From NCBI GenBank assembly GCA_902790495.1, contig CADASK010000012.1:1-43143 (forward strand): DNA of 43,143 bases. Reading direction: 5' to 3'. Source of the DNA: an uncultured Eubacteriales bacterium. Lineage in GTDB: Bacteria; Bacillota; Clostridia; Christensenellales; Aristaeellaceae. Numbering within the stretch: position 1 is the stretch's first letter; every line of letters begins with the position of its first letter. Below, one piece after another: positions 1 to 43,143 of the stretch. The notes below the pieces were generated by a model that worked only from the letters and a program-made list of their open reading frames with translations, did not search any database and had not been told where the DNA came from. The position numbers were made by a program, and so were the translations under genes.

Positions 1-34
1 TACGGCACCTTGCCCCATGGAGCAGGGTGCTTTT

Positions 35-83
35 GCGATCCAGAGGCTGAACGTAGCGGAGCGGAGTTCGGACTCTGGATCGC
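35..83. repeat. Inverted repeat near the end of the IS3 remnant
   Basis: An 11-bp arm at 35-45 (GCGATCCAGAG) is perfectly complemented at 73-83, and the pairing resumes for four further bases (49-52 with 66-69) after a three-base mismatch. There is no T-run on either side, so it does not look like an intrinsic terminator. It lies just beyond the stop codon of the transposase fragment, so it may belong to the end of the insertion sequence. The other end is missing, so terminal inverted repeats cannot be compared. Confidence 0.5.
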
Positions 84-89
84 TGTCGG

Positions 90-374
90 TCATGCCACGC
101 ACCTTTGCTTGTACTTTTGAATTCGACGGTTTTCCGAGATGGGATATTGTATCGGTTCTGTGCTCGCAAAGGCCTCGGCCCTCACTTCAGCCGGTGATTT
201 GAATCCGAACCTGGCTTGGTAGCGGCCTTCACTGTAGTATCGAATGAAGTCTTCAATGGCTCTGCGTAGTTCTTCTTCTGAAGTGAATTTCCGAAAACTG
301 TACATCTCCGCCTTTACAATTCCCCAGAAGCCCTCTGTCGGACCGTTGTCGATGCAGCGACCGACTCTCGACAT
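90..374 (-). pseudogene. IS3-family transposase (OrfB), C-terminal fragment
   Basis: The 94-residue frame matches the end of the DDE integrase core of IS3-family OrfB proteins. It contains the signature SMSRVGRCIDNGPTEGFWG, whose glutamate is the last catalytic residue of the DDE triad, and continues through KAEMYSF and a YN-like segment (YYSEGRYQARFGFKSPAEV) to a natural stop. Full OrfB is about 270-300 residues. The two aspartates and the upstream orfA are absent, and homology fades at about 405 just before a terminator. The frame continues upstream without a start for a few codons, so the listed start is arbitrary. It is a decayed remnant, not a working transposase. Confidence 0.85.
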
Positions 375-433
375 GGATTGTATGATATCTGCTGCAAAGG
401 CTACCGCTGCCGGTACACATCTCCCTCAAGTAC

Positions 434-471
434 AAAAACAGGGGGAAGCGCTGAATACCAGCGCTTCCCCC
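434..471 (-). terminator. Intrinsic terminator of the sugar ABC transporter operon
   Basis: A perfect 13-bp stem (441-453 with 459-471, five-base loop) is followed on the minus strand by TGTTTTTG at 433-439. It sits 24 bases after the stop codon of the solute-binding protein gene, as expected for the end of that operon. Confidence 0.92.
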
Positions 472-494
472 GCCAAGGGTAATCCTATCGTCTC

Positions 495-2135
495 TTACTT
501 CTCAAAAGTGTAGCCGTAGAACTCGGCCAGCTTCTCGATGCGCTCGTCGATGATGTCCTGGCCGCCGGCGTTCATGTAGTCCTCCATGTAGGAATCATAC
601 ACGCTGTCGAACTCCTCCACAGGCGCGGAGACAGCCTTGGTGAGCAGCTCGTCGCGCTTGCTGGTCAGGCTGGAGCCGACCTCGGTCTCGCTCTCGATGG
701 TGCCCACGTTGAAGTGCTTCACGAAGCGGCCGTTGTTCTTGCCGTATTCGTTGGCCTTGATCACGACATCGGTCGGGATGCCGGGATAGCTCAGGGCGGT
801 GGTGGCGCCGGTGGCTTCACCCAGGTACAGGCCGTTGCAGCTCATGGTGTAGTCGATGTTGTTGCCGGAGTTCTTCACCCATTCGCCGGTGGCGGGCAGG
901 ATCTCGTACGCGCCGTCATCGTGCAGAATGTAGTTGGTGCCGTCCAGGCCGGTCTGCAGATACTTGATGGTCTCCGCGCTGGAGATGAAGTTGACATACA
1001 GCAGGGAGGCCAGCGGCTCCTTGTTGGTGGACGGGAAGAAGATCTTGCGGTCGCTGCCGACGGCGGCGCCCATGAACTTGCGGGTCACGCCGCTCTCGTT
1101 CGGGAAGCAGTCGATCGGCACAAACATGGCGTCCTCGCCCACGTTGCGCTTCAGGTTGGCGTTGATGCAGTCGTCGCCATTGCGGAAGGGATAGTCCCAG
1201 TTGTGCATGAAGGCGCCCACATAGCCGGCCTTCATGTTGTCGTCTTCCACGGTGCTGTCGTTGTACAGGCCGAAGTCCTTCCAGATCAGGCCCTCGTTGT
1301 ACCACTTGTTCAGCACGCGCACGCCCTCTTTGTAGCCGGGATAGAGCAGATGACGGTCGTCATAGCCGTACACGAACAGGGTCTCGTCGTCCACATCCTC
1401 GGGCACGTAGCTGACGCAGAGCAGGTCGTTGCGCCAGCCGACGTCGGTGGAGGTGGTGTAGGGGATCATCTTCTCAGCGTCCGCGCCCAGCAGCAGCTCG
1501 GCGTTGTCGCGGAAGGCCACCAGGGCATCGTGGAATTCTTCCTCGGTGGTGGGCAGGCCCAGGCCCAGCTTGTCCAGCCAGTCCTTGCGGATGAAGGTGG
1601 TGATGCGGGAGACATCCGCGCGGATGCCTTCGAGCATCCACACAGCGCCGGTTGTGGGATCCTGGTCATAATACAGGTTGTCCTCGCCCAGCAGCGCGAT
1701 CACGTCTCCTATCTGGTCCTTGTACGTCTCCAAATAGGGAGCCAGGTCGATGACGCCGGGGTTGCCGTTGGCGTCCACCATGTTGGCATAGGAGATGATC
1801 GTGTTGGCGCCGTAGGTATAGCTCACGTCGGGCGCCTTGCCGTCGGCCAGCAGGTTCGCGATGTCGTCGGTCTCCGTCCAGCGGCCCACGGACACGAAGC
1901 TCACGTCCACGTTGTACTTCTCGAGCATCTGCTCTTTGATGTACTTGGTCCACACGTTGTCGGTGGGATCGGTGCCGCCATCATTGTTGCGGTTGTAGAT
2001 CTCCACGGTGATGGAGCGGGTCTCGGTGAACTTGCCGTCCACAAAGCCATCGTCCGTCACTTCCGCGAAGGCAGTGGTGACAGCCAGCGAGGCCAGCATG
2101 GCAAGAGCCAGCACCAGGGACAGAATGCGTTTCAT
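495..2135 (-). CDS. Extracellular solute-binding protein of an oligosaccharide ABC transporter (LplA-like)
   Basis: A 546-residue exported protein. Residues 1-24 form a signal peptide ending TTAFA before Glu25, without a lipobox cysteine, which is unusual because Gram-positive binding proteins are normally lipoproteins. The body has the family-1 extracellular binding protein layout seen in LplA/YtcQ proteins (ADGKAPDVSYTYG near the start, the segment around DLAPYLETYKDQIGD, and late KDWLDKLGL). It should capture a sugar oligomer outside the cell and deliver it to the two permeases encoded upstream in the same operon. The start has a strong AAAGGAGG site. The ATPase is not encoded here, as is usual for this class, which shares an MsmX-type ATPase. 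The substrate cannot be read from the sequence. Confidence 0.9.
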   Translation of the reverse strand: MKRILSLVLALAMLASLAVTTAFAEVTDDGFVDGKFTETRSITVEIYNRNNDGGTDPTDNVWTKYIKEQMLEKYNVDVSFVSVGRWTETDDIANLLADGKAPDVSYTYGANTIISYANMVDANGNPGVIDLAPYLETYKDQIGDVIALLGEDNLYYDQDPTTGAVWMLEGIRADVSRITTFIRKDWLDKLGLGLPTTEEEFHDALVAFRDNAELLLGADAEKMIPYTTSTDVGWRNDLLCVSYVPEDVDDETLFVYGYDDRHLLYPGYKEGVRVLNKWYNEGLIWKDFGLYNDSTVEDDNMKAGYVGAFMHNWDYPFRNGDDCINANLKRNVGEDAMFVPIDCFPNESGVTRKFMGAAVGSDRKIFFPSTNKEPLASLLYVNFISSAETIKYLQTGLDGTNYILHDDGAYEILPATGEWVKNSGNNIDYTMSCNGLYLGEATGATTALSYPGIPTDVVIKANEYGKNNGRFVKHFNVGTIESETEVGSSLTSKRDELLTKAVSAPVEEFDSVYDSYMEDYMNAGGQDIIDERIEKLAEFYGYTFEK

Positions 2136-2160
2136 GGATGATACCTCCTTTTATTTTTCA

Positions 2161-2174
2161 GGGTGCTTACACCC
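2161..2174 (-). other. Small intercistronic hairpin between permease and binding protein genes
   Basis: GGGTG at 2161-2165 pairs with CACCC at 2170-2174 around a four-base loop, between the stop of the second permease and the ribosome binding site of the binding protein. Such hairpins often stabilise the binding-protein part of the mRNA. That role is inference. Confidence 0.35.
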
Positions 2175-2181
2175 CAAAGGA

Positions 2182-3117
2182 TCAGCCTTTGACGGCGCCG
2201 ATGGTCACGCCGGTCACAAAATACCGCTGCAGCCACGGATAGACCAGCAGGATCGGCACCGTGGCGAACATCACAGTCGCCATCTGGATCGTTTTGGATA
2301 CGCCGTTGGCGAAGAAGCCTTCCTGCGCCGCCTGCTCAGTGGTCTGCGTGGAGTTCTTGATCACGTTGTACAGCAGCAGCTGGATGGGCCAGTATTTCTC
2401 CGCGTCCTTGTGCTTGAGGTACATCAGCGCGTCGGAGAAGCCGTTCCAGCGGCCCACGGCGTAGAACAGGCTCAGGGTGGCGATCACGGGCAGGCTCAGG
2501 GGCAGGTAGATCTGCACCAGCACGCGGATCGGACTTGCGCCGTCGATCTCGGCCGCCTCGCGCAGGCTGTCCGGCACGCTGTAGAAGAAGGAGCGCATGA
2601 TGATGACATTGAACACGCTGATGCAATTGGGGAAAATGAGGGCATAGGGCGTGTTCAGCATATGCATCCGGCTCAGCAGCAGGTAGGAGGGGATGGTGCC
2701 GGCGCTGAAATACATCGTGAAGAGAAAGAGGAAGTTGATGAACTTGCCGCCCTTGAGGTTGCTGTAGGTCAGCGGGTAGGCCGCGCAGATTGTGAGGCTG
2801 ATGGACAGCAGCGTGCACATCACGGTGAGGATGGCGGTCCAGCCGAGGGAGCGGACGTACTTTTCGGTCGTCAGCACCGTCTTGTAGGCCTCGAAATTCC
2901 AGCCCTTGGGCCAGATAAAAACCTCATTGCGCACCAGGTACTCGGCGGAGGACAGGCTGCTAGCCAGCACGTGCAGCATCGGGAGGACGCACATCAGCAT
3001 CAGCAGGAAGCAGACCGCTGCGATCGCCAGGTCCTCCAAGCGCGTTTTGCGGGACTTGATCATGCCGTCGTGCAGTCTTTTCGTCTGCCGGCTGGCAGGC
3101 TTATCAGCGATACTCAT
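2182..3117 (-). CDS. Carbohydrate ABC transporter permease (YtcP/AraQ-like)
   Basis: A 311-residue inner membrane protein with about six transmembrane segments (first at roughly 29-51). The cytoplasmic EAA loop begins at about residue 186 with EAAEIDGASPIRVLVQIYLP, the conserved contact for the ATPase in binding-protein-dependent permeases. The C-terminus ends VTGVTIGAVKG, typical of the YtcP/LplC branch of the AraQ family. The ATG start is preceded by AAGGAGGTG. It forms a heterodimer with the LplB-type permease encoded 15 bases upstream, and the binding protein gene follows it. Confidence 0.93.
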   Translation of the reverse strand: MSIADKPASRQTKRLHDGMIKSRKTRLEDLAIAAVCFLLMLMCVLPMLHVLASSLSSAEYLVRNEVFIWPKGWNFEAYKTVLTTEKYVRSLGWTAILTVMCTLLSISLTICAAYPLTYSNLKGGKFINFLFLFTMYFSAGTIPSYLLLSRMHMLNTPYALIFPNCISVFNVIIMRSFFYSVPDSLREAAEIDGASPIRVLVQIYLPLSLPVIATLSLFYAVGRWNGFSDALMYLKHKDAEKYWPIQLLLYNVIKNSTQTTEQAAQEGFFANGVSKTIQMATVMFATVPILLVYPWLQRYFVTGVTIGAVKG

Positions 3118-3132
3118 CTTGTCCGCACCTCC

Positions 3133-4092
3133 TTACCAGATGCCCCGCTCGCCAAATCTCTTGGCCAGCGTATTCGACATGAGCAGGAAGATCACGCACA
3201 CCACGCTCTGGAACAGACCCACCGCCGTGCTCAGGGCGTATTGCTGGCCGTTGATGCCGCGCTCATACACGAAAATGGAGATCGTCTTGCTCGCGCCCTC
3301 CACCAGCTTGGTGCTCAGCGTGAAGGGACGGTCAAACTCGGAGCCCAGGATATGGCCGAGGTTCATGATCAGCAGCACGATGATGGTGGAACGGATGCCC
3401 GGCAGCGTCACATGCCAGATTTTTTTCCAGCGGCCTGCGCCGTCTACCTCCGCCGCTTCATACAATTCAGGGCTGATGCCCGTGAGGGCGGCCAGGTAGA
3501 TGATGGTGTTCCACCCGCATTCCTTCCATATGCCCAGGAAGATGTAGGTCCCCCGCCAGTATCCCTCGTCCCCCATGAAGGGGATGCTCGTTCCCATCAG
3601 CTTGTTGATGATGCCGTCATTGGTGGCGAACAGACGCAGGGTGATGCTGGAGATGATGACCCAGCTGAGGAAGTGCGGCAGGTACAGCACGGTCTGGGTG
3701 ACGCGCTTGTACTTCGGATAGGCCAGTTCGTTGAGCAGCAGGGCCATGATGATCGGCATCGGCATACCGATGAAGAGGTCCAGCAGGTTCAGGAAGATCG
3801 TATTCCGCAGCGACGTGATGAAGCCGCGGTCCCTGAAGGCTTTGATGAACCAGTCGAGGCCATTGTTCTTGACCCAGTCCACCTTCCACGGCGGCACAAG
3901 GATGTTGTTCTTCTTGAAGGCGAGCAGGATATACGCCATCGGTGTATACCGGAAGATGATAAAGAACGCGATGGGCAGCAAAAGCAGAAGGTACAGTGAC
4001 CAGTACCGGCGCATGTAATTCCTCCAGGAGAGCCGTCCCGGCGATCTGCGCGCGACCGTCGTCCCTGCTCCACCGTTTCCAGTACGTTTCAA
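3133..4092 (-). CDS. lplB: ABC transporter permease (LplB family)
   Basis: Membrane permease of the LplB group (polysaccharide or oligosaccharide import). The first hydrophobic segment is YLLLLLPIAFFIIFRYTPM and the EAA loop near residue 210 reads YEAAEVDGAGRWKKIWHVTLPG. The C-terminus SNTLAKRFGERGIW is the family signature. I chose the TTG at 4092 (319 residues) because GGGGGAGG lies eight bases upstream (4101-4108). An in-frame ATG at 4140 would add 16 residues but has no good ribosome site and lies only about 13 bases after the predicted transcription start. First structural gene of the transporter operon, downstream of the AraC-type regulator gene. Confidence 0.9.
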   Translation of the reverse strand: MKRTGNGGAGTTVARRSPGRLSWRNYMRRYWSLYLLLLLPIAFFIIFRYTPMAYILLAFKKNNILVPPWKVDWVKNNGLDWFIKAFRDRGFITSLRNTIFLNLLDLFIGMPMPIIMALLLNELAYPKYKRVTQTVLYLPHFLSWVIISSITLRLFATNDGIINKLMGTSIPFMGDEGYWRGTYIFLGIWKECGWNTIIYLAALTGISPELYEAAEVDGAGRWKKIWHVTLPGIRSTIIVLLIMNLGHILGSEFDRPFTLSTKLVEGASKTISIFVYERGINGQQYALSTAVGLFQSVVCVIFLLMSNTLAKRFGERGIW

Positions 4093-4159
4093 GTGCGATT
4101 CCTCCCCCGTCACATGTCCGTCCTTCCCCGGTTTGTACATTTTTCTTCATTCTGAAAAC

Positions 4160-4188
4160 ATTATATCGAAACCCAGAGGGCCTCACTA
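4160..4188 (-). promoter_or_regulatory. Probable promoter of the sugar transporter operon
   Basis: A perfect TATAAT (minus strand, 4160-4165) lies upstream of the first permease, but the best -35 at 17-bp spacing, TAGTGA (4183-4188), matches consensus at only three positions. A good -10 with a poor -35 suits an activator-dependent promoter, and an AraC-type activator gene lies just upstream. The predicted start is near 4153. Confidence 0.6.
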
Positions 4189-4255
4189 ATCGAATGGGGA
4201 GAATAACCTATCAGATATTGCGATTCTTTTGGACGCAAAGCAGCCGTTTTCTCTC

Positions 4256-4297
4256 GCCATTTTGTTGAAATGGCATAAAGTCAACCAGATTTGACTT
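4256..4297. promoter_or_regulatory. Two adjacent inverted repeats, possible operator region
   Basis: GCCATTT (4256-4262) is complemented at 4268-4274, and AAGTCAA (4278-4284) at 4291-4297. The two dyads are centred about 22 bp apart, so they face the same side of the helix. They lie between the regulator gene and the transporter promoter, about 100-145 bp upstream of the predicted start. Neither is followed by a T-run. A binding site for the AraC-type protein is plausible but unproven; AraC sites are more often direct repeats. Confidence 0.35.
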
Positions 4298-4329
4298 GCA
4301 AATGACAATATTTCTTCATTTGAGATCAA

Positions 4330-5217
4330 TTATTGCTCACTCTGTGTGCCGGCGCCCTCGTTCCTCCTGCGCGTCTGCTTCATGCGGCGATACTGCGTGG
4401 GCGTCACCTCCTCATACTGCTTGAAGACCCGGTTGAACGTGGCGATGGAGCCGAAGCCAGATCGGAACGCGACCTCGGTGACCGGCATGTCCATCTCACT
4501 GAGCAGGTGCCGGCAGAGGCGGATGCGCTGCCGCATATAAAACTCATAGAAGCTCATGCCCGCATACTCCCTGAACAGCCGTGCAAAGTGGTACTTGCTG
4601 TAGCCCGAATAGGCCGCCATTCCCTCCAGCGTCAGCTTCTCCGCGCAGTGTTCGGCGATGTAGGCGTACACGTCCAGCAGCACCTCGCTCATGTCATGGC
4701 GGTGGTCCTTCTGGTTCCCTTCCCCGCGCTGCATCAGCCAGCGGCCCAGGCGGATCAGGAAAAGACTGACCCAGGCAACCATGGCGGCATTCCGCAGGGC
4801 TTCCCCTTTTTCGCGCTCGCGGATCGCCCGCCAGAGATCAGCGGAGGCATTCTGCAGCATCTCCTGGTCGCCGTCCAGACGCAGGTGCACACAGGGGTAA
4901 AACAGATGCTGCACGCTGGTCATCCCATCCATGCCGTAGATGACGCTCTGATCGATGAGGAAAATGTACCGCTGGCCGCTTTCCGGCGCGAAGATCTCGT
5001 GCACCACGCCGGATGGGATGACAATGATCTCCTGCGGCAGTACTTCGTAGTGATCGTTGTCCACCATCAGGTTGTAGGGCCCGCTCACCGGCATGATAAT
5101 CTCATAAGCCCTGTGCCAGTGCGCAGGATAATCGTCCGGCTCCTGGTTGAGATAAACACGGATCGGGCTGTTGTCATGATGATCCAGCTGACGCAGGCTG
5201 CTGTAGGATTCTTCCAC
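4330..5217 (-). CDS. AraC-family transcriptional regulator with N-terminal cupin domain
   Basis: A 295-residue regulator. Residues from about 15 to 110 form a cupin-type sensor domain (HWHRAYEIIMPVSGPY then IPSGVVHEIF). Residues from about 180 to 290 carry the two helix-turn-helix motifs of AraC proteins (LTLEGMAAYSGYSKYHFARL and VTEVAFRSGFGSIATFNRVF) and end with the usual TPTQYRR. The GTG start at 5217 follows a G-rich site. It is encoded immediately upstream of the sugar ABC operon on the same strand and probably activates it in response to the imported sugar; the ligand is unknown. A consensus promoter precedes it. Confidence 0.92.
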   Translation of the reverse strand: MEESYSSLRQLDHHDNSPIRVYLNQEPDDYPAHWHRAYEIIMPVSGPYNLMVDNDHYEVLPQEIIVIPSGVVHEIFAPESGQRYIFLIDQSVIYGMDGMTSVQHLFYPCVHLRLDGDQEMLQNASADLWRAIREREKGEALRNAAMVAWVSLFLIRLGRWLMQRGEGNQKDHRHDMSEVLLDVYAYIAEHCAEKLTLEGMAAYSGYSKYHFARLFREYAGMSFYEFYMRQRIRLCRHLLSEMDMPVTEVAFRSGFGSIATFNRVFKQYEEVTPTQYRRMKQTRRRNEGAGTQSEQ

Positions 5218-5267
5218 AAAAAAGCCCCCCGGTTCAAACGCGCGCTATGCCTGTTTCTCTTGCCCTG

Positions 5268-5297
5268 ATTATAGCGCACAGTAGGTTGAAATGTCAA
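5268..5297 (-). promoter_or_regulatory. Sigma-A promoter of the araC-type gene
   Basis: On the minus strand TTGACA (5292-5297), an 18-bp spacer and TATAAT (5268-5273) give consensus hexamers. The predicted start is near 5261, about 44 bases before the GTG start codon. Confidence 0.85.
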
Positions 5298-5420
5298 TGC
5301 TTATTACCATTTTGCACACCATGCGCAGGAGTCGCCGGTCGCTTCATATCCTGAATCTCCACATCCAAAACGAGCCGCGGTGCGCCTACAGAGTTTTACA
5401 ACTCCCGGCGCGCATCGCGC

Positions 5421-5449
5421 TTTTCTTTTGGGCGATGGCATGGTATAAT
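5421..5449 (+). promoter_or_regulatory. Extended -10 promoter of the LCP gene
   Basis: TGGTATAAT (5441-5449) is a perfect extended -10 element. The -35 region at 17-bp spacing (TTTTCT, 5421-5426) is weak, as is common with extended -10 promoters. It lies 57 bases before the LCP start codon. Confidence 0.75.
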
Positions 5450-5505
5450 AGCTGCGGCAGGCGGGCTTGCCCTGTTTGCCGTGCTCATGCGAGGAGATGT
5501 GAACC

Positions 5506-6477
5506 ATGAAGTTCTTCCAGCGTATACTCTCTGCCCTGCTGGCGCTGGCGCTCATGCTGACCGCCTGCATCGCCCTGGCGGATACCCCAAAGCCCATCGA
5601 GGCCCTCACGGACGAGGAGGTGCCGGAGCCGCTGAAGGGACAGCACCACTATCTGCTGCTGTGCGTCGACCAGTGGAACAAGCCCATGGGCAACACCGAC
5701 GGCATGGTGCTGGTCACCCTGGACACCCGCCAGCACCGGGTGATGCTGACCTCCTTCATCCGCGACGCCCTGGTGCAGCGGCCCGACGGCCACATCGGGC
5801 GCATCAACTATATCGCCAAGAACTATTCGCCGGAGGAGCTCTGCAGCGTCATCAGCCGCCACATCGGCGTGAAGGTGGAGAAGTACATCCTCTTCAACTT
5901 CAGCCAGATCCAGTCCATCATCAACTACCTGAGCGGCGTGGACATCACGATTGACGACAGCGAGGCCACCTACCTCACCCGCTACGCGATTCCCAAGGAT
6001 TCCACCAAGCCGCGCATCCGCGGCGCCGGCACCTACCACTTCAACGGCCACTCGGCGGTCATCTACATGCGCATCCGTAAGGCCAGCGGCCGTGGCGACT
6101 TCATGCGCACCCAGCGCGTGCGCACCGTCCTCTCCACCCTGGCCCAGCAGTGCCGGGAGATCACCGAGGCCGACGCCCGCAAGTTGGTGGACGCCGTGCT
6201 GGAGAATTCCTCCCGCACCAACATGAACGTGGACGACATGGTCAACGCCATGACCCAGGCCTTCGGTCTGCGCACCTGCACCATGGAGGAGCTGCGAATT
6301 CCGCCCGACGACGCGGTGCAGCCGATCCAGTACGCGGGCATGGCCGCCCAGCAGGTGGATTGGACCGCCTGCCGCCAGGAGATGGCCAACTATCTGGAGA
6401 ACAGCTTCCTCGTGCTGGATGAGACAGAGGATTACGAAGAGAGCATTGACGACCTCGACATGTCAGTGGATTGGTAA
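5506..6477 (+). CDS. LytR-CpsA-Psr (LCP) family exported protein
   Basis: A 323-residue protein whose core (about 47-210) matches LCP phosphotransferases, which attach teichoic acids or polysaccharides to peptidoglycan. Visible motifs are LTSFIRDALVQ, RINYI, the Y..F.Q...I.Y.SGVDI block and the conserved GHSAVIYMRIRK followed by DFMRTQRVRTVL. LCP proteins usually have a long N-terminal membrane helix. Here there is a signal peptide with the lipobox-like LTAC (Cys21), or alternatively cleavage after IALA at residue 25. The acidic C-terminal tail is not part of the family. The ATG is preceded by GAGGAGATG. It stands alone, with a repeat element downstream. Confidence 0.87.
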   Translation: MKFFQRILSALLALALMLTACIALADTPKPIEALTDEEVPEPLKGQHHYLLLCVDQWNKPMGNTDGMVLVTLDTRQHRVMLTSFIRDALVQRPDGHIGRINYIAKNYSPEELCSVISRHIGVKVEKYILFNFSQIQSIINYLSGVDITIDDSEATYLTRYAIPKDSTKPRIRGAGTYHFNGHSAVIYMRIRKASGRGDFMRTQRVRTVLSTLAQQCREITEADARKLVDAVLENSSRTNMNVDDMVNAMTQAFGLRTCTMEELRIPPDDAVQPIQYAGMAAQQVDWTACRQEMANYLENSFLVLDETEDYEESIDDLDMSVDW

Positions 6478-6527
6478 AGCCATTCCTATGCTTTTCTCTC
6501 ATTGTTAAGCTTATGGCTGCATGGAGA

Positions 6528-6586
6528 TTCCGCGCCTGCGGGCGCGGGCAAAGGGCTTTGCGATCGCCCTTTGCAAACCTTCGCCC
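6528..6586 (+). repeat. Dispersed palindromic element, copy A (short form)
   Basis: This is a two-hairpin element. The first hairpin pairs CCGCGCC (6530-6536) with GGCGCGG (6541-6547). The second pairs GCAAAGGGC (6548-6556) with GCCCTTTGC (6566-6574) around TTTGCGATC. It ends CTTCGCC and has no T-run. It lies between two plus-strand genes and is the only copy that reads in the same direction as its flanking genes. Confidence 0.9.
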
Positions 6587-6637
6587 GACCTGTCTAGTAA
6601 TGCAATTGAAACCCATTGCTTGAGGATGTGATTTTAT

Positions 6638-8572
6638 TTGAAGTGTCCCCAGTGCGGCCAGTGGAACCGCGCTTCCATGCCGGTGTGCCAGAAGTGCGGC
6701 GCTCGCCTGGAGATCGGGCGGGAGCAGGATTTCGCCTGGAAGGAGCGCCTGCACGATGACCGCCACGGCAGCGAATACTACCGGATGGACGACGACGGCT
6801 ACAGCGACGCGACCCAGGACGAGCGGGACACGCTGGCCGAGGAGATGGCCGAGCTGAAGACCCGCAAGGCCGAGGGCATCCAGCGCCAGCGCCGACTGCG
6901 CCGTTCCTCCGCCGACCGGGGCATCGCGCCCTCCGGCATGACCATCCGCACCAACCAGGCCGCCCAGGCCTACTGGGCCACCCAGGAGGCTCCGCGGGCT
7001 GCCGCAGCCGATGCATTACAGGATGCCCAGGAGGCCACCCCCAACCCCGACAGCGCGGCAGCTGCCGAGGAGCGCGGCCCCGTCCCGGGCGTGCGCATGG
7101 TGGGCGCCCGCGTGGAGACAACCCGCGCAGCCTCCGCCGGCGGCAGCAGAACCGCCGTGCGCTACACCTCCGCACCCATCACCGACGTCTCCCCCGCCCA
7201 GGCCTTTGCCCAGGAGCCGGAGATGTGGGACACCTCCCGCAATTGGGATCCCCTGTGGGCAGAGCAGGAGGCCTACGGCACCCGCTGGCAGCAGAAGAAC
7301 GCCCACGACATCGAGGTGCTGCCCGGACGCAAAAAGGCCATGCGCCGCTTCCTGCGCACGCTGGCCGTGCTGATCGTCCTGGCCCTGGTGGGGCTGACCG
7401 GCTTCTTCGGCTATCACTATTATCAGGACAGGAAGGCGGAGGAGCGGGAGCAGAACCGCGCCACCGTGGTCGCCTCCATGCTGGACGACCTGGCCGCCCA
7501 CACCGTGATGATCCCCGGCGAGGACGGGGCCCAGATCTACATCCGCGAGCTGCACACCTCCTACATCGTGGCCGACGGCTTTGCCACCGTGCAGGTGGCT
7601 GACCACACCTGGTACGACAACCTCGAGGATCTGACCGACCCCTCCATGGAGGTCACGCTGACACCCTTCCTCAAGACCGCCAGCGGCCGCCAGCAGCCCC
7701 TGGAGCCCATCACCTACACCATCGACATCCCGGTGAGCCCCATCCGGCTGATCACCCCCGACGGCAACCGCGTGGAGGTGGCCTCGGCGATGTACACCAT
7801 GAAGTTCGAGGTGCGCCCCGGCTCCAAGGTCTACATCAACGACCGGGAGATCAGCGACACCATCAACAACGAGACCGGTGAGATCTCCTACAACGCGACG
7901 ATCCAGCCCATCGGCGACAACGTGTTCACCCTCCGCTGCCGCAGCCAGTACTGCCGGGAGACACGGATGACCATCACCGTCTACCGCGAGCCCCAGGAGA
8001 TTCCGCTGGACCTGGCCGCCGATACCTACACCTCCACCAGCCTCAAGGCCATGCTGGTCAACTGCACCACCCTGCCCGGTGCTTCCGTGGAGGTGCGCTC
8101 CCCCTACTCCGACCTGAACATCACCAACCTCGACTCCACCGGCGCGTTCTCCTTCTACGCCCTGTTTGAGGAGATCGGCAACAACATCATCGAGATCAAC
8201 GCCTCCTACCCCGGCAAGAAGACCTCCCACATCGAGTACACGGTCTACTACCTGCCGCCTGAGATGGAATACAGCAAGAAGGCCTGGCCGCTGAGCGCGG
8301 ACGGCTACTCCGAGCTGGTGGGCAACATGACCGTGCGCGCCGCCCGCCACCAGGTCTATGTGGTGATGGGCACCCTGCAGTATTTCATCAGCGAGAAGCC
8401 CCAGCTGGCGGTCTTCAACTCCAGCGAGGACGGGCAGGGCCAGCCAGTGGTGGTGGAGAATTTCACCAAGATCACCTGGGAAAAGGGCAAGTGGTACCGC
8501 ATCTACGCCGACGCGGAGGGCATGTACAACGGCATGCCGCGTCTCAACGGCCGCTTCACCCACACGGACTGA
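6638..8572 (+). CDS. Zinc-ribbon, single-pass membrane protein with large extracellular region, function unknown
   Basis: A 644-residue protein. Residues 1-23 are a zinc ribbon (CPQC and CQKC pairs). A charged, Ala-rich cytoplasmic stretch follows. One transmembrane helix lies at about 240-260 (TLAVLIVLALVGLTGFFGY). The remaining about 380 residues should lie outside the cell and look beta-rich, with repeated Ig-like segments (TYTIDIPVSPIRLITPDG, RPGSKVYINDREI, LPGASVEVRSPY). This resembles zinc-ribbon membrane proteins such as YvbJ/TcaA in layout only. The TTG start at 6638 follows GAGGATGTG; the zinc ribbon beginning at residue 3 supports it. No enzymatic motif was seen. Confidence 0.8.
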   Translation: MKCPQCGQWNRASMPVCQKCGARLEIGREQDFAWKERLHDDRHGSEYYRMDDDGYSDATQDERDTLAEEMAELKTRKAEGIQRQRRLRRSSADRGIAPSGMTIRTNQAAQAYWATQEAPRAAAADALQDAQEATPNPDSAAAAEERGPVPGVRMVGARVETTRAASAGGSRTAVRYTSAPITDVSPAQAFAQEPEMWDTSRNWDPLWAEQEAYGTRWQQKNAHDIEVLPGRKKAMRRFLRTLAVLIVLALVGLTGFFGYHYYQDRKAEEREQNRATVVASMLDDLAAHTVMIPGEDGAQIYIRELHTSYIVADGFATVQVADHTWYDNLEDLTDPSMEVTLTPFLKTASGRQQPLEPITYTIDIPVSPIRLITPDGNRVEVASAMYTMKFEVRPGSKVYINDREISDTINNETGEISYNATIQPIGDNVFTLRCRSQYCRETRMTITVYREPQEIPLDLAADTYTSTSLKAMLVNCTTLPGASVEVRSPYSDLNITNLDSTGAFSFYALFEEIGNNIIEINASYPGKKTSHIEYTVYYLPPEMEYSKKAWPLSADGYSELVGNMTVRAARHQVYVVMGTLQYFISEKPQLAVFNSSEDGQGQPVVVENFTKITWEKGKWYRIYADAEGMYNGMPRLNGRFTHTD

Positions 8573-8626
8573 CACGCCGCGCCCGGCAGCTGGTCATAGA
8601 AAAGCTGCTTATCTGGAGGTACCCTT

Positions 8627-9484
8627 ATGTATGATCTTCTGATTATCGGCGGCGGCCCGGCTGCCCTCTCCTGCGCCATGACCGCCCGCAAGCGCGGCAT
8701 GGGCTGCGCCGTCATCGCGTCCGACGACGGCAGCGGCTGGCTCGCGAAGTCCGACCGGCTGGACAATTATCCCGGCATGCCCCACGTCTCCGGCAAGGAG
8801 CTGCTGCGCGTCTTCCGCGAGCAGGCGGAGGAGCTGGGCGCAAATTTCATCCACGGTATGGCGCGCCAGCTCCAGCAGATTCCCGGCGAGTGGATGGTGC
8901 TGGTGGGCAACGACGTGCTGGAGGCCAGGGCCGTGGTGCTCGCCATGGGCGCGGCCCGTCCGAAGCTGCTGCCCGGCGAGGACGAGATGCTCGGCACGGG
9001 CGTGAGCTGGTGCGGCACCTGCGACGGCATGTTCTACCGCGGCAAGGAGGTCGGCGTGATCTCCGCCTGGCATGACGGCGTGGAGGAGGCCCAGTTCCTG
9101 GCGGGTCTGGCCTCCCATGTGGATTACTACACGCTCGCGGCCCACGACCTGCCCCAGGACGAGCGCATTGAGCTGGTCTCCGGCCGGGTGCAGGAGCTGA
9201 AGCGCGAGGCGGACGGCAAGCGCATCGCCATCGTGACCGACCAGGGCAGCCGCGCCTACGACGGCGTGTTCGTATTCCGCCCCACCGTCGCGCCGGACAA
9301 GCTGATTCCGGGCATCGCCCTGGACGGGCCCTTCATCGCCGTCGACCGGCGGATGGCCACGAGCCTGCCGCTGCTCTATGCCTGCGGCGACTGCGCGGGC
9401 AAGCCCCTGCAGGTGGCCAAGGCGGTCGGCGAGGGCAACATCGCCGCCATCTCGGCTTCTGAGGATCTGGCCAAGCAGGCCTAA
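8627..9484 (+). CDS. Thioredoxin-reductase-like flavoprotein lacking NADPH motifs
   Basis: A 285-residue FAD-dependent oxidoreductase of the TrxB fold. It has the N-terminal dinucleotide motif IIGGGPAA, the redox-active CGTC in SWCGTCDG, and the C-terminal FAD motif ACGDCAGKPLQVAKAVGEG. In standard TrxB the CxxCDG is followed by GGGDSA and HRRDxxR, which bind NADPH. Here the same places read VGVISAWHDGVEEA and YTLAAHDLPQDER, so neither motif is present. Clostridial ferredoxin-dependent flavin thioredoxin reductases are known to lack these motifs, so a pyridine-nucleotide-independent reductase is the likely class. The ATG start is preceded by TGGAGGTACCC. No thioredoxin gene is adjacent. Confidence 0.85.
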   Translation: MYDLLIIGGGPAALSCAMTARKRGMGCAVIASDDGSGWLAKSDRLDNYPGMPHVSGKELLRVFREQAEELGANFIHGMARQLQQIPGEWMVLVGNDVLEARAVVLAMGAARPKLLPGEDEMLGTGVSWCGTCDGMFYRGKEVGVISAWHDGVEEAQFLAGLASHVDYYTLAAHDLPQDERIELVSGRVQELKREADGKRIAIVTDQGSRAYDGVFVFRPTVAPDKLIPGIALDGPFIAVDRRMATSLPLLYACGDCAGKPLQVAKAVGEGNIAAISASEDLAKQA

Positions 9485-9546
9485 TGCCTGCTGGGGTTCT
9501 GCGCCTGCCAACTTTGATGCTGACACCTGCTGCGGAGGAATGTGCC

Positions 9547-10296
9547 GTGAAGCGTTTTTTCCTGATTCTGATGGCCCTGATGCTGCCCGCCGTGGCCCTC
9601 GCGCAGCCGCTGACCCTCGCCGAGGATCTGACCGGCTCCATCCCCTGGTACCGGCATGAGGGCGACAGCGAGCCCGCCTACGTCTACACCTACGCCTACC
9701 CGCAGGTGCAGGGCGAGGGCGACGACGTGGAATCCATCAACGAGTATTACCGCTACACCGTGGAGGACACCGAGGCCTTCACCGTGCCCATCAACGGCGA
9801 GCAGCTGCCGGAGGACGCCCTGCCCTCCACCACCGAGGTCAGCTACACCGTCACCCTCAACGATGACCAGTACTTTTCGGTGTGGGTGACGCGCGCCTCG
9901 GTCATGAACGGCGAGCGCCAGTCCGCCTGCTCCGCGCAGATCTTCTCCCGCAGCGGCGAGAAGCCCGGCGGCGTGGTGACCCTCCCCTACATCCTCGGCA
10001 TCCTGCAGGCCACGGAGGACGACGCCTGGCTGCAGGACCGGCAGACCGCCAAGGCAGAGGCCTGCGTGCGCGCCATGGTCTGGGAGGCCCTCGAGGAGCG
10101 CATGGATGACGGCGAGGTCTTCCTGGACGACGTGGACGAGGAGGCCCTGGGTTTCCTGCTCTACCCGGAGGAGGATTTCTATCTGGACGAAGCGGGCAAC
10201 GCCGTGTTCTTCTTCCAGCCCGGCGACGTCAAGCCCGAGGCCGAAGGCCCCGTGCTGGTGCCCATCCCGCTGGAGGACATCATGGACGAGCTCTAA
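9547..10296 (+). CDS. Secreted DUF3298-domain protein
   Basis: A 249-residue exported protein. Cleavage is predicted after ALA at residue 19, and there is no lipobox. The C-terminal part (about 170-245) reads like the DUF3298 domain of RsiV and related proteins: EDFYLDEAGNAVFFFQPGDV, then EGPVLVPIPLEDI. The N-terminal part (tyrosine-rich YVYTYAYPQV, VESINEYYR) fits the PdaC-like domain that precedes DUF3298. I chose the GTG at 9547, with GGAGGA eight bases upstream. An ATG at 9484 would overlap the previous stop and put 21 non-signal residues before the signal peptide. RsiV binds lysozyme, but no sigma factor gene is nearby, so the role is unknown. Confidence 0.8.
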   Translation: MKRFFLILMALMLPAVALAQPLTLAEDLTGSIPWYRHEGDSEPAYVYTYAYPQVQGEGDDVESINEYYRYTVEDTEAFTVPINGEQLPEDALPSTTEVSYTVTLNDDQYFSVWVTRASVMNGERQSACSAQIFSRSGEKPGGVVTLPYILGILQATEDDAWLQDRQTAKAEACVRAMVWEALEERMDDGEVFLDDVDEEALGFLLYPEEDFYLDEAGNAVFFFQPGDVKPEAEGPVLVPIPLEDIMDEL

Positions 10297-10350
10297 GGCG
10301 CCGCCCTTTGGGAAAACACTGATAGTACAGTCCCATCTGCCCGCACTTCC

Positions 10351-10379
10351 TTGACCTCGGGACCCTCACGGACTATAAT
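10351..10379 (+). promoter_or_regulatory. Consensus sigma-A promoter of ilvE
   Basis: TTGACC (10351-10356), a 17-bp spacer and TATAAT (10374-10379). The predicted start near 10386 gives a leader of about 78 bases. Confidence 0.9.
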
Positions 10380-10398
10380 ACATGCATCAGCCATGAAG

Positions 10399-10430
10399 CC
10401 GGACGCCGCCGCCCGGGCGGACCGTCCCGG
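10399..10430 (+). other. GC-rich hairpin in the ilvE leader
   Basis: CCGGACG (10399-10405) pairs with CGTCCCGG (10423-10430) with one bulged base, and CCGCC pairs with GGCGG inside. There is no T-run and no T-box signature, so it is not a recognisable amino-acid riboswitch or attenuator. Confidence 0.4.
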
Positions 10431-10463
10431 CCAACCTTAGCGATGAACATGGAGGAATGACCT

Positions 10464-11534
10464 ATGCTGGACATCAATGTGACGCTGACCACCGCGCCGA
10501 AGGCCAAGCCCGCCGACGAAACCAAGCTCGGCTTTGGCAAAATCTTTACCGATCATATGTTTCTCATGAATTATGAGAAGGGCAAGGGCTGGTTCGATCC
10601 TCGCATTGTCCCCTACGGGCCGTTCACCATGGATCCCGCCTGCACCGTGCTGCACTATGGCCAGGCGATCTTCGAGGGCACCAAGTGCTATCGCCGCGCC
10701 GACGGCGGCCTGCAGCTGTTCCGCCCGGAGGAAAACTTCGCCCGCATGAGCCGCAGCGCCGAGCGCATGGGCATGCCGGCCCTGGACGAGGAGACCGCCC
10801 TCGCCGGCCTGAAGAAGCTCATGGAGATCGAGGCCGACTGGGTGCCCCATCAGGACGGCACCAGCCTCTACATCCGCCCCACCATGATCTCCACTGACGT
10901 GATGCTGGGCGTACACGCCTCCCGCACCTACCTGTTCTTCATCATCTGCAGCCCCGTGGGCTCCTACTATAAAGAGGGCCTGAAGCCCGTGGGCATCTAC
11001 GTGGAGGACGAGTACGTCCGCGCCGTGCGCGGCGGCACCGGCTTCACCAAGTGCGCCGGCAACTACGCCGCCTCCATCCTGGCCGGCGAGATCGCCGAGG
11101 AGAAGGGCTATTCCCAGGTGCTCTGGCTGGACGGCGTGGAGCAGAAGTACGTGGAGGAAGTGGGCTCGATGAACATGATGTTCGCCTACGGGCGCCACAT
11201 CGTGACCCCCGCGCTCAACGGTTCCATCCTGCCCGGCATCACCCGCAAGAGCATCCTCACCCTCGCCCAGCAGCTGGGCTATGAGGTGGAGGAGAAGCGC
11301 CTGGCCATCGCCGACATCTGGGCGGACATCAAGGCCGGGAAGATCACCGAGGCCTTCGGCACCGGCACGGCGGCCGTCATCTCCCCCGTGGGCGAATTGT
11401 GCATGAAGGGCGAGAAGCTCTCCATTGGCGGCGGCAAGATCGGCCCGGTGGCCCAGAACCTCTACGATACCCTGACCGGCATCCAGTATGGCCGTGTGCC
11501 GGACGAGAACGGCTGGATCGTGAAGCTGAGCTGA
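10464..11534 (+). CDS. ilvE: Branched-chain amino acid aminotransferase
   Basis: A 356-residue class IV PLP aminotransferase that interconverts leucine, isoleucine and valine with their 2-oxo acids using glutamate/2-oxoglutarate. The family blocks are clear: LHYGQAIFEGTKCYR, GTSLYIRPTMI, and FTKCAGNYAAS with the PLP lysine at residue 196, then VEEVGSMNMMF and GTAAVISPVGEL. The length matches the BCAT II group. The ATG follows GGAGGAATGACCT. It has its own consensus promoter and no other branched-chain biosynthesis gene nearby. Confidence 0.96.
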   Translation: MLDINVTLTTAPKAKPADETKLGFGKIFTDHMFLMNYEKGKGWFDPRIVPYGPFTMDPACTVLHYGQAIFEGTKCYRRADGGLQLFRPEENFARMSRSAERMGMPALDEETALAGLKKLMEIEADWVPHQDGTSLYIRPTMISTDVMLGVHASRTYLFFIICSPVGSYYKEGLKPVGIYVEDEYVRAVRGGTGFTKCAGNYAASILAGEIAEEKGYSQVLWLDGVEQKYVEEVGSMNMMFAYGRHIVTPALNGSILPGITRKSILTLAQQLGYEVEEKRLAIADIWADIKAGKITEAFGTGTAAVISPVGELCMKGEKLSIGGGKIGPVAQNLYDTLTGIQYGRVPDENGWIVKLS

Positions 11535-11585
11535 GCGATTCTCTCCGCGCCAAGCGGAAAATAAGATTCATCCCCAGGAGGGTTT

Positions 11586-12638
11586 ATGCAGAGAGAACTG
11601 AGTGAGCAGAGCATGGCCTGGCCCGATAAGACCATGAGCCTGATCCGCCAGAGGCAGCTGGAGGCCTGCGAGGAGCGCCTCGCGACCCTGCCGGCCTTCG
11701 GCGTGTTTCAGGGCTGCACAGACGCGAACGCCGAGGAGCTGTGGCGGGTGACCTACGAAGCCCAGGAGCAGCTCGCCGCGCCGCGGCTGCACACCCAGAG
11801 GGAGCTGGAGGAGCAGGTGATGGCGCGGCTGCCCGTGGAGCTGCTCCTTCTGCCCATCCATGAATACGAGCTGCTGGGCCGCGCCATGCTGAATCCGGAG
11901 CGCACCCCGCTGATGGACTGGCACGAGTGCGCCCCGGCGGAAAGCCTGGTGCGGCGGCTGCTTTGCGTGTGCCAGATCGAGGAGGACGACACCATCTCCC
12001 TGCGCGTGGCGCCCGAGGTCTCGGCAGCCATCTACCGCATCGCCTCCGACCCCGTGCACATCCGCCTGCGCGAGCAGGTCAGCGCCTTCTACCTGACGGT
12101 GATGGCCGCGCTGAACGTCTACGGCGCCATGTGGGCGGACGAGGCCGAGGCCTACCTGCGCGAATCCGTGCTCACCGGCACCGCCGCCAACGACCGCCTG
12201 GCCGTGCAGCGGATGCTCAAAACCGCCTTCGACTACGTCTATGACGCCGACGGCCGCATGGTGCTGCTGCACCCGGGCGTGGCGGATCCCCAGGCGATGC
12301 TGCCCTTCCTGTGCAAGGTGAAGCTGGCGGATTTCGCCGTGGAGGACGACGAGGAGGAGATCCCCCAGATGCTCATCTCCGACACCGAGCGCACCGCGAC
12401 GGTGATGGTGGCGGGCGTGCTGGAGGATGCGCTCCGCCCCGACCTGAACGTCTGGATGGCCGCGGAGGATCTGCGCGTGATGGCCAAGCAGGGCGTCAGC
12501 CTGGAGACCATGCGGGAGGTGCTGGCCAGCCAGCTGGAGCAGCGCCCCACCGCCGTGATGCTCGCCGCCCTGCAGCTGATGCGCGCCGAGATCCCCGCCT
12601 GGATCTGCCTCCCGCAGGCAAGAAAGCTGGTGCAGTGA
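11586..12638 (+). CDS. Protein of unknown function
   Basis: I do not recognise this 350-residue protein. It has no signal peptide or membrane segment and looks mostly helical and acidic (for example EDDEEEIPQML), so it is probably cytoplasmic. Near the start it has a Gln/Glu-rich helix, and the second half is leucine- and alanine-rich. The ATG at 11586 follows CCAGGAGGGTTT. Its stop codon is directly followed by the TTG start of the rluA-type gene, so the two are probably translated from one message that starts at the ilvE promoter. Confidence 0.75.
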   Translation: MQRELSEQSMAWPDKTMSLIRQRQLEACEERLATLPAFGVFQGCTDANAEELWRVTYEAQEQLAAPRLHTQRELEEQVMARLPVELLLLPIHEYELLGRAMLNPERTPLMDWHECAPAESLVRRLLCVCQIEEDDTISLRVAPEVSAAIYRIASDPVHIRLREQVSAFYLTVMAALNVYGAMWADEAEAYLRESVLTGTAANDRLAVQRMLKTAFDYVYDADGRMVLLHPGVADPQAMLPFLCKVKLADFAVEDDEEEIPQMLISDTERTATVMVAGVLEDALRPDLNVWMAAEDLRVMAKQGVSLETMREVLASQLEQRPTAVMLAALQLMRAEIPAWICLPQARKLVQ

Positions 12639-13508
12639 TTGGCCTGCTATGACCGCGTGATTGAACCCGGCGCTGCGGGGCAGCGCGTCGACGCCTATGT
12701 CCATCGGTTTTTGCCGGAGCTCACACCCGATGAGCTCCGGGCTGTTTTTTCACACCGGGATGTGAAGCTGGACGGCAAGCGTGTCCGGCCCGACACCCGG
12801 CTGCACGGCGGCGAGCTGCTGCAGGTCTACTGCATGCAGCCCCCGCGGGAGGCCATCGCCGTGGTGTACGAGGACGATGACGTGCTGCTGATCAACAAGC
12901 AGGCGGGCATGATCGTGGAGCCGGACGAGACGGGCAGCCTCTCCCTGACGGAGCTGGCCACGCGCCACGTCCGCCGCGAGCGCCCCGATGCGCCGCCGCC
13001 CATCCCCTGCCACCGGCTCGACAGCCAGACCTGCGGGCTCATCCTCTACGCGAAAACCGCAGCAGCCGCCGAGGTGCTGGAGCAGGTCTTCCGCGAGCGG
13101 ACGCTGGCGAAATACTACGTCTGCCTCGTCAAGGGCCGCATGAAGCCGCCCAGCGCCACCTGCCAGGCCTACCTCAGCAAGGACGCGGAGGCCGGCCGGG
13201 TGCGCATCAGCGACCGACCCCTGCCCGGCGCGAAAACCATCGTCACCGCCTACGAGACGCTGGAGGCCGGCGACGTCAGCCGCCTGCGCGTCCACCTGGT
13301 GACGGGCCGCACCCACCAGATCCGCGCCCACCTGGCCTCCCTCGGCCATCCGCTGATCGGCGACGACGTGTACGGCGACCGCAGCCTGAACCGCGCCCTG
13401 AAGGCCCAGGGCCGGCTGATGCTCTGCGCCTGCGAGCTGACCCTCGACACCGCCGGCAAGCTCCCCGCCCTCGACGGCCGAACCTTCACCATCCCTTGCC
13501 CGTTCTGA
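12639..13508 (+). CDS. RluA-family pseudouridine synthase
   Basis: A 289-residue enzyme that isomerises uridine to pseudouridine in rRNA or tRNA. An S4-like RNA-binding domain occupies about 1-70 (VDAYVHRFLPELTPDELRAV, VKLDGKRVRPDT). The catalytic signature HRLDSQTCG places the active aspartate at residue 128, followed by TKYYV-like KYYVCLVKG and GRTHQIRAHLASLGHPLIGDDVYG. The substrate position (RluC, RluD or TruC type) cannot be assigned. The TTG at 12639 abuts the preceding stop; GTG at 12657 is an alternative. No clear ribosome site is visible, suggesting translational coupling. A terminator-like hairpin lies inside the reading frame at 12714-12750. Confidence 0.9.
   Translation: MACYDRVIEPGAAGQRVDAYVHRFLPELTPDELRAVFSHRDVKLDGKRVRPDTRLHGGELLQVYCMQPPREAIAVVYEDDDVLLINKQAGMIVEPDETGSLSLTELATRHVRRERPDAPPPIPCHRLDSQTCGLILYAKTAAAAEVLEQVFRERTLAKYYVCLVKGRMKPPSATCQAYLSKDAEAGRVRISDRPLPGAKTIVTAYETLEAGDVSRLRVHLVTGRTHQIRAHLASLGHPLIGDDVYGDRSLNRALKAQGRLMLCACELTLDTAGKLPALDGRTFTIPCPF
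12714..12750 (+). other. Terminator-like hairpin inside the rluA-type coding sequence
   Basis: CCGGAGCTC (12714-12722) is perfectly complemented at 12732-12740 around a nine-base loop, followed after GCTG by six T residues (12745-12750). This meets the usual form of an intrinsic terminator but lies about 75 bases into the gene. It may act when translation is poor, or be coincidental codon usage. Confidence 0.5.
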
Positions 13509-13543
13509 TTGCCCACATCCAACCATTAGGATGGCGCGCGAAG

Positions 13544-13601
13544 GGCGAAGGGGTGGAGGGGGCGATCGCAAAGCCCCCTCCCCGCGCCCGCAGGCGCGGA
13601 A
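13544..13601 (-). repeat. Dispersed palindromic element, copy B (short form)
   Basis: Read on the minus strand it starts TTCCGCGCC, has the invariant first hairpin, then GGAGGGGGC paired with GCCCCCTCC around TTTGCGATC, and ends CTTCGCC. Compared with copy A, several positions in one arm are changed and the other arm has the matching changes. It lies between the rluA-type gene and the HAD gene, opposite in direction to both. Confidence 0.9.
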
Positions 13602-13677
13602 TCTCTAAACAGCCGAAGAATACTTAAGCCATGAAAAAGCAAGTTTCATACATGACTTCCATGGAGGCTATTCTCTC

Positions 13678-14529
13678 ATGATCCGACTCATCGCCACCGA
13701 CATGGACGGCACCCTGCTGACCGGCTCCAAAACCTACGGCATCCCGCCGGAAAACGCCGCCGCCATCCGTGAGGCCCAGGCCGCCGGCATCGTGGTGGCC
13801 CTGGCCTCGGGCCGTATGAGCGACGACGCCGGCTTCTACGCCGTGGATGCCGGGCTCAGCCTGCCCGTCATCGGCCTCAACGGCGGCACCATCGCCATGG
13901 AGCCGCTGGGCGAGATCATCTACTCCCGCCCGATGGCGGAGGCAGACGCCCGGGCGCTGACCGCCGAGGCCATCCGCAGCGGCATGCTCTTCGCCCTCTT
14001 CGGCGCCAAGCGCCTCTGGGTCAGCCGGGACGACCGGACGCTGGATCACATCTGGGGCGGCTACATCGGCCGCGAGGGCAGCGACACCCAGATCACCGCC
14101 GGCGAGGAGAACCTCGAAATCCTCTTCCGCGCGGGCGTGCACAAGCTGGTCATCGTCGACGAGACCGGCGGCGGAAGGCTGCCCGCCCTGCGGGAGCGCT
14201 GCCTGCGCGCCGTGCCGGGCTGCAGCATCACCTCCTCCTGGCGGGACAACATCGAGATCAATCCCAGCGGCGTGGACAAGGGCACCGCGCTGCGGGCGCT
14301 GGCGGAGCACCTGCACATTCCCATGGACGAAGTGATGGCCATGGGCGACAACGACAACGATATCGCCATGCTGACCGCCGCCGGCTGCGGGGTCGCCATG
14401 AGCAACGCCTCCCCCGCCGCCCTGCGGGCTGCCGAATGGGTCTCCCTGCCCTGCGCCGATTTTGGCGCGGCCGCGGCCATCCGTGCCTTAGCCCTCGGCC
14501 TGCCTCAGGAAGGGGTGCGTCGCCTGTGA
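13678..14529 (+). CDS. Cof-type HAD-IIB family phosphatase
   Basis: A 283-residue haloacid-dehalogenase phosphatase. Motif I is ATDMDGTLL with the nucleophile and acid/base aspartates at residues 8 and 10. Motif II is LASGR. The C-terminal block is NPSGVDKGTALRALAEHL followed by MAMGDNDNDIAML, with motif IV aspartates. The cap inserted after about residue 85 is the type IIB cap of Cof/YbjI/YidA proteins, which dephosphorylate sugar phosphates or cofactors; the substrate is not predictable. The ATG follows CATGGAGGCTATTCTC. Its stop codon overlaps the GTG start of plsC. Confidence 0.92.
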   Translation: MIRLIATDMDGTLLTGSKTYGIPPENAAAIREAQAAGIVVALASGRMSDDAGFYAVDAGLSLPVIGLNGGTIAMEPLGEIIYSRPMAEADARALTAEAIRSGMLFALFGAKRLWVSRDDRTLDHIWGGYIGREGSDTQITAGEENLEILFRAGVHKLVIVDETGGGRLPALRERCLRAVPGCSITSSWRDNIEINPSGVDKGTALRALAEHLHIPMDEVMAMGDNDNDIAMLTAAGCGVAMSNASPAALRAAEWVSLPCADFGAAAAIRALALGLPQEGVRRL

Positions 14530-15224
14530 GTCAACCTGAGCAAACGCAGGCTTCACCCCTGCGCCGGGCGGCGGGCTCCCTGCTGCAGGCCCTGCTGAAG
14601 GGGCTGATCGTGCTGGCCTTCCGGCCGCAGAAGCGCTTTGTCAGCGAAAAGGCGCGGGCGGAGGCCTTCGCCGGCCCCTGCGTCATCGTGAGCAACCACG
14701 TGCGCGGCATGGACGGGGCGGTCATCATCACCCTGCTGCGCGGGCAGAAGATCACGGGGCTGGTGGCTAAGGACATGATCGAGAGCTCCCGCGCCCTGAA
14801 GGCCTTCCTGAGCTTCCTGCCCACCATACCCATCGACCGCGAGAATCCCAGCCTCTCCTGGCTGCGGGACAGCCGCCGCATCCTCAAGGGCGGCGAGGAC
14901 ATCTACCTCTGCCCCGAGGGCAAATGCAGCTTTGACCGGGTGACCAAGCCCTACAAGAGCGGCTGCGTGCTGCTGGCCGCCATGGCCGGCGTGCCCATCG
15001 TGCCCATCTACCACAACGGCCTGTACCGCTTCTTCATCGGCAGGCGCTGGCGGATGATGATCGGCGAGCCCATCACGGTCACGCCGCCGCCGGAGGGCCT
15101 GAACGAGGAGGAGCTGGAGCGGGAGGCCGACATGATCTTCCGCAAGACCCAGGAGCTGGAGCGGGCGATGACCGGCACCGTAAGGACGGAGGCCGACGCC
15201 GCGGCGGAGAGCCTGCGGGCATAA
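14526..15224 (+). CDS. plsC: 1-acyl-sn-glycerol-3-phosphate acyltransferase family protein
   Basis: A 232-residue membrane-associated acyltransferase that would add the second acyl chain in phosphatidic acid synthesis. The catalytic HX4D motif is NHVRGMD (His58, Asp63). The second motif is CPEGKCS in place of the usual FPEGTRS, and the later VPIVPIYHNG matches motif IV. The conserved arginine of PIDREN is present. The GTG at 14526 overlaps the upstream stop in a GTGA arrangement. An earlier in-frame ATG (14436) lies entirely within the HAD gene. The altered FPEGTR motif means a different acyl acceptor is possible. Confidence 0.85.
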   Translation: MSQPEQTQASPLRRAAGSLLQALLKGLIVLAFRPQKRFVSEKARAEAFAGPCVIVSNHVRGMDGAVIITLLRGQKITGLVAKDMIESSRALKAFLSFLPTIPIDRENPSLSWLRDSRRILKGGEDIYLCPEGKCSFDRVTKPYKSGCVLLAAMAGVPIVPIYHNGLYRFFIGRRWRMMIGEPITVTPPPEGLNEEELEREADMIFRKTQELERAMTGTVRTEADAAAESLRA

Positions 15225-15226
15225 AA

Positions 15227-15261
15227 AGAACCCGGGCTGTCATGCGGCAGCGCCGGGTTCT
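15227..15261. terminator. Intrinsic terminator between convergent plsC and comEB
   Basis: AGAACCCGG (15227-15235) is complemented at 15253-15261, with an inner GCTG/CAGC pairing. On the minus strand the stem is followed by TTTTTAT, a good T-run for comEB. On the plus strand the following T content is weaker, so termination of plsC is less certain. Confidence 0.8.
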
Positions 15262-15265
15262 GTGC

Positions 15266-15730
15266 TTATTGATTGTTTTCCGTATCAGGATAGTGTTCCA
15301 GCTGCACCTTGCCCTCCTCCAGCAGCTCCAGGGAGAAGGCGTCGGGGTAGCCCTCGCGGTACACCACGCGCCGGATGCCCGCGTTGATGATCATCTTGGC
15401 GCACACGCTGCAGGGCTGGTGCGTGCAGTAGAGCGTCGCCCCGTCGATGTTCACGCCGAGCTTGGCTGCCTGGATGATGGCGTTCTGCTCGGCATGGATC
15501 GCATAGCAGACCTCCGCCCGCGTGCCCGAGGGAATCCCCAGCTTGTCGCGCAGGCACTCCCCGCGCTCGCGGCAGGTGCGCAGACCCGCCGGCGCGCCGT
15601 TGTAGCCGGTCGTCATGATGCGCTTGTCCTTCACAATCACGCAGCCGATGGCACGCCCCTTGCGGAAGCAGCTCGTCCAGCCCGAGATCACCTGGGCCAT
15701 CTCCATAAACCGATCATCCCATTTATCCAC
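15266..15730 (-). CDS. comEB: Deoxycytidylate (dCMP) deaminase, ComEB family
   Basis: A 154-residue zinc enzyme that converts dCMP to dUMP for dTTP synthesis. The zinc and catalytic residues are His79 and Glu81 in YAIHAEQNAII and Cys107 and Cys110 in HQPCSVCAKMIINAG. The GYNG and CLRD segments are typical of ComEB. The frame stays open far upstream, but the GTG at 15730 is supported by GAAGGGAGGGC, by a consensus promoter with a start only about 18 bases upstream, and by the family's usual N-terminus (DKWDDRFMEMA). It stands alone and is divergent from the GNAT gene. Confidence 0.94.
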   Translation of the reverse strand: MDKWDDRFMEMAQVISGWTSCFRKGRAIGCVIVKDKRIMTTGYNGAPAGLRTCRERGECLRDKLGIPSGTRAEVCYAIHAEQNAIIQAAKLGVNIDGATLYCTHQPCSVCAKMIINAGIRRVVYREGYPDAFSLELLEEGKVQLEHYPDTENNQ

Positions 15731-15754
15731 GGCAAGCCCTCCCTTCGCGGCTTC

Positions 15755-15783
15755 ATTATAAGGCAGGCCAACGGCCTTGTCAA
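15755..15783 (-). promoter_or_regulatory. Perfect consensus sigma-A promoter of comEB
   Basis: On the minus strand TTGACA (15778-15783), a 17-bp spacer and TATAAT (15755-15760), both hexamers exact. The predicted start is near 15748. Confidence 0.93.
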
Positions 15784-15799
15784 CAAAAGGAGTTTCACC

Positions 15800-16291
15800 A
15801 TGACCGAGATGCGCGTCACCCACGCCGTGCCCGCCGACGTCCCCGCCCTGGCGGCGCTGGAGGCGCTGTGCTTTCCCGCCGCCGAGGCCGCCAGCGAGGA
15901 GACCCTGCGCGGGCGCGTGCAGGCCTACGGGAACCACTTCTATCTGCTGCGCGACGGGGAGACCCTGGTCTCCTTCATCGACGGGCTGTGCACCGATCGG
16001 CCTGACCTGACCGACGACCTCTTCGAGAACCCCGCCGCCCACAGCGAGAACGGGGCCTGGCAGATGCTCTTCGGCGTCAACACCCATCCCGCCTGGCGCG
16101 GGCAGGGCTGCGCGAGCCGGCTGATCCGCGCGATGATCGCCGACGCGAAGGCCCAGGGACGCAGCGGCCTCGTGCTCACCTGCAAGGAGGCCCTCGTCGG
16201 CTGGTACGCCTCCTTCGGCTTTGTCTCCGAGGGCCTGTCCGTGTCTGAGCACGGCGGCGCGGTGTGGTACCAGATGCGGCTCCGGTTCTGA
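15800..16291 (+). CDS. GNAT family N-acetyltransferase
   Basis: A 163-residue acetyltransferase using acetyl-CoA. The acetyl-CoA loop is visible as VNTHPAWRGQGCASRLIRAM (the R/QxxGxG/A type motif). The C-terminal ACKEALVGWYASFGF pattern (here TCKEALVGWYASFGFVSEG) resembles arylalkylamine N-acetyltransferase-like GNATs. The substrate is unknown. The ATG at 15800 follows AAAAGGAG. A hairpin spans its stop codon. Confidence 0.9.
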   Translation: MTEMRVTHAVPADVPALAALEALCFPAAEAASEETLRGRVQAYGNHFYLLRDGETLVSFIDGLCTDRPDLTDDLFENPAAHSENGAWQMLFGVNTHPAWRGQGCASRLIRAMIADAKAQGRSGLVLTCKEALVGWYASFGFVSEGLSVSEHGGAVWYQMRLRF

Positions 16292-16308
16292 CCGGAGCCG
16301 CTGTCTTT
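16277..16308 (+). terminator. Hairpin over the stop codon of the GNAT gene, probable terminator
   Basis: CGGCTCCGG (16277-16285) is perfectly complemented at 16292-16300 around a six-base loop that includes the TGA stop, followed by CTGTCTTTGG. The T-run is weak. It would separate this gene from the convergent rhaM. Confidence 0.55.
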
Positions 16309-16312
16309 GGGC

Positions 16313-16633
16313 TTATTCCATTTTGAACAACATCTGCAGCTTCGGCTGCGCGCCGGTCTCGGGGTCCATCACCAGCTCCAGCACGTCCTCCATGTAGTCG
16401 TTCCAGCGATCCACGATGGGACTCTGGGCCTGGGTCTTCTCCGCGAAGGCGATGCCCTTCTCACACTCATAGTAGCCGAACACGTCCCGGCCGTCGCTCC
16501 AGATGGTATAATTGCGGATGCCGGCCTCCTTCAGCAGCGCCAGCATCTCCGGCCAGATCTCGTCATGGCGGCGCTTGTATTCCGCCTGCATCCCGGGCTT
16601 GATCCTTCCCTTCCACGCGAACCGTTCCATCAT
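16313..16633 (-). CDS. rhaM: L-rhamnose mutarotase
   Basis: A 106-residue protein of the RhaM (YiiL) family, which interconverts alpha and beta anomers of L-rhamnose. The length and the motifs FAWKGRIKPGMQAEYKRRHDEIWPEM (His in RRHDEIWPE is the family's catalytic histidine), NYTIWSDG and FGYYEC followed by the terminal WNDYMEDVLELV agree. There are two adjacent ATG codons; I took the first (16633), with GGAGGGAACGG upstream. No other rhamnose gene is in the window, though an oligosaccharide importer lies at 0.5-4.1 kb. Confidence 0.92.
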   Translation of the reverse strand: MMERFAWKGRIKPGMQAEYKRRHDEIWPEMLALLKEAGIRNYTIWSDGRDVFGYYECEKGIAFAEKTQAQSPIVDRWNDYMEDVLELVMDPETGAQPKLQMLFKME

Positions 16634-16735
16634 CCGTTCCCTCCGTTTTCTTCTCGCTCAGCAGGGCTGTCCGCTGCCGGGGCGAGGCTTTAGGCCTGTC
16701 TCTTTTGGTCGGCAGTCCCGCTGTTTCCTGCCTTG

Positions 16736-16741
16736 AGTATA
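16736..16741 (-). promoter_or_regulatory. Possible -10 element of rhaM
   Basis: TATACT on the minus strand about 100 bases upstream of rhaM. No convincing -35 hexamer is seen at 16-18 bp, so this is tentative. Confidence 0.35.
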
Positions 16742-16835
16742 GCACATCCGCGGCCCACGCGCCACTGCTTTTTGCGCCGGCGGACACGGAAACTCTGACC
16801 CCGGCCGCTTCCTGCCGGAAAAGCGCGTGAAAAAA

Positions 16836-16890
16836 CGTGTTTTGGCCTGAAATCCCCCGTGTTTTGGTTGAAAAACCCTTCACACGGGGG
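16836..16890. promoter_or_regulatory. Direct and inverted repeats over the gyrB promoter
   Basis: CGTGTTTTGG occurs at 16836-16845 and again at 16858-16867, 22 bp apart. In addition CCCCCGTGT (16854-16862) is complemented at 16882-16890, overlapping the gyrB -35 hexamer, and is followed by CTTTTTG. The dyad could be an operator or an insulating terminator. The 351-base gap between rhaM and gyrB otherwise holds only the two promoters. Confidence 0.55.
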
Positions 16891-16907
16891 GCTTTTTGTG
16901 GTATACT
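16879..16907 (+). promoter_or_regulatory. gyrB-gyrA promoter
   Basis: TTCACA (16879-16884), a 17-bp spacer and TATACT (16902-16907), with the extended element TGG directly before the -10. The predicted start near 16914 leaves a leader of about 70 bases. Confidence 0.85.
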
Positions 16908-16975
16908 ATTTGTTGGGTTAGTCTGTGCTTTTTTATGCGAGACGCGGGCGGCCCACCAGATCCAGGAAGCCATAG

Positions 16976-18994
<2,019 letters not shown>

Positions 18995-19024
18995 GCCCCC
19001 ACTCACTGAGAAAAGGAAAGTGTC

Positions 19025-21511
<2,487 letters not shown>

Positions 21512-21571
21512 AATCAGATTAATGCTATTGCAAATGTCGATCTAGACCTTAGGAGAAGGGGGAATCTTTAA

Positions 21572-22384
21572 ATGAAAAGAACTTTTCCATCTCTGCTATC
21601 AGTATTGTTTCTGTTTTTCATGTTGTTTTATCTACCGACAGCACAATCAGAAAGCGGTGATTCCCTTGAGCATTCAAATCTTGACGACATAAATCTCTAT
21701 GATCTTTCAATCGATGAATTACTATCTTTACAGAGCCACATTCAAACTGTATTGGCAGATAAGGGGTATGCAAAGTATTCAGAATTGGAGCGTGGTTCCA
21801 AAGGAGATGGAGTTTTATCACTGCAAGAACGGCTTAAAGAATTAGGGTATTATCAAGGAGCGATTTCTGGCAAGTATGATTCCGAAACGCAAAAAGCTTT
21901 TAAATCGTTTGAGAAGAATAACAATTTGCAAAACGATGGTAAGGCATCCCAGGCTGATCAAACCTTATTATACAGTTCCCAAGCCATTCCAAGGTCTACG
22001 CCTACAGCAGAACCTGTTCTTGCTTCACACGAAAACAGACAAAAAGAAGTGGTTCCTGACGGATATGTGTCTTTTTCAGAATTCGATTATACAGAATACT
22101 TTCGATACCCAGAGAAGTATTATGGAACGCAGATTGTCTTAAAGGGCAAAGTTGTTCAAGTATTAGGTTCGCGTAGTCGTGGCTTTGAAATCAGGTTTTC
22201 GACTTCAAACAACTATGATGACATTGTATACATACGTATCAAAAATGATCCTGGATTTAATATTTTAGAGGGGGATCGTTTGACTGTATATGCTACAATG
22301 AAAAACACTTACACCTATACTTCAACTTGGGGAAACTCAGTAACCATACCTTCAGCTGATGCAAATAATGTCGAACTGAATTGA
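21572..22384 (+). CDS. Secreted peptidoglycan-binding-domain protein with C-terminal OB-like region
   Basis: A 270-residue exported protein; the signal peptide ends near residue 26 (TAQS). Residues about 72-135 form a PG_binding_1 domain: LERGSKGDGVLSLQERLKEL, YYQGAISGKYDSETQKAFKS and the usual DGKAS turn. The C-terminal part (about 165-270) has an alternating beta pattern, YYGTQIVLKGKVVQVL then EGDRLTVYATMKN and TWGNSVTIPSADANNVEL, which resembles OB-fold secreted domains seen in clostridia. It probably sits at the cell wall. The ATG follows AGGAGAAGGGGG with a long spacing. First gene of the AT-rich island. Confidence 0.85.
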   Translation: MKRTFPSLLSVLFLFFMLFYLPTAQSESGDSLEHSNLDDINLYDLSIDELLSLQSHIQTVLADKGYAKYSELERGSKGDGVLSLQERLKELGYYQGAISGKYDSETQKAFKSFEKNNNLQNDGKASQADQTLLYSSQAIPRSTPTAEPVLASHENRQKEVVPDGYVSFSEFDYTEYFRYPEKYYGTQIVLKGKVVQVLGSRSRGFEIRFSTSNNYDDIVYIRIKNDPGFNILEGDRLTVYATMKNTYTYTSTWGNSVTIPSADANNVELN

Positions 22385-22404
22385 CACGAACGGAGGACTT
22401 TATT

Positions 22405-23106
22405 ATGAGAAGGATTGTTTCTGCATTTTTAAGCTTATGTATCCTCTTGTCTTTTTCCTCTGGTTATGCTGCAGGGAAGATAACCATTGAAAAAGAGAAT
22501 TTCTCCTTCATTGAATCTAACCGTAGTTACGGATACGCATATGCAAAAGTTGCAAATATAGGTAACAAAGCAATCAAAGTTAACGCAGGCATCCTTGAAG
22601 TGTTTGACACAGAAGGAGACAACATCACTTCGACTGATAGACTATACAGTTATGCTGAATATCTCCAACCAGATGAATATACATATGTAAAGATGTATGC
22701 AGAGATTCCTAAAGAACAGGCCATCTCTGTAGATGATTACCTTCTCACTTTAACAGGAAAAAGTGACACTAGTTATGTTTCTACGCGCCTGTCTGTATCA
22801 GATTCCCGTTATGCAGTAGAAAATAGTTCAGCTTATTCAACATACCATTATATGTACGCAACAATAACAAATAACACCGAAGACATCATATGGCATTTGA
22901 ATTTGGTTATGGCTTTGCTTGATGATGATGACAACATTCTTTATATGGACAGTTCTTACCTCTCAAGTGAAATTGGTTTGATGCCCGGTAATACAATTAT
23001 TGCACGCTTAAGTGTTAGTTCGTCCTTTATTGACTATTTTGAGAAGAACAGTATAACTCCAACTCATGTCGATACAATCGCCTACATTAACAAAAAAGCG
23101 AACTGA
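22405..23106 (+). CDS. Secreted FxLYD-like protein, first of two tandem paralogues
   Basis: A 233-residue exported protein with a signal peptide (SSGYAAG, cleavage near residue 23). The mature part has two segments of the FxLYD type: YAYAKVANIGNKAIKVNAGI with LEVFDTEGDNI, and MYATITNNTEDIIWHLNLVM with LLDDDDNILYMD. FxLYD domains are small extracellular beta-sandwich modules of unknown ligand. I chose the ATG at 22405, with CGGAGGACTTTATT upstream, rather than the frame opening at 22381. It begins 20 bases after the peptidoglycan-binding gene ends. Confidence 0.82.
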   Translation: MRRIVSAFLSLCILLSFSSGYAAGKITIEKENFSFIESNRSYGYAYAKVANIGNKAIKVNAGILEVFDTEGDNITSTDRLYSYAEYLQPDEYTYVKMYAEIPKEQAISVDDYLLTLTGKSDTSYVSTRLSVSDSRYAVENSSAYSTYHYMYATITNNTEDIIWHLNLVMALLDDDDNILYMDSSYLSSEIGLMPGNTIIARLSVSSSFIDYFEKNSITPTHVDTIAYINKKAN

Positions 23107-23179
23107 TCATTACATCGCATTAATGTCCATCCACCATAACTGCACCTAGAATCATACTTTTAAGAAAGAAGGGTCTTTA

Positions 23180-23881
23180 GTGAAGAAACGCATTTCTGCA
23201 ATAATTCTAATTTGCTTTGCCCTGCAAGTTTCTTGCAGTGCTTTTGCAGCAGGTAAACTTCGAGTAGAACAAGAAAATTTCTACAACATCGAGACTTGGA
23301 GCAATTACGGTTACGCTTTCGCAAAAGTCTCAAATGTGGGCAATAAACCAATTAAAATAAATGCAGGCATTTTGGAAGTGTTTGATTCCGAAGATGAGAA
23401 TATAACTTCTACAGATTATATGTACAGCTATGCCTCCTACTTGCAGCCGAATGAGTATACTTATGTTGATATGCATGAAGAAATTCCAGCAGAAAAGAAA
23501 GAGGACGTGAGTGATTATCTTTTGACTATTACTGGCAAAAGTGACAGTGATTATATTTCTAAACGTCTTCCTGTAAGTGATTTGCACTACGAGCCGAATG
23601 TTCAAAAGGGTTACTATACTTACAATTATATGTATGCCACAGTTACTAATAATACAGAGGATACTATTTTCGGTTTAACTGTTTTGTTAGTGTTATTAGA
23701 CGAAGATGATAATATTCTATACATGGACGACGTCGATCTTAGCGATAGTACAGGTATTATGCCTGGAAACCAAATGCAATTCAAATTAGATGTCAACTCA
23801 TATTTTATTGATTACTTTTCAAAACACAATATTGATCCTACTCATGTAGACGCCATTGCATACGTGAATATCAGTCAATAA
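23180..23881 (+). CDS. Secreted FxLYD-like protein, second tandem paralogue
   Basis: The same length (233 residues) and layout as the preceding gene, with about 60% identity over the mature part by eye. Shared blocks include NAGILEVFD, ITSTD, YLQP and MYAT.TNNTED, and the ends both read PTHVD.IAY. The signal peptide ends at about residue 23 (SAFAAG). The GTG start at 23180 follows AAAGAAGGG. The pair looks like a recent tandem duplication that has diverged mostly in surface positions. No cysteine or catalytic motif is shared. Function unknown. Confidence 0.82.
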   Translation: MKKRISAIILICFALQVSCSAFAAGKLRVEQENFYNIETWSNYGYAFAKVSNVGNKPIKINAGILEVFDSEDENITSTDYMYSYASYLQPNEYTYVDMHEEIPAEKKEDVSDYLLTITGKSDSDYISKRLPVSDLHYEPNVQKGYYTYNYMYATVTNNTEDTIFGLTVLLVLLDEDDNILYMDDVDLSDSTGIMPGNQMQFKLDVNSYFIDYFSKHNIDPTHVDAIAYVNISQ

Positions 23882-23907
23882 TTATCAATCTACTGGAGGC
23901 AATCCCA

Positions 23908-23950
23908 AGAATATGCTCATCTTGTGGATTCCACAAGATGAGCATATTCT
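23908..23950. repeat. Perfect 20-bp palindrome at the island's right border
   Basis: The arm at 23908-23927 (AGAATATGCTCATCTTGTGG) is exactly complemented at 23931-23950 with a three-base centre. No T-run follows on either strand, so it is not a standard terminator. It ends 43 bases before the -35 of the ylxM promoter. Confidence 0.85.
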
Positions 23951-23993
23951 ATTACTCTACACATAAGAATTTGTACCTATCAACGCAAAACCC

Positions 23994-24021
23994 TTGACAA
24001 TCTGCCGAAACGCGCTATAAT
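23994..24021 (+). promoter_or_regulatory. Promoter of the ylxM-ffh operon
   Basis: TTGACA (23994-23999), a 16-bp spacer and TATAAT (24016-24021), both perfect. The sequence AACCCTTGACA, which contains the -35, recurs at 24039-24049. Confidence 0.9.
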
Positions 24022-24061
24022 AGCCCATGTCAATGGAGAACCCTTGACAGTGAGGTAGACA

Positions 24062-24421
24062 ATGGCGCGTGAGGATCTGGCACGCAAGGCGGAGCTGAGC
24101 TACCTGGCCGCCTTCTACGGAGGACTGCTGACCGGGAAGCAGCGCGAGGCGCTGACGCTCCACTGCGAGGAGGACATGTCCCTGGGCGAGATCGCCGAGG
24201 AGCTGAACATCAGCCGTCAGGGTGTGCACGAGCTGCTCACCCGGGCCGCGGCCAAGATGGCCGACATGGAGGAGAAGCTTCATCTCGCCGACCGGTTCAC
24301 CCGCACCGAACAGAACCTGATCCGCTGCCGCGACGCGCTGGCGGAGGGCAGGTATCAGGAAGCGCAAAACCTGCTGGATGATCTCATCCGGCTGGAGCAG
24401 GAGGACGAAAATGGCCTTTGA
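24062..24421 (+). CDS. ylxM: YlxM-family signal recognition particle-associated DNA-binding-like protein
   Basis: A 119-residue helix-turn-helix protein. The motif MSLGEIAEELNISRQGVHELLTRA is characteristic of YlxM/p13. YlxM proteins are encoded directly before ffh in Bacillota; in streptococci YlxM has been shown to bind the SRP and affect Ffh activity. The ATG follows GTGAGGTAGACA. Its last 11 bases overlap ffh, so translation is coupled. Confidence 0.93.
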   Translation: MAREDLARKAELSYLAAFYGGLLTGKQREALTLHCEEDMSLGEIAEELNISRQGVHELLTRAAAKMADMEEKLHLADRFTRTEQNLIRCRDALAEGRYQEAQNLLDDLIRLEQEDENGL

Positions 24422-25742
24422 GGGCTTGAGCGAAAAGCTGCAATCCGCGCTCAGAAAGATGTCCGGCAAGGGCAAGCTGAACGAGCAGAACATCAAGGAG
24501 GGCATGCGCGAGGTGCGCATGGCGCTGCTTGAGGCGGACGTCAACTACGCCGTGGCGAAGGACTTTATCAAGAAGGTCACGGAGAAGTGCATGGGTCAGG
24601 AGGTGCTCTCCTCCCTGACGCCCAGCCAGCAGATCATCAAGATCGTCAGCGACGAAATGACCGAGCTGATGGGCGGCTCCATCAGCAAGCTGACCTGGTC
24701 CTCCTCCACGCCGACCATCTACATGCTCTGCGGCCTGCAGGGCGCCGGCAAAACCACCATGGCGGCCAAGCTGGCGGGCATGCTGATCAAGCAGGGCAAG
24801 AAGCCGATGCTCGTGGCTTGCGACATCTACCGTCCCGCGGCCATCAAGCAGCTGCAGGTCGTCGGCGGCCAGGTCGGGGCGCGGGTGTACGAAAAGGGCA
24901 CCCAGGATCCCGTCAAGACCGCGAAGGAAGCTGTCGAACAGGCGCGCTACTACGGCTGCGACGTGCTGATCATCGATACCGCCGGCCGCCTGCACATCGA
25001 CACCGAGCTGATGGACGAGCTGGCCCGCATCCGCGAGACCGTGCACCCGCAGGAGATCCTTCTGGTGGTGGACGCCATGACCGGTCAGGATGCCGTGAAT
25101 GTCGCCAAGACCTTCAACGACAAGCTGGAGATCAGCGGCGTGATTCTCACCAAGCTGGACGGCGACACCCGCGGTGGCGCGGCCCTCTCCGTGCGCGCGG
25201 TCACCGGCAAGCCCATCAAGTTCTCCGGTACGGGCGAGAAGCTCAGCGACATCGAGCCTTTCTACCCCGACCGCATGGCCAGCCGCATCCTCGGCATGGG
25301 CGATATCCTCTCCATGATCGACAAGGCCCAGGAGGCCTTCGATCCCAAGGATATGGAAGCCCTGGGCAACCGGAGCAAGACCCAGGATCTCGACCTGGAG
25401 GTCTTCCTGGAGCAGATGCAGTCCATGAAGAAGATGGGCGGCCTGCGCCACATGGTCGAGATGCTGCCCGGCATGTCCGGCAAGAACATCGACATCGACG
25501 ACAACGCGATGAAGAAGCCCGAGGCCATCATCCGCTCCATGACCCCCCAGGAGCGGCGCAACCCGGGCATCCTCAACGCCTCCCGCCGCAAGCGCATCGC
25601 CGCCGGCTCCGGCACCACGGTGCAGGACGTGAACACCCTCATCCGCCAGTTCGATCAGGCCAGGCAGATGATGAAGCAGTTCTCCGGCGTCAAGGGAAAG
25701 GGCAAGCTGCGCCGGCTGATGAAGTCGATGCCGCAGCAGTAA
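24411..25742 (+). CDS. ffh: Signal recognition particle protein Ffh
   Basis: A 443-residue SRP GTPase that targets nascent membrane proteins. The N domain is followed by the G domain with P-loop [14 protein letters not shown], then [19 protein letters not shown] and GTGEK. The methionine-rich M domain (from about 320) contains [37 protein letters not shown] and a final basic tail. I chose the ATG at 24411 with GGAGGACGAAA upstream, because the earlier in-frame ATG lies inside ylxM and has no homology. The 4.5S/scRNA partner is not in the window. Confidence 0.97.
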
Positions 25743-25825
25743 TCCCCTATCAACCAATTGAGTGGTACCGCACGACGCGGTTTCCATATACAGAACGATT
25801 TGTTTCATTCAAGGAGGAAACAACC

Positions 25826-26071
25826 ATGGTCAAGATTCGTCTCAAGAGAATGGGTATGAAGAAGCACCCCTTCTATCGCGTGGTCATCGCCGACGAGCGC
25901 AGCCCCCGCGACGGCCGTTTCATCGAGCAGATCGGCTACTACAACCCCATGACCAAGCCCGCTGAGATCCATGTGGACGGCGAGCGCGCCAAGTACTGGC
26001 TGACCGTGGGTGCGCAGCCCACCGACACCGTCCGCGTCCTGCTGAAGAAGACCGGTGTGATCGAGAAGTAA
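25826..26071 (+). CDS. rpsP: 30S ribosomal protein S16
   Basis: An 81-residue ribosomal protein. [33 protein letters not shown] and the C-terminal [17 protein letters not shown] are the standard S16 signature. The ATG follows AAGGAGGAAACAACC. It lies between ffh and khpA, the usual clostridial order. Confidence 0.98.
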
Positions 26072-26124
26072 CACCGCCTGCCGACCGCTTGCCCGGCTGA
26101 GCCGGGAAGAGAAAGGAGCGTTCC

Positions 26125-26418
26125 ATGGAGGAGTTGCTCACGTTTGTGGCAAAGTCCTTGGTGGATCACCCTGAGCAGGTGCGCGTACAGACGACCGAAG
26201 GTGCCGAAGCCGTGATTCTGGAGCTCAATGTAGCCGAGGAGGACATGGGCAAGGTCATCGGCAAGCAGGGCCGCATCGCCAAGGCCATCCGGTCTGTGGT
26301 GAAGGCGGCGACTGCCAAAAACAGCAAGCCTGTCTTTGTGGAGATTCAGAGACCGGTCACTGAAGTGCTGCAGGAGACGGAATCCGCTGAGGACGACAAC
26401 GACGCGGACGAAGCCTGA
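26125..26418 (+). CDS. khpA: KH-domain RNA-binding protein KhpA (YlqC)
   Basis: A 97-residue single type II KH domain protein. The GxxG loop is GKQG in MGKVIGKQGRIAKAIRSVVKA. The start MEELLTFVAKSLVDHPEQV is characteristic of KhpA/YlqC, which with KhpB affects cell-wall growth in streptococci. The ATG at 26125 follows GAAAGGAGCG. The tail is acidic. In most Bacillota rimM and trmD come next; here a terminator follows at once. Confidence 0.95.
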   Translation: MEELLTFVAKSLVDHPEQVRVQTTEGAEAVILELNVAEEDMGKVIGKQGRIAKAIRSVVKAATAKNSKPVFVEIQRPVTEVLQETESAEDDNDADEA

Positions 26419-26434
26419 GAAAAGAAGTGATCCG

Positions 26435-26468
26435 CGCGGGAAGCGTTCAGCGTTCTCCCGCGTTTTTT
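26435..26468 (+). terminator. Intrinsic terminator after khpA
   Basis: CGCGGGA (26435-26441) is complemented at 26456-26462 and six T residues follow (26463-26468). Inner pairing extends the stem. It ends the ylxM-ffh-rpsP-khpA unit. Confidence 0.92.
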
Positions 26469-26506
26469 GTACAGAGAACAGGATTCTGACCAAGGAGGTC
26501 CTCACG

Positions 26507-27127
26507 ATGCGCAAGCTCTTCACCCTGATCCTGGCGCTGACCCTCGCCCTGGTCTTCGCCGCCCTCCCCTCCGCCCGCGCCGAGTTCGACACAGCCTCCC
26601 TCGAGGCCCTGCCCGGCATGGCCGTGTACCTGGATGACAATGGCATCGACACCGTCGTCCGCCCGATGGATCAGCCCTTCGAGGGCACGGCGGATGAGGC
26701 GGGCGGGTCCGCCTGCGCCTTTGTGGACTACATCGAGCTGGCGGACGAGGACATCGTCTTCCTGCGGCTGACCATCTCAGTGGAGTCCCAGGAGCAGCTG
26801 GCCGCTGGCCGCCTGGCCCTGCACGTGGGCAAGCAGGACTGGGTCTTCACGGTGCAGCCCGTCATCAGCGAATACGACATGGTCTACCAGGAGGACTATG
26901 CCGTGTGCCTGACCGACGAGAGCCTGCCGATGCTCAAGGAGATCGCCCGCTCGAAGACCGACGCCTACGCCTTCTCCCTCAGCGGCGGCGAGCGCTCGCT
27001 CAGCGGCGAGGTGCGTCTGCGCGGCGCCGCCGTGGCTGCCCTCTACGATTGCTACGTCCAACTGGGCGGTCCGCAGCAGAATCTCGCTTTCTACCGGGAC
27101 GTATGGCCGGTCCGCATCGAAAAGTAA
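26507..27127 (+). CDS. Secreted protein of unknown function
   Basis: A 206-residue exported protein; the signal peptide is residues 1-25, ending PSARA. The mature part begins EFDTASLEALPGMAVYLDDNG and has a beta-rich pattern with no recognised domain and few cysteines. The ATG at 26507 follows AAGGAGGTCCTCACG. An in-frame ATG at 26336 would overlap khpA and lacks a signal, so it was rejected. It lies directly after a terminator, and its own promoter was not identified. Confidence 0.8.
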   Translation: MRKLFTLILALTLALVFAALPSARAEFDTASLEALPGMAVYLDDNGIDTVVRPMDQPFEGTADEAGGSACAFVDYIELADEDIVFLRLTISVESQEQLAAGRLALHVGKQDWVFTVQPVISEYDMVYQEDYAVCLTDESLPMLKEIARSKTDAYAFSLSGGERSLSGEVRLRGAAVAALYDCYVQLGGPQQNLAFYRDVWPVRIEK

Positions 27128-27181
27128 GCCCCGCCCTGCCCCTTTTTCGCAAGAAAATTTTGTCAAATGTCAAATATTGCC

Positions 27182-27209
27182 TTGCTTTTTCCTGAAAATG
27201 CAATATAAT
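27182..27209 (+). promoter_or_regulatory. Promoter of the structured leader RNA and zinc-ribbon gene
   Basis: TTGCTT (27182-27187), a 16-bp spacer and TATAAT (27204-27209). The predicted start is 27216, at the first base of a long closing stem. Confidence 0.8.
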
Positions 27210-27215
27210 GGCATT

Positions 27216-27429
27216 GGTCGATCCATCGGGTCTGTGGTTGCAAGCCGATGCCAGTCGCAGGCAAAGCGGTCCACGTAATCCGTCCAAAGCGGCGGGGAGC
27301 ATGGTGCGGTTTAGAAGTAAGTCCGCCCGGGTCTTCGGATTCGAGAGAAGTGCGTGAGGGCGCAGATGCGTTGAGCAAGCTTCCAGGCGGCGAGTGTGGG
27401 GGCAAAGACCAGGTCAGCCGAGGATCACC
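27216..27429 (+). ncRNA. Candidate structured leader RNA before the zinc-ribbon gene
   Basis: No gene occupies this stretch. The predicted transcript starts GGTCGATCCATCGG (27216-27229), and its complement, with small bulges, ends the region (CCGAGGATCACC, 27418-27429), so the two ends can form one closing stem. Inside, GCGG (27307-27310) pairs with CCGC (27323-27326), TGCG (27351-27354) with CGCA (27361-27364), and CTTC with GAAG around 27333-27350. The repeated AAAGCGG and GGCAAAG segments may take part in further pairing. It does not match tmRNA, RNase P, SRP or T-box signatures. Location and size (about 215 nt) suggest a member of the 6S or raiA-motif type, but this is only a guess. No terminator follows, so it may be a leader or processed from the mRNA. 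Confidence 0.5.
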
Positions 27430-27458
27430 TATCAAATCTATTTGGGGGTTTTCCTACC

Positions 27459-27743
27459 ATGTACGAGGACAAAACGCTTGTCTGCAAGGATTGCGGCAAA
27501 GAGTTCATCTGGACTGCCGGTGAACAGGAGTTCTACGCCGAAAAGGGTTTCCAGAACGAACCGACCCGCTGCCGTGATTGCCGGATCGCCCGCAAGGCCA
27601 ATCGCCCCGCTGCCGGCGCTCCCCGCGAGATGCATGACGCTATCTGCGCGAACTGCGGCAAGCCCACCCAGGTTCCTTTCCTGCCCCGCGAGGATCGCCC
27701 TGTTTATTGCAGTGAGTGCTTCGCCGCGATGCGCCGTCAGTGA
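27459..27743 (+). CDS. Small zinc-ribbon protein
   Basis: A 94-residue protein with two paired-cysteine modules. CKDCGKEFIWTAGEQEFY with CRDC matches the zf-trcl 'probable zinc ribbon' domain. The second module, CANCGKPTQVPF followed by YCSECF, matches the CxxC-x17-CxxC type found in many clostridia. Both are expected to bind zinc. The ATG at 27459 has only a GGGGG run 13 bases upstream as ribosome site, so translation may depend on the upstream RNA. A terminator follows 33 bases after its stop. The biological role is unknown. Confidence 0.87.
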   Translation: MYEDKTLVCKDCGKEFIWTAGEQEFYAEKGFQNEPTRCRDCRIARKANRPAAGAPREMHDAICANCGKPTQVPFLPREDRPVYCSECFAAMRRQ

Positions 27744-27776
27744 ACCCGCGTCTCTGTAAACCAACGACCATCAGCG

Positions 27777-27805
27777 CCCTTTCCGCATGGAAAGGGTGTT
27801 TCTTT
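27777..27805 (+). terminator. Intrinsic terminator of the zinc-ribbon gene
   Basis: CCCTTTCC (27777-27784) pairs with GGAAAGGG (27789-27796) around GCAT, followed by TGTTTCTTT. Confidence 0.85.
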
Positions 27806-27830
27806 GTGCCCGGGCAAAGCGGCGCAACGG

Positions 27831-27859
27831 TTGACAGGATCGCCGCAAAGGGCTATGAT
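27831..27859 (+). promoter_or_regulatory. Near-consensus promoter directly before a terminator
   Basis: TTGACA (27831-27836), a 17-bp spacer and TATGAT (27854-27859). The predicted start near 27866 lies inside the first arm of the terminator at 27864-27899. No coding frame is associated. Confidence 0.7.
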
Positions 27860-27863
27860 CCAC

Positions 27864-27899
27864 AACACAGGAAGACGATTCCCGTCCTCCTGTGTTTTT
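27864..27899 (+). terminator. Intrinsic terminator immediately after the 27831 promoter
   Basis: AACACAGGA (27864-27872) is complemented at 27888-27896, with GACG/CGTC paired inside, followed by five T residues (27895-27899). With the promoter just upstream it would yield a transcript of about 34 bases. The 467-base gap between the zinc-ribbon gene and the next gene also holds repeat copy C and the 28134 promoter. Confidence 0.85.
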
Positions 27900-27957
27900 C
27901 GTTGGTGTAATGCTGTTTCATGCCATTCTCATTATACAAGTTTACCCGAAGAGACGG

Positions 27958-28081
27958 GGCGAAGGTTTGCAAAGGGCTCGGAGCGCCCGGAAAACGCCAT
28001 GTTATGGCGTTTTCAGCGGAGAGCGGGCAAGCAGCCCCGGACCGATCGCAAAGCCCTTTGCCCGCGCCCGCAGGCGCGGAA
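27958..28081 (-). repeat. Dispersed palindromic element, copy C (long form)
   Basis: On the minus strand it begins TTCCGCGCC like the other copies and ends CTTCGCC. Between the arms GCAAAGGGC and GCCCTTTGC it holds an additional module of about 60 bases with a perfect 10-bp hairpin (27991-28000 with 28004-28013). It lies between the zinc-ribbon gene and the GH127-like gene. Confidence 0.9.
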
Positions 28082-28133
28082 TCCCTGATGCCATGAGGCA
28101 TTGCCATAGAAGAAGAGTATCATCAGAAAAAGA

Positions 28134-28162
28134 TTGCGAAACCGACGGGAATACGGTATAAT
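28134..28162 (+). promoter_or_regulatory. Promoter of the GH127-like operon
   Basis: TTGCGA (28134-28139), a 17-bp spacer and TATAAT (28157-28162). The start codon at 28211 is about 42 bases after the predicted start. Confidence 0.82.
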
Positions 28163-28210
28163 GAATGACGGTATGCAAACCAAGACGCCCTTGAGGTTGG
28201 AGGAGATTTT

Positions 28211-29827
28211 GTGCCGCTGAAGCCTGTGTTGGAAAGAGCCCCTCTCTATCCGTGCGCGTGGACCCCTCTGCGCCCCGGTCAGATTCATACAGAATGGAAG
28301 CCCGCCCTGGCCCTGTACAGCGCCGTGCGCGACTGCCGCAGCGCCGCCGTGGCCGAGGGCGCGGTGCGTCTCGCCTTCGCGGTGAAGGAGAAGCCGTCCG
28401 AGGAGCCCGCCGTACGCCTTGTGCGCGAGGTCATGGCCGGCCAGAGCGAGGACGGTTCCCTGCCCTGCCCCATGGCGGAGCAGCTCGCCTGGGTGCGCGC
28501 GGCCTACGCCATCGCCGAGGCCGAGGCCGACCGCGGCCTGCTGACCGCCGTGCTGCGCTGGCTTGGCTGGTGCGCGTCCCAAGAGCTGCCCGAGGATAGC
28601 AGCCTGCGCCCCGAGACCGCCGACCTGATGGAGCTGATCGAGAGCGTGTACCTGCTCACGGGCAAGAGCGCGCTGCTCTCCCTGATGAGCCGCCTTCGCG
28701 CGGACTGCGCCGCCTGGATGACCGCCCTGCACACCTTCACGCAGCAGCGGCCCACCTCCAAGCTGGAGCTCACCGGCGACGATCAGCCCCTGCACAACCC
28801 CGTGCGCCTGGCGGACGGCTTCCGGGCCGCGATGCTGGGCGGCATCTACATGGGCAGCGGCAAGCACCTCTCCGCCGGCACCGTCTGCTGGCAGAAGCTG
28901 GCCCGCTACCATCTCAGCTCTGCCGGCGGCACCACCGCCGCCCCGGATCTGGAGGGCGCCTCCCCCGCGAAGCCCCAATCCGCCGCGTCCATCGGCGCCT
29001 GGGCAGAGGCCTTTGCGATGCAGAGCCTGCACCGGGAGAACACCTGGGTCTGGTGGGAGCTGGACAGGCTGATGGCCAACGCCCTTCCCGCCGCCATCGA
29101 CAACGATCCGATCCACGCCGCTCACCGCGTCAACCGCGTTGACTGCACGGAAAGCGCAGCATCCGCCACCGAGCGGGAGGCCGACCTCGCCCGCCTCGCC
29201 CGCGGTGTGGCCGCGCTGCTGGCCTCCGCCGTGGTGATGGAGTCGGACGGCGTGCGCGTCCAGCACCTCCTACCGGGCTCTTATGCCATCGCGGGCAGCC
29301 AGGGCTCCTGTGTCTTGCGCCTGAGCGATAAGACCGACGAGAGCTGCCAGATCGCCCTGCGCGGCGTGCTGGAAGGGGCCCTGCGCATCCGCATTCCGGC
29401 GCGCCTGGAGGCCTTCACGGCCGCGTTGGAGGGCGGCGGCGCGTACCTGGGCGATACCCGCCATCACCTGACCCTGCGCAAGGAGTGGCGCAGCGGCGAC
29501 AGCATCCGCGTCACCTGGGACCGCGCCCTCACCACCGAGGAGGCCTATCACCAGGGCCAGTGCGTCTACTGGGGCGCTGAGCTGATGGCCATGCCCGCCG
29601 ACGACGAGAGCTACGCCGTCGCCGTGACCGGCGCGCCCCACGTGGCGGAGGGCCGTGTCTGGCTGCCCGTGGCCTCCACCGCTGACTGGCCGATGAAGGA
29701 GGGTCAGCCCGCCGACACGCCTGTGCTGCCCGCGGTGTCCGGCGAGGCCGCGGACGTCTGCCTGTGCCCCTTCGCCAGCCTGACAGGCCGCATCGCCGTG
29801 TTCCCGACCGCCGGCACCCGCGCATGA
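28211..29827 (+). CDS. GH127-like (beta-L-arabinofuranosidase superfamily) protein
   Basis: A 538-residue protein without a signal peptide, so cytoplasmic. The helical first part ([28 protein letters not shown]) fits an (alpha/alpha)6 barrel. The C-terminal part has the beta-sandwich pattern of GH127/DUF1680 proteins ([37 protein letters not shown], then [12 protein letters not shown]). GH127 enzymes cleave beta-L-arabinofuranosides using a zinc-bound cysteine nucleophile; I could not place the conserved cysteine and glutamate with certainty. It is shorter and divergent, so activity is uncertain. The GTG at 28211 follows TGGAGGAGATTTT. Its stop overlaps the ATG of the dihydrouridine synthase gene. 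Confidence 0.7.
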
Positions 29828-30801
29828 CCACGCTGCGTCTGGCCCCGCTGGCCGGCATCACCGACTGGCCCTTTCGCCTGCTCTGCTTCGAGCAGGGCTG
29901 CGGCTGCGCCTACACCGAGATGGTCAGCGCCATGGGCTACGTCTACGCTCCGAAGCAGCGGGCCATTGTCGATCTGCTGCTGCGCGATCCCCGGGAGCCC
30001 CGGCTGATCCTTCAGCTGTTCGGCAAGGATCCCGCGCTGATGGAGAAGGCGGCGGGCATCCTGTCCGAGACCGGGCGTTTTGAGGGCATCGACATCAACA
30101 TGGGCTGCCCCGCCCACAAGGTGGCCGCCTCCGGCGAGGGCAGCGGCCTGATGCGCCAGCCGGAGCTCGCCCGGGATATCCTCACCCGCGTCGTCAAGGC
30201 CTCCGCCGTGCCCGTGTCGGTCAAGATGCGGATGGGCTGGGACGAGGCCCATATCAACGTGGTGGACATGGCCCGCATGGCCGAGGACTGCGGCGTGACG
30301 GAGATCACCGTGCACGGCCGCACGAAGGTACAGATGTACAGCGGGCAGGCGGATTGGAGCTGGATCGCTCGCGTGAAGGAGGCTGTGCGCGTGCCCGTCA
30401 TCGGCAACGGCGACATCTTCACCGCCGAGGACGCCCTGCAAAAGCTCCAGCAGAGCCATGTGGACGGTCTGATGCTCGCCCGGGGCGCGCTCGGCAACCC
30501 CTGGCTGTTCCGGCAGATCCGGGACGCGATGGAGGGCCGGCCCGTCGTCAAGCCGACCCTGCGGGAGGTGCTCGAGACCCTGACCCGCCACTACGACATG
30601 CTCCTGAGCTGGAAGCCCGAGCACATCGCCGTCAGCGAGATGCGCAAGCACATCGCCTGGTACCTGCACGGCGTGCGCGGCGCGGCCCAGATCCGCAACC
30701 GCGTCAACACCATGCAGTCCCCCGACGAGGTGAAGGCGCTGCTTTGGTCCCTCTTGGATGATACAGACAGTCGAAGGGAGGGAACCGCCGATGCGCAGTA
30801 A
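29824..30801 (+). CDS. tRNA-dihydrouridine synthase
   Basis: A 325-residue FMN enzyme that reduces uridines in the tRNA D-loop. The motifs [40 protein letters not shown] (with the active cysteine in MGCP), [24 protein letters not shown] and [13 protein letters not shown] with [14 protein letters not shown] are all present. The ATG at 29824 overlaps the previous TGA. Its last 11 bases overlap the next gene, so it is embedded in an operon with unrelated exported proteins. Confidence 0.95.
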
Positions 30802-31570
30802 GCGTTTGACGGCGCTCTGTCTGGCGCTGCTGCTGATGCTCGCAGTCTGCGGGGCGTCCGCGGAAGCCCGGATCCCGGAAGCCTGGGAGCACCTGCCCGT
30901 AGAGGTCACCCTCAGCCTGCGGGAATCCGTGCACATGCCGCTGGACGAGGAGCGCACCGAGGAGCTGAACCGCCTGCTGGCCCACATCGAGCTGAGACTG
31001 CGCCGTGAGGTGCGGGAGGACGGCGAGTGGCAGCAGGTTGCCATCCTGGTGGACGCGCAGCCCGCCTGCACGCTGACTCAGCTGACCGACACCGGCGGCT
31101 CCCGCTTTGTGCTGGAGGGCGAAGGGACGAGCCTCGGCTTCTCCTCCGCCTCAGCCAGCGCGATGGCCGAGCTGCTGGGCCTCGGCGAGCCCACGGACAG
31201 CGCCGTCGCCGGGTGGACCTGGAGCCTGTCGCTGACCCCCGGCGACGACGGCCAGACCGCGGAGGGCACGGCAGAATGTACCAACGCGGGCTCCGGCCAG
31301 GCGCTGCGCCAGGGGACGTTCCAGATCCGCGCGGCCTGCGTGGCCCCGATGGACTGGGCGCTTCCGGCGGACTGCGTTCCCATCGACGGCCTCACCGAGG
31401 CGGAGCGAAACGCCCTGCGCGACACGCTGCTCCTGACCGCCGCGAAACCCATCATCCGCAGGCTGACCCTGCTGTGGCCGGCGTCGGAAAGCGCTTATCT
31501 CAACCGGGATCTCGATGATTGGCAAAGCATTATGCGAGAGGCCATGCGCCTCTCAGATTGGGAGGAATGA
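30791..31570 (+). CDS. Exported protein of unknown function
   Basis: A 259-residue protein with a signal peptide ending ASA at residue 24. The mature part begins [21 protein letters not shown]. It has a beta-rich middle segment and two cysteine pairs; no domain is recognised. The ATG at 30791, with GGGAGGG upstream, overlaps the dihydrouridine synthase gene by 11 bases. Next in the operon are two further exported proteins. Confidence 0.78.
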
Positions 31571-31576
31571 CGCGCC

Positions 31577-33481
31577 ATGAAACGTAATACACTGTGTCTG
31601 CTGCTGGCTGTCCTGCTGGCGATGCTGTGCCCCCTCGGCGCGCTCGCGGCCCGCGAGTACACCCTGCCGGAGAAGATGCGGCAGCAGCTCCAGCTCAGCT
31701 CGCTCAACGGCTCCGCCAAGCTGCTGGTGGAGGGCGATGGCGATTGGGTCAAGGACCTCGAGCCCTTTGCCAACCAGCTCATCAACTTCTACTACACCGA
31801 GAATGACGGCCAGACCGGCATCGAGCTGTACGCCAAGCCCGAGGAGGACGCCAAGGCCGGCCGCACCGTGATCTACGGCAACGGGACGGATGTCTTCCTG
31901 AAGTCCGACCTGCTGATCGACACCGTACTGCGCCTGCCCGTGCGCGGCGACTGGCTCTCCACCCTCACCCGCACCAGCGAGGGCCAGAACCCCTCGTTCT
32001 ATTCCGTGCTGCCCGCGCTGCTGCAGGCCGGCGAGGACTGGGACGCGGCCACCGAGAGCCTCCGCGCCGCCATCGAGATGCGCCTGGATCGCTACGCCGA
32101 CACGCCGCGCACCATGACCAGGAATGGCGAGACGCTGATGGAGATCACCTACACGATCCCCGCCGATCAGATCCCCGTGGAGATGAAGTCGCTGCTGCCC
32201 GTCCTCTTCGCCGACGGCGCGCTGCTGGAGAAGCTGCGCCCGCTGATGAGCGAGGAGCAGGCCGCCGTCTACCTCTCCCCCAATCTGCAGTGGTACTATG
32301 AGCGCCTGATCGACGGCCTGCAGCTGGAGGCGCCCGTGACCATGCGCCGCAGCTTCAACACCCTGGGCGAAAGCCGCGAGACCGAGCTGCACCTGCCGCT
32401 GACCGGCATGGGCGAATGGACGGAGCTGACCGTGCTCACAACCGGCGATGCCTCCACCTACACCCTGTCCTCCGACCTGCGGCAGCTGTCCTGCACCCTG
32501 CTGGAGCAGGTCACGAGCGAGGGCAGCAGCCACTGGCGCGGCGTGTTCCTGCTGGAGCAGCCCGAGGCCCAGGCCTGGGACGTGGCCTTCGACGTCGTCT
32601 CCCTGCTCACCACGAGCACCGACGAGGAGAAGGTGGACCACGAGGTCACCACCCTGACCGTGAAGCTGGAGCCCGCTCCCGACGCCGCGGAGCGCAACGC
32701 CCTCCTGTTTGACCCCGCGCAGATCCGCCTGCGCCTGCACTACCACAGCAAGGGCTCCGTGACCAACAGTACGACGCTGGACGTCACCTGGGACGCGGCC
32801 CTGCCCGGCGGCCACACCAACGGCGCCATGAAGCTGCGCACGGTGTTCCCGGTGGACATCGAGGTCATCGACGGCAAGGACGCGATTGATCTGAGCGCGC
32901 TGTCCGACGAGGAGCGCCAGGTCTACCTGCAGGATTTCCTGGCCAACGCCCGTCTGCTGATGCTGCAGCTGGCCTCCCCCGAGGCCGCAGCGACTGAGAC
33001 TCCCGCCGCGGAGGCCCCCGCCCTGCTGACGCCCGTGGAGGAGGTCGCGGCTGAAAGCGCTGAACCCGAAAGCACCGAAGCCGCTCCCGCCGAAACAGAG
33101 AACGTCGAGGTAGCCGAGCCTGCTGAAACCGCCGAGGCCGCTGAGCCCACAGCCTCCACCGATACCGCAGCGGAAGACGCGGAGGCCGTACAGCCCGAGA
33201 ACGTGGAAGCGGTTGAAGAAGCCTCCGAACCGGTTGCTGAGACACCGGCCTCCACCGCGGCTCCCGAGCCCATCGAACCCATCGCGCCCATCGCGCTGCC
33301 CCTGCCCGCGCCGGAGGCCCAGTCGGTGACCGACGTGCCGGAATTCCTGCCGGAGACGGATGCCGCCGCTGAGGAGACCGCCAGCGCCGTGGAAGCCGCC
33401 GTGGAGGAGAACGCCCAGGCGGAAACGCCCATCCTGATTGAAGAAGAAGTGATGCTGGATGACGAACCTGAAGGAGTCTGA
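31577..33481 (+). CDS. Exported protein with Ala/Glu/Pro-rich C-terminal tail
   Basis: A 634-residue protein with a signal peptide ending GALA at residue 24. Residues 25 to about 470 look like a mixed alpha/beta domain with no recognised family. From about 470 to 620 the sequence becomes low complexity, rich in Ala, Glu, Pro and Thr (PAAEAPALLTPVEEVAAESA and similar), like the wall-spanning linkers of Gram-positive surface proteins. There is no LPXTG motif or membrane anchor at the end. The ATG follows GGGAGGAATGACGCGCC. The start is six bases after the previous stop. Confidence 0.82.
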   Translation: MKRNTLCLLLAVLLAMLCPLGALAAREYTLPEKMRQQLQLSSLNGSAKLLVEGDGDWVKDLEPFANQLINFYYTENDGQTGIELYAKPEEDAKAGRTVIYGNGTDVFLKSDLLIDTVLRLPVRGDWLSTLTRTSEGQNPSFYSVLPALLQAGEDWDAATESLRAAIEMRLDRYADTPRTMTRNGETLMEITYTIPADQIPVEMKSLLPVLFADGALLEKLRPLMSEEQAAVYLSPNLQWYYERLIDGLQLEAPVTMRRSFNTLGESRETELHLPLTGMGEWTELTVLTTGDASTYTLSSDLRQLSCTLLEQVTSEGSSHWRGVFLLEQPEAQAWDVAFDVVSLLTTSTDEEKVDHEVTTLTVKLEPAPDAAERNALLFDPAQIRLRLHYHSKGSVTNSTTLDVTWDAALPGGHTNGAMKLRTVFPVDIEVIDGKDAIDLSALSDEERQVYLQDFLANARLLMLQLASPEAAATETPAAEAPALLTPVEEVAAESAEPESTEAAPAETENVEVAEPAETAEAAEPTASTDTAAEDAEAVQPENVEAVEEASEPVAETPASTAAPEPIEPIAPIALPLPAPEAQSVTDVPEFLPETDAAAEETASAVEAAVEENAQAETPILIEEEVMLDDEPEGV

Positions 33482-33485
33482 ACGG

Positions 33486-34925
33486 ATGAAGCGATGGCTT
33501 TGCCTGCTCTGCGCGCTGCTGCTCCTGTTCGCCGCGCCTGTGTCCCTCGCGGAGACAGCCGACGCCCAGGCGGAACAGCCGAAGGCCGTCCGGCTCGCGT
33601 GGCGCACGGCGGCTGACAGCGAGGCCCTGGCGGGTTTCCTGACCGACCTGTTCCACACGGACGGGGACGAGGGCGATGCGCCCGCCTTCCTGCAGAGCCA
33701 GGATCAGCTGACCTCCTTCTCGGAGGGGCTGGCCAGGCTCCTGAACGGTCTCAGCCTGAATACCATCCTCCAGCCGGACGCCCTGTCCCTCACCTTCGCC
33801 GCCGCGGAGAACGAGCTCTTCAGCGCGAAATATTACGAGGATCCGGAGACCCCGGGCCGCCTGCTGCTCGAGACCAGCCTGCTGCCCGGCAAGCTGCTGA
33901 GCACCGCCGTCGGCACCGAGACGGAGGGCTACACGCCCATCACCCCGGACCTGACGCAGCTGGACTGGGAGCACATGCTCCCCCGGGTGGAGGACGTCTT
34001 CCAGCGCTGGCTCGCCGGCTCGGAGCAGACCACGTCCACCGGCAGCTTCCGGGGCGACGCCTACAGCGGCGCTGTCACGCTGACCCGCTATCATCTGAGT
34101 GAGCGCGACCTGACCCTGCTGGCCCAGTCCCTGATCTCTGTCCTGCCGGAGCTGACCGACCTCATCGACGCCGCGACCCTGCGGCAGTGGGAGGATCCAT
34201 TCAGCCACGCGGCCCTGGAAAACCGTTACCGCTACGATCTGGCCCTCGCCTACGGCGCCCGGAAGCAGCTGGTGGGCGGCTCCCTCACCGTGATGGACGG
34301 CAGCGCCCAGGTCATGACCCTCTCGGCCGGCAGGCTGGAGAACGGCGGCCTGCGGGTGGTGATCGGCCTCGGCCTGGCGGATGCGCCGGTCTATGCCGAC
34401 TGTATCGTCCGCGCCGAGGTGAAGGATCTTGCCATCGTGGGCGGCAGCGCGTGGGTCGAGCTGACCGTCAACGAGTACACCGACCCCAACGGTGCGGGCT
34501 TCGCCGCCGTGTCCCAGAATCCCCAGCGCGCCGAGGGCATCTTGAGCTGGAAGGCCAAGCTGCAGCACGCGGAGGAGGGCGTCTGGCGCGTCACCTCCGA
34601 GGACAGCCTGCAGGCGGGCCGGTTCGCCCTGCGCGAGGAGCTGGAGGGCAGCCTCACGGAGGCCCCCTTCTCCCTCAGTGCCGTCCGGCGGGTCTATGGC
34701 GCCGAGGCGAAGCAGCCCTTCCTGACGCTGGAGCTGAACGCCGAGGAGGCGCAGCCTGAGCCGGTTCTCAGAACGCCCGACGCCGAGCTCTTTGAGCTGG
34801 ACGGCCAGCTCTCCCAGGAGCAGCAGGACGCCCTCCTCACCGCGGTGAACAGCGGCCTGCAGAACCTCGGCATCAAGCTCTTCAAGCTGGTGCCCGCTGA
34901 GCTGCTGGTGTTTCTGATGGAATAA
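33486..34925 (+). CDS. Exported protein of unknown function, layout similar to its upstream neighbour
   Basis: A 479-residue protein with a signal peptide ending VSLA at residue 22. The mature part resembles the previous protein in arrangement: an early segment with paired leucines, a central LPELTDLIDAATLRQW, and a later beta-rich part. Homology is not certain from reading. No anchor or catalytic motif is seen. The ATG at 33486 follows AAGGAG (33470-33475). A terminator follows at 34929. It is last in the GH127-dihydrouridine synthase operon. Confidence 0.8.
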   Translation: MKRWLCLLCALLLLFAAPVSLAETADAQAEQPKAVRLAWRTAADSEALAGFLTDLFHTDGDEGDAPAFLQSQDQLTSFSEGLARLLNGLSLNTILQPDALSLTFAAAENELFSAKYYEDPETPGRLLLETSLLPGKLLSTAVGTETEGYTPITPDLTQLDWEHMLPRVEDVFQRWLAGSEQTTSTGSFRGDAYSGAVTLTRYHLSERDLTLLAQSLISVLPELTDLIDAATLRQWEDPFSHAALENRYRYDLALAYGARKQLVGGSLTVMDGSAQVMTLSAGRLENGGLRVVIGLGLADAPVYADCIVRAEVKDLAIVGGSAWVELTVNEYTDPNGAGFAAVSQNPQRAEGILSWKAKLQHAEEGVWRVTSEDSLQAGRFALREELEGSLTEAPFSLSAVRRVYGAEAKQPFLTLELNAEEAQPEPVLRTPDAELFELDGQLSQEQQDALLTAVNSGLQNLGIKLFKLVPAELLVFLME

Positions 34926-34928
34926 GTG

Positions 34929-34968
34929 AATCAAAAAACTGGCTCCGATTGGAGTCAGTTTTTTGATT
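34929..34968. terminator. Bidirectional terminator between the exported-protein operon and the ankyrin gene
   Basis: AATCAAAAAACTGGCTCC (34929-34946) pairs with 34951-34968 around GATT, with one G-T pair. Runs of six A and six T on either side make it usable on both strands. Confidence 0.93.
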
Positions 34969-34977
34969 ACACTCATC

Positions 34978-36003
34978 CTATTCTGATTCAGAAATTTCAT
35001 CCGTCGTATAGAAATAGCCGAAGGATTCTTTGTTCTCCATCTCACCAAAGTTTGTAGTAAAACAGAGAACCTTCCCACTTGACAGATGCAGTTCTGTCAC
35101 AGGCTGTTGGTAATGTGTTTTCCCTTTGATGATCGTGTTATTGGAAAATGTGATATCCTTGATCGTACAGCCTGCCATCCCCTGGAAAGAAGAAGATACA
35201 TCGGCCCATGGCATCTCCGGAGGATTGACGTCATAATAGATATTATGCGCCTGCCGACATACCAGATATCCGTCATCAAGCGCCAGATACAAATTGCAGG
35301 AAAAACAATGATCATGCTTCGATTCAGGTGTGTCAATGGCATGAAAAACCAATTCAGCATTCTCTTCATCCGCCAAAACTGCACGTATTCTCTTCCCGAT
35401 GGCCTTTTGATAGCTGTCTATTCCTGCATAAGGTTTTCCTTTGTCCTTCGCATCAAGGATTTGATAGATGGCTTCGTACAGGTTGCCCAAATGATGGTCT
35501 TTTTCGCATACATCTGCGAAGCCTCCTTCCGTATCAGCGCAATCCTTTGCAGTCGTCTGATCATCCGTATACGCAACCGCATTCACAGCACCTGCATCAA
35601 GCAGCACCTTGGTTGCCTCAATCATTTTAGGGCCAAATCGTCCCATGAAGATACTCGATAGGCACATAGCACCATATTGGTTATCATTCTTATGCACATC
35701 GTATCCATGCGAAAGGAAAAAACGAATGATAGCAATCAACTTGGTACCACGTTCATTATCCCATTCTATCCGTTGCGGATCATTCCATGTGCTGTCTGTT
35801 CTATCGCTCCAAGCATATGATACATTCAGATAATTGAATATGCTCTCCGAGAGTACGTTTTCATCTTCGCCATCATTGTCGTTGATATCGGCTCCCAACC
35901 TGATCAGTTCTTCGGCTTTTTCAAAATCCGGTTCTTTCTGATTGAACAATTCAGTCAGTTGATAGCTTAAGCCCTTAAAGCCATGTTTTAATCCGCTTTC
36001 CAT
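34978..36003 (-). CDS. Ankyrin-repeat-containing protein, AT-rich
   Basis: A 341-residue cytoplasmic protein. The N-terminal half has ankyrin-like helices: FEKAEELIRLGADINDNDGE, IIRFFLSHGYDVHKND and ATKVLLDAGAVNAVAYTDDQ. The C-terminal half (about 200-341) has no recognised domain and contains a CFSC pair. The gene is clearly more AT-rich than its neighbours and lies between a terminator and thiI, suggesting acquisition. Ankyrin proteins of this size sometimes act as immunity proteins to secreted toxins, but no toxin gene is adjacent. The ATG follows GAAGGGTTTTCAGC. A TTGACA at 36060-36065 could be a promoter element, but no good -10 is seen. Confidence 0.8.
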   Translation of the reverse strand: MESGLKHGFKGLSYQLTELFNQKEPDFEKAEELIRLGADINDNDGEDENVLSESIFNYLNVSYAWSDRTDSTWNDPQRIEWDNERGTKLIAIIRFFLSHGYDVHKNDNQYGAMCLSSIFMGRFGPKMIEATKVLLDAGAVNAVAYTDDQTTAKDCADTEGGFADVCEKDHHLGNLYEAIYQILDAKDKGKPYAGIDSYQKAIGKRIRAVLADEENAELVFHAIDTPESKHDHCFSCNLYLALDDGYLVCRQAHNIYYDVNPPEMPWADVSSSFQGMAGCTIKDITFSNNTIIKGKTHYQQPVTELHLSSGKVLCFTTNFGEMENKESFGYFYTTDEISESE

Positions 36004-36080
36004 GCTGAAAACCCTTCATACTGTTCCAAAGAACCCAGATTCTTACCCTATGGAGAACATGTCAAAGGATTGAATGGTAC

Positions 36081-37226
36081 TTAGACCTCCACAATCTCAA
36101 TCCCCTGCATGGCCTCGTCGATCAGGGCGTCCATGTCCAGGGAGCTCTCGCCCTCCACCGCGCGGTCGAGGCGCGGATGGGTCGCGGGGTGGCGCGGGGT
36201 GAACACTGTGCAGCAGTCCTCGTAGGGCAGCTCGGAGGTCTCCAGGGTGCCGATTTTCCGCGCGGTGTCCATGATCTCCGCCTTGTCGAAGCCGATCACC
36301 GGGCGGAACACGGGCATGTTCACCACGCTGTCCGTCACGCCGAGGGCCTCCATGGTCTGGCTGGCCACCTGGCCGATGCTCTCGCCGGTGATCAGCGCCT
36401 GGGCCTTCTCCAGCCTCGCGCACTTTTCCGCGATGCGCATCATGTACCGGCGCATGATCAGCGTGCCGTAGTCGTCGGGGCACTTGGTGTGGATCTCCAT
36501 CTGGATGTGGGTGAAGGGCACAATGTAGACCCGGATGCCGCAGCAGCTCTCCGACAGGATGCGCGCCAGCTCCAGCACCTTCTCCTTCGCGCGGTCGGAG
36601 GTGTAGGGATAGGAGTGGAAGTGCACCGCGCAGATCTTCACGCCGCGCTTGGCGATCATCCAGCCCGCCACGGGGCTGTCGATGCCGCCGGAGAGCAGCA
36701 GCGCCGCCTTGCCGTTGGTGCCCACGGGCATGCCGCCCACCGCCGGCACCACGCGCACATAGAGATAGCACTTGTCGCGGATCTCCACGTTCAGCACGTG
36801 ATCCGGGTGATGGATGTCCACATGCAGGGCCGGGCAGGCGTCGAGGATGCGGCCGCCCAGCTCCTCGTTGATGGCCGGGGAGTCCATCGGGTAGCGCTTG
36901 TCAGAGCGGCGGGCGCTGACCTTGATGCTGCCCTGCAGGCCGTCCATCATGCGCACCGCCTGGGCCGCGATGGCCTCGAAGTCCTCCTTCTCCATCTCGA
37001 TGGCCGGGCACACGCTGTGCACGCCGAAGACCTTCGTCACCCGGGCGATGCAGGCCTCCATGTCCTCAAAGTCCGCGACAAAGATGCGGCCGTCGTGCAG
37101 CCACACCTCCGCGCCGAGAGATTTGACGCTCTCGCGGATGTTTTTCACCAGCGCGCGCATGAAGAAGGGGCGGTTGAGGCCCTTCAGAAAGATTTCGCCG
37201 TAGCGAACAAGCAGTAGTTCCCGCAT
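36081..37226 (-). CDS. thiI: tRNA 4-thiouridine sulfurtransferase
   Basis: A 381-residue enzyme that adds sulfur to U8 of tRNA and in some organisms supplies the thiazole of thiamine. A ferredoxin-like and THUMP region (about 1-165) precedes the PP-loop motif LLSGGIDSPVAGWMIAKRG near residue 175, then VHFHSYPYTSDRAKEKV and TGESIGQVASQT. The C-terminal rhodanese domain of the E. coli protein is absent, as in most Bacillota. The ATG follows AAAAAAGGATCGATTGTATC. The cysteine desulfurase that would donate sulfur is encoded just upstream, separated by a repeat element. Confidence 0.96.
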   Translation of the reverse strand: MRELLLVRYGEIFLKGLNRPFFMRALVKNIRESVKSLGAEVWLHDGRIFVADFEDMEACIARVTKVFGVHSVCPAIEMEKEDFEAIAAQAVRMMDGLQGSIKVSARRSDKRYPMDSPAINEELGGRILDACPALHVDIHHPDHVLNVEIRDKCYLYVRVVPAVGGMPVGTNGKAALLLSGGIDSPVAGWMIAKRGVKICAVHFHSYPYTSDRAKEKVLELARILSESCCGIRVYIVPFTHIQMEIHTKCPDDYGTLIMRRYMMRIAEKCARLEKAQALITGESIGQVASQTMEALGVTDSVVNMPVFRPVIGFDKAEIMDTARKIGTLETSELPYEDCCTVFTPRHPATHPRLDRAVEGESSLDMDALIDEAMQGIEIVEV

Positions 37227-37265
37227 GATACAATCGATCCTTTTTTATCTAATGCCAGCAGGGGG

Positions 37266-37372
37266 TTCCGCGCCTGCGGGCGCGGGCAAAGGGCTTTGCG
37301 ATCGGTCCGGGGCTGCCGCCCGCTCTCCGCTGAAAACGCCATAACATGGCGTTTTCCGGGCAAACCTTCGCC
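37266..37372 (+). repeat. Dispersed palindromic element, copy D (long form)
   Basis: Nearly identical to copy C in the opposite orientation, with the same perfect 10-bp hairpin (37333-37342 with 37346-37355). It lacks about 15 bases near the end, including the 3' arm that pairs with GCAAAGGGC in other copies. It separates thiI from the cysteine desulfurase gene, and reads against their transcription. Confidence 0.9.
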
Positions 37373-37414
37373 GCATCCTTTTTCGTTGAGCATTCTTATA
37401 GCAACAATGATTGT

Positions 37415-38566
37415 TTACTTCCGCACATACGCCGAGAGCGCCTCATACTGGCGGCGGACGGCGTCCACCGTGGTGTCGATCATCTCGGCGGTGACGGCGG
37501 GACAGAGGCTGAAGCGCAGGGCGCAGTCGGCGCGCTGGGTCGAGCAGCCCATGGCCGTCAGCGCCGCGGAGACCTTCTGCCTGTGGCTGGAGCAGGCAGA
37601 GCCCGCACTGACGTAGACGCCCTCGCCCTCCAGGGCGAAGAGCATGGTCTGGGAGCGCACCGGCTGCACGCTCACATTGAGGATGTGAGGCGCGCTCTCG
37701 GGGGTGCCCGGCTCAGGGCCGTTCAGCTCCGCCGTGGGGATCGCCGCGCGAAGCCCGTCCCAGAGCCGCCGCTTCATCTCCACCATGTGGGCGACGCCGT
37801 CCGCCGGGAAGGCCTCCACGGCCGCGGCCATCGCCAGGATGCCCGGCACGTTCTCGGTGCCGCTGCGCCAGCCCTCCTCCTGGCCGCCGCCGAACTGGAT
37901 CGGGGCCAGCCGTGCCTCGCGCCGCACCACCAATCCGGCGATGCCCTTGGGCGCGTGGATCTTGTGGCCACTGAAGGCATAGCTCTGGATGCCGCTGTCG
38001 CTGAAGCGGATCGGCACCCGCAGGAAGCCCTGCACGCCGTCCGCGTGGATCGCGGCCTCCGGGCAGAGGCGGTTGCGCAGGGCCACGATCTCCTGCAGCG
38101 GCATCACCGCGCCGGTCTCGTTGTTCACCTGCATCACGCAGATCATCCGCACGTCCTCGCCCAGCTGCGCCTCCAGCTTCTCCAGGTCGACGACGCCCCG
38201 GCGATCCACCGCCATGTTCTCCACGCGATGGCCCAGGCGGCCGATCTCCTGCGCGCAGGCGGCCACCGCGGGATGCTCCACTTGGCTGATCAGCACCCGC
38301 CCGGGCTTGCGCACGGTTTTCAGGTAGCCCAGGATGGCCAGATTGTCCGCCTCGGTGCCGCTGCCGGTGAAGACCAGGCGGTGCCCCTGGGCGTGGACAG
38401 CCCGCAGGCAGGTTGCCCGGGCCTGGTTCATCAGCTTTTCCGCCTCCATGGCCGGCTTGTAAAGCGAGGAGGGATTATGCCAGTGCGCCCGCAGCGCGTC
38501 CTCGGCGGCCTGAATCGCCGCCTCGCAGGGCTGTGTGGTCGCGCTGTTGTCCAGATAAACTGCCAT
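37415..38566 (-). CDS. Cysteine desulfurase (NifS/IscS family)
   Basis: A 383-residue PLP enzyme that takes sulfur from cysteine for tRNA thiolation or Fe-S clusters. The start VYLDNSATTQP, the lysine in SGHKIHAPKGIAGLVV that binds PLP, the RSGTENVPGILAM block and the active-site loop SAGSACSSHRQ with its cysteine are clear. Located next to thiI, it is most likely the thiI-dedicated sulfur donor. The ATG at 38566 follows AGGGGTGAGCGC. The frame is open 24 codons further upstream, but that part overlaps the preceding gene. Confidence 0.94.
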   Translation of the reverse strand: MAVYLDNSATTQPCEAAIQAAEDALRAHWHNPSSLYKPAMEAEKLMNQARATCLRAVHAQGHRLVFTGSGTEADNLAILGYLKTVRKPGRVLISQVEHPAVAACAQEIGRLGHRVENMAVDRRGVVDLEKLEAQLGEDVRMICVMQVNNETGAVMPLQEIVALRNRLCPEAAIHADGVQGFLRVPIRFSDSGIQSYAFSGHKIHAPKGIAGLVVRREARLAPIQFGGGQEEGWRSGTENVPGILAMAAAVEAFPADGVAHMVEMKRRLWDGLRAAIPTAELNGPEPGTPESAPHILNVSVQPVRSQTMLFALEGEGVYVSAGSACSSHRQKVSAALTAMGCSTQRADCALRFSLCPAVTAEMIDTTVDAVRRQYEALSAYVRK

Positions 38567-38570
38567 GCGC

Positions 38571-39125
38571 TCACCCCTGCTCCACGCCGTGCGGGAGATA
38601 CTGGCGAACCAGCCGGACCATATCCTCCGAGGGTTCAAACACGATCAGGGACTTCTTGCCGTCCTTCTGGAAGAAGAAGTAGTACAGCTCCGCATCGCGG
38701 TTGAGGTACCAGCGCAGCTGCTGCACGTCCCGCATGGAGACATAGCGCTGGAAGCTGGAGGAGGCCACCTTGCCGAAGGCCTCCACGCCCTTGACCTTCA
38801 GGCTGCCCAGGCTCTTGCGCTTGCTGTTGTTGAAGACCTGCGCAAAGTCCAGCTCGCCGTTGGTGAAGGTGTACTCGTACTCGGTGCGGAGCCTGTCGCG
38901 GAAGAGGAACAGCAGCACCGCCGCGCCCGCCGACACCAGGCCGATGGCCAGCGTGGGCAGCAGGCTGACCAGCGAATGGCCCGACATGGCGAAGTTGATC
39001 ACCGCGCTGATGTTCATCATCGCGAAGATCGCCAGGATCACCATCATCGGCAGGGTGAGGAAATACGCGGCTTCCTCCGCCGTGCGCTTATGCTTGACGA
39101 CAACCTCTTCCCAGAAATGATCCAT
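38571..39125 (-). CDS. Membrane protein of unknown function (DUF6106-like)
   Basis: A 184-residue protein with two transmembrane segments at about 22-44 and 52-74 (FLTLPMMVILAIFAMMNISA, LLPTLAIGLVSAGAAVLLFL). The C-terminal half is a cytoplasmic-type soluble region beginning RTEYEYTFTNGELDFAQVFN. The YEYTFTNGELD motif suggests the DUF6106 family; this comes from memory and is tentative. The start follows AAAGGAGGACTCGTT. It ends four bases before the desulfurase start, so the genes are cotranscribed. Confidence 0.78.
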   Translation of the reverse strand: MDHFWEEVVVKHKRTAEEAAYFLTLPMMVILAIFAMMNISAVINFAMSGHSLVSLLPTLAIGLVSAGAAVLLFLFRDRLRTEYEYTFTNGELDFAQVFNNSKRKSLGSLKVKGVEAFGKVASSSFQRYVSMRDVQQLRWYLNRDAELYYFFFQKDGKKSLIVFEPSEDMVRLVRQYLPHGVEQG

Positions 39126-39183
39126 AACGAGTCCTCCTTTGGGGCTTGTTTGCCCATTTGAAACAATTCTTTATCTGCAAGTG

Positions 39184-39241
39184 TTCCGCGCCTGCGGGCG
39201 CGGGCAGGGGGCTTTGCGATCGCCCCCTGCACCCCTTCGCC
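39184..39241 (+). repeat. Dispersed palindromic element, copy E (short form)
   Basis: It has the invariant first hairpin, then GCAGGGGGC paired with GCCCCCTGC around TTTGCGATC, ending CTTCGCC. It lies between two minus-strand genes and reads against them. Confidence 0.9.
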
Positions 39242-39265
39242 TTCTTCTCGGTAAGGAATAAATGC

Positions 39266-39718
39266 TTATACATTCAGCCAGATCAGCGCGACCAGGGCTC
39301 CGGTCAGCGCGCCAAAGAAAACCTCCATCGGGGTATGGCCCACCAGCTCCTTGAGCACCTCGTCGGTGATCGGCGCGCCCTCCACCAGCACGTTGCTGAT
39401 GATCTCGTTCAGCGCGCGCCCCTGCCGGCCTGTCTCGCGCCGCACCCCCGCCGCGTCATACATCACCACGGAGGAGAACACGAAGCAGATCGCAAAGGCC
39501 ACGCTGCCCAGACCCTCGCTCGCGCCGACCATGATCGTCAGCGCCATCATGCCCGCCGAATGGCTGGAGGGCATGCCGCCGGAGCCGACCAGCTTATGCC
39601 AGTCCCACTTCTTTTCCACATAAGCATAGGTCGGCACCTTCATGAACTGCGCCAGCAGCCAGGCGCTGACCGCCGCCCACAGGCAGCGGTTGCCCATCAG
39701 ACTTTGCCACGGATTCAC
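39266..39718 (-). CDS. Divergent PAP2 family membrane protein (DUF212, YuiD-like)
   Basis: A 150-residue membrane protein. The motifs AQFMKVPTYAYVEKKWDW, GSGGMPSSHSAGM, SVVMYDAAGVRRETGRQ and ELVGHTPMEVFFGALTGALVA are those of DUF212, a divergent acid phosphatase/vanadium-haloperoxidase-like family with the GMPSSHSA and GHTP elements. In plants and bacteria its function is unclear. The GTG at 39718 follows GGGAGGTGGAAGG. The gene stands 31 bases downstream of ispA. Confidence 0.92.
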   Translation of the reverse strand: MNPWQSLMGNRCLWAAVSAWLLAQFMKVPTYAYVEKKWDWHKLVGSGGMPSSHSAGMMALTIMVGASEGLGSVAFAICFVFSSVVMYDAAGVRRETGRQGRALNEIISNVLVEGAPITDEVLKELVGHTPMEVFFGALTGALVALIWLNV

Positions 39719-39748
39719 CCTTCCACCTCCCGCAGACCAGTGCTACCC

Positions 39749-40624
39749 TCAGTGCGTTCTGTTTACCGCGCCGCGGGCGCACTCGGCGAAGAAGTCCGCC
39801 GCACTGCCCAGCGGAGCGATCGCCTCCAGAGCCAGCTCCGCCTCGCGCTGCGCATCCAGCCGCGCCTGTTCCAGCCCGCGCAGGCTGACCCAGGTCGACT
39901 TCGCCTCCTCCGCGTCCTTGCCGACGCTCTTGCCCAGTTCCTGGGCTGTGCTGGTCACGTCCAGCACGTCGTCCGCGATCTGGAACGCGAGGCCCAGGTG
40001 CTGACCGTAGCTCACGCCGCGGGTCAGCAGTTCCTCGTCCGCGCCACCCAGGATCAGCCCGGCCTCGATCGCCGCCGTCAGCAGATCGGCGGTTTTGCGC
40101 AGGTGCATGGCGCGCACAGCGGCCTCATCGGCCTGACGGCCCTCCAGCTCCATGTCGAGCACCTGACCCGCCACCATGCCGCCCGCGCCGCAGCGTCTGG
40201 CGATGGCATAGGCTGCGCGGGTGCCGCGGCCATCCGAAAAGCCCACCGCGGTGCGCAGCATCAGCTCCATGGCGGCGCTCAGCAGGCCGTCGCCAGCCAG
40301 GATCGCCATCGCCTCGCCGAAGCGCACATGGCTGGTGGGGCGTCCGCGCCGCAGCACGTCGTCGTCCATCGCGGGCAGATCGTCGTGGATCAGGCTGTAG
40401 GTGTGGATCATCTCCAGCGCGCAGGCGAAGGGCAGCGCGTCCTCCGCCCTGCCGCCAGCCGCCTCGCACGCGGCGAGCAGCAGCACGGGCCGCAGCCGCT
40501 TGCCGCCCGAGAGCAGCGAATACTCCATCGCCTCCCGCAGGCTCGGCGGCAGGGGCTCGAGGGCGTCCAGCGCGTGCGGCAGGGCTTGCTCCACCTGCTC
40601 AAGATAGGCTTGGTAGCTCCTCAC
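39749..40624 (-). CDS. ispA: Polyprenyl (farnesyl/geranyl) diphosphate synthase
   Basis: A 291-residue chain-elongating enzyme that condenses isopentenyl diphosphate with allylic diphosphates, feeding undecaprenyl-phosphate and quinone synthesis. The first aspartate-rich motif is IHDDLPAMDDD, followed by RRGRPTSH. The second is FQIADDVLDV. GGKRLRPVLLLA is the substrate-binding block. The short-chain length and the FARM region fit farnesyl diphosphate synthase. The GTG at 40624 follows GGAGGTGTGAGCC and lies three bases after the xseB stop, so the genes are coupled. Confidence 0.95.
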   Translation of the reverse strand: MRSYQAYLEQVEQALPHALDALEPLPPSLREAMEYSLLSGGKRLRPVLLLAACEAAGGRAEDALPFACALEMIHTYSLIHDDLPAMDDDVLRRGRPTSHVRFGEAMAILAGDGLLSAAMELMLRTAVGFSDGRGTRAAYAIARRCGAGGMVAGQVLDMELEGRQADEAAVRAMHLRKTADLLTAAIEAGLILGGADEELLTRGVSYGQHLGLAFQIADDVLDVTSTAQELGKSVGKDAEEAKSTWVSLRGLEQARLDAQREAELALEAIAPLGSAADFFAECARGAVNRTH

Positions 40625-40627
40625 GGC

Positions 40628-40882
40628 TCACACCTCCGCGTCCACCAGGTCGGTCAGCTGCAGCGGTTCCTCGGTCTCGGTGCCGTCAGCGGCCTGGCGC
40701 AGCGCAGTGAGGCGCTGGGTGGCCGAGGCAAGCTCCTTCTCCATGGCGGTGAGCATCGCCATGCCCTGCTCGTAGTCCTTCAGGGTTTCCTCCAGCGGGA
40801 GGCCGCCCTGCTCCATGCGGCCGATGAGGGTCTCGACCTGGGCGAGCTGCTCCTCAAAGCTCAGCTTTTTCTTGGTTGGCAT
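40628..40882 (-). CDS. xseB: Exodeoxyribonuclease VII small subunit
   Basis: An 84-residue protein with the XseB core LSFEEQLAQVETLIGRMEQGGLPLEETLKDYEQGMAML. Several copies bind the large subunit to form the single-strand nuclease. The ATG follows AAAGGAAATAGACC. The large subunit gene xseA lies 101 bases upstream, separated by repeat copy F. Confidence 0.95.
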   Translation of the reverse strand: MPTKKKLSFEEQLAQVETLIGRMEQGGLPLEETLKDYEQGMAMLTAMEKELASATQRLTALRQAADGTETEEPLQLTDLVDAEV

Positions 40883-40912
40883 GGTCTATTTCCTTTCAGT
40901 ATCAGCAGGGGA

Positions 40913-40969
40913 TTCCGCGCCTGCGGGCGCGGACAGGGGGCTTTGCGGTCGCCCCCTGTACCCCTTCGC
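40913..40969 (+). repeat. Dispersed palindromic element, copy F (short form)
   Basis: It has the invariant first hairpin, then ACAGGGGGC paired with GCCCCCTGT around TTTGCGGTC. The outer base pair is A-T where other copies have G-C, so both arms changed together. It separates xseA from xseB and reads against them. Upstream bases (CAGCAGGGG) match those of copy D. Confidence 0.9.
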
Positions 40970-40983
40970 TGCATACTCTTGCC

Positions 40984-42276
40984 TTAATCTGCATCCGCTC
41001 TGTCATCCGTTCTGCGCACATCCACCGTGCCATCGGTGAAGCGCAGGCGCATGGCTTCCGGCGCGTTTGCGGCGCTGGTCACGACGTGGCTGCCCGACGT
41101 CACCAGGGCATAGCCGCGCTCCAGCACCGCCAGGGGATTCAGCGCGCTCAGGCGCGTCTGAGCGGCGCGCACCCGCTGCCGATCCCGCTGCAGCGTCTGA
41201 TCCGCCGCGGTCTCCAGCCGCAGTCTCAGCACCGACAGCGCGGGCTGTCTCTGCGATAGCGCACGGTCCGCCGCCGCGTCCAGCCGCAGGCGCAGCCTCC
41301 GGCCGTTTTCCTCCAGCACCCGGAGCCTGTGAGCCGGGTTCTGGGCCTCCAACCTCGCCCGGCAGCCCGCCGCCGCGTATCTCGCCTCGGTCAGGCTGCT
41401 CTCCGCCGCCCGGGTCAGCCTCCGGCGAATCATCCGCAGGCCCTCGAGGGCGTCCGCGCGGTCCGGCACGGCCAGCTCCGCCGCGTTGGAGGGCGTCGAG
41501 GCGCGCACGTCCGCCACCATATCCGCGATGGTGAAATCTGTCTCATGGCCCACGGCGGAGATCACCGGCACAGGACTCTCCGCGATGGCCCGGGCCACGC
41601 ACTCCTCGTTGAAGCACCATAGGTCCTCCATCGAGCCGCCGCCGCGCCCGGTGATGATGACATCCACCCCGGGGATGCGGCCAGCCCTGCGGATTCCGGC
41701 GGCGATGAGCGGCGCGGCGTTCGCGCCCTGCACCGGCACGCTGACGAGCACCAGCGGCACGCCCGGATCCCGGGCCCGGCTCACCTTGACGATATCGCGC
41801 AGCACGGCGCCTGCCTCCGAGGTGACGACCGCGATCTTCTGCGGCCTCCAGGGCAGGCTCTGCTTGCGGGCCGCGTCGAAGAGTCCCTCCGCCTGCAGCT
41901 TTTCCTTCAGAGCCTCAAAGCGCTGGTACAGCGTGCCGACGCCCTCGGGGCGGATGCTGTCCGCCACGAACTGGTAGCGCCCGGAGGCCAGGTAGAGATC
42001 GACCCTGCCGTGCAGGCGCACCTGATCCCCGTTGCGGGGCATGAAGGAAGCGCTGCGCACCCCGTCGCCGAACATCACGCAGTTGATGACGCTCGTCTCG
42101 TCCTTGAGGTCAAAGTACCATTGGCCGCCCCGGTAGGGCTTGAAGCCGCTGACCTCGCCCACGAGGATCACCGACCGCAGCAAGCTGTCCCCGCGCAGGC
42201 TCTCGCGCACGTACTGGTTCAGCCGCGTCACCGTGGCCGTCCAGGTGCGCCTCTCGATTTCCTCACGATAGGGCAT
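40984..42276 (-). CDS. xseA: Exodeoxyribonuclease VII large subunit
   Basis: A 430-residue catalytic subunit. The N-terminal OB-fold ([41 protein letters not shown]) binds single-stranded DNA. The middle domain has [16 protein letters not shown], then [19 protein letters not shown] and [20 protein letters not shown] with conserved aspartates. The C-terminal coiled coil holds the XseB subunits. The ATG overlaps the end of folD by 14 bases. Confidence 0.96.
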
Positions 42277-43108
42277 GTTCGGCGGCCTCCACCGTGTTCT
42301 GCAGCAGCATGGCGATGGTCATGGGGCCCACGCCGCCCGGCACGGGCGACAGCCAGCCGGCCACCGGCTCCACGCTCGCGGCGTCCACGTCGCCCACTAA
42401 ATGGCCGTCCACCCGGTGGATGCCGACGTCGATCACCGCAGCGCCGGGCTTGACCATCTCCCCCGTGATGAGCTGCGGCTGACCGCAAGCGGCCACGAGG
42501 ATGTCCGCGCGCCGCGTGTGGGCGGCAAGGTCCTCCGTGCGGCTGTGGCAGATGGTGACCGTGCAGTCCTCCCGCAGCAGCAGCGCCGCCATCGGCCGGC
42601 CCACGATCGCGCTGCGGCCCACCACCACGGCTTCCTTGCCCCGCAGCGGAACGCCGGCGCTCTTCAGCATCCGCAGCACGCCCCGCGGCGTGCAGGGCAC
42701 CACCGTGTCCTCACCGTTGAGCAGCCTGCCCGCGTGGATGGGATGAAAACCGTCTGCGTCCTTCTGCGGAAGAATGCGCTCCAGCACGGCGTTCTTGTCG
42801 ATCTGCTTCGGCAGGGGCAGCTGCACCAGGATGCCGTGGACGTTCTCGTTCGCGTTCAGCTGGTCGATGGTCTCCAGCAGCTGCTCCTGGGTGGTTCCCG
42901 ACGGAAACAGGACGGGAAAGGAGCGGATGCCCACCTCCGCGCAGGCCTTCTCCTTGTTGCGCACGTAGATCTGGCTCGCGGGATCGTCGCCCACCAGCAC
43001 CACGGCCAGGCCCGGCGTGATGCCCCGGGCGCGCAGGGCGGCGACACGTTCCGCCGTCTCCGCGCGGCACTGGGCCGCCAACTCCTTTCCGTCGATTCGG
43101 ATGGCCAT
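42263..43108 (-). CDS. folD: Bifunctional methylenetetrahydrofolate dehydrogenase/methenyltetrahydrofolate cyclohydrolase
   Basis: A 281-residue enzyme of one-carbon metabolism. The motif [18 protein letters not shown] contains the catalytic lysine (YVxxKxK type). The PLP-like nucleotide site reads [17 protein letters not shown], and the end is [18 protein letters not shown]. Length matches the family. The ATG follows GGAGGAGAAGCC. It is the first gene of the folD-xseA-xseB-ispA set, and its promoter lies outside the window. Confidence 0.97.
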
Positions 43109-43143
43109 GGCTTCTCCTCCTTGTTCTCTCAGGTCTGCGCCGG

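What the first reader, a model, noticed from the sequence alone, without database searches (positions are those of the whole stretch)
6528..40969. Six-copy intergenic palindromic element with covarying stem
Seen directly: copies at 6528-6586, 13544-13601, 27958-28081, 37266-37372, 39184-39241 and 40913-40969. All share the first hairpin (CCGCGCC with GGCGCGG around TGCG). The second hairpin differs between copies but keeps pairing: arm pairs are GCAAAGGGC/GCCCTTTGC, GGAGGGGGC/GCCCCCTCC, GCAGGGGGC/GCCCCCTGC and ACAGGGGGC/GCCCCCTGT. Such compensatory change points to selection on structure, as in REP/BIME elements or structured mRNA spacers. There is no T-run, so they are not plain terminators. 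Five of six read against the flanking genes.
Basis: seen in the sequence. Interest (0 to 1): 0.75.

Follow-up and report, generated by a model that had tools for sequence, protein, structure and literature searches.

The report
Three-stranded pseudoknot repeats at gene ends
A short DNA repeat scattered hundreds of times between the genes of an uncultured Clostridia bacterium, and also found behind stop codons in phage sequences, can fold into a knot braced by a third strand, and all three strands change in step, so the folded shape itself appears to be what evolution keeps.

Summary
In detail: six copies, five read against their genes; one (37266) has lost its second-hairpin partner strand. 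The genome holds about 330 short-form copies (328, control 0). The element is more than two hairpins. The second hairpin's loop pairs with the 3' tail: 183 of 188 copies agree, 1 disagrees, 4 have another letter. The linker before the tail tracks the hairpin's purine strand base by base (C over G, A or T over A): 114 of 122 cells, best of 2000 shuffles 105; 232 of 236 in viral-collection copies. So it is an H-type pseudoknot braced by a third strand. Copy number varies widely between relatives, 7 of 8 syntenic sites are empty in a sister species, and neither RAYT nor reverse transcriptase explains it. Contigs with phage genes carry it mostly on the sense strand (61 same, 20 opposite), often starting at the stop codon (23 of 43). 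Best reading: an RNA element behind phage genes that also spreads as a mobile repeat in chromosomes. Folded single-stranded DNA is a serious rival. REP/RAYT membership is not supported.

The parts
6528..6586 (+). short copy; hairpin 1 6530-6547, hairpin 2 arms 6548-6556 and 6566-6574, loop pseudoknot bases 6560-6563, third strand 6575-6579, tail 6580-6584; same strand as flanking genes
13544..13601 (-). short copy, arms GGAGGGGGC/GCCCCCTCC, third strand ACCCC; no copy at the syntenic site of sister genome G010
27958..28081 (-). long copy, intact hairpin 2 with an extra domain between loop and 3' arm
37266..37372 (+). long copy that has lost the 3' arm of hairpin 2
39184..39241 (+). short copy, arms GCAGGGGGC/GCCCCCTGC, third strand ACCCC
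40913..40969 (+). short copy, arms ACAGGGGGC/GCCCCCTGT (outer pair changed on both sides), loop GCGG

Best explanation
A dispersed non-coding repeat whose core (about 31-40 nt) is an H-type pseudoknot: a 7-10 bp hairpin, loop TTT-SCGR-TC pairing with the tail TCGS, and a linker lying along the hairpin as a third strand; in this genus a second hairpin usually stands directly in front. Shown by covariation: the pairing and the three-way coupling. Shown by counting: copy numbers, intergenic sites, turnover against one sister species, and placement in viral-collection contigs. Inferred: that it acts as RNA. In phages it often starts at or just after the stop codon on the sense strand, so I think it forms in the mRNA behind the finished gene and blocks exonuclease decay or seals one cistron from the next. 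Also inferred: chromosomal copies spread as a non-autonomous mobile repeat, moved by an enzyme not identified here, largely without regard to strand.
For: Pseudoknot: of 188 copies with a tail, 183 agree, both combinations inside this genome (67 and 14), 1 disagrees, 4 have a letter other than G or C in the tail; 100 of 100 distinct viral-collection copies agree. Helices: 98.9% of 940 cells paired, 117 cells changed on both sides against 41 in shuffles. Third strand: 114 of 122 cells with the outermost position left out (133 of 154 with it), shuffle maximum 105, other registers 66, 97, 78; viral 232 of 236, shuffle maximum 198; chromosomal 365 of 392, maximum 315. Linker length mostly follows stem length (7/8/9/10 bp with 3/4/5/6 nt). 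At the one syntenic site where G010 also has a copy, both arms and linker differ together. Loop base R is A 158, G 29, T 2, C 1 opposite a T, as A-U/G-U pairing would allow (part of these stretches were chosen around a pattern that asked for R). Viral-collection contigs: 61 same, 20 opposite (p 5.7e-6); copies without hairpin 1 43:13, 23 of the 43 starting within 6 nt of the stop; 9 of 10 upstream proteins chosen match PHROGs, among them three major head proteins and a terminase. Mobility: 0-428 pattern matches per genome, 7 of 8 sites empty, inverted pairs.
Against: Chromosomal copies show no sense preference; same:opposite is 27:50 here, 4:5, 8:8, 4:4, 1:2, 4:4, 1:1 in G001, G002, G010, G004, G019, G044, and 19:30 in pattern-fetched metagenome contigs. 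Hairpin mismatches give no clear RNA signature (G-T:A-C 11:5; 17:12 chromosomal and 3:2 viral). The published antiparallel triplex code G.GC, A or T.AT belongs to DNA and would lie on the other strand. 20 of 81 tandem viral copies are antisense and 9 of 100 fall inside predicted genes. No transcript data. Some viral contigs may be bacterial fragments. No mover and no target duplication found.
Confidence: 0.5

Rival explanations
1. The working form is single-stranded DNA: the G-rich strand folds as an intrastrand purine-motif triplex plus pseudoknot during replication or transposition, and is the substrate of a single-strand transposase or a replication roadblock.
For: On that strand the linker code is the purine motif (G.G-C, A.A-T, T.A-T); a pyrimidine motif on the other strand explains fewer cells (101 against 114 of 122). 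Purine-motif triplexes are reported not to form in RNA (passage in PMC4666352). No strand preference in chromosomes. Copy-number jumps and inverted pairs of unlike types are also reported for the E. coli triplex motif.
Against: Viral-collection copies are strand-biased and often placed at stop codons. Loop base R against T fits pairing of the other strand. An RNA minor-groove code (C on G-C, A or U on A-U) is conceivable, untested.
Confidence: 0.3
2. A classical REP/BIME family moved by a RAYT (Y1 transposase).
For: Hundreds of short intergenic palindromic copies, inverted pairs.
Against: No Y1_Tnp in G000, G001, G002, G004, G010, G019, G035, G043, G044 (these assemblies are 66-95% complete). 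The 6 of 20 genomes that have one are G008, G012, G017, G074, G081, G344, with 0-36 core matches where counted (G008 has 26 model matches). No GTAG/CGTC tag.
Confidence: 0.05
3. Stems stay paired because hairpin-templated repair keeps copying one arm onto the other, without selection.
For: Quasi-palindrome correction (recalled, no call) can make arms match.
Against: The linker is a mirror, not a complement, of the arm, so templated copying does not make it; antiparallel pairing explains at most 93 of 154 cells against 133 for the mirror rule.
Confidence: 0.04
4. Scattered type III antitoxin-like pseudoknots (ToxI type), in phages acting as decoys of a host RNase.
For: Size and H-type fold resemble ToxI; a phage carrying pseudo-ToxI repeats is published (passages of PMC3475682).
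Against: ToxN family (PF13958) in 2 of 18 genomes tested, G002 and G005, not in this one; copies are dispersed.
Confidence: 0.05

Closest known systems
PIT / BoxC / TM_ECO intrastrand triplex motif (Enterobacteria and others)
   Same: repeat in many copies; purine-strand third-strand relation able to form an intrastrand triplex; copy number differs sharply between relatives; inverted pairs of unlike types (PMC4666352: part 1 of 10, section 16 and passages seen)
   Different: TM_ECO has 9-nt triplex stems and the word pseudoknot does not occur in the paper; here 3-6 triads, plus loop-tail pairing and usually a second hairpin; found in Clostridia and phage contigs
REP / BIME / REPIN
   Same: short palindromic, intergenic, hundreds of copies, inverted pairs
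   Different: no RAYT, no GTAG/CGTC tag, pseudoknot and third strand
STAXI motif (RF01728)
   Same: repeated pseudoknot near genes for DNA-handling proteins; its authors weighed RNA against single-stranded DNA (passage)
   Different: Enterobacteriales, tandem; no Rfam match here
Type III antitoxin RNAs (ToxI)
   Same: H-type pseudoknot with triplex contacts in a 36-base repeat; phage-borne copies known (passages)
   Different: no ToxN in this genome; dispersed single copies

Membership tests
REP/RAYT | RAYT (Y1_Tnp) in the genome | tested here: not met
   genome 94.5% complete
REP/RAYT | GTAG or CGTC tag at the foot of the palindrome | tested here: not met
   flank consensus RRGRTT before hairpin 1 in 66 copies; tag rule from passages of PMC3733652
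REP/RAYT | high-copy intergenic palindrome, often inverted pairs | tested here: met
PIT/TM_ECO triplex motif | third strand obeys the purine-motif code against the purine arm | tested here: met
PIT/TM_ECO triplex motif | triplex stem of 6-15 nt as searched by ITxF | tested here: not met
   3-6 triads; limits from passages
PIT/TM_ECO triplex motif | triplex forms in DNA | not testable with these tools
   needs spectroscopy
MITE | target-site duplication | tested here: inconclusive
   longest flanking direct repeats not clearly longer than with swapped flanks; duplications of a few bases could not be seen
STAXI and other Rfam families | covariance-model match | tested here: not met
   no match to the element above a gathering score
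Type III antitoxin | ToxN-family toxin beside the RNA | tested here: not met
   no PF13958 in this genome; 2 of 18 genomes have one, adjacency there not checked
Intrinsic terminator | U-tract directly after the hairpin | tested here: not met
   by reading; in this genome a weak TTT preference 8-10 nt behind the tail (57-67%)

The most novel reading that the evidence does not exclude
A new class of mRNA element: a pseudoknot whose third strand reads the hairpin base pairs by a fixed code (C on G-C, A or U on A-U), placed by phages directly behind the stop codon of capsid, terminase and other genes, and which has also colonised host chromosomes as a mobile repeat in hundreds of copies without RAYT or reverse transcriptase.
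Probability: 0.4. Interest if true: 0.87.

Novelty: new variant of a known kind. Interest (0 to 1): 0.74.

Why it matters
Three-way covariation this clean is unusual: natural variants already supply a compensatory-mutation experiment for a nucleic-acid triple helix, with the third strand's length mostly following the stem. It makes testable whether bacterial triplex-forming repeats work as DNA or as RNA, and it joins a chromosomal repeat to a precise phage position at stop codons. It would also be a high-copy REP-like family with an unknown mover.

Tried and rejected
Outer stem closing the whole element: flank pairing not clearly better than swapped flanks (this genome's minus strand is the exception, -13.7 against -12.8, sd 0.3; G002 plus strand -17.5 against -16.1, sd 0.7). 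Target duplications: none clear. RAYT and RVT_1 as movers. Rfam: raiA alone in the window at gathering scores, sub-threshold hits elsewhere (one, CPEB3 ribozyme in L065 at E 2.8, overlaps a copy, and one, PhotoRC-I in L338 at E 2.4, overlaps a copy; both judged chance). G-U asymmetry: not significant (11:5 untested there). My first gene caller took the wrong strand; retrained on the gyrB/gyrA frames, whose strand Pfam later supported; one search is discarded. Patterns too narrow: the gap catches 10 of about 330 own copies; miss 9-bp stems with 5-nt linkers. Human-stool phage records: 9 matches, 8 fetched; the script stopped after printing three, context not evaluated. Plasmids: no match. Literature: no description found in searches (open-access library, mostly seen as listings).
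Full report
OBSERVATION. The six copies exist as described, with one correction: copy 37266-37372 has lost the 3' arm of the second hairpin. Five of six run against their neighbours (partly backed by Pfam). Written on the element's own strand, a short copy is TT, hairpin 1 (CCGCGCC TGCG GGCGCGG), arm GCAAAGGGC, loop TTTGCGATC, arm GCCCTTTGC, linker AAACC, tail TTCGC.

COPY NUMBER AND RANGE. A pattern for the core finds 328 matches in the 2.47 Mb genome, 0 for the reversed pattern. In a family sample 22 of 100 genomes have at least one match, up to 428. In an order sample 27 of 297 have a match; outside the family these are one or two matches whose letters do not form the stem (by eye), the exception being G297 with three. 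A class sample gives 1 of 196, this genome alone. Same-genus genome G002 has a contig of 138,859 bases, the length of JAFWQU010000015.1, titled Clostridia bacterium, sheep omasum, which suggests what the window's organism is; it is not named by any search.

PSEUDOKNOT. Loops TTTGCGATC and TTTCCGATC go with tails TTCGC and TTCGG. The stretches of this genome were taken by place, those of relatives around matches of a pattern that left both of these letters free. Of 190 copies 188 have a recognisable tail; 183 of these agree, 1 disagrees (G019), 4 have another tail letter; this genome has 67 and 14 of the two kinds, and G019 and G004 also have both. On 47 distinct aligned copies, 98.9% of 940 cells pair, nine pairs change on both sides, and sliding the partner by one column drops pairing to 43-49%. 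These copies entered the alignment by having the loop, a tail start and mostly paired arms, so the percentage paired is partly selected; the two-sided changes are not.

THIRD STRAND. Read outward from the tail, the linker matches the 5' arm read outward from the loop, starting two bases in: C over G, A or T over A. Mutual information summed over five positions is 2.07 at this register and at most 0.70 at six others (57 variants). With 32 distinct variants (copies of other spacing left out) 133 of 154 cells obey, and 114 of 122 without the outermost position; the best of 2000 shuffles gives 105. In 59 viral-collection variants 232 of 236 obey (maximum of 1000 shuffles 198) and in 98 chromosomal variants 365 of 392 (maximum 315); for pattern-fetched loci the base next to the tail and its arm partner were fixed by the pattern, one of the four positions counted, which the shuffles share. 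Over A the viral linkers have A 25 and T 12; over G they have C 195 of 197. In chromosomal variants over A: A 37, T 9, G 1, C 1; over G: C 319 of 330. Stems of 7, 8, 9 and 10 bp mostly carry linkers of 3, 4, 5 and 6 nt in the stretches; elsewhere other spacings occur, such as 6 nt for 9 bp in many viral-collection copies and 5 nt for 8 bp in some chromosomal ones. The relation is a mirror, not a complement, so neither ordinary pairing nor templated repair accounts for it. At the one site where G010 also has a copy, the two differ in both arms and linker together and share an unusual hairpin-1 loop; replacement by another copy is also possible.

MOBILITY. Of eight syntenic sites found in the fetched part of G010, seven lack the element there; one of these holds a different repeat. 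Inverted pairs of mostly unlike types lie mostly 79-88 nt apart in G001, G019 and G035; here close pairs are 34-117 nt apart. No clear target duplication. No Y1 transposase in the high-copy genomes and no reverse transcriptase in G000, G001, G002, G010, G035, though G019 and G044 have matches.

CONTEXT. Of 100 parsed copies in 700 kb three without a tail were dropped; of the 97 left, 78 lie between tandem genes, 14 between convergent and 3 between divergent ones, 1 inside a predicted gene and 1 at an edge, against 399, 52 and 50 such gaps. Strand relative to tandem genes is 27 same, 50 opposite here (p 0.012) and close to even in the relatives (4:5, 8:8, 4:4, 1:2, 4:4, 1:1) with 19:30 in pattern-fetched contigs. 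The gene caller is home-made.

PHAGE CONTIGS. Two scans of the viral collection give 16 and 76 stretches. Among 100 distinct copies, 61 are on the strand of both neighbours, 20 on the other (p 5.7e-6), 9 inside predicted genes, 9 at edges, 1 divergent. A second pass (95 short copies) splits them: without hairpin 1, 43 same and 13 opposite, 23 of the 43 starting within 6 nt of the end of the stop codon, eight at exactly 0; with hairpin 1, 16 same and 5 opposite, in 9 of the 16 the core 21-33 nt after the stop, about the length of hairpin 1. Of ten proteins chosen upstream of near-stop copies, 9 match PHROGs: three major head proteins, a large terminase, a weak small-terminase hit, HNH endonuclease twice (same scores), a head-tail adaptor and a primase-type protein. 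Related contigs repeat some loci, so independence is partial. Nine records of human-stool phage sequences also match.

INTERPRETATION. The fold is well supported by covariation. Which molecule folds is not settled. Placement in phage contigs and the A/G-against-T loop pair favour sense RNA; the triad code and the lack of strand preference in chromosomes favour DNA of the other strand, for which a published precedent exists (PMC4666352, seen in part). I give RNA at gene ends 0.5 and folded DNA 0.3. Exonuclease blocking or cistron sealing is inference; no transcript was examined.

Noticed in passing
window 27220-27426 +: A raiA motif RNA (RF03072, 168.8 bits) stands about 530 bases before the long copy at 27958.
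   Followed up: no
L308 2042-2120 and 3969-4048, L313 10009-10087, L317 1570-1648: Cassettes with two cores in tandem (CCAGGGC type then CCAAAGGGC type about 10 nt on) recur between gene pairs of related viral-collection contigs.
   Followed up: partly
L311 934-1003, L186 716-780, L215: Cores head to tail; L215, a chromosomal contig, has three at about 70-base spacing.
   Followed up: no
L283 (G010 C1), syntenic to L040 10298: A different tandem hairpin repeat (GGGAAAGCGTCCCCTGGAACC...) occupies the site in the sister genome.
   Followed up: no
L046 5595, L047 11808, L387: Some copies directly abut another repeat ending GACTGAGAGG or GGCAGAGAGG, also in a viral-collection contig.
   Followed up: no
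L266 10442-10496 -: A chimeric copy with the 5' arm of one type and the 3' arm and linker of another.
   Followed up: no
window 27958-28081 and L051, L056, L065: Long copies carry a conserved inserted domain with its own apical hairpin whose arms also differ compensatorily between copies and species, by eye.
   Followed up: partly
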